From assembly GCA_963575745.1 (NCBI GenBank), contig CAUYUJ010022082.1, positions 1 through 64,000 on the forward strand: a stretch of 64,000 bases of DNA, written 5' to 3'. The DNA comes from Prorocentrum cordatum. Taxonomy: Eukaryota; Sar; Dinophyceae; Prorocentrales; Prorocentraceae. A program made the translations under genes and the position numbers. Position 1 is the first letter of the stretch. Each line of letters opens with the position of its first letter. Positions 1 to 64,000 of this stretch are shown piece after piece. Under the pieces are notes generated by a model. The model saw only the letters and a program-made list of their open reading frames with translations. It had not been told where the DNA came from and searched no databases.

Positions 1-900
1 TTGGGGTGAACATTTGAGAATACTCAGAAGATGGCCCCAAACAACCCAACAAGAATAGAACGATCGTCCCCGGACTATTCCTTGACTAGTTTCGAAATGT
101 CCTCCTGTAGAGGGGCAGGCCCGACGTAAGTCTAGGATGGGGAGGAAGGAGTGGGGAGAGAGGACAGAGGTGATGTAGCCGTGGAGCGCACGCGGAGGGG
201 CACGGCAGAGGGAGGAGGGGGGGGGGAACAGGGAAATGACGACCACGACGAGCTGGGCGTGTGGTTGAATCTGCGGGGGCACGAGGTGAGGATGAGAGGG
301 GAACGGCGAAATTCTATTATATAGGCATCGGAGGGCATAGGCAGATGGTGAGACATGCACACGTCTAGGAAGAGGGGACGCGGAAGTGGATACGACAGGC
401 ATGTCATCAGGAGGAAGACGAGGGAGCTTATGAAGAAAAGAACGCATGAGAAATTAAGATGTTCAATGACGGTGAGAGGACTTTGATAACTCTGCGCGTC
501 TACACATAACCATCGCGAGCATTTGCAATACATTGCAGACTCCGATGACTGTTGAACCTTCTGGGCGGAAGGTCCCGGGGAAGGAGAGCGTGGGCTGTGG
601 GACGCTCGGCACATCTGCCGCGAGACCAGAAACGCCAGCCACGAGATAAATGAACAGGCCTTGCGGGGGGCGGAGCAAAACAGGCGGAGGCGCAGACAAA
701 CACGAGGGCGACGTGCCTGGGCACTGGCATACCGCGGTCCGTCACCGTGCCCCCTGGCATGTCGAGGCGTGGTGGAATGCCAAGCACTGCCTGGCAGGGG
801 TTCGGCATAATTCCAGGGTGGAGCCCCCTCTCGACGCGCCCACCTGCGTGCACCGCCCCTCCCCCCCCCCCCTCCCGCTACCGAGGCTCCCAGCCTGAAG
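1..900. other. No recognisable gene
   Basis: Open frames exist on both strands but are proline/serine or arginine-rich low-complexity translations with no recognisable domain. I see no gene, RNA or mobile element here. Confidence 0.5.
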
Positions 901-924
901 ACCCTCTGGCACTCTCCAAATTCT

Positions 925-965
925 TCTCCTCCTCCTCCTCCTCCTCCTCCTCCTCCTCCTCCTCA
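925..965. repeat. CCT trinucleotide microsatellite
   Basis: Short uninterrupted CTC/CCT tract. The following 966-1400 is GC-rich unique sequence in which I recognise nothing. Confidence 0.9.
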
Positions 966-1434
966 GGCTGAGGAAGGCCACCAAGGCCGCCAAGAGGGCA
1001 GAGCATTGCCTCAAGAGGCCACCACCAACTCCCAAGAAACGCCGAACATGTCCGAAGACGCCTCTGAGAGGCCCCCAGGCACCCCCAGGACGCTTCCCAA
1101 TGGGGCCCTCGAAAGGCCACGAACATTGACATCCAAACGCTGTTTCCCTCGACTAGTGCGTGTACAGTGCGGGCGTGGTCGCAAAAAACCCTTCGCAAGA
1201 AACCCAACCCTGAAAACCCGCGCGCAAGGTGCACCTGGGGGGAAACCCGCGGAGCACCCTGAGCGCAGCAACCTATCTGACGGCCGCGGGAAGTCACCGT
1301 GCAGCGCACGGAGCGACGAAACCCGGGGCACCCGGGCGAAACGCAGACGGTGTCTTGACGCGCGCGACCCCCCCCTTTACGTGAAGGCCCCTGCTCGGGT
1401 TGATGCGCAATTCGATGGGTCCGCTGGGGTTTCG

Positions 1435-1715
1435 CCTGGCGGGCGCCCCGCGGGCGCCCCGTGCGCTGGCTGGGGTGTGGGCGCCCGCGGGCGCCTCGTC
1501 GGCGCTTCGTGCGCTGGCTGGGTGCGCCGAGGCCTCGCCTGGCAGGCATATCCGTGGGCGCCCCGTGCGCTGGCTGGGTCAGCGCGGGGCTGTCCTTGGG
1601 GGGCGCCTCGTCGGCTGCCCCGCGCGCTGGCTGGCTCCGCCGAGGCTGCGCCTGGCGGGCGCCCTGTGCGCTGGCTGGGTCCGCCGAGGCTTCGCCTGGC
1701 GGGGCCCACTGCTGA
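1435..1715. repeat. GC-rich minisatellite, irregular 45-57 bp unit
   Basis: The core GCGCTGGCTGGGT recurs near 1461, 1511, 1567, 1623 and 1668, followed each time by a GCCGAGGC and CGCCTGGCGGGCGCC type segment. Spacing is irregular (about 45 to 57 bp), so long open frames run through it on both strands. These frames are by-products of the repeat and not genes. Confidence 0.8.
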
Positions 1716-3264
1716 TGGCACCACGCAGGCTGCAACGCAGACGTCGCACCACGCAGCGCGCAGCGCATTGATTGCCCTCCCTAAAAAGGATATCGGGATC
1801 TACCCCCCCCCCGATTTCACCGCCCATCTTTTCGAGTTGCAATGTGCACATGATTCTGCCGCATCGTCCAGCGGCAACGTATCACCCCAGCCAGGCCGGC
1901 AACGGTTCCCCCCCATCCTCTGCAGAACATACTATGCGCGCGCACTCGTTTATCAAACGTCGTGAGTGTTCAGGGGTCCACATCAAAACTATGACGAAAT
2001 GCACACGCGCGCGTCGTCGCGCGCATGCAGAAATCCTTTCAAACAGCCTTACGTGCTGTACATATTCACCGTCCCGTGCCCCGAAACATAGAATAACACA
2101 TGGTTTCGCAACAAAAGCTGTGAAAGCAAGTTTGCGTGCACGCTCTTGCGGGTTCTTCCGGCAACCATTGGGTTTCATACTTCTCCTAGAAAATTCTACC
2201 AACTTGGACATTCGCGCGCGCATGTCGAAATCGTTCGAATGCCCATTTGCGCGCGTGCCGTCGAAAGAATACGCAACACGGGGGACCAACTACACACGCG
2301 CGCGTCGTCGCGCGCGCATGCCGAAATCCGTTACAAGCCAATGGCTTCGTAAGGCATTCCAAATCGAGTGTCCCGAGACATACAACAAACACGTGGTTTT
2401 GCAACACAAATGTTCAAAACATGCGCTCGCGTTCATGCGCATTTTCAAGAAACCCAACGGTTGTTCACACGTTTCCTTAAATACTGCCAAACGGGCCGTT
2501 TCGCGCCGCATGTCGGCATCATTCGAACGCCCTTGAGAGCGTGCTGGGGGGCACGGTCCGTGTCAAATAACACCATGCGGGCCACTCTCGCGCGTCAACC
2601 GCGCGCGCATGCCGAACTCCTTCCGAAACCTTCATCACCGACGCGAGGACGCAGTCATCGTCGTCGGCGTGATCAGCATCGGCGCCGTCACTGGCCGTGC
2701 CGTCGCCATTGTCATCGTCGCCGTCAGCGCCGATACCAGCATCATCGTGTCTACCGTTGTCGGCATTATCATGATACCGCGTCCACCCAAGTGGGCGCTG
2801 GAAAGTGCCCAGAAGTCAGCGCCACCACAGCCGCGTCGGTCGCGCCAAACTGGCTGGCCGCTGCGCGCGCGAGCATGTGCGGGCTAGCACGGCCGCAGAG
2901 ATGCACCAGCCAACACCAAGCTCTCATTGCAATTGCCGCCGCATGTGTTTCGTAAAACAACTTGCGGGTGGGTGGGTGGGATGATTGCACGAGCAGTAGA
3001 GTTGACAGCTGCGAGCTTCACAAGTGAATTCTCTTTCTAAAAGGAGAATAGACTCTACCCCCCCCGGACTTATCCGCTCCCCTTTCGGGTATGTAAATCA
3101 GATATGATTCTGACCATTCGTCTATCTTAAATATGGAACTGTATCATCCCAGCCAAACCGGTTTTCCCCCCCTGAGGTTCCCTTGTAAAACAACACTATG
3201 CGGTGACATGTTTTGTAATAACATAGCACTTGTTCGCAAATCCCTTGCAAAAAAAGGACGAAGT

Positions 3265-3335
3265 GCACACGCGCGCGTCGTCGCGCGCGCATGCCGAAAT
3301 CCTTCAAAAACCTTCGGTGCCGGAAGGATTTCGCA
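3265..3335. repeat. Hairpin box of the tandem array (representative copy)
   Basis: CACGCGCGCGTCGTCGCGCG is followed by a second inverted repeat, GAAATCCTTC ... GAAGGATTTC, with 10-bp arms and a 17-nt loop. Related boxes lie near 2002, 2292, 3439, 3737, 4801 (5' truncated) and 5088. Confidence 0.8.
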
Positions 3336-3886
3336 ATCCCCCCCCTGAGGTTCCCTTGTAAAACAACACTATGCGGTGACATTTTTTGTTCTAACATAGC
3401 ACTTGTTCGCGAATCCCTTGAAAAAAAAGGACGAAGTGCACACGCGCGCGTCGTCGCGCGCGCATGCCGCAATCCTTCAAAAACCTTCGGTGCCGGAAGG
3501 ATTTCGCAATCGAGTTCCCCAAAAAACATACAAAAACACAGGGTTTCGCAACACTGATTTGCTAAAGAAGCTTCCGCGCGAGCTCTTGCGAAATCTTAAG
3601 AAAACCATTTGGTTTTTTTTCAACAGTTTCACAAAATGCTACCAAACGGGCTTCGCGCGCGCGCATGTCGAAATCTGTCGAACGCCCTAGCGCGTGTGCC
3701 GTCGCGAGAACCCTCTGCCAAAAATGGGACGAAGTGCAGACGCGCGCGTCGTCGCGGGCGTGCGCCGAAAACCTTCAAAACCCATCGGTTTCGGAAGGAT
3801 TTCAAAATCGTGCGTCCAAAAAAAACCTACAACAACCTAAAATTTCGCAACACGGATTTTCAACAAAAGCGTGCGCGCGCGCTCTT

Positions 3887-3889
<3 letters not shown>

Positions 3890-3927
<38 letters not shown>

Positions 3928-4432
3928 CTCCTCCTCCCGCGTCGTCGTCGTCGTCGCCTACGTCGTCCTCTGTCTTTCCTCGTGTTCGTCGTCGTCGTCC
4001 TCTTTGGCGTCGTGGTCGTTTCCGTCGTCGTTGTCGCCGTGGTCTGCCGTCCTCCTCCTCCCACGTCGTCGTCGTCGTCGTTCCTCGTCGGCGTCTCGTC
4101 GTCGGTTCTATTTTGTCACCATCGTCCTCGTCGTTGTCGTCGTCGTTTTCCCTCCTCCCTCGTCGTTGTCGTCGTCGGCGTCGCCGTCCTTCCTCCTTCG
4201 TCGTCGTTCGCGTCATCGCCGTCCTCCCCTCCTCCCTCGTCGTCCGTGTCGTCGTTGTCGTCGTTGTCGCCGTCGTCGTCCTTCCTCCTCCCTCGTCGTC
4301 GCCTTCGTTGGCGTCGTCGTCGTCTTCGTCGTCGTCGGCGTCGGCGTCGTTGTCGTCGTCGAAGTCGTCGGAGACGTCGTCGGTGTCGTCGTCGTCGTCG
4401 TTGTCGTCGGTGTCGTCGTAGTCGGTCTTAAA
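3890..4432. repeat. GTC trinucleotide tract, copy 1
   Basis: Long interrupted (GTC)n with CCTCCTCCC and GGC interruptions. The poly-Ser, poly-Arg and poly-Val open frames in it are repeat translations. Confidence 0.9.
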
Positions 4433-5204
4433 AGGTTCTGCAAACCAAGTTGCGGGTGGGAGGGTGGGATGTTTGCGCGAGCAGTGGAGAGGACAGCTTC
4501 AAGTTGAGCAAGTGATTGATTGCACCACATATATTGCACTACACAGCTGGCACCACACAGATTCTCATTTTCTAAAAACAGAATAACATCTACCCCCCCC
4601 GGCGTTATCAATCCCCCTTTCGGATATGTGAATCAAATATGATTCTGACCACATGTCCATCCTAAATATGAATTTACACAATCCCAGGATGGCCGGTATC
4701 CCGCCCCCCCGTGCGGTTCCCTTGTAAAAAGCACAATGCGGTGACATGTTTTGTTCTAACATAGCACGTTGTCACGAATCCTTTGAAAAAATGAAACGAA
4801 GTCGTCGCGCGCGCATGCCAGCATCCCCCAAAAACCTTCGGTGCCGGAAGGATCTCGCAATCGAGATTCCAAGAAAACATTCAAAAAAAACGCACAGGGT
4901 TTCGCAACACTGATTTGCTAAAAAAGCTTCCGCGCGAGCTCTTGCGAAATCTTAAGAAAACCATGGTTTTTTCAAGATTTTCACAAAATTCTACCAAACG
5001 GGCTTCGCGCGCGCATGTCGAAATCTGTCGAACGCCCTTGCGCGTGTGCCGTCGCGAGAATCCTCTGCAAAAAATAAAACGAAGTACAGACGCGCGCGTC
5101 GTCACGCGCGTATGCCGAAAACCTTCAAAACCCATCGGTTTCGGAAGGATTTCAAAATCGTGTGTCCAAAAGACCTACAAAACCCTAAGGTTTGCGCGCG
5201 CGCG

Positions 5205-5757
5205 CTCTTGCGTCGTCATCGTCGTCGTCGTCGCCGTCCTCCCTCCTCCCGCGTCGTCGTCGTCGTCGCCTACGTCGTCCTCTGTCTTTCTTCGTGTTCG
5301 TCGTCGTCGTCCTCTTTGGCGTCGTGGTCGTTTCCGTCGTCGTTGTCGCCGTGGTCGTCCTTCTTCCTCCTCCCTCGTCGTCGTCGTCGTCCGTCGTCGG
5401 CGTCTCGTCGTCGTCCCTCCTATTTCGTCGCCGTCGTTGTCGTCGTCGTTGTCGTCGTCGTCTTCCCTCCTCCCTCGTCGTTGTCGTCGTCGGCGTCGCC
5501 GTCCTTCCTCCTTCTTCGTCGTTCGCGTCGTCGCCGTCCTCCCTCCTCCCTCGTCGTTGTCGTCGTTGTCGTCGTTGTCGTCGTTGTCGTCGTTGTCGTC
5601 GTCGTCCTTCCTCCTCCCTCGTCGTCGTCTTCGTTGGCGTCGTCGTCGTCGTCGTCTTCGTCGTCGTCGGCGTCGGCGTCGGTGTCGTCGTCGAAGTCGT
5701 CGGAGACGTCGTCGGTGTCGTCGTCGTCGTTGTCGTCGTTGTCGTCGTAGTCGGTCT
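5205..5757. repeat. GTC trinucleotide tract, copy 2
   Basis: Second copy of the interrupted (GTC)n tract, in the third unit of the tandem array. The pattern of interruptions is close to that at 3890-4432, showing the tract was duplicated as part of the larger unit. Confidence 0.9.
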
Positions 5758-6009
5758 TAAGAGGTTTTGCAAACCAAGTTGCGGGTGGGTGGGTGGGATG
5801 TTTGCGCGAGCAGTGGAGATGACGACTTCAAGTTCAGCAGAGTGGGTTGCACTGCATAGCTTGCAACTCATAGATTGCACCACGTACGCTGCACCACAGA
5901 GGCTGCACCGCAGGTATTGCGCATCCAGGGTGCAATCACTCCCTGTTTGTGGTCCACGCTGGCATCTATCTTATGGTTTTCGCTTGCCAAACTGTTCGGT
6001 CCAAGGCTG

Positions 6010-6330
6010 GCCCACCTGCGGTCTTCGAAAGTCAACAGGACCCACCGAGGGCCCCAAGAGCGCCACTGGACCGCCCCAAGAGAGGGCCATCAGCTGGCCC
6101 AAAGGAGGGCCTCCGGAAGGAATCATTGGCGGCCCTGCAGCAGCCAAGAGGGCCCCGAGACGGCGAAGACAGCAAAAGAGAGCCCTGAGACGGTCTGAGA
6201 CGGCCCCGACATGGCCCAGGAGGGCAACAATGGATCTCCAACACTGTCTCACACGAGGACAGGGAGGCCCCAAGACTGCCCAGATGAGACGGGAGCTCCT
6301 CGCGGAGCGGCCACGAGATTTGTCGCATGT
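6010..6330. repeat. Degenerate AAGAGGGCC / CCCAAGA repeat
   Basis: Irregular repetition of GGCCCCAAGA / CCAAGAGGGCC words. The same vocabulary makes up the right end of the window (62540-64000), so this is probably a small relative of that satellite. No gene recognised. Confidence 0.5.
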
Positions 6331-6639
6331 GACGGCCTTCGGTGCTCTAAGCTTCGCCAGCCAGAGTGCTGAGCTGCCGGGACGGTGCGCAGCGAAGCCG
6401 ATGGGGCGAACTGGCGCTACCTTGACACAAAGGCTGATGAGAACCAGCAGCAGCATACGCAGCGTGCACTGCAAGGGCATTCGACAAACATGCACAAGCG
6501 CAAAGTCGGCGCCATATTGGACTGAAACGTGTCGCCGAGCACGAAATCAAAATGGACTTGGAGGTGGCCGCAGGGAATACTGGCACACACGGCCGGCAAG
6601 ACTCCATCCTGCTTTATAACAGAGGATGCCCCCCCCCCA

Positions 6640-6770
6640 TCGGTGGGGGGAGAGAGAGAGAGAGAGAGACAGAGAGAGAGAGATATAAAAAAAGAGAGAA
6701 CGAGAGAGAGTGAAACAAGCACATATAGGGTATTAAAAAAAGGAAGGGAAAGAAAGGGGGACCTGGAAAG

Positions 6771-6802
<32 letters not shown>

Positions 6803-6990
6803 CACGACCGAGAGAGAGAGAGAGAGAAACAACGAGCGAGAGCGAGAAAACTAGCAAGAGAGAGAGAGAGAGAGAGAAACAAAAAAAGAGGCAACGAGCG
6901 AGAGCGAGACAGCGAAACAACGACCACGAGTGAGAACGAGAGCGAGAGGGACAGCGAGAGAGAGAGAGACACAACAAGCAACAACGACAG
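6640..6990. repeat. GA dinucleotide-rich microsatellite
   Basis: Interrupted (GA)n on the plus strand, opened by a C10 run near 6630. Open frames here are Arg-Glu or Leu-Ser dipeptide repeats. Confidence 0.9.
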
Positions 6991-7360
6991 CAGGAATGGC
7001 TCCATGGCTCCATATCCACCACAACGCACCGACCAGAGACCGCACCCGGTTCGCGCCCCCGCTCTACCGATGGGATCCGCGGGGAGCGAAGACCAGTACT
7101 GCGACCGAGTGGAGGATCGCTGAAATCTGGCGGCTCTCGCAGCATATCGATTTTTTCCCATCCATAATGTAATATATCATGTCCCGAGCGGCGCGGCCAC
7201 AAACTGCTCGCAAAGGGCCACCCCTCGCGCGTGGCCGAGCTTACCCTGGGTAGGACGAAGCTAGGACGAGGATAAAATCGGGCGCGGGTAAATCGAGAAT
7301 CTCTGATATCAGGCGGCTCTGGAGGATGCATCGGGCGCCGCGGCCTTCCCAAAGCGTTTT

Positions 7361-7500
7361 TGCGAACGGAAGTCAGCGACCGAGGAGTCAAATCGACCGA
7401 ATAGTCCGCAGGTAGAGGATGATGCGGAGAAAAGATGGGGATCTCTTATCCTCGCAGAAGCATCCTGCAGGATATCCTTTGTGTCCAATACCTGAACCGG
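7361..7500 (+). repeat. Dispersed repeat, copy 1
   Basis: About 140 bp alignable by eye (roughly three quarters identical) to 22764-22903 in the same orientation. Shared words include TAGAGGATGA, AAAGATGGGG, TATCCTCGCA and TGTGTCCAATACCTGA. The two copies lie on either side of the decayed coding and Copia region. Flanking 7000-7360 and 7500-8300 hold no gene I recognise. Confidence 0.7.
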
Positions 7501-9769
7501 TGGGATAGCAGGATGGATGGATAGATAAGGAAGATGCACGGTCTTCGCACGCACACCGCCCCGAATCCCACCCGCTCCGCGTTGGCCCCTGGCCGACGGG
7601 AGACAAGCGCGGGACTCGGGAACAAAGGCGCGAGAACATCTCAAGTCACACTTCCAACCGCTGAGCCCCCCAAGCGGGGCGCCACTCGGCTAGGAGGGGA
7701 AGAAAGGATCAACCACGCAGCGCGGGGTACTAAGGGGAGTCTACCCGCCTCTAGCGGGCCGAGGGCGCGCCCCCAAAAAACGCTTCGGCACTCCTCCACG
7801 ATACCCCGTCACCGCAGGCTGCGAGGTTGGGCGAAGAAACAGAAAATAGAGAAGAACAGCGAAAATCTCTGCGCCAAGTGCACCGTCGAAGCGCATCTGA
7901 CGCAGGTGTTTCCACCGGCGCGCAAATTCACGCGCTCCTTGTCAAACAATACGCGAATCAAAGTATGTGGGTGCGAAGCTACCCGAAGCGTAAACTCAAG
8001 AGTACGCACTTGATCGAAATTGCGGCAAACAATGACCAAACTGATAAAGATGTAACGATTCAATCACAGGGCACGCCAAGCCCAAAAGTCGCTGCCAAAT
8101 TATATTCAAAAGTCGTTCGTAGCAACCGAATGCCTACGAGGAACCGGATAATATTATCGACGGAGGTTTACCAACATATATGTCATGGGAAGTATGCTTA
8201 GCATTTGTCGGGCCGACAGGTAATCGACACCCTATGAAAATGAAGCCGATGACATGATCATCTACGACCCAGGTCAAAAAGGTACCAAGGCGACCTGCAT
8301 GGGTGCGTTTATGCCCTTATGCAGAGTCGTGGCGCCTGCCCATGATGGAGTAACACATGTCATTCCAGCAAGCATTCAAGTGTCGATCATTTTCAAAAAT
8401 TGCATTTGCATCTGTCCCATCATTTACCATGTAAACATCTGCGGGCCATAATATGCCAGATTCCATGTGCGATGTCCACGATTGTCAAACTTTCCCGTAT
8501 GATACTGGCCACCCGAATATCCACAGTTATTCCCATCGATATAGATCCACTCATTCAGGTCGCACGCCCAGTAGCGGCACGTGCTGCCGCGGTAATGCTC
8601 AAAGGTTGCAGCGCCACCGCGCCTCTGGGATCGCCGGATCGCCCTGCGAGTACCGTTCCGAGTACGCTTGTTCGCCACATGCTGCGAGCCTCGCGGCCGG
8701 CGCGGCGGCTGCTGGGCAGCGCCTATGACTGGCCCATCGCGGCGCGGCGGTGGAGGCGCGGGCGGCGGGGCAGAGCGGGGGTAGGGCCGTCTTGCGCGGG
8801 TGTGTCCACTGGCACTTTAACGACTGAATCGACGCTTGGACTGCGACTGTCGACGTGTTCGCCCATGTCGCATGCCATCAAGGTAGCCAAGGAAGCTGTT
8901 GGCGGAGAGGGCATGCGACCTGAACGCCGTTTTGGCTCGTTCTTGTGGTGATTGTACCAGATGTTGACCCAACGTTGTCCGATGCCCTTGATGGGTGCCA
9001 TGACAGCGACAGAGTTGCCGTGATGTCCCACATCGATGACAGGACTGTATAATTGACCGCGTGCCAATTTACCAGCTGCCTTGACGCCTCTACGCGGGAA
9101 TGGGGCATTATGATATCTGCACGCAGCGTTGCCCCACGGCTTTGCGCAAATGACGTCACCGCCCTGGGCGCCGTTGCACCTCGGGCCCCGACCCCGGCAG
9201 TCAACCGACAGGTTCTGCACCAATGGCTGGTTCAGCGTCTTGCAGATGAGCAAGCTGTTCCACCAAACGTTGTCTTTCACGAGTTGTTCGGCGATCTCTC
9301 GCGCGATCTGCGTCGGAGGAGAGCCTGGCGGGGGCGCGCGGGGACGGGCAGATGCGGAGGTGCATCGCGCGTGCCGGGCGGATGCCCGCCCGTGGAGGCG
9401 GCTTCGCGCGGCGCGCCTGGCCCGGGGGGGCCCCGACGCCGCGAAGCCAGCGGCGGCGTCAGCAGGCGTTGCCGCCGGAACAGATTGAGCCGCGGCGGGC
9501 GGCAGCGGCGGCGGAGAGCTGCGGTGGCGAAGGTTTGGCGGATGGCGTCTGCGACGCTGGCGGCGATGCCTTCGCGGGCCCAGACCCCTTTGGCGCTGCG
9601 GGTGCAGAATTTGGGCTTGAGGGCGCAGTGGCAGCCGGGGCTGGCGGCGGCGGCGGCAGAGGCACGTCGCGCGTCCTCGGAGGCGCTTCGGGCATGCTCT
9701 TCGCAAGACGCGTGACCGACGGCACAGCGTCACAAAATTCGCATTGACTCCGCGATTCCGTCATTTGGT

Positions 9770-10245
9770 CCAGCGGTGGGTATGTCCATGGCAAGCCGGA
9801 TTGAGGGCGCGGTACCTGCCCACCACCAGTACGAACTGCGAGCGCGGCACTGCGTGGCACCGTTTGCGGGCATATGATGGCGCCGTGCAATCCCAGCCAG
9901 AACTCGCACCCCACCTGCATTGCCGCTTGCATGTCGATGACGATGTCGACCTGCTCCTTCGGGCGCTGTAATTGGTAGCCAGGGAGCCTGGCGCCCGGGT
10001 TCTGCATGTCATCGCGGACAAAGGAGCTGGGACAATAGAAACCATCTTTCCGCACCTGTCGCGATGCTCCAAATCCGAGGATCATGCCGTACATCGCAAT
10101 GCTCAGCCAAGCGCCCCTGGTGGTGGCATAATGGAGATATTTGACGTCTGTCCATCGTAACCTCGTCCATACCATATTCCATGGTGCGCTTCGGATGCGA
10201 ACCGAACTATGGCCGCTGACAGCTCTGATAGCCAAGACGTTTTCC
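9770..10245 (-). pseudogene. Tpt1/KptA-like RNA 2'-phosphotransferase segment
   Basis: Tpt1/KptA enzymes remove the 2'-phosphate left at a tRNA splice junction by transferring it to NAD+. The minus frame shows the family's signature order: LAIRAVSGHS (compare IRAxQGHS, about 10205-10236), then LHYATTRGAWLSIAMYGMIL (compare YHGTxxxxWxSIxxxGLxPG), then VDIVIDMQAAM and CEFWLGLHGAII (compare the DV-IDxxxAxxxGxxFYxSxNGVIL block). There is no ATG start, and the frame begins right at a T/A homopolymer junction at 10330. Downstream frames are broken, so I treat it as a remnant. Activity is doubtful and the link to neighbouring frames is unknown. Confidence 0.65.
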
Positions 10246-10329
10246 CACGGGAAGTCAGGGCCGAAGATTTTGCCGCCGTCGAATGCGACGAAGACCTGAA
10301 TGCGAGCTTTCTCGTCGTCGAAATTCAAC

Positions 10330-10391
<62 letters not shown>
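10330..10391. repeat. T16-A46 homopolymer junction
   Basis: A run of 16 T is followed immediately by 46 A with no intervening base. The T16 and the first 16 A form a perfect inverted repeat. On the plus strand this looks like a poly(A) tail joined to an oligo(T), or an assembly artefact. It interrupts the Tpt1-like frame on the minus strand. Confidence 0.9.
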
Positions 10392-10392
<1 letters not shown>

Positions 10393-13300
10393 GCAGCACG
10401 GCGATGATGTAGCAACCGGACTCTGACTGCCACGGTTGGTTGGGTTCCTGCATCTGGCACATTTGGGCTGCCACGGTCTCGCGGTCAGGGACATGATCGT
10501 TGTTTCGGTAGACGTCTTTCATGATCTGTTAGAAAGGGGATGCGGCATTGACCGTTGCCCATCCGCTGATGTCGGTCGACTTCGGCAAAATATTAACGCG
10601 AGTCCTTTGCGACCATGGTCATGGCGCAATGCCGTAGAGATAGCTTTGCTGAGTCTTTGATACACCGAAGAACATGTGTGGATATCTCCATCCTTTTCAG
10701 GAGAGGGGGGCGGAATTGCTTCTTGTTCCCGTTGCAGAGCCAAGCCCACTTGTAGTCTGGGATACACCAACTGTTCTGCAAATCGGGGGCATGTGCGATC
10801 ACGCAGTCGTCGTGCTGCAAGCGTTCAACGTAGTCAGGATCCGTGGTGCGCGGGACATAACGCGCAATGCACCGAGGACCCAAGGGTGAGGGTCATCCGT
10901 TTTCGTGCGAATGCAGTAGCTACTCACGTGGCGTGCAGCAACCCTCAGATTTGCCAAAAAAATCCGCCCCTGATTCGCATTGCGATCGGTCACAACACTC
11001 GCGCGCGGCCATCCGCCTGTAACCGGGGGGGAGCTGCCGATGCCGCCGGAGGAGCAGCATCAGCAGATGCTGCCACCAGCGTAGCGAGAATCACCGTTGG
11101 CGTGGCTGGCGGCGCCGGCGGAGGCGCCGGCGGCACCTGGGCGTAGATGGGGGGATAGGCGGCGGCGGTGGCTGAGAAGGAGCGGTCGCGGGCGCACCCA
11201 CCCGCGGGGGCGGGTGCCTAGGCGGAGGCGGGGGGGCCAGCATTGACAGCAGTGCGTCCGCCAACGTCTGTGTTCCCGCACTGTGGGTCGTCCTCGTCAT
11301 GCTCCGCTTCTGCCGAAACCACGCCTGCAATTGGTTGATGTAGTCGCCGTTGCAGGGATATTCTTCGCCGAGCACGCCCTCCTCAGCACTGGCGCAGACA
11401 TCGGAATGACGCCTGAGCCTGTCAATGAACTGCTGGAGTACAAGCCGTGTTGCAGCATGGCGGATATGGCGCGGCACATCGCCCGTCGTCTTCAACTCGT
11501 CACGTTCAGGCGAAACCCGGGAGCTCCAGATGCGCGAGAAGTGATTGACCAGCGAGTTCAGCATGGGAAAATATTTCGGTGTAGGAGTTGTAGCATACCC
11601 CTTCTGAAATCGATGAGTGGGCTTTGCCGTCTCAATCCCTGCCGCGAGCCGCAGGTTCGGCCTGCGCGCGCGCACGGGCGCTCTCCTCTGGCATCGGTGC
11701 CCTAGGCCTACGAGCACGAATCAATGGCGTGCCAGAAGGAAGACTGGGCGCGGGCGTCGACACCGGCGGGGGGGGTGGGAACGGCGTCGGCCTCAGATTT
11801 CGCAGCACGCGTTGCATGATCCATCCACGACACCATTGTAGCATCACCCAGAGCCTGTATTTGCAAACCACTCAGGCCACATAGGCGCTGGCGCTGCGTG
11901 GACTGCTCGAGGCGCACGCGGAGGGCAGAGCGCATCTCCATGGCCTGCGTGTGTCCCTGATTGCACGAAATGGAAACGGCTGGCTGGTCAGAGACATGGG
12001 CACTGCGCTGAGATCCCGCACCGTAGCCCCATTCATGAAACGCAACGTCAACTGAACGAAGTCGCGGGGGTTCTGCGTGGCATGCCATGCGTTCTGATGG
12101 GGGCGATCTTGAGCCTCGATCCATGATCAACGGGTAACGCAGCCATGCCTCTGCCCGTGAACATATCGATGATATCCTGCGTGGTGTCATCGAAGTCCGT
12201 TCCAAGGCTCCAGCGCTTTGCTCTGCCAGGTCTCATGACTGTGGGGCAGCGGAAGTAATTCATCACGCCGATGCAACGAGATATGTCCACCTTGACATGT
12301 CGAGGCGAAGTCGTAACCGCACCGTCAGGCGCAGGGGGGCACTGCTCTTGGTAGTTCGAAGACACGACCGAACGAGCTCGATGATTCCAGAGCTTCATAC
12401 ATGTTCCTTCGCAGGTAATGTCGTTAGCACCCCACCCGGGAAAAGCACTCAGGCCTCGCTGATAACGTTTCTGCTTGACATATACCGGGAAGGAGTCCGC
12501 CCAGTAGCTCAAAATGGTCTCGTTCCTCTCTCGATACTCGTCGAGGTGGCCTGCCGCGCGATTGGCCCTGGCCTCGCGAATCTCGATGATGAGAATTTTC
12601 TGCTCGAGTTTGGCAGTGGCAGTCGAGTTTATAATTGATGTCGAGCTTGTAGCGTAGCTCCGCTGCGTGCCTCTGGCGCGCAGCTGCAGGAGTGTCGCAG
12701 GCGTCGCCGCCGGCTTCAGGCAACAATGGTAAGTTGCAGCCGATGGGGGCATCGTGCAGCAGCCAGAAATTATTGTAGTCACGCTCGTGCATGGCCCCAA
12801 AACGCGATGTCGTCTCGCATCCAGGCGCTGAAGTCTTCCACCGCGGCACCGCGCTGACACGCGAACTCGCGCGCCCAAGGGCAAACGAGAGGAACAAGAG
12901 CTGTTGTCTCCTCACTGCTGAAGCATTCAAGTCGTCGGTGCCTTTGCAAGGTGTTTTCGCCCCAGCGGGTGCCTTTCTTTTGCATGATGCAGCTGGAATC
13001 GCTGTAGAGATTGACCCATTTGAAGGCATGTCCGTCTGGTCCAAAAGCACGGATGTTAGAGGGTCCAAAATCTTCTCGCGCTGTGAGAGCACATCCATGC
13101 TGGCTGAACATCGGCTTCAAATAACGACCAGATCCGAAGGCACTCCATCGTGGCTGCGGTGCTGTAGCATCATATATAAAGACATAGTCACGCAATGCAC
13201 TGCCTGCATCTTGATTCTGAAGGACGTCACCTGGCCGAGGGCGGTTGGGCTCGCATGGGATCCAACCCGGGCCGAAGTTGGGTAGCACCTTGGACGGCGC

Positions 13301-14339
13301 GAGTGCACCATCTGCCTCGGGCGTTGCCGCGGGTACTGACAGCGACTGCTCGCCTCCGAACCCACCGCGAGTAGTCACCCAGGACGAGTTCTTCAGCTCG
13401 CACATGCTGGTGTCAGACAGAATGTGGAACACGCGGCAGGAAGTGCGCGGACCGGCAGGTGGCTGAGATGTTCATGTGACCGCCATTGTACGCTCGTGAT
13501 CGGAGACTCCGTGTTTATGCAACACCGGTGGCATGGGATTGAGGTCGTAGAAGGCCTCGCCACGCCACATCGTCTGAGTTGACGCTTGCCCGATGAAGAT
13601 TTGGCCGATCTTTTCCCATGGAGCTCGAAGGATATCCCACGCGCTGCCCCCCATCCGAGAGCATACGTCCATCGGAGGGCCTTTAATGCCCTCTGGACCG
13701 AGCCCGCGAATGTTGGAGACGAGGAAGTCTGGGTACGTCTGGAGAGTGTCGTGGATGGCAGAGTCCTTCAAGTATCGGCCTGCAAATGAGATCCGCACGA
13801 ACAAGAATGCGAGCCATGGCGCGGGCGCGGGCGAAGCAAGAGTCGGCGAAGGGCGTTTGCTAGACTCGAGCTCAGCAGTCTCGCCAACCGCATATTCGGC
13901 GGCGGCGATGAGGCCCCGCTTACTCGAGCGCAGCGAGCATTGCCCACAGCCGTCGAAACGACGCTCGGAATAGAGGAGGTAGCTCACGCGAGCATCCCCC
14001 TGCGAGCGAGGGCGCGCCACTTGGGGGAGGCATGCTGGGCCAACGCGGATGTCTCCATCGACGCTGACATAGCTGTTTCCACCGACCTGCATGGCCTGAA
14101 GCTCGCACTGAGGGCGAGACATAGTTGGGCAAGTTGGGCGAGTTGGGCGGGGCTTGATCCGGTCACCAGCCAAGCCAGGCGGCAAAAGGGGGCTAGGGCC
14201 CAAGCTCTCGTGAGTCGTCGAATTGCCATGGTGACAGATGGCTCTAACAACGCATGCGCGGACGCGGACGAGAGAGGGAGAACGAGGGCAAGCAGCAGCA
14301 GTGACAGACCTAGCGGTCTCAGCGGTCTCCGGTGTCTTC

Positions 14340-15490
14340 CCGGTATTTGGGACTCTGGCGGGGAAAATGAGCGATGGCACCAGTAATTCTTGCTGAAGAT
14401 GAGCCTTCTCGGGTTTACAGTGTTTCGTCTTCATATCTGCAAACGGTTCTCTTGTTCCTACATATCTGAATTATGTTAGTTCGATTCGTGTTGGCGCGTC
14501 TCCGTAATCAATCCCAGATTGATGCGATGAATACGATGAGGACGGCGAAATGCGGGCGCGCGCCTTTTCTGAACTATCGCAATGACTGCCTGGTTGTCCT
14601 CTGCCACGAAAAGGCGCACCACAAGGGGCGATGCAGGTGCGGGAGAGGAACGCGGGACATGTGGTACGATATCCTCGTGCGTGACATTGGTTGATGGAGT
14701 CGGAATTGGCGGTCTGGGTTGCGTCAAAATCCTGGATCTGGGAGATGAAGCACGCGTTGGCGGCGCGTTCCGTTGGGGCGTCTTGACGTCTCGCGTCGCT
14801 CCTTCTTGGCGGCCAGGGATGCGCTGCTGTCCCGCGCATGCGGGTAGCCAATAACCACGGCCTCGCAGAGAGAAAGCGATGGGGGACCTTCGGTGCGTAG
14901 GGCTGCGTCAAGGGCCACGATCTCGGACTCGGTTGATGAGCGTGAGACTACGGTCTGTTTCCTGCACGCAGCGTGCCAATGAAGCGTCAGTGAAAAGCAT
15001 GATGGGAATCCTGTCGGAGGCATCGCCAATCCATCCGCGGAGGCAATGTGTGCGCGTAGACTTCAGAGGGCAAAACAATCGGTGCAACCGCGCGTCACAC
15101 GCGTAGCTCCACTCGGTGATTCCCCACGCCAACGTGCAGACTGGGTGCGCGAGGTCAAACCTGCAGCATCGTGCGAGGTACAAGATTTTTATCAGCGCAC
15201 TCGCCGCATCCGGGCCAAGGACCCCTTCGTCCGCGTAGTCCCGTTCAGTGAACGACGTGTCCTCGATGCCAGGTGTGTCGGCGCGTGGAAGGTCATCGCG
15301 TGCAATGCGAGTGGCGTCGTTCGTGGGTTCTTTCATCTCAACCGACGCAGAAAAACTGGTCGATGATGTGCGTGGCACAGGCGAGGGCGACCTTCTCCGC
15401 CCCGAGCCGGGCGCGCCAGGTAGCTTGGAGACGCATTCCAAAGATCTGGTACTGCACCAGTCAGCATAGCCAAGCACGTCGCGTCGAATG
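14340..15490 (-). pseudogene. Copia RNase H and C-terminus remnant
   Basis: KILYLARCCRFDLAHPVCTL is the RT-RNase H connection box. MLFTDASLA carries the first catalytic Asp, SSTESEIVALDAA the Glu, and FVAEDNQAVIAI the second Asp, each in the expected Copia sequence but in three different frames. PHRIHRINLGLITE and IRYVGTREPFADMKTKH (compare V-T-xxQxADILTK) mark the polyprotein end near 14.37 kb. Confidence 0.9.
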
Positions 15491-16400
15491 CCACGAACGT
15501 CAGTTGTAGAAGTGCACGATTTCATGCCATGTTTCGGAAGCATGGGTCGGATCGTAGACATGAGTTTGCTGTCGGAAAAGTTTCGTGACACGGTCCAGGT
15601 GTCAAGACCGCTGCCCAAGTTGTGGTCACTCGGAGTAGGTGGGTGGATCTCGGTACCTGCGCCGATTCAAGTCTCGTCCGGGGTCGAGGTTGGCCTTGGG
15701 AACCGCCATCTCGGAGTCGTCGGTGCAAACGGAAAAGATCAGACTCAGCTCGTCGTGCTTGCAGACGCACTCCCATCTGGGGATGGGCCCGAATCCCACA
15801 GACTCCAAACATGCAAGACAGTGACGCCCCCAGAATACACCCGCCAATGGGTGGCCGTAGAGAACGAGACGTACTCGACAAACTGGGTCCCTGCATGTCG
15901 CCCAAGACGCAGGCCGACGCCACTTGGGCAAGGTAATCCATGCGTCAACGGGGTCGATCCGGCCGTCGCCGTAGAGCAAAGCCTGGGCGCACGCGCCGGG
16001 GACGTCGCTTTGCTCGCCTCCACTGTCGGGCAGGAGCGCAGTGGCATCACACAGCTTGGAGGCCTCGACGCGCGAAACTCTGGATGCGGCGTCGGCGAAG
16101 TCTGCGGCCGGGCCGTTCTCGTCTTTCACGATGTCGCCCAGAACCGCAACACGGCCCTCGAGCCACTGAAGTTCTGGAGGTAGCTCTGCGTGCTTGACGG
16201 AATATAGTTCAAGTGTGTTCGCAATGTGAACTGTCTTGCTGGTCTTGCGTGCGTTGGCCTCGACATCTGAACGCTCCATGACCGCCTCTACAATGCAAGT
16301 TTGTTTTTCTCCAGACGTTCGTACCCCTTGCGAAGAGCGCCTCGCGCGCGTGGGTCGGCTGCAACTTCTTTCTTGGCGAGGATGCGGGTCGCGTGGCACG
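15490..16400 (-). pseudogene. Copia reverse transcriptase remnant
   Basis: Successive RT blocks are clear: GRVAVLGDIVKDENG, then DAWITLPKWRRP, then LVLYGHPLAGVFWGRHC, then SVCTDDSEMA near 15735. The last is the YVDD active-site box with Tyr-Val changed to Cys-Thr while both Asp remain. A few positions usually conserved are changed (for example QADA/SDAxxAY reads QSDVPGACAQAL). The reading continues in another frame into RNase H. Confidence 0.9.
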
Positions 16401-17550
16401 GGCGTTGTCAGTGGGTCATATCGACCATGTTTCTGTGCTCCTGGCGGTGGCCTTGCGCGCGCGGCATCGCGGGCATGTGCGCCGACGGCATGAAACTACG
16501 GCGCGGCTTGTTCGCGCTGCCAAAATCGAAGCCGTCGTTGTCCATCAGCGCGATTGAGCGGGCAACTCTTGCGGGGGCGGCCTCCAGCTGCGGGCGGCAG
16601 TAGAGGGCGGCGGCGACGTCGCGTGGTCCGTCGGAAGGGCGGCGCGCAATGCGTCGTTGTCGGCTGCGCCGTTAACGTCTTTATCTTGGATCACGGCGTC
16701 GTCGCGGAGGTCGCGGGCGACGCGTCGTTCCACGGCGCCCCACGCGGGGCCGTCGCCACTGGTAGCGCGGAAGCGACGAGCCTGTTTGTCTGTCCGAGTC
16801 CAGACGCATAGAGAAGATCGATCGTGTCTCCCGTGCCAGGACGATGTCTTTAGCGAAATGCGTTTCGATATGTCGCATTTTCTTGGACATAGCAGTCCAA
16901 TATCGGGCGGCGCGCGGTCGGGCCGCGACGCGGCATGGGCGCGGGTCTGGCGACCCCGCGCATTCATGTTTCCTCCTGGAATGATCTCGGGCCGCTTGTA
17001 GAAGCGAGTGTTCCGGTCCGAGGCCCACTGAGACGGCGGCGATCGTTCTCGCTCACGCCGCCCCAAACATCGCGGGGGTACTTCTCGCCCTCGCACGCGG
17101 ATGCGGCCTCGAAATCGCGGGCGACGTCGATCTTGTCACCCGGGGCAAGAATGCCGATGACATCGTCAGTGGTGCGGAAAAGCTGAGTACGCGGCGTGCG
17201 AATGCGCCGTAGGATGGCCCCCCCGCGGAGTTCACAGTAGCCGGGCCCCGGAGCTGGAGCCGCTGGCTCGCTTGCCTCGGGAAGGTCTGGTTCGGGAAGC
17301 GGCGGCCCGGAGTCGGGAGCTTCGCGAAGGTCTTGCTTCGGAGGCTTCACTATGCTGGGGTCGCCCCATTCTGCTGGGCAAAGTAGCATTGGGTCTTCTG
17401 CGGCAGATTCTCCAAGCGGGCGAGACGTTTGAGATGCAATCAACTCATGCGTCGGAAGATTGCGAAGCCGGAGAATGCCCTTTAACAGGGAAGACGCATC
17501 TGCCATCTGGGACGACGATGCTCTGGACTCGGCGCACGCGGCAATGCTCA

Positions 17551-18620
17551 TCATGCGCACGCGGCCGCGTCGAGGACATGGTAGTCGCCGGACCAACGCC
17601 CGCCAGAATGAAGATGGCTTTCCATAAATAAACCTTCGAGTGCAGTCTGATCGAATGTCGCAGCGGCCTCGCCGATGTCGGCATTAAGGCATTTCCAAGA
17701 GATGCGCGCCAAATGGAACGACGTGTCCTCTAATGGATTCTCCGAGTTGAACTTCACGCAACGCGTAGTTTTTGCATCCTTCCGGCGCCGCTGCAGCTCC
17801 ATGACGAGGTCTGGTTGCGAAGTTGCAGCCGCGGCACCAAGAGCGCGGCCTCTTCCCACCATTCATGCCCCATGCCAGAGTTGTGGGGCACCGCGCGGGC
17901 GCCCTGGATGACTGACTTGACTGCGCGTTCAGCCATTCCGTTGGTCCGCGGCCGGCGCGGCGCGCCGGCGTCGCGCCGCCGTCCCAGGAGACGGCGCGCC
18001 CTCTGAAGCCCGCTAAGAGTTGCCGGCGCACATGCGCTTCGCCTCGCCGTCAGGGGCGAGAAGCTCCAGACATGATGCTTCGGTTGTCTCGGTGCCCGCG
18101 TGATTTGCCGGGCAAGCCGCGATGGCACCTGCGTGCTTGTCCTAGATAGCCGGCGCGCACTTATCACCGCAATTGTCGGCGGCGTCATCTGCGGCCAGGA
18201 CAACGCGGTCTCCGGTGAGAGCCTCGCCGAAACGCTCGAGCACAAATGCCTCGTGCTGAGCGTCTTCTTCAGCGAGCTGCGTTGGGGGGCTGGGCTCATG
18301 CCTGCGTCTGCGCGGCGCGTTCTGCGCTGGAGTGCCCGCGCGCGCTCCACAATCGAGGTGTTTTGGATAGTGGGTGACGTAGCGCATGGGGTCGATGCGT
18401 GGCCGCGGTCGGCCCGGCAGCGCCATGTCGCTCGTCGGCGGCGCAGACGCGGGCGCGCCCGCCGGCGCAAACTCATCGCCCGCGGGATCAATGGGATCAA
18501 CCTGGAAAGTGCCTCTGCACGCATGCGACGTACATTCGCGATGTGATGCAACGGCCCCACAACATGAAACTCGAACTCGTCGACGTGAGCAATGATCACG
18601 ATGTGTTTGTGGTTGATCAC
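17551..18620 (-). pseudogene. Copia integrase remnant
   Basis: The zinc-binding pre-integrase is seen as THYPKHLDC near 18350-18375 (H-H-C). The core follows with TGDRVVLAADD, and then TNGMAERAV near 17950, the catalytic Glu block of Copia integrases (P-x-TNGxAERxV), with GHEWWEEAA after it. The C-terminal domain appears in another frame as SGGRWSGDYHVLD (compare the HPGGxWSGDYLV box) near 17.58 kb. Frame changes separate the parts. Confidence 0.85.
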
Positions 18621-18966
18621 TGGCTGGCATTGGAAGCGGAGGGTTCTCTATGCTCGTGCGGCACCAACACAGGCGCGGGCACTGATCAGCATGTCCACCT
18701 TGCCGCAAGTGTCGCAGGCGTCCTGGCGCCTGCGACATGGCGAACATCTCGGGCCGTTGGAGGTCGTTGAAGTCGAGCTCTGGGGCGCGGTTGCGCGCGG
18801 CAGCCCTGTGCCATTGGCCCTGTGGGCCCTGCAATAAGTAACCCAGTTGTGGAACCCACGGTCGTCGAAAGCCCCCGTCTTGCACCAGTTTCCTCACCGA
18901 CAGCTCCGAAGGACAGCCATTCATCGCAAGGGCGGAGCTGAATAGCCCAATGTATGGGAGCTGCAA

Positions 18967-19125
18967 TCAGATGCGCTCATTGACGATCCTGTCGCCATTG
19001 GCCCCCTCCAGTATATTCTCGCGCCCTACGTGCACGTCGGTGGCTTCGCGTTGCGCAAGGTCGGCCTTGTCCTGGATGCGGTGGGCAGATCCACTGTCCA
19101 AGATCCACGTCCGTGACAACGCTGC
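18967..19125 (-). pseudogene. Copia aspartic protease remnant
   Basis: The minus frame reads WILDSGSAHRIQDKADLAQR and continues to NERI-stop at 18967. DSGS (codons at 19087-19098) is the catalytic D-S/T-G motif in its usual Copia context (W-x-x-DSGxSxHx). It is in a different frame from the integrase part that follows. No ATG-initiated frame covers it, so ORF callers that need a start codon will miss it. Confidence 0.85.
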
Positions 19126-20297
19126 TGTTGGCCGTGTCGGCGTAGGAGACTCGGCCGCGGGCGTTGCCGCCGACGCTGGGCCGTCGCCGGATGGTAATTA
19201 GGGCGGGCGCCGTAGTGAGTCTGATCGGGTTGATGAGGTCATCGTGGCATTTTTTGCGCCTCGAGCTGGCAGGCTCGGACCGCCTCGGAGCTGTCCTGCA
19301 GCCGCCAGTCCGGCGGCGGGTCGGGCACGTCAACGGGGTCGCCCTCGCAGGCGTCGGCGCGCCATTTTGGCCCGTTGCCGCGCGGGCACAGGGCAGGTGA
19401 TGACTTCGATGTTGTCGAGGTCAAAACATAGGCGACGTCGCAGTTGCGCGGTGCCGCGCGAGATGCAGCCGCCAAGGTCTTCTCGCGAATCACGCGCGTT
19501 CGGTTTCGTCGTTGGCCACGTCGCGACGCCGCGGGCGGGCGGTTCCCGCGGCGCGTCGAGGGATCACCCAGAGCCGAGGGAAGCAGATCTGCCGCCGCCT
19601 CTATGGATCCCGGTAGGTGAATGTCCTCGACTGCGTTCGCGGCAGCCGCCCAGCGAAGGGGGGCGGGGGCGCCGCGGGGGCCGCCTGCGGCCCCCCAGAC
19701 ATCGTGAGCCCCGTCGCCCCCCGCGCCCTGGAGACGGCGATCCGCGGCGCGACCGCGCGAACCCCGCGGGCTCCGCGAGCCCTGAGATCCCCGGCGTGGG
19801 GAGTAGCGACTGCCCCCCGCACGTCCGGAGGAGGGCGCCCGGTTGCGGCTGTCCTGACTGCAGGCGCGGCTGGGGCTCCACTGGGGGGTCTCGGTGCCAG
19901 ACATAATGCGGGCGCAGCGGCAGCTGTTGCCCAGCTAGCAGCGTCTGCCAGGGTCGGCAAAGGAGCTGCATTGGGCGACGTGGGGCCATCTACGCCGGTC
20001 GAGTCGCGGGCAGGCGCCATGCTTTGCGAAAGAGAAACAGAAGTTCTCGGCGCCTCCGTCTTTGGGCGGCCGTTGCGCGCCTCGCCACGTGGAGGGTCGC
20101 CTCTCGCGGGCGCCCCCGCCGGCCTGCGACGCGCGCCTGGAAGGCCGCGGCGTAGTTCGGTTGCTGGAACCAGCGCGTAGCAGTTTGCGCCGTTCACCGC
20201 CCTTGCAGCGACCTGCCTCGCAGGCATCGCGCGCGGCCAGGTCGCGTCGAGTCGTCTCGTTCTTGAGGTTGCGCCGGTTGCGTTCGAGCTGGTGAAT

Positions 20298-22761
20298 CTA
20301 AACAATGGCCAGAACACGTGCTCGAAACCAATCGTTGGCACGGTTGGGGTCGCCAATCTTCATCTTGTCGCAATCGTGCATGACGCGCGGCATCCACGGG
20401 TGTCTGCGGATCCGTGCTCGGCACAATGACCTAATTATTTTCGTGCCCGGTGGATTGCGGCATCCCAAGAGAAGATTGTCCCAGTCCACAACAATCCGAT
20501 GGAGGTCTTCGTCTCGCATGCAGACGAATCGGAGACGTTCGAAGTCTTGCATGGCATCGTCGCCTTCGGTGACCCTGTAGGATTGTAGAACCACCCAGTA
20601 GGTATATCTCCTCTCAACATGCTGCTGGTTCTGTGTTCTTGAGCCTTGAGGTTCCCCATGCGATGACGGAGTCCAGTAGTAGGACCAATCGAAAGTCCAG
20701 CGGCGAACCTGCAATCGACGCTCTCGAAGTCGCCACTGTCTAGAAGGCCCTCAAATGTAGCATCAAGATTTTCAGCAACGCAGAAAAGGGTGCATGCGTT
20801 AGCACGGCGCCCTGATGCGCTGCAGAAGCTCCACCTGGCCATTTGTTGCCACTCTTGCAACTGAGTAGCGCGCGGCAGTTGAGGGATGCGAACAGCATCT
20901 GGTTCCTTGATCGGGGTGGTGCCACCAAGAGAATACGGTGAAAAAACATGTGATGGCGTTGGTAGTGTCGGCGACGGTGCACGCACAGGGGACGCGTGGC
21001 GCGTCTGCGTTGACGCTGCTGCTGAGGCGCTCCTGGATACGGCGGCGGATTCTGGAGCTTGCGAGGGGAAGTGGATCTTGGCGTCGCTAACGTGAGCCGT
21101 CATGGTAGCTTCGGTGGTCGTGAGAGCGTTCTGCAACTGCTCGACACTCTGTCGGAGGCCACGTACCTCGTCGTTGGTGCCAGAAGCTCGCTGGGAATAC
21201 CGGTCCAGCCAGTGCTCGAAGTCCTGGAATCGTCGGTTGTGTGTTTGGAGCTCTAATTCCAAACGGGTGAGCAATGCCTCTGCCCGTGCCTTTCCAACAT
21301 TTCTTTCGCGGGAGATCTGGGTGACTCGTAACTGCACGTGGTCCGCCGCCTCCATTACCTCGGCCACCTCGGCGGCGAAGGGGGCGACATCGTAAACCGA
21401 AATCAGGGGTCCCCAGCTGGCCAATCTAGGTCCGTACAGAACGCAACTTAGCCAGTGCAGCCTGCAAGACAGGTAACTGCTGCTCGACCGTGGAGACTCG
21501 GTTTTCAAGCGCTGGCAGGCAGACGTTGAACAATAGCCACCTCGGCAGCACACAGCTTGGCGTGCAACTTGGACGTGGTTGTGGTATTCTCGGAATGGAG
21601 GTTGGCAGCGGTCACGTCAACGTGATCACGAAGCGCAGTGAGGTCATCACGGAGCTGTTGGTCTGCAGCCCCTTGTACCTCAGTGGCAGGAGCCTGCCGC
21701 AAAGTCAGGATCTCATCGTGTAAGGTCCTGACAGCGGCGGTGCCCGCATCCCTGACGTTCACGAGCTGCGCTTCCACGGCGAGGAGGTAGTCGCGGAGCG
21801 TTCGGATTGCAGTAGAGTCGGCACCTCGGTGTGATTCCACACGACCAACGAAATATTAGACCTCGCTGGGAATCGATCGATCCTCAGCGATCCGAACGTC
21901 GACCAGGGCAACAGCAGACTGGATATCTTGCCTCAAATTTGCTGTCTGGGTCACATGATAAGCGACCGCGGCAGCAAGACCCGACAACTGCTGGCTCGTG
22001 TAATGTTCAACCTGGTCTTTGAGCCCTGCCAACTCATTCACGGAGGGCGATGCATCTGGCGCTGTGTCGCGCCGCAAGGTATTATGTCGCGGGCGCCTCT
22101 GTGATGGGCTGCGGCTGGTGTCCCAATGGTGAGAATGGATGTGATACCGATCGGGGACTCTTCGCTGCGAGGTCGTTCCGGAACGACCCCCGGTGGCACG
22201 CGCGTGTTCAGACACGAGAACCGATGCGGGGCCCGAAGGACCTCTGATGTCCAAGCGGCGGTGTCGCGCGGAAGCGCTCGGAAGAGACGTCTCGTTCGCG
22301 CCACCGCGTGCTGCTACACCGGCGAAGAAAGTGGAGGAGGAAGGCGGCGGAAGGCGTAGGTGTTTCCACCGACGAGGGACTTGAACGAATGTTGGCTCCA
22401 GGTGACTGAAAAGTCGATTGGGAACTGGGTCCGAACCCTGGGGTGTATGATTGCGCCGTCGCGGGATTTTCACCCAGCGAAAAAGAATGGAAGTATCCAT
22501 GTCTGACGAGCGGGATTGTAACTGCTTTGCACGCCGAAGCTGAGTTTCAGGGCGGGCATCGGCCCTGCCTTCTCCTGGTAGGGGGGATTGCGGTATCACT
22601 CCCTGTCCCACTGCCATTTCCGTGTCGTCGCGAAACCCACGCACCGTCGAGGAACCACCGCGCATAGAGGCGCTGGTCCCCGCAGGGGTCTGCGCCATGC
22701 GCAAAGCTCGACGACGGCGCGAAGTTTCGCAACGGAGAGCGAAGTAGGAAAGGCAGATCAC
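20298..22761 (-). pseudogene. Copia gag remnant
   Basis: Frames at 21856-22761, 21505-21840, 20435-21553 and 20298-20714 join into one gag-like region. An Arg/Pro-rich N-terminal part is followed by a coiled-coil (for example AEALLTRLELELQTHNRRFQ, QSVEQLQNAL). Then comes a gag core around IPQLPRATQLQEWQQMARW and DEDLHRIVVDWDNLLLGC, matching the Copia gag pattern of a short helix bundle with a conserved Trp. A Gly/Arg-rich tail follows at 19.6-20.3 kb. At least three frame changes break it. Confidence 0.75.
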
Positions 22762-22763
22762 CT

Positions 22764-22903
22764 GTGAACGAAGGTTAACGGCCGATGAGTCGAACCTACC
22801 GAATAATCCGTGAATAGAGGATGAGGAGGGGGAAAGATGGGGTCTTCTATCCTCGCAAAAGGATACTGCAAGATATCCAGTGTGTCCAATACCTGAGCCG
22901 AGA
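22764..22903 (+). repeat. Dispersed repeat, copy 2
   Basis: Second copy of the sequence at 7361-7500, same orientation, 15.4 kb away, immediately beyond the 5' side of the minus-strand Copia coding region. It could be a relic of a long terminal repeat or simply a dispersed element. I could not define TG...CA ends. Confidence 0.65.
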
Positions 22904-23204
22904 AAGCGTTCTGGAACGCTCTGGAACGGATTTGTCCTCGTCCTACTCCCGTCCGGTACGTACCGATACCGCTACTCCCTGGACCCCTCCGGGGGCACGT
23001 TCTGATCCAATTTCGGGGCGAATCCAGCGGTGGCGACGAGGGCCTCCCAGGAGGGCCAAAAGGGTGCAAACGAAGGAAGGGTAGCGGTATGGATACCTTT
23101 TCCTCCTCCGAGTCGAAGTGCAAAGCCGCGGTGGTGGAAGCCATGCGAGGCACACCAGACGACGCCAGCCGCATACTTTGCCACCGCTCGGACGTCAATG
23201 CCCC

Positions 23205-23390
23205 GTAGGAGGAGGAGGAGGAGGAGGAGGAGGAGGAGGAGGAGGAGGAGGAGGAGGAGGAGGAGGAGGAGGAGGAGGAGGGGGAGGAGGGAGAGGAGGA
23301 GGAGGGAGGAGAGGAGGGGGGGAGGAGAGGAGGGAGGAGGAGGGGGAGGAGGAGGAGGAGGAGGAGGAGGAGGAAGAGGAGGAGGTGCAT
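23205..23390. repeat. GGA trinucleotide tract
   Basis: Interrupted (GGA)n on the plus strand. A second short (GAC)n tract lies at 23459-23496. Frames across them are homopolymeric. The stretch 22904-23204 holds nothing recognised. Confidence 0.9.
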
Positions 23391-23463
23391 GTTTGTTCGG
23401 TTTTGCGCGTGCCTCGAGCTGGTGTGGCACACTGCTGGGGCCGTCCCAGGGGAGGGCGCGACG

Positions 23464-23495
<32 letters not shown>

Positions 23496-23769
23496 AAACC
23501 ACATCGACCACATCGACGACCACGAGGTGGAAGCCGGTGGGCCGGAGGAGGAGCGAGAGCTGGGAGGTGGGGTGGGGTGGGTGGCAGAGACCGGACCTCC
23601 AGCCCAGCGCACTACTCTTAAATACATGCGATTCACAGTACCATCTCGGCCCCCTCGCGCTTTCGCGCCGCCCCCCCCTCGGAACAGGATGAGGGGCTCG
23701 CGCCTCGCTCTGCAGTCGCTCTGAACCGACTGCGCACAACACCTGCTACTCGCAACACGGTGGGGGCAG

Positions 23770-24530
23770 CGGATAAGGAACCATCAGATACGAAATCCAG
23801 GGTCTGGAAGGCGGTGGAACTCCAATGGAGACTTTGCCATGGATACAGTCAACCCGTATAGCAAGGGCATGCGATAAGGATGCAAGGGCCTTGGAAGGCC
23901 ATGTCGACTTGGTGAGCGGGTCGCGGCCAGCGAAAGCGGCCAAGGATGGGCCGAAGGGGAAGGATTCAAGGGATACCTTGGAAAGCGGTTCATCCTTACT
24001 ACGCGGGTTGACAGTAGCACCGCCGCCTTCATCAGATAAGGGATCCCCCAGGGTTTGAAGCCTCCTGGGCACTGCACAGGGAAGCCTCTGACAAGGCATC
24101 TCGGGCCTGGAAGGAGGTGGAGATCCAATCGCCGATTGGCCATGGATATCACCGCCGCCCTCAGCAGATAAGGAATCCCCCCAGTGTTCGAATCCTCCTG
24201 GGCACTGCACGAGGAAACCCCTGGCAGGGAATCTAGGACCTGGAAGGCGTGAAGATCCAATCGCCGATTGGCTATGGATATTCGCGGGCGCGCAAAAATG
24301 CATTAGCGATCCATGGATTTGGCGCGCGGTCGCCAAATCCATGGATCGGGGGAGGTGCCCTCCCCAAGGTGCGACTGGTGCCGCCTCGCTCGGCGGCGGA
24401 AGCCCGCGATTTCCCAACGGGACCCGTCGCTAATCCACGCCTCTTTGATCCGTGTTTGCGATCGCGTGAATGAATATCACCGCCGCCCTTGTTAGATAAG
24501 AACCCCCCCAGGGTATCGAGCCTCCTGGAC
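23770..24530. repeat. Tandem repeat of about 130 bp, about four degenerate units
   Basis: Recurring words include GATCCAATCGCCGATTGGC, CATGGATA(T/C), ATATCACCGCCGCCCT, GATAAGGAATCCCCC and CCTCCTGGGCACTGCAC. The best-preserved pair lies at 24040-24270. TTCGAATCC within it resembles a tRNA T-loop but nothing else fits a tRNA. Confidence 0.7.
24307..24348. repeat. Perfect hairpin, 18-bp arms, 6-nt loop
   Basis: CGATCCATGGATTTGGCG is followed by CGCGGT and then its exact reverse complement. The arms contain the smaller palindrome ATCCATGGAT. It sits at the break in the 130-bp tandem array. Confidence 0.95.
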
Positions 24531-24574
24531 ATGTGTTCCTCAAGCAGCGCACCCGCCGTACCCTTTCGGCCCCC

Positions 24575-24831
24575 TCAACAACCGATCCTCCTCCTCCTCC
24601 TCGTCCTCATCCTCCTCCTTAGTCCTCCCTCCTCCCTCCTCCCATCTCCCTCCTCCCTCCTCCTCCCCCTCCTCGTCCTCCTCCTCCTCCTCCTCCTCTC
24701 CTCCTCCTCCTCCTCCTCCTCCTCCCCTACCCCTCCTCCTCCTCCTCCCTCTCTTCCTCCTCCTCCTCCTGCTCATCATCATCAGAATCATCATCACCAT
24801 AATCATCATCATCATCCTCACCATCATCATC

Positions 24832-24879
<48 letters not shown>

Positions 24880-25410
24880 GCCACCATCATCATCATCCTC
24901 ATCATCATAATCATCAGCCTCATCATCATCATCATAGTCATCATCATCAGCATCATCATCATCGTCATCGTCAGCATCATCTTCACCATCAGCAGCAGCA
25001 TCAGCATCATCATCGTCCTGATCCGCATCGTCCTCCTCGTCATCATCATCAGCATCATCATCGCCATTATCAGCATCATCATCACCGCCGTCACCATCAT
25101 CATCAGCATCAGCATCACCATCATCACCGTCAACATCACCATCATCAGCATCACCATCATCATCATAATCATCATCATCATCACCATCGTCACCATTATC
25201 ATCATCAGCATCATCAGCATCATCAGCATCATCATCAGCATCAGCATCCTAATCATCACCATCACCATCACCATAATCATCATCATCACCAGCTTCATAA
25301 TCATCATCATCATCACCATCATCATCACCATGGTCATCATCATGGTCACCATCAGCATCAGCATCATCACCATCATCATCAGCAGCAGCATCACCATCAG
25401 CATCATCATG

Positions 25411-25479
<69 letters not shown>

Positions 25480-25830
25480 TCTCCTCCTCCTATTCCTCTT
25501 CCTCCTCCTCTCCCTCCTCCTCCTCCACCACCTCATCCTCTTCCTCCTCCTCCTCCTCCTCCTCCTCCTCCTCCTCCTCCCCCTCCCCCTCCCCCTCCCC
25601 CATCGCCCTCCCCCTCCCCCTCTCCCTCCCTCCCTCCATCCATCCATCCATCCCTCCTCCTCCTCCTCCTCCTCCTCCTCCTCCTCCTCCTCCTCCTTCT
25701 GCGTAACGTGGCGTTCTCTCCTCCTCCTCCTCCTCCTCCTCTCCTCCTCCTCCTCCTCCTCCTCCTCCTCCTCCTCCTCCTCCTCCTCTCCTCCTCCCCC
25801 CCCCCCCCTCCTTCTCCTGCCCCTCCTCCT
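24575..25830. repeat. CCT / CAT / CCT compound microsatellite, about 1.25 kb
   Basis: Three blocks: CCT-rich (about 24575-24770), CAT/TCA-rich for about 700 bp (24772-25482), then CCT-rich again to about 25830. The CAT block translates to poly-His, poly-Met or poly-Asp in its frames; none is a gene. The second CCT block abuts the 3' flank of the LINE at 25986. Confidence 0.95.
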
Positions 25831-25985
25831 CGACACAGCCCTGCGCGACGATGGGTCTCGCCGCGCACCTTTGAGCTGGATGGGCGGCGCTTCCCCTTTG
25901 ATGCGGGGCCATTACCACGTGCGCCACCACCCGCCCCCGTTCACCCCACGGGTGAAACACACGGAAAAAGGCAAAGCCAAACGAG

Positions 25986-28900
25986 TTAGGCGATATGGAG
26001 AGAATCAATCTCGCCCGCACGGACCTGATCGCCAGTTCTGAACGGCTGGCGGAGCAAGTGCCACTTCTTATTGAGACTGCATCGTGCAGGCGCGCGCGCG
26101 AGGTTCGCCAAGGCGCGCGCGCCGTGGGAGGAAGCCGCAGGGGGCCCATTGCACTGCTCAGACAGCTTGGCAGAGACTTTGCGACCTCCGAGCCCACACA
26201 CTGCACACACGACGCACCAGGTGCCCTCCTGAAGCTGAAAGGGATGCACGGGGTGCCTGCGCCCATCTGCTGCAACAACACGCGCGCGCGCAACATCTGC
26301 ACGCAGGAGGGGGCGAGGGGTGGCGACAGGCGGGGGCGGTTCAACCACAAGCATGGGCCGGCAGGAAGACTGACTAGACCGCTTCTGTTCAGGCTTAACA
26401 TGCTCACAGTCAAAATCGGCAAGATTCGCCCCTACTTGGGCCACCCATTTAGCGTAGTGGACAGGCACCTTAGCTTTAGCAGTGACCTGCTCACGCAAAC
26501 TCTGGTCAATCTGAACACGAGAAGCAGTCCACTGGGCCCACGAGTCGGCCTCATCATTGCCAGCCTTTTCAAACGCACTGCTGAGACCGAGCTGCACACG
26601 TGCACGCGTACAGTGTCCCTTCACTTTGACGAGATAGATCTGAGAGGGACCACCCCAATCGTGAATATTTGTCCACACCGCGCGCCATAGCTCGGACCAT
26701 GCACTGCGGGAGCCACAGCGCTCTCGCTCTCCACGCTTGCGCACACCGTCACGCACGAAGGCGGGGTCTGTGTACAATATGGATCCTGGGCACGCGTGCT
26801 GTAGCCCGCGATAAAACGCAAAATGCTCAGCATAGTCGATGTTCTGACACAACTCGTGCAACGTGCCACACAAAACAGAGAGCACACGAGATGTGTCGGG
26901 ACACAAAGCAACGGCGGCCCACCCCACCGCCTGCGCGTGGGGGGGGGAGCTTCTGGTCAATCCACGACCCGTCGAGGAACACATGTCCTGATAGGGCCTC
27001 GGGCCCTCCTGCGAACCACCTATCTGGGACAGGACGGGTGGCAGGGAGGGGGGCAAGCGGCAGCAGCAGCCTCTCAGCAAAGAGGAGGGGAAGAGGTTGA
27101 GTGGCAGCTCGCACGAGGGTGGTGAGAAAGGATGGAATGCGGACTCCTTCCATGACCTCCTCGTGCAAGCCACACGCTGCACGCCTGTGCAGCAGGGCCC
27201 CTGGGGCCGACCCGCAACCTAGACAGAAGGCATTGGTCGAAAGCCCAGCCTCCCATTGACGATGCTGCGGCCACTGGCCTCCAGAGATCACACTCTTGAG
27301 ATACCCGCGCTCAACAGGCAAGAGGGGGCGAAGGCTTCTGAGCGGAGTGAGGTCGCACCCATTTTGCAACTCAGGCACATCCAACCTATTGGCGACCTTA
27401 CCCCAAAGCCAAAAATCGACCACCCTCTGAAGCCAGATCACAAAGGTCCTGGGGCCGACGTCCCTGACCGAGATGCGCCCCAAGACCGGGTGAGCAAAAA
27501 ACAAAACCGTCGACCTGGAGCCCCAGACGGATGGCAGTGGCCGCACAGGCCGTGAAAGGACCCTTGATGCCAGCCCAAGGGTTTCCGTGGTCGGAGAAGC
27601 GATGGGCAGCATCTTTTACTCCTTGCTCGAGCATGCGCACAGGAAGCAAACCATCCCAGACGGCCACCGCAAACATCTGCAGAGGCTCAATATTTAATGT
27701 GCACGCAGGGTCGCATCGGGGTGCTTCAGACATCATAAGAAGCAACGTGAGACTGCGACCCGACAGCTTGGCGACCTGCACATGTGCCTGCATAGCTCTG
27801 GCGAGACGCAGCTCTGTGCAATTCGTGCCGTACACAGCGCCCCCCATACTTACAGGAGGCCAGGTGGGCAGCTTGCACCATGTTGTGCAGCCGACGCTTT
27901 TTAACATGCGGTCCGGGCGAGACGATCTTCCGGGCCCGAGCGTGCGCTGGTGCCCTGCGAGCGGCTCGCGTGGCACGAAAGCGGCAGACTGCAGCGGCAA
28001 AACCGATGCCAAGAATGCGCTCTGTGTGAGCGCCCTGAACATTAAACCTACGGAGCCTTCGGACGAGCTGAGCCCTGATCTGAGCCGACGACGCAACGAC
28101 GCGACTCTTACGACGGTGCACGACCAAGTGAACCTTCTCAAGCTCAGCATGCAGCATGGTGGTGGCCCCTGCTAGGTCTTCCACCACATCCTGCTCACGT
28201 CCTACCCTATGGGCTCCAAAATCGTCCACCACGACCCCCAGACTGACGTGCTGATAGGCCGCCGCAACCTTATCAGCGGGGCCGAGGAGGATGAGTTGCA
28301 ACATCAAAGTGGCGAAGTGACAGCCAGGCAAAACGGCCTGGTGGGCCTGAAGAGGCCGAGAAACCACGTCCCCTAGCGACAGGTTCCGCGGGGCCCTGTA
28401 GAGCTCGACAAGAAGCTTCAGCTGGCGGAGCGGAAACCCCGACCTATTCGCAGCGAGCACAAGCTCGCTGTGACGAACGTGTTCGAAAGCCTTCTGCAAG
28501 TCAAGCAGGAGGAGCCCACTAGAGAAACCTCGTGAGGCCGCCCACTCTGAGCTGGCGGCCTGGACCCAGACGAGCTTGTCACTGCTGCGTCCAGACGTGG
28601 ACCAAAAATATGGACGATGATTGCGAGCTTGCCATTGCTTGATAAGCGGGCGCCGCAGACGCCCCTGAATACGGGCAAGAATGTGAATGAGTGCAATGGG
28701 CCGAAATCCGCCCTCACGCTTGCTGAGAAAAACCACTTTGGTCCAGAGACGCGGCCAGGAGCAGGAGGATTCGACCTCTCCTAAAAGATCGATCAAGGCC
28801 ATCAAGGCCCCGTCGGAGAGGTGCAAAAGCTGCCGATGGGGAAATCGCATCAAAAACCACATCCTGACCTCTTGGGGAACGTGCGAATACACGCTTTAAA

Positions 28901-30445
28901 CTCCTCCAGACTAGGAAGCGAAAGTTCGGGGCCAAGGTCCGCAGGCCTGGCGATGGAATCCGACAGAGCCCCCACCTTCCACCACCCAGCCCACTCAGCC
29001 TCAAGCAAATCCATCTCCTCGGCCACAGTCGCGGGACGCGAGGCACCCTGCACCTGCACCAAGGAACTTGGGACCCAAGGCTGGGCAGGCTTGGTATATG
29101 AAAAGAGAGCGGCTCCACCGTCACGGCTGCGAGTGGAGCACCATTCTCTCCAACCGCGGAGCTTATCAGCTTCAGCTTGCTTCGAGGCTTTGCTAGCTTG
29201 GAGGGCGGCAGCCTTCGAAGCCAGCTCAGCGAGCTCATAAGGAAGCTCGCGCGCCAGAGACAACAGCGTGAGCCAGGGTTCAGCCTCTGACTGAGGAACT
29301 TTGCCGACCTGGGACATGGGCCCGAGGCGCCTCGCAAGGCGCAAAGCGCAGGCACGTAAGGGGACAGGCTGCGCAGACCCCAATCCAGAGAGGCACCTGG
29401 CCAGGAGACGCCACCACGTGGCAACGGGCGAGATCCTGGGAAAGCGCACAGGCAGCGGCTTCGGTGGCGCCTTCACAAAAAAACTGGGGGCCCTCAGCGC
29501 GGCCGAAGTACTCGGAGTCGACGTGCGGCAGCAGGTCGTGGGCGTCCGCGAAGTCGGCCTCGGCGGTCTGGACCCACAGCTGCCAGCGCATGTCCACGTC
29601 CAGGCCAGCACGCTCAACGGTGTCTCGATACTGCTCCCAACGTGGTGCAGGATCAGCGCGAGCACAGCCCACAGGTAAATCGAGAGGAAACCGACGTGGC
29701 ACTCGAACAGCCGCATGACAGAGATCACACCTTGCTTGCACAGGAATGGTAAGCCGCACGGGGTAATGTGGCGTAGTTGCAATATCGGTTAAGACCTCGA
29801 GGCAACAATCATGAGCAATGGAGTCGGATACCACGAAGAAATCGATTACCCTGGCCTTAGAATCTGAAGAATTCGTACATGTGGGCACCGCTGGAGCCAA
29901 GATGGTGGCGTCGAGTGCGGCAGGCCATCCTGATACTTCCAGCTCGTGCGGATCCAAATTGAAACCACCAGACACGATGAATGGCAGCCCTGATAATTTG
30001 ACTGTATCGCCTATCTGGGTTAGAATGTGCCAGTTCTTACCTGACAATCCTTCGCTGCAGTGTACATACACAGCCACCACAGAAAGCCAATGTCTGTGAT
30101 TCCTGCAACATGCTTGATCGAAACTCTGCCAGGAATGAGAGAGCTGGGAAGATGCTCGATGTCAGCGAGGCCAACGAACTTGGGAACCATATGCGCCAGA
30201 CCACCGCTGGAACCGCCACGCTGGGTATCCACGGCAGCTGCTACACTAGCGCGCCATCCGCGCTTCGACAACTTGCTCTCCCATGCATTAACTTGATGCG
30301 GTAGAAGGTGATGTTCCTGCACCACCACGCCGTTGCTGCTGAGGACTTCGGGATGCTGGAGCAGCGCCTCCAACCCCGCGATCCCCGTCACATTGCTGGT
30401 GACCAGAGTCCAGGCGGCCAAGCTAGGAAGAAGACCCGCCAGCAG
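25986..30445 (-). pseudogene. LINE ORF2: endonuclease, reverse transcriptase, RNase H
   Basis: The endonuclease (about 30440-29700) has VQEHH with the catalytic Glu and IDFFVVS, but the expected GDFN reads GGFN, losing a catalytic Asp. A linker with LRGWREWCSTRSRDGGAALF leads to RT (about 28870-27900): GGFRPIAL, LLLDLQKAFEHV, VLPGC and VVVDDF near 28232, with both catalytic Asp kept. A zinc knuckle, CLGCGSAPGALLHRRAAC, lies near 27.2 kb. RNase H (about 26990-26500) has VFLDGSW, AEHFAFYRGL, LYTDPAFV, KVKGHC and NDEAD, so the catalytic residues are present. Frame changes lie near 30050, 29485 (A7), 28855 and 26945 (G9). It is non-functional as read, unless the homopolymer indels are sequencing errors. 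Confidence 0.9.
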
Positions 30446-31466
30446 GCTCGGCGATGGTCGACTTGAACCTCTTGGCGGCGGCCTCCTGCATCTGGTCGAA
30501 GATGTCACGAATGCGTTCATGCTTGACACCATGCTTCTCTTGCAATCCTTGGATGTATCCGTCGTCAGTCTGCGCCTCTGCGAGCCAGGCGAGGAGCTCG
30601 GCGTGCGCTGCCTCGGCTCGCTGCCTGGCAGCGGCGGCAGCAGCAGCACGCGCGGCCTCGTGCTCCTGCTCCTGCTTGGCAGCTGCAGCTGCGGCTGCGG
30701 CCTGAGCGGCTTCCGCGCGCCGCTTGGCCACGGCCTCGCCATCGGGAGCCCCGACGGCGCCAGCCCCTCCACCGCCATCGCCGCCCACTGCCATGGACTC
30801 ATCGGCGGGAGGGGCAACAGCAGCAGCAGCATCGCGCAAAGGCTGCACCAAAGCTGCCGGGCCCTGGGCGATTTGGGCCATACGCGAATCCTGGGCGAGC
30901 GTGTCCGCGAACTGCTGCAGCTGCTGAACAGGATCCTCCTTCGCAGCCATGGCCGAATAGGCCTTGGCCGCCCGCGCCGCGGCCTCCTTGACCGCAGTCT
31001 GCGCCAGCGCGAGCTCGGCCTTGCACTTGGCAGCGTGGGCGCAGGCTGCCAAAGCACTCTCCTGCGCCTTGTCGTAGGCCCGCTGGGCCTTGTCACGCTT
31101 GTCCGCCAGGACGTCCTGCTCGATCCTGGCCGACTTGGCTGTGGCGCTCGGCTCGCCCTTGTCGCGGTTGCGCTGGGCGACAACGCGAGCAATGAGCTTG
31201 GGCGCCCAGTCGCTTCTGACCTCCTTACAGTCCTCCTCGGACATCCTGGCGTAGATGCCGAGCTGACCCTCGGGAAGGAAGCTGATCTGCTTGTTCTTGA
31301 TCGGCGGCCCATTGGCCCAGGCACCACGGTCCCGAGAATCGACGATCGAGACAGAGGGTTTCGGACCAGCCGCTTTTCCACACATCCTGCAGCTATCGCG
31401 CCAGACATAGTTGTACCTGTACGCACACCGCTTGTTACTGCACTGCCAGCAAGAGAAGTCTCCCAT
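30423..31466 (-). CDS. LINE ORF1, zinc-finger and coiled-coil protein
   Basis: A 347-aa protein, starting at the first ATG after the SL leader. Residues 1-35 contain CWQC ... CRMC separated by 15 residues in the context W-x-D-x-CRMCG, which fits a RanBP2-type zinc finger (RNA or protein binding). The rest is Ala/Glu/Lys/Gln-rich with long predicted coiled coils (for example KAQRAYDKAQESALAACAHA) and ends in a short helical segment and AEPAGGSSS. It plays the part of a gag-like nucleic-acid chaperone. The stop overlaps the frame encoding the endonuclease, which is one base downstream in reading direction, so ORF2 could be reached by frameshifting or reinitiation. The intact frame contrasts with the broken ORF2. 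Confidence 0.8.
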   Translation of the reverse strand: MGDFSCWQCSNKRCAYRYNYVWRDSCRMCGKAAGPKPSVSIVDSRDRGAWANGPPIKNKQISFLPEGQLGIYARMSEEDCKEVRSDWAPKLIARVVAQRNRDKGEPSATAKSARIEQDVLADKRDKAQRAYDKAQESALAACAHAAKCKAELALAQTAVKEAAARAAKAYSAMAAKEDPVQQLQQFADTLAQDSRMAQIAQGPAALVQPLRDAAAAVAPPADESMAVGGDGGGGAGAVGAPDGEAVAKRRAEAAQAAAAAAAAKQEQEHEAARAAAAAAARQRAEAAHAELLAWLAEAQTDDGYIQGLQEKHGVKHERIRDIFDQMQEAAAKRFKSTIAEPAGGSSS

Positions 31467-31602
31467 CGCTGCTTGAGAAACAAACGCGAGCGAGCAGCAG
31501 CAGCAAGTATACGAGTAATTGTGAGTGAACAAGTGCGGGGCGAACCGCACACAGTACACGGAAAGTGGTGGGGCCGCGGATCCCCTTGCCAAAAACTCTC
31601 GT

Positions 31603-31623
31603 CCCAGAGCCAACCGCTACGGA
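31603..31623 (-). other. Relict spliced leader
   Basis: The minus strand reads TCCGTAGC then GGTTGGCTCTGGG. Aligned to the SL, the first 8 bases and TTGGCTC match, with CATT shortened to GG and AAG changed to TGG. Tandem SL relics are the recognised trace of repeated trans-splicing and retroposition in dinoflagellates. Confidence 0.85.
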
Positions 31624-31645
31624 CTTGAGCCAAAATGGCTACGGA
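31624..31645 (-). other. Complete dinoflagellate spliced-leader sequence
   Basis: The minus strand reads T, then CCGTAGCC, then ATTTTGGCTCAAG, which is the full 22-nt dinoflagellate SL with T at the variable first base. It is followed not by a GT splice donor but by a second, decayed SL, so it is a retroposed mRNA 5' end and not an SL RNA gene. Confidence 0.95.
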
Positions 31646-31649
31646 CCTG

Positions 31650-31850
31650 CTCCTCCTCCTCCTCCTCCTCCTCCTCCTCCTCCTCCTCCTCCTCCTCCTC
31701 CTCCTCGTCCTCTTCCCTCCTCCCTCCTCCCTCCTCCCTCCTCCCTCCTCCCTCCTCCCTCCTCCCTCCTCCCTCCTCCCCTCCTCCCCTCCTCCCTCCC
31801 CCCTCCTCCCCCCTCCCCCTCCTCCCTCCTCCCTCCTCTCTCCTCCTCCA
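31650..31850. repeat. CCT/GGA microsatellite between kinase and LINE
   Basis: (CTC)n followed by CCTCCCTCCTCC-type repeats. It directly abuts the spliced leader of the LINE and follows the kinase stop codon by about 40 bp. Confidence 0.95.
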
Positions 31851-31889
31851 GTCCCGAAGAGCGGATGCGAGGACCATGCGCAGGCTGGC

Positions 31890-33317
31890 TCACATGGTGC
31901 TACAACTGCAGCCCTGGTCCCTTGGCACCTCGGCGAGCCGATCGATGAGCTCGCGAGCGTCTGGACGATCTCCTGGCTCCTCGGCCCAAGCGTCCCTCAT
32001 GACGGGGCGAAGGGACCGGTGCGCGTCGCCCACTTGTGGCCTCGGCTGCTTGTTCTTTCCGTACTCTTCCAGGATCAACGTGGGATTCTTAGTGCGCTCC
32101 CAGAAGGGGTCGCGCCCCGAGCTGATGAAGTACATGATGAGCGCAAACGAGTAGATGTCGGCCTTCGTGTCGTACTGACCACTGCGCACGACCTCAGGGG
32201 CCATGTAGTGGTGGCTGCCCAGGCCCATCGTGTGGGTCCTCTTGACCTTGCATCCCACTGGTGCAATTACCTTGCTGATGCCGAAATCAGTGATTTTGAT
32301 CTCGAGTAGCTTGCTCAAGAGGAGGTTCAGGGGCTTGAGGTCCCTGTGGATGATCGGCGTCTTGCAGCTGTGCAGGAAGCAGAGGCCTCGCGCAACAGCG
32401 CTGCACCACTTGATCTGCTGCCCGATCGCGGCGTGCCAGTTCGGAGTCTGTTGTTCCTTACGCATGCGCATGTAGTAGCGCTCCAGATCCCCTCCTTCCA
32501 TGTATTCGGTGATGAACATAATAGGCGGATCGCTCACCACTGCCCCCAGAAACATCACCAAGTCGGGATGGTGGATGGTCGCAAGGAGGTTTATCTCGTG
32601 AATGAGCTCCTGGGTCAGACGATCACTGTCCTCGCCATGCGCGGTCTCCAAGACGACCTTGGCAACCACGCTGGTGCCTCTCCAGGTGGCGCGGTAGACG
32701 CGGCTCTTCAGCGTCTCGGAGAGCACCTCCCCGACCTCCACCTCCTTCTTGGAGATCAGGCAACCGTCCGAGCTCAGGTGCTCCGTGAGGCGCGACTTCG
32801 AAATGTTTCTCATGTCCGCGCCCGCTTCCATCAGCAGGCTGATCGTTTCTTCGGGGCTGCCTCGGAGCGTGGCGAACTCCAGTGGCGCGATGCCGTCGGC
32901 GTCCGCCACGACGGCCGACGCCCCACGGCCGAGCAGGAACTCGACGAGCTGTGCCCTGGCGGTCGGCTGCGCCGCCGCGTAGTGCAGGGCGGTGCGGCCG
33001 CCAGTGTCCGCCGCGTTGACGTCCAGCCCCAGCTCCAGCATGGCCTTCACCTCCTCCAGGTCACCCCGGGAGGCCGCGTCGCACAGGCGCGCCGCCGCCG
33101 CCAGCTGCGCGAAGGCCTCGTCCTTCCCGACTCGCTCGGCCACCCTGGCCACCTTGAGCGCGCCCGCCGCGCCCTCCGGGCTCGCCCTCCCCGGCCACAT
33201 GGAGCTGCCCGCGCTGGGTTCCTTGAGCGCCGCGAGCCTCCGATGGCGGGCTGAAGCAGGATGGCCTGAGTCGCAACAGCCGCACAGGTAGGCGTTTCTG
33301 CTTCTGGTTTTCAACAT
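31890..33317 (-). CDS. Ankyrin-repeat TKL-family protein kinase
   Basis: A 475-aa intact, single-exon protein. Residues about 75-175 form three ankyrin repeats (for example GRTALHYAAAQ, DGIAPLEFATLRG). Residues about 195-465 form a kinase domain of tyrosine-kinase-like type: VVAKVV carries the ATP-binding Lys, HEINLL the alpha-C Glu, IIHRDLKPLNLLL the catalytic loop, ITDFGIS the metal-binding Asp, HYMAPEVV the activation-segment end, and KADIYSFALIMY subdomain IX. The glycine loop is degenerate (GEVLSETLKSRVY). The C-terminus is CSCSTM: CSTM fits a CaaX prenylation box with Met at X, suggesting farnesylation and membrane attachment, with an extra Cys two residues upstream. A later Met (33200) is an alternative start. 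Likely a signalling kinase; substrate unknown. Absence of introns suggests, but does not prove, a retroposed origin. Confidence 0.92.
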   Translation of the reverse strand: MLKTRSRNAYLCGCCDSGHPASARHRRLAALKEPSAGSSMWPGRASPEGAAGALKVARVAERVGKDEAFAQLAAAARLCDAASRGDLEEVKAMLELGLDVNAADTGGRTALHYAAAQPTARAQLVEFLLGRGASAVVADADGIAPLEFATLRGSPEETISLLMEAGADMRNISKSRLTEHLSSDGCLISKKEVEVGEVLSETLKSRVYRATWRGTSVVAKVVLETAHGEDSDRLTQELIHEINLLATIHHPDLVMFLGAVVSDPPIMFITEYMEGGDLERYYMRMRKEQQTPNWHAAIGQQIKWCSAVARGLCFLHSCKTPIIHRDLKPLNLLLSKLLEIKITDFGISKVIAPVGCKVKRTHTMGLGSHHYMAPEVVRSGQYDTKADIYSFALIMYFISSGRDPFWERTKNPTLILEEYGKNKQPRPQVGDAHRSLRPVMRDAWAEEPGDRPDARELIDRLAEVPRDQGCSCSTM

Positions 33318-33319
33318 GT

Positions 33320-34460
33320 GGCCGAAGGGAGGGGGGGTGGGGGTCTGGGTCTGGGCCGGTGTGTGGTCGATCTGCTTTTACCACTCGCGCAGGCAGACTG
33401 GGGGTGGCGGTCCTGACGAATCGCCAAAAGCAGCCACCAGATGCAGCCAAGATCTAGTCTCTGGGGAGGGGGAGGGGCAGGAGGGGGGGGGGGCCCGCGC
33501 CGATCGGCAACAAAAACGGCTGCTAACGGGGAAGATGTTTGGCATGAAGGGTACGGGCCATGATGGACACGGGCCCCTCCCAGATGTGGCCCGAAGGGGT
33601 CGGAGGACCGCGCAGCACCGTCGATGCCTCGCCGATGCATCGCCGATGCGTCGGCGATGCACCGGCGACGTCGGAGATGCATCGGCGCCGTCGGCGTGGA
33701 GGACAGTGGGCGCCGCATCGAACCGCGTCGGCGATGCACGGGCGACGCGGCGCGAGGCCCCCAGCCCCGCCCTCGTGCTCGCCTCCGCTGGCGGCTGGCC
33801 GCGCCCCGCGACGTCCGCGTCCCGCGCCGCTGCCGGAGAGGCAGCGGGGGGCGGGGCCCAAGGGCAGGAAAGGAGTTCCAAGCTGAGCATCGGCGATGCG
33901 ACTCCAGCTGGGAGGCCTGGCCATCCTTTTTTCTGTTGAGAGGGGGGGAAAGGGAAGGTCAGGGAACACGCAGAGCACCACCACACTCCGGTCCGATTGC
34001 CAGTCGCACGCGGCCTCACACAGCCTGCCAGGCCCGATACAGAAACCCTGGGAGGCCTGGCCCTCCTGCGGCGCCTTGCCCATGGGCCAGCCGCGCGGCC
34101 CGAGGTTTCTTCCCCGGCGGCCCCATGGGGCCCGCTGAAGGCCCGGGGGGGGCCCAGACTCGCGACGAAGGCCCGCGGGGCCCGCCCCTTTCAGGACGCG
34201 CCTGCTTTGTGGCGAGAGTGATGCGGCCGGACTCGTGCGCGCTCCACTGGGGAGCCCGCCCGTGCCCATTAGGGCATGGCGTGGAGGCCGTGGCCTCAAA
34301 AGAATCTGATACGTAGGCGAGCTCACGTGATAGGAGGGGGCGGGAGGGAGCGGGGGGAGGGACTGGTAAGGATTTGGGTTGCCCCGACAGGAAGAGGAGG
34401 AGGACGAGGAGGAGGAGGAGGAGGAACAGGAGGAGGGGGGGAGGAAGGCATGAACGATTC
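33320..34460. other. Non-coding, with GATGC-rich minisatellite at 33615-33740
   Basis: Between kinase and repeats I recognise no gene. 33615-33740 is a minisatellite of GCCGATGC / TCGGCGATGCA words of about 9-11 bp. Long open frames are the product of GC bias. Confidence 0.6.
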
Positions 34461-34464
34461 TTGC

Positions 34465-34735
34465 CCAGGTGCCGGTGCCGGTGCCGGTGCCGGTGCCGGT
34501 GCCGGTGCCGGTGCTGGTGCCGGTGCCGGTGCCGGTGCCGGTGCCGGTGCTGGTGGCCGGTGCCGGTGCCGGTGCCGGTGCCGGTGCTGGTGCCGGTGCC
34601 GGTGCCAGTGCCGGTGCCGGTGCTGGTGGCCGGTGCCGGTGGCCGGTAGCCGGGGCGCCGGGGCTGGTGCCAGTGCCGGGGCCGGTGCCGGTGCCGGTGC
34701 TGGTGCTGGTGGCCGGTGCTGGTGCGGGCTCTTGT
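34465..34735. repeat. GGTGCC hexanucleotide microsatellite
   Basis: Near-perfect (GGTGCC)n with CTGGTGGCC interruptions. A small cluster of the same word lies at 37090-37127, immediately outside the left end of the 16.4-kb TIR unit. Confidence 0.95.
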
Positions 34736-34789
34736 TTTCCCAAAACATCCTCTCCTTCTCCCTCCCGCCTCCCGCCTCCCAGTGCCCCT

Positions 34790-35610
34790 TCCGCCCCTCC
34801 AGGGAGGCCCCGCCTGAGCGAGGAGGGTAACGGAAACCCATACTATTTACATGGTTTCGTGCCCTTCCCACCTCTCCAGAGAGGCCCCGCCTGAGCGAGG
34901 AGGGTATCCCACCCCTCCAAAGAAGCCCCGCCTGAGCGAGGAGGGTATCGGAAACCCATACTATTTACATGGTTTCGTGCCCCTCCCACCCCTCCAGGGA
35001 GGCCCCGTCTGAGCGAGGAGGCTATCGGAAACCCATACTATTTACATGGTTTCGTGCCCCTCCATCCCCTCCAGGGAGGCCCCGCCTGAGCGAGGAGGGT
35101 ATCGGGAACCCGTACTATTTACATGGTTTCGTGCCCTTCCCACCTCTCCATGGAGGCCCTGCCTGAGCGAGGAGGGTATCGGAAATTAATAAAGATTACA
35201 TGGTTTCGTGCTCCTCCCACCCCTCCAGGGAGGCCCCGCCTGAGCGAGGAGGGTATCGGAAACCCATATTATTTACATGGTTTCATGCCCTTTCCATCCC
35301 TCCAGCCCCGCCTGAGCGAGGAGGGTATCGGAAACCCATACTATTTACATGGTTTCGTGCCCTTCCCACCTCTCCAAGGAGGCCCCGCCTGAGCGAGGAG
35401 GGTATCGGAAACCCATGCTATTTACATGGTTTCGTGCCCCTCCCACCCCTCCAGGGAGGCCCCGCCTGAGCGAGGAGGGTATCGGAAACCCATGTATTTA
35501 CATGGTTTCGTGCCCCTACCACCTCTCCAGGGAGGCCCCGTCTGAGCGAGGAGGGTATCGGAAACCCATACTATTTAAATGGTTTCGTGCCCCTCCCACT
35601 GACACGGGTG
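34790..35610. repeat. 77-bp tandem repeat, about 11 units
   Basis: The word GAGGCCCCGCCTGAGCGAGG recurs every 77 bp (for example 34804, 34881, 34999, 35076, 35153), each followed by GGGTATCGGAAACCCATACT and CATGGTTTCGTGCCC. One unit near 34920 is truncated. Two diverged copies lie at 36410-36530. Frames through it (SEEGIGNPYYLHGF) are repeat translations. Confidence 0.95.
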
Positions 35611-35699
35611 AGGAGGGAGGGAGAACATTACCTATCCATCTCATGTCCTACTCCTCCTGGTGAGGAGGGTGAGGAGGAGGGGGAGTTCTGCGATGAGGA

Positions 35700-36350
35700 A
35701 GGTTTCATCATGATGATGGTGATGACGATGGTTATAATGCTGTTCACGATGACGATGACAATGGCGATAATGGTGATGGACGATGACGATGGCGATAACG
35801 GTGATTATGATGTTGATGCTGATGATGATGACGATGATGGCGAAGACGATGACGATGATGACAACGATGGCGACGACGACGAGGATGATGATGCAAATGC
35901 TGGTGATGATGACGATGCTGCTGCTGATGCTGACGCTGCTGGTGCTGAGGATGATGATGACGACGATGATGCTGATGATCATGACGTCCACGATGATGCG
36001 GACGATGACGATGCCAAGGACGGTGATGGTGATGATGATGACGATGCTGATGAAGATGATGATGATGATGACGATGGTGGCGACGACGATGATGATGACG
36101 ATGACGCTGGCGATGATGATGATGATGCTGATATATGATGATGAGGATGATGATGATGGTTATGATGATGCCGATGATGCTGACGATGATGATGATGATG
36201 CTGTCGATGATTTTGATACTGATGATGATGACGATGATGCTGATGTTGACGACGACGACGACGGGGTGACGACGATGCTGCTGATGATGCTGATGATGAC
36301 GACGATGATGCTGGGGGTGGTGATGATGATGATGATGATGATGCCGAGGA
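35700..36350. repeat. GAT/GAC-rich microsatellite
   Basis: About 650 bp of interrupted (GATGAT/GAC)n, poly-Asp in one frame and poly-His in another. It is followed by a short GAGGAG tract. Confidence 0.95.
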
Positions 36351-36779
36351 CGAGGAGGACGAGGAGGAGCAGGACGACGTGAAGGAGGAGGAGGAGGAGG
36401 AGGACTCGCTTGAACGAGGAGGGTCGCGGACAGCATTACTCTTTACCAGGTTTCGTAGGCCTCCCCCCTTCCAGCGGGGCCGCGCCAGAGCGAAGAGGGT
36501 ATCAAGAACCCGTACTATTTGCAAGGTTTCGTTTCCTGAGCACCTGTCATCCCTCCTCCTTTCTTTCGTCTGCCCTTTCGTGCGTACTTACTCGTTCGAT
36601 GAGCTTCTCCTTCGTGTTGATGTTGTCGTACCCCATGGGTCCCACGAAACGGTTAATATCTTTATGTGGGGAACTCCGTTTGCACAATTTTAACATTGAT
36701 TGGACTGCAATCGATTCCACTGGGTTTGCACTTGATTGGCTTGCAACCGATTGCATTGTAACCGCCGGGGGGGCCCACA

Positions 36780-37010
36780 GGGCAGCGACGAGGAGGCGGC
36801 GACGGGACGGTGACGGCGAGCAAAGAACCGCCAGACCGACCCTCAGGCCAAGACAACGGGCGGCGACGACGCAGCAAGGGGGGGCGACGGCAAGGACGGA
36901 AAAACCAGACCGCCCCTCAAGCCCAGACGACGGGCGGCGACAGGGCGGCAACGGCGAGGAGAGAGCCGCCAGACCACCCCTCAGACCCAGCTACTAGGAA
37001 AGAGAGAAGG
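36780..37010. repeat. Minisatellite of about 70 bp, three units
   Basis: Units share CGACGGGCGGCGAC / CAACGGGCGGCGACG, GCCAGACC and CCCTCA words. Upstream 36540-36780 is unique sequence in which I recognise no gene. Confidence 0.7.
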
Positions 37011-37126
37011 CCGCCTTAAGTGCAAGCACTGTTTGGGAACTGTCATGATGTTCAATGTCAATGATGTTTTTCATCCGGTGCCAAGGCTGGTGCCGGTGCG
37101 GTTGCGGGTGCGGGTGCCAGTGCCGG

Positions 37127-37165
37127 TGCTGCTTCGAGAATGGTGGCTCTTATGCTAGTTGCACC
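37127..37165 (+). repeat. Left terminal inverted repeat
   Basis: Starts TGCTGCTTCGAGAATGGTGG and continues TCTTATGCTAGTTGCACC, with C at the single position that differs from the right copy. It is flanked on the left by GGTGCC-type repeat. Confidence 0.9.
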
Positions 37166-37310
37166 CTATGTATAAGTATCGCAAGTAACATAGCTACTTA
37201 CATGAGCTACTTATGGGTACTTACTAAGATACTTATAAGTAACTTAAGTTGATGTTCTTATGTTACTTAAGCTAACACTATAAGATACTTATAAGTTACT
37301 TAGGGAAATG
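37166..37310. repeat. Left subterminal AT-rich repeats
   Basis: Several ATACTTATAAGT and GTTACTTA / TAACTTAAG words (for example near 37215-37235 and 37280-37302) in an otherwise GC-rich region. Candidate transposase-binding or melting region; function inferred from position only. Confidence 0.7.
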
Positions 37311-37440
37311 AAGCGATCGCGATCGCTTGGGAGGAGGAGGAGGAGGAGAGCGATGTCGATCGCTGTGAGGGGGGGGAGGGGGGGGGGGAGGGGGGGGGGG
37401 GGGAGGGGGGGGGGGGGGGGGGGGGGAGGGGGGGGGGGAG
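37311..37440. repeat. Perfect 18-bp palindrome and poly-G tract
   Basis: AAGCGATCGCGATCGCTT (37311-37328) is the most symmetrical form of the element's 16-bp motif; an inverted ordinary copy follows at 37349-37364. Then about 75 bp of nearly pure G (37369-37440) with only single A interruptions, a strong G-quadruplex candidate. Confidence 0.85.
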
Positions 37441-37512
37441 AGTGATGAGCGCGGCGGGGCGCGCGGCCTCCTCACCGCGCGCGGCCGCGTCCTCAGTGTA
37501 CGCGCGGCCCCC

Positions 37513-37984
37513 TCACCGCGCAGGGGGCTCACCCTCAGGGGCCGCCTCGCCGCCCTGCCCGTCGCGGAAGGCGGTCAAGCAGATCGCCTCCGCCTCGCTC
37601 AACGCCTGCAGCTCGGCCTGCTGTTGGAGCCGCCTGAGGACGCTGGAGTCGTTCCACCCATCCCCGCCCAGGGACACGAGCAGCTCCACCAGCTCATCCT
37701 CGGTGGGAGGGCGCACGGTGGCGCTTTCGAACTCCCACGAACGCTGGACCTCCATTGCCTGCTCCCTCTCGGCCGACGGCTGCAACCTCGAGGCGCGGCC
37801 GCTTGGGTGGCGGCGGCGGCGCCGCGTCCTTGGAGGTGGCCGCAACGAAAGCGGCGGGCGACGGCATCTTGAAGAACTTCGCGTTGGCCATATTCGGCCA
37901 CGGGCCGCCTCGCGGCAGCGGGACACTGGACGGCTTCGCGCCGACCAGCCCAGGTGGCAGCGGTTCCGAGGGGAGATCGTCCAT
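37513..37984 (-). pseudogene. Element gene F, small protein, one frameshift
   Basis: The frame from ATG at 37984 (MDDLPSEPLPPGLVGAKPSS ... ANAKFFKMPSPAAFVAATSK ... KRPRLEVAAVG) passes by one base, between about 37760 and 37775, into AEREQAMEVQRSWEFE and PTEDELVELLVSLG ... ALSEAEAICLTAFRDG. That gives about 155 aa, with a basic KRPR and an acidic helical C-terminus. Family unknown. Its upstream region (38017-38130) is a copy of that of the transposase gene. The single-base break may be an error or a mutation. Confidence 0.5.
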
Positions 37985-38016
37985 GACGCGCCCCCTCCTG
38001 CGCGCGCGCGCGCCGT

Positions 38017-38130
38017 CGCTTGGCCGCGAGCGCCCCGTGCGTCACTCGCGAGGCGAGCCGATGCGGCTGAGCAATCGCCGTCATCGCGAGCCCATCGTCG
38101 CCAACGCCCGCCCGAGCGATCGCCATCGCT
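38017..38130 (-). promoter_or_regulatory. Upstream module shared by gene F and transposase gene
   Basis: About 115 bp that aligns closely with 41779-41896: CGCTTGGCC, CACTCGCGAG, CGAGCCG, CGGCTGAGCAA, CATCGCGAGCCCATC and TCGCCAACGCCCGCCCGAGC in order, ending in a 16-bp motif. Both copies lie at the 5' side of a minus-strand gene, so a promoter role is plausible. They may also contribute N-terminal codons. Confidence 0.5.
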
Positions 38131-38609
38131 CCACCCATATTCCCACCCGCGCCCGAGCGATCGACATCGCTCTCCTCCTCCTCATCATCGTCATCCTCCT
38201 CTACCTCCTTCTCCTGCCTCCTCCCCCTTCCAAGCGATCGACATCGCTTCGCCTCCCCCAGCGATCGGCATCGCTCTCTTGCTCCTCATCCTCCTCCTCC
38301 TCCTCCTCCTCGCGGCGATCGAGATCGCGAGCCCCCCTGGCTGCCTATGCAAATCCCGCGGCCCCACTGGCTGCCCATGCACATCGCGATCGGCATCGCT
38401 ACTCCTCCTCCCTCCGCAGCCCCCTGGCTGCCCATGCAGATCCTGCTCCTCCTCATCCTCCTGCTCCTGCTCCTCCTGCTCCTCCTGCTCCTCCTCCTCC
38501 TCCTCCTCCTCCTCCTCCTCCAAGCGATCGCCATCGCTACCTCCCCCAAGCGATCGACATCGATATCCCCCCCCAAGCTTCTTGTTGGCGCGCGCAGCCT
38601 CGCGCCGCC

Positions 38610-39013
38610 TCACTGCGGGGGCGCAGGCCGCGGCGGCGGGGGCGGCTCAGTCAGGGCGTCCGTGGGCGACCCTGGGCGCCCGTCGCCGCCCGTGAGCCCC
38701 TCCTCACGGGGGGGCCACGGCGGCGGAGGCGGCTTCGTCAGGGCGTCGGCCATGGCCACCGCCGACGCCATGGCCGCCTCCGCCTCGGGGGCGTCGTACA
38801 GCCTCTGCAGGCGGATGATCGTCATCGCGTCCTGCTTGAGCTGCGCCAGCGCCGCCGCATGCACCGCGGCGCGGCGGCGCGCGACGCCCAGCAGCTCGGC
38901 GGCCCGATCCAGCTCGACGTCGCGCATGTCGATCTGGAGGGCCAAGTGCCGCGCCACCTGGGGGGGTCGTCGTCGTCGTCGTCGCCGCCGCCGCCGCCGT
39001 CGTCGTCGCCGCC

Positions 39014-39073
<60 letters not shown>

Positions 39074-39433
39074 TCGTCGTCGTCTCGCCGTCGTCGTCGT
39101 CGTCCTATCCGCCTCCTCCTTCTCCGCCCGCAGCTGGGCGTTCGCCGCGCGCAGCTGCTCGACCTCCCCGCGCAGCTGCTCCACCTCCCCGAGCAGCCGC
39201 TCGGGCAAGCTCGCCTCATTCGTCGCCGTCTTCGTCGCCGTCGTCGCATCGTCGTCGTCGTCTCGTCGTCGTGCGCGGCCGCCTTCGGCCAGCTCGAGGC
39301 GCGCTTGCGCGCGGCCGCCAGGGGCAGCATCGCGCCTGCCCCGCGCGAGCCCAAGGGGCAGCAGCGCGCCAAAGCTGAACGGTTGCGCGCTGCGCGCAGT
39401 GATCTTATTTTCCTCCTCCCACCCCCCGCCCAT
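38610..39433 (-). pseudogene. Element gene E, coiled-coil protein, frameshifted
   Basis: ATG at 39433. A basic, Ala-rich start is followed by a strong coiled coil (LLGEVEQLRGEVEQLRAANA ... QLRAEKEEAD). A (GTC)n tract then encodes poly-Asp. After a frame change within or near this tract comes a second helical part (ARHLALQIDMRDVELDRAAE, LAQLKQDAMTIIRLQRLY) and a Pro-rich tail ending at 38610. Slippage in the trinucleotide tract or a nearby indel could explain the break. The coiled-coil style resembles gene G on the plus strand at the other end. Family unknown. Confidence 0.5.
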
Positions 39434-39737
39434 CTTCCAGCGATCGATATCGCTATCCTCCCTCCTCCGCCACCTCCTCCTCCTCCTCTTCCTCCTTCAA
39501 GCGATCGACGTCGCTTCGCCTCACCCAGCGATCGGCATCGCTCGATTTTCTTTTCCGTCCCCCCCTCCTTCCAGCGATCGGCATCGATTTCTCCCTCCCC
39601 CTCCTCCTCCTCCTCATCATCGTCCTCCTCCTCTCATCTCCTCACCCAAGCGATCGGCATCGCTTCACCTCACCCAGCGATCGACATCGCTCCCCACACA
39701 CACACACCGCGGCGCGGCGCATGTTTCCATATGTTTC

Positions 39738-41850
39738 TCAGCGCGCGTGCGCGATGACATAGTCACCGTTGCTCTTCACGCGCCACGCCCAGACAGCGCC
39801 ATCCAGGTCAGCGTCGGACATCTTGATGACGAGGGGCTCGTTCACCACGCTGCCAGTGCTGAGGCCGCACGCGCCCGTTGAGATCTCGATCCCGCGGGCG
39901 ACGATGTGCAGTTCGCCAGAAATCTCCGCGCACGCGTCGATGATAAACACCTCGCCGCCGCGCGAGCGAACCACCTGGCCCGCGTTGTAGGCGTTCCCTT
40001 CCCAGCGCAGCCCCCTGGCCACGGAGACGTCGGCGGCCCCGACTACGGAGCGCAACCCGTCAGATTCGGCTCGCGCTCCCACCAGCGAGTTGCCCGTCGG
40101 CCCCATCTTCTCGAGTTGCCGCACTTGCTGCAATACGCAGCCCGCGAGCGTCGTGGCCTCCATGCGCGCGGTGTTCTCCCCTGGTTCGGCCACCGCCTTT
40201 GCCACCTTATTGTGGCGCTCCGTCACGAAGCAGTCGAGCTCTTTCGGCTCCTGCTCCGCGTTGTGAAACACGTAGTGGTGTTTGGGCTTCACGCATTTGG
40301 TGCCGTACGCCTGCTTGTGCAAGGTGAGATGGACTTTCAGCCGCTGCAACGAAGTCACTGCGAGGGGGGGCACGCCCGCGCTTGACCTTCAGGAACGCGT
40401 CCGCCAGCAGGCCGCACGCCCGAAGGGGCGCTATTTCGCGCTCGAGCGACCCGATGCGGACGGCGCGCTCCTCGGCGAACGCCAAAAGGACGAAGAAGGT
40501 CGAGATCAGCTCGCTGGCGCCTGCTTTGAATGATTTCTTGCACGCGGTCTCGTGCCCAGGCGTGAACATATGTATTGCCGTTCTGCCGTGCGACCTCGGG
40601 AACTGCCAGCGCCGCGTGAACGCGTGAAGCTCGGGCCATCCGATGCCAGCTTTTCTCTGGCACGCCTTCACAAACGCGAACACCTCCCAGCCAACGGTGC
40701 CATTGCTCCATAGGTTGTGCATGCTGTCATGCGTCATGGCGGACGGCTGCATTATCGCCCGCAATTCCTTATCCTCCAGCAAGCCATTGGGATGGTAGTT
40801 GAAGCCGCTGGCTTTGTCGAGCTTCTGGAAGTTGCCCTTCGTCATGTGGCCAGGCTGTCCCGCGGTCGCCGCCGCTGCGGCGAGGTCGTCCCGCAATTTC
40901 CACACGTCGGCGTCTGAATGACGATCGAAGCGCGCGTGCTCGCGACAACAGGTGTCGACGAAGTAGCCGCCGTCGCCGTCGACGGAACCGCCCTTCAAGA
41001 GCACGTTCTTGCATCGCAAGCAAGGCCTCCAGCCGTTGGCACCCAGCAAACGCAGAATGCCTTTGAACGCATCCATGTCTGCGAGAAGATTGGAGAGGCG
41101 CGCCCGCGCCAGCATCGGAGTGCCGTTGGCCAGCTCCACGTGCGCGCCAGCTCCCGCGAGCCTGGAGGATCCGAAGAACACCTCCCTGATGAGGAGTCGA
41201 GTGGCACAGGAGATGCCGCCGTCCACGCGATTGCTCGCTTTCGTTCGCAGACACCCCAGCGGTAGCCACAGCTCTTCCCTCCATAGCATGTCAGCCCCGA
41301 ACTCCAGGAACGTGAAGAAGATCAACCAGAACTTCCGATCGTGCCTCAGGGCCAGCGCGTCGCCTGGTGTCACTTCGTCCATGTACAGCACCAGCGAGAG
41401 CGGCGCGCCGCGGACGCGGTTCGCGACCACCGCGAGAAGCTCACTGTACACGGGGCTGGCCTTGCAAACAAACCGCAGGAGCTTGTCGATTCTGGCGAGC
41501 TTCCAAGCGAAGGGCGGCTCGTTATCTTGCATGGGCAATTCGATTGTCGTCCCGACGTCGTCGAATACGCCCTCAATGGTGGATTGGACCGCGTAAGCCG
41601 TCAGCTCTTGCGCATGGCCAGGCTCCGTGAGCTTCTTGGCGATGCGAACGGGGGCCGTGCCAGATGCGCCATGCGTAGCGATGGCATCGGATAGCCGACG
41701 CCGCTTGGCCGCCTGAGGTCGCGGACATCGGATACCCGACTCCGCTTCGGGGCCATCGCGCCGCCGCTTGGGCATCGCGCCGCCGCTTGGCCACGAGCGA
41801 CGCGCGCCACTCGCGAGTCGAGCCGAAACGGCTGAGCAACTAGCCCCCAT
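39738..41850 (-). pseudogene. DDE-transposase-like gene, one frameshift in a C7 run
   Basis: About 700 aa if the break is ignored. The N-terminus is basic (MPKRRRDG, AAKRRRLSD; 41775 is an alternative start). The core has LVLYMDEVTPGDALALRHD (candidate first acidic residue), a WLIFFTFLEFGADMLWREE block, a CLRCKNV ... CCREHARF zinc cluster, then AMTHDSMHNLWSNGTVGWEV (candidate second acidic residue). After a one-base frame change at a seven-G run on the plus strand (about 40364-40370) it continues with CVKPKHHYVFHNAEQEPKEL and CFVTERHNKVAKAV. The order DE, Cys-rich insert, D-x-MHN, KPKHH, ERxxK resembles large tnp2/CACTA- or Plavaka-like transposases. The superfamily call is tentative; the catalytic triad is inferred from pattern alone. 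It is the natural mover of the 16.4-kb unit. Confidence 0.6.
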
Positions 41851-41896
41851 CGCGAGCCCATCCTCGCCAACGCCCGCCCGAGCGATCGCCCTCGCT
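41779..41896 (-). promoter_or_regulatory. Upstream module of transposase gene
   Basis: Copy of the module at 38017-38130. The ATG at 41850 lies inside it. Duplicated 5' regions suggest that the transposase gene and gene F are expressed together. Confidence 0.45.
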
Positions 41897-42175
41897 TCAC
41901 CCCAGCGATCCCCATCGCTCCCCTCTCCCTAAGCGATCGCCATCGCTTCGCCCCAGCGATCCCCATCGCTCCCCTCTCCCTAAGCGATCGTCATCGCTTC
42001 ACCCCAGCGATCCCCATCGCTCCCCTCTCCACAAGCGATCGCCATCGCTTCGCCCCAGCGATCCCCATCGCTCCCCGCTCCCTAAGCGATCGTCATCGCT
42101 TCACCCCAGCGATCCCCATCGCTCCCCTCTCCACAAGCGATCGCCATCGCTTCACCCCAGCGATCCCCATCGCTT
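41880..42175. repeat. 51-bp tandem array, six units, two palindromes per unit
   Basis: Unit starts at 41880, 41931, 41982, 42033, 42084 and 42135 (exactly 51 bp apart). Each unit has AGCGATCGYCATCGCT, then TCRCCCC, then the variant AGCGATCCCCATCGCT, then CCCCTCTCCCT or CCCCTCTCCAC. CGCC and CGTC forms alternate in units 2 to 6, suggesting growth by 102-bp steps. The array ends in T9. It lies between gene D and the transposase gene. Confidence 0.95.
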
Positions 42176-42310
42176 TTTTTTTATACACATGTGCGCCACC
42201 CACCAGCTGCGGGGCGGGGCGCGAAAGCGGGGCGGCGAGCGGCGTCAAAGCCTGTTGCTACCGCGCGGCCGCACGCTGGTCCCAGCGCTGTAGCTGATGG
42301 CGGCGGGCCC

Positions 42311-45046
42311 TCACGAGGACTTCGCAGTCACAAGGTACGCCTTGGCCATCGACATCACCAGAGTGCTCTGCGCCGCCGCCTGCGTCGACATGTCGCTGAC
42401 ATCCTGGGCGGACCAAGTGAACTCCGAAGGTGCGACCTTGCCACTGCTGACTTTATGGGCGACCTTCTTCATCTTGGCCAGCGTGTCCATGATCTTTTTC
42501 GCGTGAACCAGCGTAGCCTCGGGGATCTTCCCGACCCCGTCGCACTTGAGCGCCGACTCGAGCTTGTACATGGGCGCCACAATCCTGCTCAGGGTACGCG
42601 TGGCCAGGAGCTTCTGCTGCTGCGCCTCCTTGTCTTTCTTACTCTGCTCTTTCCTATCCTGCTTCTCGCGCGCCGCGCGCTCCTTGGCGGTCTCGCCGAC
42701 GCGCGGGTGCGCAGGCGACGAGCTCCCCGATTCGATGTCGCTGCCGCTCTGCGAGGAGCTGGTCGGTGGCTTCTGCTTCTTCATCTTCTTTGTCGAAGAT
42801 TCGGCTGCTCCTTCGTTCGCCCGCTTCTTGCCCTTGGTCTTGCCATCGACCTTGGCATTGCTCTTATCCTTATCATGTTTATTGCCCTTGCTCTTGTCCT
42901 TACCATCGGCCTTGTCATCGGTTTTGTCCGTGTCTTTTTTCGTGGCCTTATGCTTGCCCTTATCTTTATCAGGGCCATTGCTCTTGGACTTGTCATTGTT
43001 CGCCCTCTTGTCCTTATCATTCTCCTTATATTTATCTTTGCCCTTGCTCTTGTCCTTATCCTTGCCCTCACCAGCGTCCTTATCTTTATCGTCGCCCTTG
43101 CTCTTGGCCTTGACCTTTTCCTTGTCTTTATCCTTATCCTTAGCCTTGTCTTTGCCATTGCTCTTGGACTTGTCATTGTCCTTATGCTTGTCCTTATCAT
43201 TATCGGTGTCCTTTGTCTTGGACTTTCCCTTGTCCTTATCAGCGTCCTTATCTTTATCGGCGGCCTTGCTCTTGGACTTGTCCTTCTCCTTTTCCTTGTC
43301 CTTAGAGCTCTTGCCCTTGGGCTTTTCCTTGCTCTGCATTTTTCTGTTCTGGGGGGGTGGCGTGCCGTCGTCGCTGCTCTCATCGTTCGATCCGCCAGGA
43401 GTCACTGGAGGCGGCTGTCCGCCGCACGACCCGTCGCCGTCCCCCATGGAGTCCTCGCCCGAGGTCTCGAGGCCAAAACTGTCCGAGTCACCGCTGCCAC
43501 TCTGCAACTGCTCCGAGCCCTCGGTGCTGTCGGAGCCCCCGGCATCATCGACATCAGCGGTGCTGTCGGGGTCCTCGGCGCTCTCCTCATCGCCCTCCTC
43601 GGCGCTGTCGTCGGCGATCTCGGCCCCCGCTTGCGCGGATGCGGGCGTCGTTCTGGCGCAGGGCTCCTTGTCGTCTGAGCCTGAAGCCTCGAGCCCGTCT
43701 TCGGCCTCGGCGGCGCGCGATGCCCCATGCTCATTCTCACGCCGCGCGATGTTTGCCTCCCACTTCTCGATCTCGTGGATGTCCACCTTGTAGCACAACC
43801 CCATCACGGCATGGTTCAACGTGTCAGTGCACGTCTTCCTGATCCTTCTCCATGGGAAGCCTTGCCTCTTGTACCAGCTCAGCGGGTAGTAGCCGCCTCG
43901 CTTGCCCGCCCGCGTCCCTTTCTCGTGGATCGCCTTCAAGGTCGCCTGGACCATGGCCTTGACGCTTGATTGGCCGCTGCAGGCGCGGATCTTCTTCCAG
44001 AACCCGACCCTCTCCTCAATGCTGAAGTCCTTCAGCTTCACGGCCATCTCCTTCCACTCGGGCGCCCGATTCGCTTGCACCCCCCGCGTGCTGCACAACG
44101 CGCACCTGTAGATCTGGCCCTTCTTCGTCATCCGCACTGGGTAGGCCTTCATGACGTCGCACGGCTGTTCGCACCTGTCGCAGAGGAACTCGTTCTCGAC
44201 GGCGTCGAGCGAGAGCGGTGTTGCGCGCTTGTCAGGCGAGCTGAGCGCCGCGAACGATCCGACTCGAAACTTCGGCGAGGCGCCTGCCGTCGGCTCCTCG
44301 CCCACGCCCGCCGACGCCTGGGACTCGGTGTCCGAGGTGCGCCTTCGCGGACGAGACGGCGGCGACGACAACTCTTGCACCGTCGCCTTCATCTTCGACT
44401 TCGCCTTCGCCTTCGCCTTGCCCACCTGCAGCGCCCCATCGCCGTCCTTCGGCGAGGGCGCACTCTCGCCGGGCCTCAGGGTGGGCACACCACCGCTCGC
44501 CTTCGCCCTCGAAGTGGGCTGCATCCACTTCGCGATGTCGGCGAACTTGGGCGGCGCCTTCTTGGCTGCGGCCACAGCCATTGCCTTCTCCTTTGCCACG
44601 GCCTTGGCGTTCACCTTGGCCGTGGCCTTGGGCGGCGGGCCCTTCGGGCCTGCGTACTTCGCCCTGACCTTCTTCGGCTTGCGCCTGCGTCTGGCGGCGG
44701 CTGGCCTCCTCATCGGCCCCCGCTCGGCCGCGTCCTCGCTTCCCTCAACATCCACCTCCTCTTCCTTGGACGCCTCCGCATCCGCGGCTCCGCCCCCCTC
44801 GGTCGCCTCCTCGCCTTCCTCAGCCGCCACCTCCTCTTTCTCGGGCGCCTCCGCCTCCGCGGCTCCGCCCCCCGCGCCCGTCGCGCCCTCGAGACCGAGA
44901 TCCACCGCGAGAATGTCCAGCAGCTCGGCGTCCTCGGGGACGCTTGCGCCCGCGGCGCCTGCCCACTGCAACGTCGCCTGGCTGTCCTCGCTCGCCGCCG
45001 CCTCGTCGACCGCGCTGGCCAGCGCGCCGCCGCATCCCGCGGCCAT
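42311..45046 (-). CDS. Element gene D, 911-aa Lys/Asp-repeat protein with CxxC domain
   Basis: An intact frame from ATG at 45046. Residues about 1-130 are Ala/Glu-rich and acidic, then a basic stretch (AAARRRRKPKKVRAKYAG), a likely nuclear-localisation signal. The middle part holds LCDRCEQPC ... YRCALCSTRG, two CxxC pairs about 30 residues apart (zinc ribbon-like), followed by FSIEERVGFWKKIRACSG and RGGYYPLSWYKRQGFPWRRI. An acidic Ser-rich stretch then leads into a region of well over 150 residues of KDKDKSK-type repeats, and the C-terminus is a helical, less biased domain (LSRIVAPMYKLESALKCDG). No function known to me. The architecture suggests a nuclear, nucleic-acid-associated protein. The GYYPLSWY block probably defines a family worth searching. 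Confidence 0.75.
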   Translation of the reverse strand: MAAGCGGALASAVDEAAASEDSQATLQWAGAAGASVPEDAELLDILAVDLGLEGATGAGGGAAEAEAPEKEEVAAEEGEEATEGGGAADAEASKEEEVDVEGSEDAAERGPMRRPAAARRRRKPKKVRAKYAGPKGPPPKATAKVNAKAVAKEKAMAVAAAKKAPPKFADIAKWMQPTSRAKASGGVPTLRPGESAPSPKDGDGALQVGKAKAKAKSKMKATVQELSSPPSRPRRRTSDTESQASAGVGEEPTAGASPKFRVGSFAALSSPDKRATPLSLDAVENEFLCDRCEQPCDVMKAYPVRMTKKGQIYRCALCSTRGVQANRAPEWKEMAVKLKDFSIEERVGFWKKIRACSGQSSVKAMVQATLKAIHEKGTRAGKRGGYYPLSWYKRQGFPWRRIRKTCTDTLNHAVMGLCYKVDIHEIEKWEANIARRENEHGASRAAEAEDGLEASGSDDKEPCARTTPASAQAGAEIADDSAEEGDEESAEDPDSTADVDDAGGSDSTEGSEQLQSGSGDSDSFGLETSGEDSMGDGDGSCGGQPPPVTPGGSNDESSDDGTPPPQNRKMQSKEKPKGKSSKDKEKEKDKSKSKAADKDKDADKDKGKSKTKDTDNDKDKHKDNDKSKSNGKDKAKDKDKDKEKVKAKSKGDDKDKDAGEGKDKDKSKGKDKYKENDKDKRANNDKSKSNGPDKDKGKHKATKKDTDKTDDKADGKDKSKGNKHDKDKSNAKVDGKTKGKKRANEGAAESSTKKMKKQKPPTSSSQSGSDIESGSSSPAHPRVGETAKERAAREKQDRKEQSKKDKEAQQQKLLATRTLSRIVAPMYKLESALKCDGVGKIPEATLVHAKKIMDTLAKMKKVAHKVSSGKVAPSEFTWSAQDVSDMSTQAAAQSTLVMSMAKAYLVTAKSS

Positions 45047-45159
45047 CGCTCGCAACGCCCCGCGACCGTTGGCGGTGCGCTCTCACCGATAGTCGAGCGA
45101 CCTCGGTCGCTGGCTCTTGATCCGCGCATGTTGCGTAGTGCCGTTATCAGGTAAGCTAC

Positions 45160-45230
45160 GCGCGTCAGCGATCAGCATCGCTCGGGGAGGCAGCGATGAG
45201 TATCGCTCGATGTCGATACTTACTCGAATA
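45160..45230. repeat. Variant 16-bp motifs upstream of gene D
   Basis: AGCGATCAGCATCGCT and AGCGATGAGTATCGCT, 22 bp apart, between gene D and the large palindrome. Confidence 0.8.
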
Positions 45231-45545
45231 AGTGGCATAACTATCGTAAGTGGCAACCAATGTTATCCTTTTGTTATCCTTTTGTTATCCTTTGTTATCC
45301 TTTGTTATCCTGATCCCTGGGTCAGTTAGGATAACACGTTATCCTATATGACCCATGTTATCCTATCTGACCCAGTCAGTTAGGATAACATGTTATCCTA
45401 TCTGACCCAGTGTTATCCTTTTGTTATCCTTTTGTTATCCTATCTGACCCAGTGACCAGGATAACAAAGGATAACAAAGGATAACAAAAGGATAACAAAA
45501 TGATAACATTGGTTGTAACTTGCGATAGTTACGGTAGTTACCAGG
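45229..45545. repeat. Palindrome of about 300 bp built from GTTATCC / GGATAAC
   Basis: The left arm begins AACTATCGTAAGTGGCAACC then AATGTTATCC and repeated TTTTGTTATCC. The right arm is its reverse complement, ending GGTTGTAACTTGCGATAGTT. The centre has TTAGGATAACATGTTATCCTA type smaller palindromes and repeated TATCTGACCCAG. It is AT-rich in a GC-rich element, between divergent-free genes D and C. Candidate replication origin, recombination site or nested foldback element. Confidence 0.9.
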
Positions 45546-45594
45546 GTAACTACCTCCCCACGCGATCACCATCGATGCCTCTCCTGCTCATTAT

Positions 45595-46085
45595 CATCAT
45601 TCTTCCCTCAAGCGATCGGCATCGCTACCTCCCCCAAGCGATCACCATCGCTTCCCCTCCCTCTCATCATCCTCATTCTTCCCCAAGCGATCGACATCGC
45701 TACCTCCCCCATGCGATCGCAATCGCTCCCCCTGTTCCTCATTCTCCCCCAGCGATCGGCATCGCGATCCACCTTCCCCCACCCCACCCCACCCCCGCTA
45801 CCCCCCACCCCCCAGCGATCGACATCGCTATCCTCCTCATCCTCCCTCTACTTCTCCTCATCCTCCTCCCCCCAGCGATCGGCATTGCTATCCCCCCTCA
45901 CCCCCAGCGATCGACATCGGTATCCTTCTCCTCCTCCTCCTCATTCTTCTCCTCCCCCCAGCGATCGACATCGCTATCCCCTCTCCCCCAGCGATCGACA
46001 TCGCTATCCTCCTCCTCCTTCTTATCCTCCTCCAAGCGATCGACATCGCTACCCCCCACCCCCCACCCATCGATCGACATCGTTA
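45595..46085. repeat. Cluster of about a dozen 16-bp motifs in CCT-rich spacer
   Basis: Copies of AGCGATCGACATCGCT and variants every 30-60 bp within CTCATCCTCC-type polypyrimidine. The same arrangement fills the spacers 38110-38560, 39435-39695, 49225-49535, 51250-51660 and 52470-52890. Confidence 0.9.
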
Positions 46086-46289
46086 TCATCCTCATTCTCC
46101 TGCTCCTTCTCCTCATTTCATATTCATAAGCATGCGGCGGCGCGATCCGCGGCCGCGGCCGCAGGCGGCGAACGCCACAGAGCGCCAGCGAGCCGCGACG
46201 AAGATGATGTCGGGCTCCAGGGTCGCCTCCCACATGTCGCTGAGAAGCGCCAGAGCCCGCTGAGCAGCGCCAAAGCCCGCTGCCACTGT

Positions 46290-47252
46290 TCAGAGGAGGG
46301 GCACCGACGCGCCCATCGTCTCGGCGACCTGCTCCCTCGCCGCCCTCAGGGACGCCTCCTCCTGCTCGAACGCCTGAGACGCCTTGATGCACGTCTCCTT
46401 CGCCACCTTGGCGCAGCGCTCCGCCCGCTTCAGGCAGTCCATGAGCGCATCGGCCCGCGCCTTGCTGAGCCTGAACTCGGTCTCGGGGGGCACGTCGGGC
46501 AGCGAGACGTCTCCTGTCATGGGCGCCATGATCAGGTGCATCGCCGCGGGCGCCGCGGACGGCGCAGCCTTCCCCGTCAGGCCTGCAGTCGATTGCACCC
46601 GCAACTGCATATGCTGCTGTAGCTGCTGCTGCTGCTGCTGTATATGCTGCTGCTGCTGCCGTATCTGCTGCTGCTGCTGCAGCTGCTCCGCCGTCTGCTG
46701 CAGCTTGTGCGCCGCCGCAGTCGCCAGGCTGGCCGCCGCCGCGGGGGCGCGGTCGTCTCCGCGGCCGCGGGGCGGCGTGCGCGGCGCGGGGCGGCCGCGG
46801 TGGCTGCGGTGGCTGCGGCTGCGGCTGCGCCTGCGCGCAGGCGATCGCGCGCGGCGATCGCGCCCGCGATTGCTGGCGGCCCCTGCGCTGGCGGCGGCCG
46901 CGGCGGCGGCCGCTGCGCTGGCGGCGGGCGCCGTCTTGTAGGGGTTGGCCGCGGTTGCCGCCGCCTTCTCGGCCTGGTGCTTCTGCCACGCCGCCACCTC
47001 GCTGTCGCTGAGGCGCTCCGCGTTGGCGTCGTCCAGGAGGCGGTTGATCTCCTCTAAGTTGGGCCCGCTCGCCGTCTTGAGAAACTTGTGGCTCTCCGCC
47101 GTCGGCGTCGCCAAGTGGTTGAAGAGCCACTCCAAGCACTCCGCGTGGCTCTCCTTGTAGCACTTGGCCTTGCAGTTGCTGACGGGGCAGCCGACCGTGT
47201 ACCACTCCTCCTCTGTCTTGACGGGGCAGGCTGCCGCGACGTCGGACGACAT
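46290..47252 (-). CDS. Element gene C, 320-aa Cys-rich, RS- and Gln-rich protein
   Basis: An intact frame. The N-terminal 70 residues carry a compact Cys/His cluster: CPVKTEEEWYTVGCPVSNCK, then AKCYKESHAECLEWLFNHL and SHKFL, likely metal binding. Then come an Ala-rich stretch, an RS-type segment (RARSPARRRSRSRSHRSHRG), a poly-Gln tract (QQQQQIRQQQQHIQQ) and a C-terminal coiled coil (MDCLKRAERCAKVAKETC). RS domains usually act in RNA processing; the role here is unknown. Upstream at 47411-47455 is a module shared with gene B. Confidence 0.7.
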   Translation of the reverse strand: MSSDVAAACPVKTEEEWYTVGCPVSNCKAKCYKESHAECLEWLFNHLATPTAESHKFLKTASGPNLEEINRLLDDANAERLSDSEVAAWQKHQAEKAAATAANPYKTAPAASAAAAAAAAASAGAASNRGRDRRARSPARRRSRSRSHRSHRGRPAPRTPPRGRGDDRAPAAAASLATAAAHKLQQTAEQLQQQQQIRQQQQHIQQQQQQLQQHMQLRVQSTAGLTGKAAPSAAPAAMHLIMAPMTGDVSLPDVPPETEFRLSKARADALMDCLKRAERCAKVAKETCIKASQAFEQEEASLRAAREQVAETMGASVPLL

Positions 47253-47410
47253 GGTCGGTGCTGGCGACGGAGCTGGCGTCGGCGCTGACGACGGCGCTCG
47301 CGTCGGCGCTGGCGTCGGCGCGGGCGGGCGCCGATGGAGACGCGCTCCGCTGGGCGCAGGCGATCCGCTCCGATGGGCGCGCTACGCGTGGAGCCGACAA
47401 TGGCCATGCA

Positions 47411-47455
47411 ATGCGTGCAATGATGCGTGCACTGTGAGCACAAGGCCAGCGATCG
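47411..47455 (-). promoter_or_regulatory. Conserved upstream module of gene C
   Basis: 45 bp matching 49191-49235 at 38 positions, containing TGCAATGATG and the near-palindrome TGTGAGCACA and ending in a 16-bp motif. It lies about 160 nt upstream of the gene C ATG. The intervening sequence is GTCGGCGCTGGC-type repeat, as at gene B. Confidence 0.6.
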
Positions 47456-47760
47456 GAATCGCTCCCCCGCCCAATTTTGTCGTCGTCGGTCGTCGCCTTT
47501 GTCAGTCGTCGCCAGAAGTCGTCACATCCCCTCAGCCAGCGATCGTAATAGCCATCCCCATCCTCACATCCCCATCCACACATCGTAATCGTTAGTCGTC
47601 GGTCCTCATCCTCACATCCCTTCAGCGACACCTCCCATCCCCTCAGCGATCGTAATCGCTATTGCACACACAAGCGATCGCAATCGCTATTGCACACACA
47701 AGCGGTCGTAATCGCGATTACAAACAATCTCTGCGCGCACACAAGAGATCGTTTTGCCAC
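47440..47760. other. Spacer between genes C and B
   Basis: Holds several diverged 16-bp motifs with TA or CA or GA at the centre (for example AGCGATCGTAATCGCT near 47646) separated by CTATTGCACACACA and CACATCCCC words. No gene. Confidence 0.7.
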
Positions 47761-47888
47761 AGCGCCTGCGAGCAGCAAGCGCATGCAGATCGCTTATGCG
47801 CGCCCAAGGCGCGAAGAGGCGCCGCACCCCCAGCGCGCCGCGCCTGCAGCGCAGGCGCCAGCGGCGCCGCGCCAGGGCGCCGCGCGCC

Positions 47889-49103
47889 TCACGTCAGCCG
47901 CGACGGCGGCGGGACGGCGGCGAGGACGCCGCTGCGCCACGGCGGCAGCGGCGCTGTCGACGGCCTCGGCGCTGCCCCTGGCGTCGGCGCCGTTGCCAGC
48001 GGGCGCGCGGGCGACGCAATGCGCGGGCGCACCACGCGCGGCGCCGCGGCGGGCGGGGGCGGCCCCGCGGGGTGAGGAACCAGGGAATCGCCCTTGCCGC
48101 CGCCCTTGCCGCCGCCCTTGACGCCGCTGCGGGGGTCGGGGCGCGACCCAGCGGGGACCTTGCCTGGCGCGCCGCCGCCGTACTTCTTCGCGAAGTACTC
48201 CCTGTTCCTCCCCCCGCGGTTGGCCCACTGCTTGGTGTTGGCGCGGTACCGCTGGCCGCGCCACGTCTCGGGCCCCCCCTCGGCTGGACCCGCAGGGCCG
48301 CGCTGCCACCACTGCAAGCCGAGGGCCTTCGCCGCCGCAGCCTCGCCGCGCAGGTCGGCGACCTGCTCCTCGGTGTAGCCCGCCCCCTGGCCAGCCGCGC
48401 GCTCCTCGTAGACCCTCGCCCACGCCGCCTCGGCCACGGCCTCAGGGGGGGGCGGCGCCCGAGGCGGGTGGGGCGGCACCCGAGGCCATTGCGACCCCTT
48501 GGCGCGCGGGTCGAGGGCGCGCGGGCTGCGGCTCCGCGAGCGCTCCGCGGCCGGCGGCGCGGGCGGCGCGGGAGCCGCCGCTGGCGGCGCGGCCGCTGAC
48601 TCCTCGGCCGCCGCAGCCGCTGCCGCCTGACGCACGGCCGCCAAATCGCGGCGCGAGACGTACGGCCGCGGCGCGCAGAGCGACAGCGACGAGCGGCCCG
48701 ACTGGCCGCCCGACGAGAGGCTGTCGCGAGGATCGCGCGCCTGCGGCGAGGCCACGACCTCGACGAGGGGCACCTCCTCGCGAGGCACCGCCTCCTCCTC
48801 CTCCTCCTCCGCCGCCTGCCCCTCCGCCGCCGCCGCCGCGGGTTCCTCGACCTCCGCGCCCTCCTCGCCTGGCGACGCCGCAATCTCCAGGAGCACGTCC
48901 TCCGCACCCGCCTCGGACGCCTCCTCCTGCTCCTCCTCCGCGGCCTCGGGCGGCGCCTCCTCCCCGTGCTCCTCCGCGGCCTCGGGCGGCGCCTCCTCAT
49001 GCGCAGCCAACGCCGCGTTTGCGAAGACGCCCGCGGCCTCGTTCGCGAAGGCGAAGAACTCCTCGGCGGCATCGCGACGGTCGCGGCTGTGGGGCGGCGC
49101 CAT
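47889..49103 (-). CDS. Element gene B, 404-aa acidic/RS/Gly-rich protein
   Basis: An intact frame from ATG at 49103. The N-terminus is MAPPHSRDRRDAAEEFFAFA, then a strongly acidic Glu/Ala region, a central Ala-rich coil (DLAAVRQAAAAAAAEESAAA) and an RS-like segment (ERSRSRSPRALDPRAKGSQW). A conserved-looking C-terminal block WRGQRYRANTKQWANRGGRN with REYFAKKYGGG follows, then a Gly-Lys and Pro-rich tail. Likely RNA- or nucleic-acid-binding; no family recognised. Shares its upstream module with gene C, so the two may be co-regulated. Confidence 0.65.
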   Translation of the reverse strand: MAPPHSRDRRDAAEEFFAFANEAAGVFANAALAAHEEAPPEAAEEHGEEAPPEAAEEEQEEASEAGAEDVLLEIAASPGEEGAEVEEPAAAAAEGQAAEEEEEEAVPREEVPLVEVVASPQARDPRDSLSSGGQSGRSSLSLCAPRPYVSRRDLAAVRQAAAAAAAEESAAAPPAAAPAPPAPPAAERSRSRSPRALDPRAKGSQWPRVPPHPPRAPPPPEAVAEAAWARVYEERAAGQGAGYTEEQVADLRGEAAAAKALGLQWWQRGPAGPAEGGPETWRGQRYRANTKQWANRGGRNREYFAKKYGGGAPGKVPAGSRPDPRSGVKGGGKGGGKGDSLVPHPAGPPPPAAAPRVVRPRIASPARPLATAPTPGAAPRPSTAPLPPWRSGVLAAVPPPSRLT

Positions 49104-49190
49104 GGCGGCGCTGGCGCAGGCGCAGGTGTAGGCGCTGGGCCTGGTGTAGGCGCTGGCGCGCCACCTGCTGGGCCCCAAATGGCTAGTATG

Positions 49191-49235
49191 ATGCATGCAA
49201 TGATGTGCGCAATGTGCGCACATGCCCAGCGATCG
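49191..49235 (-). promoter_or_regulatory. Conserved upstream module of gene B
   Basis: Contains ATGCATGCAATGATG and the perfect palindrome TGTGCGCACA, then a 16-bp motif. It lies about 90 nt upstream of the gene B ATG. Confidence 0.6.
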
Positions 49236-49656
49236 CCATCGCTCCTCCGCCTCTTGCTCTTCCACCTTATCCACCTCCCCTCCCATCACCACGTCCACTC
49301 TAGCTTCGCCATCCTCCAAGCGACAACTGCAATTCCACTCGCTGAAACCCCCAAGCGATCGCCATCGCTGCAAACTGCACTCGCTGCAAACTAATCTACA
49401 ATCCCTGCAACCACAATCGATCATCATCGCTGCCCTGCCCAACCGACCTCAAGCGATCCCCATCGCTGTCCTGCAACTCCATCCCTACACCCCCCCGAAC
49501 AACCATCCCTACACCAAGCGATCATCATCGCTGCCCCTCCTCCACCACTCCCTATTCATAGCCATAATCGGCTATCTAGTCGTGTGCGAGCACACGCATG
49601 CAGGCTGCATCGTCGCAGCGCCCGTGCGAATTCGCCAGATCAGGCGCAGCTGCCGA

Positions 49657-51144
49657 TCAAGTGTGGATGCCGAGCTTCTTCTCCTGTTCGCGCACCCACT
49701 TCTTAGCCGCAGCGATCGCCTTGTCGCTGCTGCCGCCGTGGTCGCTGAACTTGATGGCCGTCGACTGGCCTGGACCTTTCGTACCCGTGCGGCACATGAC
49801 CTGGTTGCGGGACCATTCCACCGCATATGCGGGTTTCGGTGGTTTCTTGACCCCCTTCGCGCCCACGTGCTCGGCCTCAGTCTTCTTCTTCTTCTTCTTG
49901 TTCTTCCTCTTCGCAATGGCCTTGGCTTTGGGGGGCGCGGGGTGGCCGTCGCCAGCGGCCTTGCGCTTCTTCTTCATCGGCGGCGGCGGCTCCGCCTCCT
50001 CCACGCCGTCGGCGCTCTTGTTATCGGAGTCGCCCCCGTCGCTGCCCTCCGACTCGTCTTCGCTCGGCGGCGTCTTGGCCACATCTGGCAGGCGTTGTTT
50101 GCCGCCGAGCTTCGCGAAGATCTTGCCCCTGGCCTCCTCCACGCTGTGCGTCGTCGGCGGCGGCGCCGACTCCGTGTCGCCGATCGGAATCGCGCCGTCC
50201 GTGGCGGGCGCAATGGGCTGCGGAGTGCAACGCCTGCATGGCACGCCGTCTCGCGCACCTTGGCGGCCGCCACCCTGCATCGTCATCGCCCTTTCCGCGA
50301 GCTGCAACGCCATGTCGACGGACGACCGATTGCCATCGGACGTGGCCTTGGGGCGAGCCTTGGGCTCTCGCATCGGGACCGCGTCGCACAGCACCATCAA
50401 CATGGTGCGGTCCAGCGGGCACTCGTTTGCTGGGGCCTCCCCTCCGCCACCATACGCGCGCGAGTACCACTCGGGGTGCACCTTCGGCATGTCAGTCGGG
50501 TCCGCAGGGAGCTCGCTGACGAAGGACGGCTCGGTCGCGGCAAGCTGCTTACACAACTTCCACGGCAGGAGCTTCTTGGCGTATGTTTTCGCCCGCTTGA
50601 AATAGCCCCGCCGTGCCATCGGACACATGCGCATCGTCCAATCGAAGCCGTCCACGAGGAGGGCGACGCACGCCGCCAGTTGAACCGTCGGCTCATGCAG
50701 CGCGCGCCACCCGAGGGATTTGCAAGCCTGCAGGACGACCGCAACCCGACCCATGAAGTCGTTGCGCTCGTCCAGGATCTTGTCCCACTGCCTCTTCGCG
50801 AGGTAGGCGAGGATGGACGAGAAGTCCTGCATCGGCGTCCTGCCCGACCCCGCCAGCTCCGCGCTTGCGGCCGCGTTAGCGGCCAACATTTGCGCTGAGG
50901 CCGTCGCCAACGTCGTGACGCGGCCGATCAGCGTGGCAAGCGCCCTCTTGCCGAAAGGCATCTGGCCGATCTCCAGGACCAGCATGGCCGAGTCCTCGGC
51001 GGAGATGAAGGCCCACGGCGCCATGATGGCCATCGCCATGGCGCTCTGCGCCTCCGCGATCTCCTTGTACGCGTCGGACTTCTTCCCGATCTGGGCGAGG
51101 ACCGACTTGGCGGCCTTCAGCTGCTTCACCAGGTCGGCCGCCAT
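49657..51144 (-). CDS. Element gene A, 495-aa protein with Lys-rich linker and AP2-like end
   Basis: An intact frame from ATG at 51144. The N-terminal 250 residues are helical and globular-looking (LVKQLKAAKSVLAQIGKKSD, DFSSILAYLAKRQWDKILDE, CPMARRGYFKRAKTYAKKLL). Then follow PADPTDMPKVHPEWYSRAYG, an acidic Ser region, a basic linker (PMKKKRKAAGDG, AKRKNKKKKKKTE; likely nuclear signals) and a C-terminal segment EWSRNQVMCRTGTKGPGQST with AIKFSD and AIAAAKKWVREQE. The end has the strand-strand-strand-helix spacing of AP2-type DNA-binding domains, but this match is weak. Function unknown; nuclear DNA binding is the best guess. Confidence 0.65.
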   Translation of the reverse strand: MAADLVKQLKAAKSVLAQIGKKSDAYKEIAEAQSAMAMAIMAPWAFISAEDSAMLVLEIGQMPFGKRALATLIGRVTTLATASAQMLAANAAASAELAGSGRTPMQDFSSILAYLAKRQWDKILDERNDFMGRVAVVLQACKSLGWRALHEPTVQLAACVALLVDGFDWTMRMCPMARRGYFKRAKTYAKKLLPWKLCKQLAATEPSFVSELPADPTDMPKVHPEWYSRAYGGGGEAPANECPLDRTMLMVLCDAVPMREPKARPKATSDGNRSSVDMALQLAERAMTMQGGGRQGARDGVPCRRCTPQPIAPATDGAIPIGDTESAPPPTTHSVEEARGKIFAKLGGKQRLPDVAKTPPSEDESEGSDGGDSDNKSADGVEEAEPPPPMKKKRKAAGDGHPAPPKAKAIAKRKNKKKKKKTEAEHVGAKGVKKPPKPAYAVEWSRNQVMCRTGTKGPGQSTAIKFSDHGGSSDKAIAAAKKWVREQEKKLGIHT

Positions 51145-51761
51145 GGCGCCCGCGGGCGTCACTCGCGTCGCGCACGCGGGCGTCACCCGCGACTACAAAG
51201 CCGACAACGGCTACGCACAGCGATCGTTCAAAACGATTGCCGCCTACTTAAGTTAGCGATCGGTATCGCTTCTCTGCTTCTCCCTCCTCCTCCCCGCCCT
51301 CCCCCAAGCGATCGCTGTCGCTTCTCCTTCTCCTCCTCCTCCTCCTCCAAGCGATCGCCATCGCAACCTCCCCCCATCCCCCTCCTCCTCACACAAGCGA
51401 TCGCCATCGCTACATACCCCGTCCCTCCCCCTCCTCCTATGATCCCTCCTCCACCTCCTCCTCATCCTCTCTTGTTTTTGCAGCCCGTAGGGTTCGGTCC
51501 GTGCGCGTCCTACTCCCCCCTCCCCCCCTCCCCCAAGCGGTCGCCATCGCTGTTCCCCCCGTCGCCCCTCCTCCTCCTTCTGGGGGAGGTGAAGCGACGG
51601 CGATGACGATGAGGAGAAGGAAAAAAGATGAGGAGAAGGAAAGCGATGTCGATCGCTGAAAGGAAGGTGGATGATGATAATGGAGATCACTGAGCGCCGC
51701 GCGCAGCCGCTCTGCCTCGCGGAGGCGCGCGGGGCTCGCGCGCGCGGGGCGCGGAGGCGCG

Positions 51762-52414
51762 ATGTGGGGTGCTCCGCGCGAGCTCGCGCAGGGGGCTCGC
51801 GCTTTGGCGCTCAGGCGCCAGCGCGACAACCTGCTGCTGCAGCTCGCGGAGGCGGATGCCCCCTCCTCCCAGCGATCGCCATCGCTCTCCCCCGAATCCT
51901 CCTCCTCCGCTTCCTCCCCTTCCTCCTCCTCCTCCACCTCGTCCCTCTCCCCCTCCCCCCGCCTCTGCAGACTGTCAACGCGGAGCAGACAGAGCGCGCC
52001 GTGCAGCTCTCGCTGTGGCTGGAGACGACGACGACGGCGGCGGCGACGACGACGACGACGAATGAGGCGGAGCGCGAGCTAGCGATCGCGATCGGCGAGA
52101 GGGACGCGGTGCTGCGGCGGGAGGCGGAGCTGAAGGCGGAGAACGCGCAGCTGAGGAAGGAGGCGCAGGGGGCGCAGCTGCTGCGGAGGGAGGAGCAGGC
52201 GCGCCTTCAGGCGGAAAATGCGCAGCTGAGGGCGGAGAAGGCGGAAAAGAAGAAGAAGAAGAAGGAGAAGACGGAGAAGAAGGAGAAGGGGGCGGCGGCG
52301 AAGGCGAAGGCGGCGGCGAAGGCGGCGAAGGCCAAGGCGGCGCGCGCCGCGGCGAAAGCGCCAGCGGCGGCGAAGGCGCAAATGCCGCCGCCGTCGACTC
52401 CGCCTCCGCGGTGA
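51762..52414 (+). CDS. Element gene G, coiled-coil protein, possibly with one intron
   Basis: The only plus-strand candidate in the element. Exon 1 (51762-51851) would encode MWGAPRELAQ ... RDNLLLQLAE; exon 2 (51971-52414) would continue in phase 0 with TVNAEQTERAVQLSLWLETT, then a long coiled coil (RREAELKAENAQLRKEAQGA, ARLQAENAQLRAEKAEKKKK) and a Lys/Ala tail ending PPPSTPPPR, 177 aa in total. The 119-nt gap starts GC, ends CTCTGCAG after a polypyrimidine run, and contains a 16-bp motif. GC donors are accepted in dinoflagellates. Without splicing, exon 2 alone is open from further upstream. Confidence 0.5.
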
Positions 52415-53225
52415 GGCCGCGCGCCCGCAAGCGCGGAGCGCGCCGCGCGCCCGCAAGCGCGAAAACAAAAGACCAGCGATCGTAATCGCTATCCCCTCGT
52501 CCTCTTCCCCCCACCCCGCCCTCCCCCGAGCGATCACCATCGCTTCTCTTCCCCCTTCCCGTCCTCATCCTCCTCCTTCCAAGCGATCGACATCGCTTCA
52601 CCTCCCCCAGCGATCGCCATCGCTTCTCCTCCTCCTCCTCCTCCTCCTCCTCCTCCTCCAAGCGATCGCCATCGCTACCTTCCTCATCCCCCTCCTCCTC
52701 GCCCAAGCGATCGCCATCGCTTCTCCTCCTCCTCCCCATCCAAGCGATCGACATCGCTACCTTCCCCATCCCCCTCCTCCCCACCCAAGCGATCGCCATC
52801 GCTTCTCCTCCTCCTCCCCATCCAAGCGATCGACATCGCTACCTTCCCCATCCCCCTCCTCCCCACCCAAGCGATCGCCATCGCTACCGCGGCGAGCACC
52901 CGCCAGGCGGCGCCGCGACGAGCTCCAGGTCGATGGGCAAATCCCAAATCCTGAAAAACCTCTTCAAATCCAGGTAACCTCCCCAAATCCAGAAAACCTC
53001 ACCAAATCCAAAAAAAGATTTCCCCAAATCCGAAAATCGTTCCTGAAAACTACATCCACCTCCTCCTCCTCATCCCTCCTCCCCCTCCTCCTCCTCCTCC
53101 TCGTCCTCATCCTCGCCCTCCTCCTCGTCCTCCTTTGCGTGGGGGCCGCGGGCCGCGACGCCCCTGCGGCGCGGCGGGCGGGCGCGCGGCGGGAGGGGAA
53201 GAGAAGCGAAGGAGGGATGGAAGGA
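52415..53225. other. Right-end spacer of the element
   Basis: Ten 16-bp motifs between 52470 and 52890, some in a 60-bp imperfect tandem (near 52743, 52789, 52825, 52870). They are followed by CCAAATCC-type repeats (52940-53040) and CCT-rich sequence. No gene. Confidence 0.8.
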
Positions 53226-53465
53226 AGTTATAAGTTACTTATAAATAACATATATGTTACTTATAAGTATTGCATATCAGCACGGGTAAGTAACTTAGCG
53301 GTAGTTATAAGTATCTTCCAGCGTCATTAATAATCAGCGAAATACTTATAACTAACCCAAGTATAGTTATGCGACAAGACAAATACTTAAGGGCACATAG
53401 AAATAGTTAGAAATACTTAGGTACTTATCCCTTGCTATAAGTATATTATACCTAGCTGTACCTAT
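53225..53465. repeat. Right subterminal AT-rich repeats
   Basis: The same vocabulary as the left end (TTATAAGTTACTTATAA, ATATGTTACTTATAAGTA, AAATACTTATAACTAA), arranged between the right terminal repeat and the last 16-bp palindromes. Confidence 0.7.
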
Positions 53466-53504
53466 GGTGCAACTAGCATAAGAACCACCATTCTCGAAGC
53501 AGCA
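53466..53504 (-). repeat. Right terminal inverted repeat
   Basis: Reverse complement of 37127-37165 with one mismatch (T for C). It lies 90 bp from the stop codon of the neighbouring restriction-endonuclease-type LINE. Confidence 0.9.
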
Positions 53505-53593
53505 GCGCAGCGCCTCAGCCCCGCGCAGCAGCAGCCGCCCGGCGCAGCGCCCAGCAGCACGCCGCAGGCCTAGGCCGCGGCCCCGGTGCAGCC

Positions 53594-56500
53594 TCAGCGC
53601 AGCCCGGCCGCGCGCCGCAGCTGGTGGGCCAGCTCCCGCTGCAGCGCGCAGCTGAGCACCCGGTAGGCTCGCGCAAGTTCTTTCTGCTGCGAGTCCTCCG
53701 GGAGCTCCCTGGCCAGCGCCAGCAGCCAAGCCCGCGCCTCCCCGCCGAGCTGGCCGCCTGTCTCCACGGCGAACGCCGTGAGGCGCTCGCCTGGGTAGCG
53801 GGTGTGTTTGGCGCGCTCGGCCCGGCGGGCTGCCTCGCCTGCGCGCCTTGCCGCCGCGCGCACGGCGGGCTCGTCGCCTGCCGCTGGGTGGCGGACAGTC
53901 ACGTCCAGCCAGCGCCGGCCGTCGAGGTCGTCATGCACGACGTCCAAGATAGCCCGCTCCAGGACCGGCGCCTGCCCCCGCCGCGGCGCGCGGGCCCTGT
54001 CCCAGGTGGGCACCCGCTGTTCGTACTGCGGCGAGCAGTGGCACCACCTGCCAGCGAGGCTGCCCGCGGCGCGCGCCACGCCCGCGCGCCGCTTGACGAC
54101 GCCTCCGCCCGGCTGACACACGGCCGCGTGGAATCCCGCCGTATCCAGCGGCGCTTGGCACGGCACCCCGCCAGCCGTCAGGTTCTGGCACGTCACCGCC
54201 GCTCGCGCGAGCTCGTCAGTGGAGCACTCCGGCCGCGGCAGCTGGACGCGGCTGCGGGTCGCCGTCTGCCAGTGCGGGTCCTCTAGCGTGCAGGCCAGCT
54301 CCGCGGGGTACTGGAGGTAGGCGCCGGCCCCGGGCCCTCCCGCGGACAGCAGCGACGCCTGGCTGCAGTGGTGCATTCGCTGCTTCGCAGCAGCGTGGGT
54401 TCTCTCATGCACCATAGCAACCAGGGTCTTCTGCTTTGTCGGGTGCCCCAGCAAGGCCTCCAGGGGCGCCGCTGGCTCCGGGCCCGCGCCCTGGCGCGCC
54501 AGCTCAGCCCGGGTCGCCTCGAGCGCGGCTGCGGCCTGCGGCAGCGCCGCCAGCATGTCTGCAAGAGTGGAGACTCCTGAGACACCGAGGTCGTCCCGCA
54601 CCTCCTCCGCCGCCTGCGCCCACGCCGCCCAGCGGGCGGGCGCCCGCCTCGTGGCCGCCCACTGCGCACCGGCCCCTCCGAGTTTCGCCGGCAGGCCTAG
54701 CAGCTCGCACGCCTCTGGCCCGAGCGGCCGCCCCAGCAGCTTCTCCCAGCAGCCCCGCAGCGCGGCGTCGTAGCGGAAGGTCTCCTCCCCCGCGGCCAAG
54801 GCCAGCTGCAAGTTGTGCTGGCTGGCGTTTCCGGCGTAGGTGTTGAGCAGCGCGCCCGCCGCCTGCCGTTTGAGCCCCCCTTTCAGCAGCCGCTCCAGGT
54901 TGGTCCAGAGCTTCTCGAGGCGCGCCGTGGCCCCGTCCAGCCCGCAGCCCTGCCCACCGAGAGGGAGCGCCGTCCCGTCGGCGTCTCCTGGAGCCCGGAG
55001 CTGCGCGCCGAGGACTGGCAGCACGGGCGCGCACTTGCTCGCGAGCTCGGCCTCGACAGCCTGGACTCCCGCCGGGGGCCAGACCAGCGTTTTGTCGTCG
55101 TTCAGCTCCAGCCCCAGCGGCGCGAGCACCTCGCGGAGGCCCGTCAGCGTGAGGGCGCCGAGGCCCGCCCGCACCACCAAGTAGGAGTCGTCGAGGTAGG
55201 AGTACAGGCGGGCGGCTGGGTCCAGCTGCTGCAGCCTGTGCAAGAGCTGCTCAAGGGCGCGCCGCTGCCCCATGCGAACGCCGCCGGAGACAAGGGGTCT
55301 CCCTGATCGAACCCGCGCCGGCTCCAGACCGTTTCGAAGCGCCCGTCGGCCGTGCGCCAGTAGTGCTCTGCGGGGCCTGGGTGCCAGGCCCTCAGGGCCG
55401 CCGCCGCCTCGGGGACAGCTTCGTCCAAGGCCTCGAAAGCGGGGCCGCGGCGCATCCGTTGGAACGCGGCCTTGACGTCCACCTTGATGAATGTCGCGTT
55501 CGGCCGGGCCTCCGCGAGGGCCTGCATGCTCTTTACCAGCACGTTCGCGCCGCCCTTGCGCCCGACGCCGTACTGGTGCTTCCCGGCAGCCTCAGTCAGG
55601 TGGGCCTTCCGCGCCCGCGCCAGCGCGCGCAGCCCCAGGCGGCGGAGCGTGGCGCCCACCAGCAGGGGTCTGACCTCGCCGGCGCCCTTCGCGAGCGCCA
55701 CGAGCTCCCCCATGCGCAGCGCCTCGAGGACCTCCCGCGGCAGCTCCCCGAAGGCGACCCTCGCGGCAGCCCGGGCGAGCAGCCGCGCCGTCTCGCCGTC
55801 GCTCGCCCCCAGGTGTTCCAGCCGCGTCCCCAGCAGGCCCGGCGCCGCCAGCCGGGGAGGGCGCCGCAGTAGTTTGCGCACCTCCTCCTCCACCTCCTCT
55901 CTGAGCTCGGGGCTGGGCGGCGCGGAGGGCGGGGCAGGGCGCGGCGCCGCGCCGGCGCCGTCTCCGGGCTCGTCTGGCGGGAAGCTCGCCCGCAGTTTCT
56001 CCAGCGTGTCAGCCGTGCGCGGCGCCAGTTCTGCCTGCACTGCTGCCGCCAGCGCGCGGGATTCCTCCCCGGCCGCAGCCAAAGTGTGCACCCGGTGTGC
56101 TTTCTGCTCGTTGGTTGTCTTCCTCGGTGGCGCTCGCGGGGGTGGGCCGTTCGTGGCCGAAGCCCACAGCTGAGCCCACTGTCCGCCCCACCATAACGCC
56201 AGCCGCTCTTCCAGTAGCTCTGCGCACGTCGGGGCCACCCCCCGGGGCCGAGCGAACAGCACCAAGTCGAACAGCAGAAGCATTTTCCACTCTGGTGTGG
56301 CATCCCCGTGTTGGCCCGCCTCTTCGAGCACCTCCAGCGCCTTGCGTCTCGCATGCGTCACCGCACCGCGAAACCTGTCTGGAACTTGCACGAATGTGGG
56401 GACCCCCGCGCGTAGGGCTGACTGCCACGCCAAACGCTGCCACCAGGCCCGGTCAGGAAGGGTCGTCTCGTCCCAGGCCGGATGCATCACCGGAGCGTTG

Positions 56501-56976
56501 CACTGCTCCTGCTCCTGCTCGTGCCCCTGGCCGTCGCTGTTCCGGCTGGCGGCCGCCGAAGCCAACGCCGTGCGCGCCTCCTGGACGTGGACGTCCTGGG
56601 CACGAGGGGCCATAGGACGAATGTCATCGTCGGGGGCCGCCTTCGCGGAAACGCATCCCAAGCAAAGCCAGCTGTAGCGATGCCGGCTGCCCCACGGGCA
56701 CAAGCGCAGCTCCTCCGTCTCAAAAGGAATCTCGCCACCTTTGCAGGCAGCAGGCCGTTTGGAGGCGGGCTGCAGGCTCAAGGCCCACTCTCCGCGACGA
56801 CGGCGGCGCCCTGGAACGACTCCGCCGGCTGCAGCGCCTCCGCCAGCTGCGCCCTCCGCTGGCAGCATCTCCTCGTCGTCCTCGTCGTCGTCCCTCCCCT
56901 GAGCAGCGGCGGGCGCCGCCGCAGCCGGCGCAGCGCCAGCCGCCGGCGCGGCGCCGAGGTCGACGTCGCGTTCCAT
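53594..56976 (-). pseudogene. LINE with restriction-like endonuclease, one frameshift
   Basis: About 1,125 aa from ATG at 56976 to the stop at 53594. It opens with an acidic/Ala-rich stretch, then a Cys cluster (LRLCPWGSRHRYSWLCLGC). RT has GRKGGANVLVKSMQAL, FIKVDVKAAFQRM, RRGFDQGDPLSPAAFA, LYSYLDDSYLVV and LGLELNDDKTLVW. C-terminal are a zinc knuckle (VPCQAPLDTAGFHAAVC) and a PD-(D/E)xK-like endonuclease (RAILDVV, WLDVTVRHP, AKHTRYPG, AFAVETGGQLG). This order places it with R2-like, endonuclease-at-the-C-terminus LINEs and not with the APE LINE at 26-31 kb. A single one-base change of frame lies just after the PLSPAAFA block (about 55262-55275). Every catalytic motif I looked for is present. 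No fixed target-site clue (no rDNA) is seen. Confidence 0.9.
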
Positions 56977-57980
56977 GGCCCCGGAGTTGGGGAAGGAGGG
57001 GAAGGAAAAAAAGGGAAGTGAACAGAGGAGGGAGGCGGCCGGGCAACGGCTGGTTGGTTGGTTGGCCCTCCTCCTCCTCCTAAAACGCCGCCTCCCAGAC
57101 ACAGACTCTGTGAGGACTGGCCCCGTGGAGTTCCGCCACTGAGCGTTAACTATACTTTGTGATTGAATAGTGCAAAGTGAAATACAAGCAGGGGGGGCCA
57201 GCAGCGGCGACGGGGGCAAGAGAGGAAGAGGAGGAGGAAGAGAGGGCGGCGGGCGGGGGGCGGTCGTAGTGGTCGTCCTGATGGTCGTGGAAGTCGGCGT
57301 GGTGGTGGTAGCCATAGAGCTCGGAGTGGTGGTGGTTGCCGCCGGCGGTGCGGTAGTTGTGGCGGTTGTCGTGGTGTTTTCGCCGAGCGAGTGGCGGTTG
57401 TGAAGGGCGTGGCGGTGCCGTGGTCGGACGGGTCCTGCTGAGCGGCGTTGGAAGCAAGTACCCTGCACAGGCCTAGGGGTGTGAACCACCGGACCCTTGT
57501 GCTAGGCGCCGGGACAGGGCACGGTTGCCTCCTCAAGCGGCGCTCAAGAACGTGCGCGCCACCTCCCGGACCACGCATGTGGGGATCATCCAATGCAGCG
57601 TGCTCAGAACTCCGTGACGCCAAGCCCCTCTGGCATGTGACGCGCTGGTCATTTTCGCGTGGCCTCGCCCACGCCCCCCGAGACTTCAAACCCAAGGGGC
57701 TGGAAGCCTGCGACGCCATTCCACTTGCAGCGTTAGGATTGTCTCGCAAGTCTGGCGGCGGTGCCGACGGTGTGAGCCCCTCCAGCCTGCAGGCTCTGCT
57801 GCGAGGCAGGATGCACGATGGTAAAGTCAAGATACGCTCACTGGCCATCGTTGTCGGTGCATCTGAAGTCGGCGCGGAGACCCGGGTGACCTGGCCAGTT
57901 GGGCGGGCGAACCCATGGTTCGACTCCGATGTCGGAAATGCCCGCTTCACGTAGGGCTCGCGCGATGGTGTACCCCTCCC
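56977..57980. other. 5' flank of the second LINE; no other gene recognised
   Basis: On the minus strand this is the leader and upstream region of the LINE, with GGAGGAGG and GGTTGGTTGG words and GTGGTGGT-type repeats at 57240-57380. Long open frames on both strands are compositional. No SL found here. Confidence 0.5.
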
Positions 57981-58080
57981 CTTCCCCCTCCTCCTCCTCC
58001 TCCTCCTCCTCCTCCTCCTCCTCCTTCTCCGCCTCCTCCTCCGCCTCCTCCTCCTCTTCGTCCTCTTCCCCCTCCCCCAA
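57980..58080. repeat. CCT microsatellite
   Basis: (CTC/CCT)n with CCGCCTCC interruptions. After it, 58085-58140 is GTCGTC-rich. Confidence 0.9.
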
Positions 58081-58199
58081 CCGCCCGCCCCATGTCCCGA
58101 GACTGTAGCGTTGTCGTCATGGTCGTCGTCGTGGTGGTCGTCGTCGTCCTTCTGGGTCGGCGGCACTGGCCGTAAGGCCTCGAAAATACCTCCTCGGCC

Positions 58200-59570
58200 A
58201 CCTTTTTATTACCATTGAATCTCGCCAAAATGATGGAAAGAACCCAGCGGCGCTGCCACGTCGTAGGGGTCGAATCGCTGAGGCCATGCTACCTTAGCGC
58301 CGTGGATGAGTTCAACTGCTGACATCAAGGGAAACGACCTCTCATACAAGGCAAGCCAGAAAGGGTTCTATGAACGAATGGGTCCTCTGAGCGTACTTTT
58401 GGACGCACTTTTGGGCACGTAGCAACTCGGCTCGCCAACGCGGCCGCGCGGCGACGCCCGCGCCCGGCGCTGTTCTTTTGAATGCCCACCCTCTCCGTTC
58501 AAAAGTACACTTGCCCGATCGTGCAATTCGATTCGCAAGAGACTTCTCCAAATTATATTTTTGAGGCGACCCCCTCGAAAATCCCGCGCCGCACTTTTGA
58601 ACGCCCCCCCCCCACCCCGCGACGGGGGGTGGACGTTTCGAAAGGACCCATGCGCCCGTAGGACCCCTTCTGTTTTTTTCCGATCATATATCATCTTGGA
58701 CGTCGTCGGCGGCTGAGGTGCCTTGCAACACTGACGTTCGACCCCCCGCCGTTGTGAGGTGCCGATTCCCCGCTGAGAGTGCTGTTCCACACACTGTTGG
58801 GGCTCTCTGTTGCGCTGGAACCCCTGGGCCCTGGATTCCCCCCAGCGCGCACCCGCAGGCTCCAGAAGCTGCAGCACGTACCGAACACGAATGCAAACAA
58901 ATCCACTACAAAACGAAGGTCGGGTCTACATGCTGGAGCACAGGGAACGCTGCAACCGCGACCCCGAGGCGCTATGACATTATGAGTTACACATGTCTTT
59001 CGCATCCCTGGCGCCACTTGACGACCAACTGGCTTTCGACTGTTGTGTTTCAGCGCCCTTACCGCTGGCGCTTGGAATAAGGACTCTTCAAAACGGTTGT
59101 CCGTGACGTACGCACCCTGCCGTTGCAGAGCCACGTGCGCTAGTCTGTCGAGAGAGACATGTGTGGTCGTTTGGTCGTTTCCACAAGCAAAACCTGGTTT
59201 AAACTTCGCACGACTCATCTTCCTCACCCTGGTTTTGCGGTGTACCCGTGCCCGCACTGACAGCGTGGAACACTTGAGCCTGGCCTCGGCACATGCACAA
59301 TTTCTCCACGTTCTGAAGGTGCTCCAGCCGTATTGCGGCTCTCCCCGTCTTCCTCTCCTGCCTCTCCCTTCCATTGTGACCATTTCGTTTCCGACGCGCA
59401 CCGCCGATAGCCGAACCCCCGCTGGATCCAGCTCGCCGAAGACCAACAACGTCTGTCGAGAAGTGAAGACCTCCGCTCGGCAAGCTCACCCCTTCCGACC
59501 TCGACGCTTCGCTCCTCCGCTCTGGAAGGTCTCTGGGGAGTGGGCCCTGCCCCCGCTGCCCTCCCCGGAC
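58200..59570. other. No gene recognised
   Basis: Unique GC-rich sequence. 58380-58680 has repeated and inverted ACTTTTG / CAAAAGT words. A 250-residue minus-strand open frame (58691-59449) has no motif I know. A candidate at best. Confidence 0.5.
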
Positions 59571-59574
59571 AAGG

Positions 59575-59715
59575 GAAAGACTCGGCCAGGCGAAATTCGG
59601 CCAGGCTATACTCGGCCCGGGCCGATGGCCGAGATCAGCTGGCCGAGTTCAGCCTGGCGGAGTTTCGGCTGGCAGAGTTTAGCCTGGCCAGATTTGTCCT
59701 GGCCGAGTTTAATTG
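59575..59715. repeat. Short tandem and inverted CTGGCCGAGTT repeat
   Basis: Left part ACTCGGCCAGGC / ATTCGGCCAGGC, right part CTGGCCGAGTTCAGC / CTGGCAGAGTTTAGC: the halves are inverted relative to each other around CCCGGGCC. The plus frame reads LAEFSLAEFRLAEFSLARFV, a pentapeptide-like pattern that follows from the 15-bp period. Confidence 0.8.
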
Positions 59716-60126
59716 CTGCCCCCCCCTCCCAGTGATACCGCCTGCGCCGGGAGGCCGCCAGCTGCACACCTGCATCCACCCTGGCCATACCCACCATGGG
59801 CCCAGGACCGATGTCAGCAGGCACATGAGATACGAAATCTTGCTTTGAGAAATCCAAGGGCACGGTCTTCATTGATCCCTGGATTCCCCAATTAAGGTGC
59901 ACCAGAGGTCCCGTGGTTCTATGGGGCCATCTTGGAATAAGAAACTTCGGTCGGGCATCCGTCCGCAAGCCGACTTCTTATTTGTCGTGCCCCTGCTGTA
60001 CACGACCCCCTGGCCTGACCCAGATGGCACGCGCACCGAGCCAAGGCCCAGGACCCGCACGGCCAAGCAGCCTGAGCTTTTGCTGGTGTGTGGCAGTGTC
60101 CTGCGACGGCGGCTCCCGCAACCCAC

Positions 60127-60219
60127 GGGGGCCTGGCCGGCGCGATCCTCGTGCTCCTTGATCTTGTTGAGGATGACGTCAGCGAGCGTCTGGCCCTGCT
60201 GCTGGGCGCCTGCCCGCTT
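60127..60219 (-). CDS. Bystin/Enp1-like exon fragment, tentative
   Basis: Bystin (Enp1) is a 40S pre-ribosome assembly factor. The minus frame contains GQTLADVILNKIKEHEDRA, resembling the start of the conserved bystin domain (TLADxIxxKIxEKx). A plausible acceptor (CCCCCCTCTCAG) precedes the exon at 60219 and a GTGGGT donor follows at 60126, giving 31 codons in phase 0. No other bystin exon was found nearby, so this may be a gene with distant exons, a fragment, or a chance match. Confidence 0.35.
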
Positions 60220-60259
60220 CTGAGAGGGGGGGACACCGATGGGGGTGGACATCACGGGC

Positions 60260-61340
60260 CCCCCCCTCTGGGGGGCGCCGAGGGCGTCTCAGGTCGCGGG
60301 TCTCGGCCTCCCCTCTCGCTGCACGTTCCTTTTGCAGCATGTTCCTCTGCCCTGCCCCATCCCGGTACCGGCTACGGACATGTTGCCTCAATTGTTGCTG
60401 ACAGTTGCTGGCCGACGGAGGTGGAGGACGGGGGGGAGCAGGGGGGGAGACGAGGGAGAGGAGGTGGTGGGAAGAGGATGGCTAGAGCAAGCCCAGATGC
60501 TGCAATGCACTCTCCCGTTCGAAAGGATCCTCCCTGACGAGTCAGGGCAGGCACTCCTTGGCCACGCCAGCCTTACGAAGGTCGTCGACGGCCAGCCCAA
60601 TGTTCGACCGCACAGCATGGCAGACCACACTGAGACTTGGAAAGGATCGCCCTCTTCCCCACGCAGCCAGCCAGAGCTCTGAGAGTCACATGGGCGGCGC
60701 CGAAGCGAGGGCAGCATCTCTTCATGAAACGCCCACCCCCACACATAGAGCTGTCGGGTGTATTCAACATCTGCGATGACTAAGCTTGAGAAGGCAAGTT
60801 CAAACGATGACAGGCCGATGCAAGCGAGCGGGCCCTAAGCAACGGGCGCTCGCGCTCCCGACGTACAAGGCAGGAAACACTTACCAGAAGGCATCAACTC
60901 CAGGGCACCACCCGCACATCACCAACCGTAGGACACCAACACGTATGGCACTGGCTCTACTGAACCAGCGTCTGGGGCACAAGCTACGGAGCATGAAACA
61001 GCACACGCGGGTCGGGCATCAGCGCGCAGAGGGTCAAATTCAGGACCATCTTCTTACAACACGAGCAAGGGAACCTGATTGCGAGCGCTGGTTTCGGCAT
61101 TGTGAAAATAGCAGGTCCGCCCTTGGTCCGTTTAGCGTCGATGGCCTGGAGCGTTGATCCGAGATTGGTAAACGAATCCGTGCACATAGTGTGAAGGCTG
61201 AAACCTTCAACGCTTCGGGGGATAATATATCACACCTGTTTATGGTCAGCCCTCCCCTTCCCCAAAGCGCATACGCCTTCATCATCGCACACCTCCATTC
61301 CTCCGTCTCATCCCTGCATCATCTTTCGTTTGTGTCCTCT
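60260..61340. other. No gene recognised
   Basis: Unique sequence on both strands. A short minus-strand stretch near 60560-60630 (VRSNIGLAVDDLRKAGVAKE) looks protein-like but ends in a stop after a few residues and matches no family I can name. Confidence 0.45.
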
Positions 61341-61344
61341 CTTC

Positions 61345-61450
61345 TTGTTTGTTCTCTCTCTCTCTCTCTCGCCCTCTCTTTCTGTCTCTCTCTCTCTCTC
61401 TCTATCCCTCCCTCCCTCCTTCCCTAACTGTATCTCCCTCTCTCTCTCAG
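61345..61450. repeat. CT dinucleotide microsatellite
   Basis: (CT)n with short interruptions. A brief GT run follows at 61648-61665. 61670-62520 contains no gene I recognise; 61790-61990 has a partly duplicated ACGCTCTCGCGCT...CCCCGTTTGGGAGGTCCAGC segment. Confidence 0.85.
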
Positions 61451-62539
61451 ACAAGCACTCTTTCTCCCTGTGTGCCGTTCGATAGGTTCCTCTCCTCCTT
61501 CTTCTCCACCCTGCCCGTCTCCTCTCATTCTCTCCATCCGTCTCCCCCTAGTCCTCTGGCCACCCCTCTAGTTGCGAAGGTTGATTTTTGGCTGAGAGTC
61601 CGCCGAGCCATGGTACACACTGATCTGTCCTTGTTCTTTTTGTTGTGAGTGTGTGTGTGTGTGTTTGTCTTTTTCCTTCTGCGCTCTCTCCCGACCTACT
61701 GCGGCATTCCCTCTCTCCCCTCACGAGGCTGTCATTCCCCGCAGGGGTCTCCAGACCTCGTGTGCCGTCCGGCGGCTCACCACTACCACTTCTCCAACAC
61801 CGTCCCTTGGCGGGCTTCCTCCCGTCCCACGCTCTCGCGCTACGTCCCCGTTTGGGAGGTCCAGCATCGGGCGGCGCGTCACCTCCTCGCCATCCATGCC
61901 TGGACGATTATGCCTCTCCTCCACGCTCTCGCGCTGCGCCCCCGTTTGGGAGGTCCAGCGTCGGGCGGCGTGACACCTCCCTGCCATCCACGTCTGAATT
62001 GTTTGCTGCTGCGGGCATGCATGGGATTCAAACGATCCCATATGAAGGCCCGGCCGCGCGCGCACCGGCTCCGACGTTACTCCGCCTTGACGCTGTGCGC
62101 GAGGTCGCGACCGCCAAAAAGTACACGTGTGTGTGTGTGCGGGGGAAGATCATGTGCTTCCTCCCTCCCCTGATACATGTTTGAAGCCACCAAACGCTGC
62201 CATGCACATTTTTGCACTTGGAGGACCACAGAGCCATGCTATACACGGTCCTGTTGAGCTGAGGATGACGAACAGGATGACGACACGTGAGACGTTTTGA
62301 AAGATGACGGCGGCGACGAGGAAGAGGAGATCGATGGAGATGATGTGGGCGAAGGGGGTGATGCATATCATGTCGACGACGAGAGCGCGTGATGACAAAT
62401 GAGCGACACTGGCTCGCAAGGGAAGGGCGGACAAGATAAGAAAGACGATCCAAGAACTGAATAGCGAAAGACAACAACAAAGGAAGAGAATCCGCTTCCC
62501 TTCAAGGGGGCTCCCCTAAGGTTTTTGACGAATTTTGAC

Positions 62540-64000
62540 ATTTGCTTCTTTTCGGCCTTCCGACGGCCCGAGACGGCCCAAGAGCCCCCAAAGATCGCCG
62601 AAAGATCGCCCAAGAGGCCTCCAAGATGGCCCCAGAACGGCCCAAGAGGGCCCCATGACGGCCCCGAGAGGCCCCCAAGATGGCACAGGAGGCCTTTAAG
62701 ACGCCCAAGTTGGCCTCCAAGACGGCCCTGGAGCATTCCAAGAGGGCCCCAAGTCGGCCCATAGAGGCCCCCCAAACTGCTTCCGACGGCGTCAGACGGA
62801 CCAGGAGCCCACCAAGATGGCCGAACATGGCCCTAAGATGGCCCAAGACGGCCCAAGAGGCCTCCAAGAGGGCCTCCAGCAAGGCCCGAAAAGGCCAAAA
62901 TCATTGACTTCCCATTGGTTCTTGAAGGATTGTGGCATGTGCTTTCTTTCGGCCTTCCGACGGCCCAAGAAGACGGCACAAGCGCCCCCAAAGATCGCCC
63001 AAGAGGCCCAAGACACGGCCCCAAGAGGCCCCCAAGACGGCCCAAGAGGTCTCCAAGACGCTCAAGATGGCCTCCAAGACGGCCCAAGAGCGCTCCAAGA
63101 CGTCCTCCAAGAAGGCCCGAAAGGGTCAGAATGGCCTCCAGACGGCCAAGATGACCTTCAAGATGCCAACGTGTTCCCCGAAGGTTTTCCAAACCGATTC
63201 GGGGAACACATGGTCCGATAGCTTGGCAGGTCTGGCCTCAACGTTCGGCCACATAGGCGCTTCCAAAAAGGCAGGGGGCGGCGGTGATTCGCCGTAGGCG
63301 TCTTCGATCTGCCACCCCCTGTTGACTCAACCCCAGGGGTGCTTGGCGTGCTAGATGATTTCGGTTTTGGTTTTGGTTCTTTTCCAAAAGAACTCCCCCT
63401 GCATGGGGCTCCGGCGCGTCCCGCCGGGGTCCTGGGAGGGAGCTCCAGGCCCGCAAATGACCTCAACGTCCGCAGAAAATTCCACAGGACTGTCCAAGAT
63501 GGCCTCCAAGAGGCCACGTCGGCCCAAGATGGCCTCCAAGATGGCCTCCAAGACCGCCAAAGATGGTCCAAGATGACCCCCAAGACGGCCCAAGGGGGTC
63601 CAAGATACCTCCAAGATCCTATCGGTTTTGGTTCTTTTCCAAAAGAACTCCCCCTGGGGCTTCGGCCAGTTCCGCTGGGGTCCCGGAAGGCCGCGTAAAC
63701 CACCTCAGCCCCACGCAAAATTCTCCAAGACGGCTCAAGATGGCCTCCAAGATGGCCATGTTGGCCCAAGATGGCCTCCATTGTTCAAGATGGCCTGCAA
63801 GTTCGCCCAAGATGGTCCAAGACGGCCTCCAAGACGGCCCAAGACAGTCCAAAACGGCCCAAGACGGCCCAAGAGGCCCCCCAGAGGCCTCCAAGAGATC
63901 CTCCAGGAGGGCCCAAAGAGGCCAACATCATTGATTTCCAGTGAGTTTTTGAAGGATTTTGGCATTCGCTTCTTCTCGGCTTTCCGACGACCCAAGACGG
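62540..64000. repeat. Degenerate CCAAGANGGCC satellite to the window end
   Basis: Words such as CCCAAGAGGCC and TCCAAGATGGCC recur every 9-18 bp. Longer anchors recur too: a CTTCTTTTCGGCCTTCCGAC segment near 62546, 62942 and 63970, and TTTTCCAAAAGAACTCCCCC near 63382 and 63636. Frames translate to Trp-Ala-Val-Leu-Gly or Lys-Met-Ala-Ser-Lys repeats on opposite strands and are unlikely to be genes. The repeat continues beyond the window. Confidence 0.8.

What the first reader, a model, noticed from the sequence alone, without database searches (positions are those of the whole stretch)
37127..53504. A 16.4-kb TIR element carrying eight genes, apparently an undescribed giant DNA transposon type
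Seen: two 39-bp ends in inverted orientation (38/39 identical), AT-rich subterminal repeats of the same vocabulary at both ends, a DDE-transposase-like gene, and seven additional genes without any RT or integrase of known type. A specific 16-bp motif is confined to the interval. Inferred: one mobile unit with cargo. Known large eukaryotic transposons (Polintons, Starships, Cryptons, large CACTA) do not, to my knowledge, have this gene set (CxxC/GYYPLSWY protein with Lys-Asp repeats, two RS-like proteins, AP2-like protein, coiled-coil proteins).
Basis: partly seen in the sequence, partly recalled or inferred. Interest (0 to 1): 0.95.

Follow-up and report, generated by a model that had tools for sequence, protein, structure and literature searches.

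The report
Giant multi-gene transposon of a dinoflagellate
A bloom-forming marine alga carries many copies of a 16-17 thousand-base jumping DNA that moves with its own set of at least five genes, an unusually large and self-contained kind of cut-and-paste element for which I found no published description.

Summary
In the window's own 4.13-Gb genome (Prorocentrum cordatum, by inference) 25 copies could be placed by both ends; 23 of 25 are 16.0-16.8 kb. True termini are window 37132 and 53499 (16,368 bp), 5 bp inside each reported end. Insertions carry a 2-bp duplication of a pyrimidine-purine (YR) step: identical in 20 of 25, YR on both sides in 25 of 25. In 6 of 10 copies the closed empty site matches neighbouring repeats. 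A second family in the same genome (transposase about 66% identical, 17.3 kb, related but different terminal repeats) has the same five genes in the same order and strand, and the same AGCGAT-N4-ATCGCT palindrome. So this is a lineage of multi-gene transposons, not one accident. The transposase shows the residue pattern published for the CMCT clade (EnSpm/CACTA, Plavaka, Transib), though no Pfam family matches. I file it as a new variant of a known kind, with a gene set I found nowhere in print. The "AP2-like" label and three accessory ORFs stay unproven. The window copy's transposase is frameshifted.

The parts
37132..37172 (+). left terminal inverted repeat, begins CTTCGAGAATGG
   Evidence: the left-end match of 40 scored places never starts after this base; 38/41 identical to the right end
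53459..53499 (-). right terminal inverted repeat, ends CCATTCTCGAAG
37130..37131 (.). left flanking dinucleotide TG (target-site position)
   Evidence: YR in all 25 copies read
53500..53501 (.). right flanking dinucleotide CA; does not match the left one in this copy
   Evidence: 20 of 25 copies have identical dinucleotides
37173..37302 (.). left AT-rich subterminal block with TTACTTATAAGTAA-type words
   Evidence: similar words at the ends of family B
53226..53458 (.). right AT-rich subterminal block, same vocabulary
37513..37755 (-). remnant of a left-end ORF (80 aa here; 216 aa in copies C2287, C19989, C2651)
   Evidence: no match in family B
38822..39433 (-). coiled-coil ORF (203 aa), weakly supported
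   Evidence: found in 9 of 10 copies; no match in family B
39738..41850 (-). DDE transposase gene with a one-base frameshift near 40.33 kb in this copy
   Evidence: D-D-C2C-H3H-E residues invariant in 5 aligned relatives
42311..45046 (-). CxxC/GYYPLSWY protein with Lys-Asp repeats (911 aa)
46290..47252 (-). RS-like protein (320 aa) with a Cys-rich N-terminal region
47889..49427 (-). RS-like protein (512 aa) with a WRGQRYRANTKQW stretch
49657..51144 (-). p509: helical N-terminal part plus C-terminal beta-beta-beta-alpha domain; candidate DNA-binding protein
51671..52414 (+). coiled-coil ORF (247 aa), weakly supported
   Evidence: codon pattern weaker; no match in family B
37312..52885 (.). field of 52 exact AGCGAT-N4-ATCGCT palindromes, clustered between neighbouring ORFs (about 37.31-37.36, 38.12-38.56, 39.44-39.69, 41.88-42.17, 45.17-46.05, 47.45-47.69, 49.23-49.53, 51.26-51.89, 52.48-52.89 kb)
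   Evidence: 44-52 per copy in 10 copies; 37 in a family-B copy

Best explanation
It is one copy (window 37132-53499) of an autonomous-type, multi-gene, cut-and-paste DNA transposon family in Prorocentrum cordatum. The 703-717-aa transposase, a CMCT-like DDE enzyme, is inferred to recognise the 41-bp inverted ends and the AT-rich blocks behind them, cut the element out and join it at a pyrimidine-purine dinucleotide, leaving a 2-bp duplication (duplication shown; cutting chemistry inferred). At least four further genes on the same strand belong to the element rather than being random cargo, because a second family with a 66%-identical transposase has them in the same order (shown for one copy read through, and for transposase plus p509 at 29 of 36 places). 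The 50-odd AGCGAT-N4-ATCGCT palindromes sit just 5' of the main genes and are most likely two-fold binding sites for an element-encoded DNA-binding protein, best candidate p509, which would switch the element's genes on or off and perhaps help assemble the transposition complex, as TnpA does with the subterminal repeats of Spm (inferred). This particular copy cannot make an intact transposase as read and would need one from another copy.
For: 25 family-A copies with both ends, 23 of them 16.0-16.8 kb, and 20 of 25 identical 2-bp YR duplications. Closed empty sites in local repeats in 6 of 10 copies; in a control on the same stretches 0-2 of 60 random junctions were as good in those six. 70 places with any of four probed features, 59 with two or more, none out of order. 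Ten complete copies 97.6-99.5% identical, with the transposase open in 9 of 10 and the other main ORFs found in 9 or 10 of 10. Family B: 36 transposase places, 29 with p509 10-18 kb away on the expected side and strand; one copy read through shows five genes in the same order with 65%, 58%, 52%, 68% and 53-73% identity in the aligned parts and 37 exact palindromes; three copies are 17.26-17.33 kb with their own related TIRs and YR flanks. Transposase: D172, D272, C291-x2-C294, H539-x3-H543, E558 invariant in five aligned relatives down to 25% identity, which is the pattern given for CMCT in PMC12730594 (passages). Crude dN/dS between families 0.47-0.74 for transposase, GYY, RS517 and p509 in the main alignments.
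Against: No Pfam or PDB family matches the transposase and its predicted structure is poor (pLDDT 42), so the clade call rests on a residue pattern. Termini are CTT..AAG, not the CA..TG that most CMCT elements share. Differences among family-A copies look neutral, not selected. The window copy has unequal flanking dinucleotides (TG/CA) and no empty-site match. 5 of 25 copies lack an identical duplication. RS320 shows weak constraint (crude dN/dS 0.85), and ORFs the length of RS320, RS517 and p509 are not by themselves beyond chance in such GC-rich DNA. 7 of 36 family-B transposase places had no listed p509 (capped list). No transcript, excision or binding data exist here; the role of the palindromes is inference.
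Confidence: 0.82

Rival explanations
1. An ordinary large CACTA/EnSpm-type element that has picked up host genes as passenger cargo, as plant CACTA elements do.
For: CMCT residue pattern (PMC12730594 passages). A 20.5-kb CACTA element with subterminal repeats and a likely TNPA-like binding protein is known (PMC2613891 passages).
Against: The same gene order in two families whose transposases differ by a third suggests fixed parts. Ends are not CACTA, the duplication is 2 bp YR rather than 3 bp, and no Pfam domain matches.
Confidence: 0.12
2. The palindromes are RNA hairpins (6-bp stem, 4-base loop) between genes of a long transcript, used for cleavage, trans-splicing or binding by the element's RS-like proteins, rather than DNA operators. 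(A rival for the palindrome step only; it does not compete with the transposon itself.)
For: By sequence each exact site could pair as a 6-bp stem with a 4-base loop (not folded with a tool); loops vary while arms are kept, though sites were chosen by their arms; they lie between same-strand genes; two proteins are RS-like.
Against: The same symmetry is expected of a DNA site for a dimer; compensatory changes in the arms are rare (3 pairs in 77 sites); two exact sites (37349, 51642) are inverted relative to the rest.
Confidence: 0.3
3. A Polinton/Maverick, Polinton-like virus or other virus-derived element.
For: Size (16-17 kb), TIRs, several genes.
Against: No polymerase, integrase, protease or capsid match above chance in the ORFs scanned against Pfam (weak low-complexity matches such as CoV_nucleocap E 0.052 and Nucleo_P87 E 0.28 are far below cut-off); none in PHROGs for the five proteins given; 2-bp duplication.
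Confidence: 0.02
4. Segmental duplication or assembly artefact: a host gene block bounded by chance inverted repeats.
For: Two pairs of copies share flanks: C17871/C3716 on both sides, C1636/C5386 on the left only, so some duplication or chimeric assembly does occur.
Against: Copies end exactly at the TIRs in different flanks with identical 2-bp duplications in 20 of 25 and empty sites in 6 of 10.
Confidence: 0.02

Closest known systems
CMCT clade of DDE transposons (EnSpm/CACTA, Mirage, Chapaev, Transib, Plavaka, ESTA, Lanisha; PMC12730594, passages)
   [quoted passage not shown] TIRs; short (2 bp) target duplication.
   Different: No detectable Pfam similarity; termini CTT..AAG instead of CA..TG; four or more accessory genes kept with the transposase.
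Large CACTA elements such as soybean Tgmt* (20.5 kb, PMC2613891, passages) and maize Spm
   Same: Size class (Tgmt*), transposase plus a second protein thought to bind many short repeats near the ends.
   Different: Tgmt* has 13-bp CACTA ends, a 3-bp duplication and expresses one large gene; here 41-bp ends, 2-bp YR duplication, five separate ORFs kept between families, and repeats between all genes instead of only near the ends.
Plavaka (fungi)
   Same: 2-bp duplications (PlavakaA), CMCT motifs (PMC12730594, passages).
   Different: TGT..ACA or CATCA..TGATG termini; the Plavaka families described there that carry an extra gene carry a TET/JBP dioxygenase, for which no Pfam match was seen here.
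Polintons/Mavericks and Starships
   Same: Giant eukaryotic elements with several genes.
   Different: Those use other enzymes and other gene sets (Polintons: PMC6431247 passages; Starships: recalled); no match to them was seen here.

Membership tests
CMCT clade (PMC12730594) | D, D, E with C(2)C and H(3-4)H between second D and E | tested here: met
   D172, D272, C291, C294, H539, H543, E558 (P0001 numbering) invariant in 5 of 5; which acidic residues are catalytic is assigned by pattern
CMCT clade (PMC12730594) | 2 to 5 bp target-site duplication | tested here: met
   2 bp YR, identical in 20 of 25; family B 2 of 3
CMCT clade (PMC12730594) | 5'-CA..TG-3' termini (in most cases) | tested here: not met
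   CTTCGAG.. and CTTAAAG..
CMCT clade (PMC12730594) | phylogenetic placement among CMCT transposases | not testable with these tools
   no reference CMCT sequences at hand; Pfam and PDB searches found none
EnSpm/CACTA | CACTA termini and 3-bp duplication | tested here: not met
EnSpm/CACTA | Tnp2-type transposase domain | tested here: not met
   Searches (window ORFs, E up to 1; P0001-P0005, E up to 10): no such Pfam match; one chance hit to SipA_2nd at E 0.084
Plavaka | TGT..ACA or CATCA..TGATG termini | tested here: not met
KDZ/Zisupton | 8-bp duplication | tested here: not met
Polinton/Maverick | protein-primed polymerase B and retroviral-type integrase | tested here: not met
   no such Pfam match in the nine element ORFs or ORF pieces given
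Starship | tyrosine recombinase captain (recalled) | tested here: not met
   no such Pfam match; the enzyme found has DDE-type residues
TIR transposon (general) | multiple copies ending at the same inverted repeats, with target duplication and empty sites | tested here: met

The most novel reading that the evidence does not exclude
This is a previously unnamed dinoflagellate superfamily of giant CMCT-like transposons whose transposition machine has five or more element-encoded parts, and which carries its own gene-control system of about fifty operator palindromes, in a group of organisms described as generally lacking transcriptional regulation (abstract of PMC11071213).
Probability: 0.4. Interest if true: 0.85.

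Novelty: new variant of a known kind. Interest (0 to 1): 0.72.

Why it matters
It shows that cut-and-paste-type DNA transposons can be complex multi-gene units and not only transposase plus helper: one gene order is kept across families whose transposases differ by a third. As a share of the genome it is small (about 2 Mb of 4.1 Gb even if all 125 first-look candidates were full copies), but its palindrome fields just 5' of the genes give a testable system for gene control in nuclei where promoters are poorly understood. Clean 2-bp duplications and nearly identical copies make recent activity testable by comparing strains.

Tried and rejected
Viral contigs as a source of relatives: palindrome pattern 0 matches, a 17-base TIR word one unrelated match (L001), transposase alignment 28 pattern matches, 0 confirmed. 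Structure: the transposase model (pLDDT 42) was not used for a fold search; p509 model pLDDT 50, no Foldseek match at E <= 0.001. AP2 identity of the p509 C-terminus: not supported. pN/pS among family-A copies against the window copy gave misleading values because window-private changes were counted nine times; replaced by singleton and shared-variant counts and by family A against B. The first empty-site control searched less sequence than the test did, so it was repeated on equal stretches: the same 6 of 10 copies stand out; in those six, 0-2 of 60 random junctions and 0-4 of 30 shifted junctions were as good. In copy C11869 of family B the right TIR is present but the left one was not found; both ends came from three other copies. 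The origin of the window copy's unequal flanks was not resolved: the search with its left flank never got an answer.
Full report
1. What was claimed and what is there. The two inverted ends exist and match at 38 of 39 bases. With the filters the 64-kb window holds four inverted pairs of at least 28 bp that are not simple repeats; this is the second longest. The 16-bp motif is confined to the interval. Its core is a palindrome, AGCGAT-N4-ATCGCT, with 52 exact sites in the element, none in the rest of the window and none on average in 100 Markov simulations.

2. Other copies. The window is contig C21233 of a 4.13-Gb genome. An annotated Prorocentrum cordatum protein (P0014) comes from a 628,083-bp contig, and contig C1636, which carries matches to its exons, has that length; the published genome is 4.15 Gb (PMC10666404, passages seen). 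So the genome is P. cordatum by inference. A search with 181 bp of the left end gave 125 first-look candidates, of which 40 were scored and all 40 matched, the window included; 321 bp of the right end gave 128 candidates, 40 scored, 40 matched at the end itself. Twenty-two left and right hits pair on one contig and strand; three more copies were paired by reading sequence (C17359, C5182, C2651). Of these 25 copies, 23 are 16.0-16.8 kb, one is 11.0 kb (C2348) and one 21.7 kb (C14245). Because only 40 places per end were scored, 18 left and 18 right hits stay unpaired (three of those left hits are the copies just named); that says nothing about their completeness.

3. Exact ends and target duplication. 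Left-end matches start at or before window base 37132 in 40 of 40; right-end matches reach 53499 or beyond in 39 of 40, one stops a base short. The element is CTTCGAGAATGG...CCATTCTCGAAG; its 41-bp ends are 38/41 identical in the window. The flanking dinucleotides are identical in 9 of the first 10 copies (the window is the exception, TG/CA) and in 11 of the next 15 (the script counted 10 and set two copies with a variant left end aside; read by eye from its output, C5386 is CG/CG and C1636 is CG/TG). Total 20 of 25 identical: 9 CG, 6 TG, 4 CA, 1 TA. All 50 flanking dinucleotides are pyrimidine-purine. The five unequal cases are the window, C17871 and C3716 (the same insertion, both flanks shared), C15077 and C1636. 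C1636 shares its left flank with C5386 but not its right flank, so recombination between copies or a chimeric assembly is likely there; decay of a CG/CG pair would also explain TG/CA, CG/CA and CG/TG. For 10 copies I joined the flanks with one dinucleotide removed: in 6 of 10 the 20-base junction occurs with 0-3 mismatches in the neighbouring flank (C17359, C12995, C9369, C19989, C7825, C5182), while the junction with both dinucleotides has 4-8. On equal stretches 0-2 of 60 random junctions and 0-4 of 30 shifted ones did as well in those six; in the other 4 of 10 (C2287, C2651, C20215 and the window; two of them with only 62-65 bp of left flank) there was no such signal.

4. Gene set within the family. 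Ten full copies are 97.6-99.5% identical. The transposase is open over 703-717 aa in 9 of 10; in the window it is split by a one-base shift. GYY is open over 861-953 aa in 9 of 10 and cut to 581 aa in one; RS320 is open in 10 of 10 (445 aa in one); RS517 was found in 9 of 10; p509 in 10 of 10, shortened to 370-421 aa in three; the left coiled-coil ORF in 9 of 10 and the right one in 10 of 10. A left-end ORF of 216 aa is intact in 3 of 10. Probing for left end, left-end ORF, p509 and right end gave 70 places, 59 with two or more features and 11 with one, none out of order (the four hit lists were capped, and features more than 23 kb apart were not joined, so C13740 counts twice). Codon-position composition looks coding for transposase, GYY, RS320, RS517 and p509 (second position 49-64% GC, third 79-92%). 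ORFs of 700 aa or more never arise in 200 simulations, but one of 490 aa or more does in 5%, and the copy tested also has long ORFs in other frames, so length alone supports only transposase and GYY. Against selection within the family: variants among copies show no excess of silent changes, as expected of copies that drift after insertion.

5. A second family carries the same set. Searching the genome with P0002, a 66% relative, found 36 places (one split in two) of a different family at 80-86% identity, and our family at 67-68% (66 of 3,430 candidates scored). Searching with P0010 found 51 places of a family-B-type p509 at 76-93% identity, and ours at 58-60% (82 of 72,357 candidates scored). 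At 29 of 36 family-B transposase places a p509 lies 10-18 kb away on the expected side and strand; 7 of 36 lack a listed one, one of them (C21028) because the contig ends first. One copy, C11869, was read over 23 kb: transposase, GYY, RS320, RS517 and p509 in the same order and strand, with 65%, 58%, 52% (48 aa), 68% (25 aa) and 53-73% identity in the aligned parts, and 37 exact palindromes. Its p509 is frameshifted. The coiled-coil ORFs and the left-end ORF found no match there, nor in the left 4 kb of four family-B copies. Crude dN/dS between the families is 0.53 (transposase), 0.47 (GYY), 0.49 (RS517), 0.62 and 0.74 (p509) and 0.85 (RS320) in the main alignments; most secondary alignments of the repetitive parts are higher. 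Three family-B copies are 17,259, 17,331 and 17,287 bp with ends CTTAAAGGCTTCAAG..., flanks CG/CG, CG/TA and CG/CG. The left ends of the two families share CTT at the tip and a CACCCTA..TATA inner part, and both families have TTACTTATAAGTAA-type words behind the ends.

6. The transposase. None of the five matches Pfam at E up to 10 apart from one chance hit, and PDB profiles give nothing. Yet the alignment has invariant D172, D272, C291-x-x-C294, H392, H538/H539-x3-H543 and E558. [quoted passage not shown] Both are met here. CA..TG ends, shared 'in most cases', are not. I therefore call it CMCT-like, with the exact place open.

7. How it most likely works. Shown: discrete ends, 2-bp YR duplication, several copies, kept gene order, palindrome clusters at matching places in ten of ten copies, just 5' of the five main genes where I compared them by eye (window and C17359). 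Inferred: cut-and-paste by the DDE enzyme; binding of the AT-rich blocks by the transposase or a helper; binding of the palindromes by an element protein. p509 is the best candidate because it is well kept in the relatives (P0007 plus six at 55-70% identity to it, two of which lack the N-terminal part; the eighth hit, P0014, was left out of the alignment as a chimera) and ends in a predicted beta-beta-beta-alpha fold. The palindrome arms vary less among copies than other intergenic DNA (0.0083 against 0.0189), but the sites were chosen by their arms, which favours that result. In Spm, TNPA binds subterminal repeats and also affects transcription (PMC2613891, passages seen), which is the closest working analogy. 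RNA hairpins remain a real rival for this step (30%).

8. Novelty. Ten literature searches of the held open-access library showed no such element in dinoflagellates; of each I saw only the listed titles and starts of abstracts (for example 15 of 50, 12 of 84, 10 of 733 papers). Subscription papers, preprints and Repbase reports are mostly outside it. Two listed papers hold both 'dinoflagellate' and 'giant transposon': PMC7805220, on Polinton-like viruses (listing only), and PMC11071213, where the phrase is in a cited Polinton title (passages).

Noticed in passing
window 53594-57489 (-): Two overlapping ORFs (559 and 781 aa) of a reverse-transcriptase element lie just beyond the right end; RVT_1 at E 3.9e-4, below Pfam's cut-off.
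   Followed up: no
G000 C1636:399488-415875 and KH exons between 420889 and 482133: The annotated P. cordatum KH-domain protein P0014 contains, in order, in-frame pieces of the element's p509, RS517, RS320 and left-end ORF (read by eye), so the gene model runs through an element copy; real exonisation or an annotation/assembly chimera (C1636 shares only its left flank with C5386).
   Followed up: partly
alignment of ten family-A copies: Private changes are biased to A:T>G:C (T>C 162 and A>G 122 of 610, against C>T 68 and G>A 42), with only 16 of 110 C>T/G>A at CpG. Unusual for decaying transposons; a link to hydroxymethyluracil is only a guess, and sequencing or assembly error is not excluded.
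   Followed up: no
G000 C2348:74625-85673 and C14245:456740-478478: An 11.0-kb copy (probably internally deleted) and a 21.7-kb copy (probably holding an insertion), judged by length only.
   Followed up: no
window 45217-45336 and 45433-45552: A 120-bp inverted repeat (87%) with a 96-bp spacer inside the element between GYY and RS320; possibly a nested foldback element or a hairpin.
   Followed up: no
P0001 (717 aa, contig of 3,554 bp): A 91-92% relative of the family-A transposase whose first residues (MAIARAG..) read like translation of the palindrome, suggesting another subfamily with the same sites upstream.
   Followed up: partly
window 35587-36524: Long GAT/GAC-rich simple repeats that read as poly-Asp, poly-His or poly-Ser in different frames.
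   Followed up: no
window 24001-26000: Strong strand asymmetry, GC skew -0.51.
   Followed up: no
family-A copies C2287, C19989, C2651: A 16.7-16.8-kb subfamily with the intact 216-aa left-end ORF; in the other seven copies, the window among them, the search found no full-length version.
   Followed up: partly
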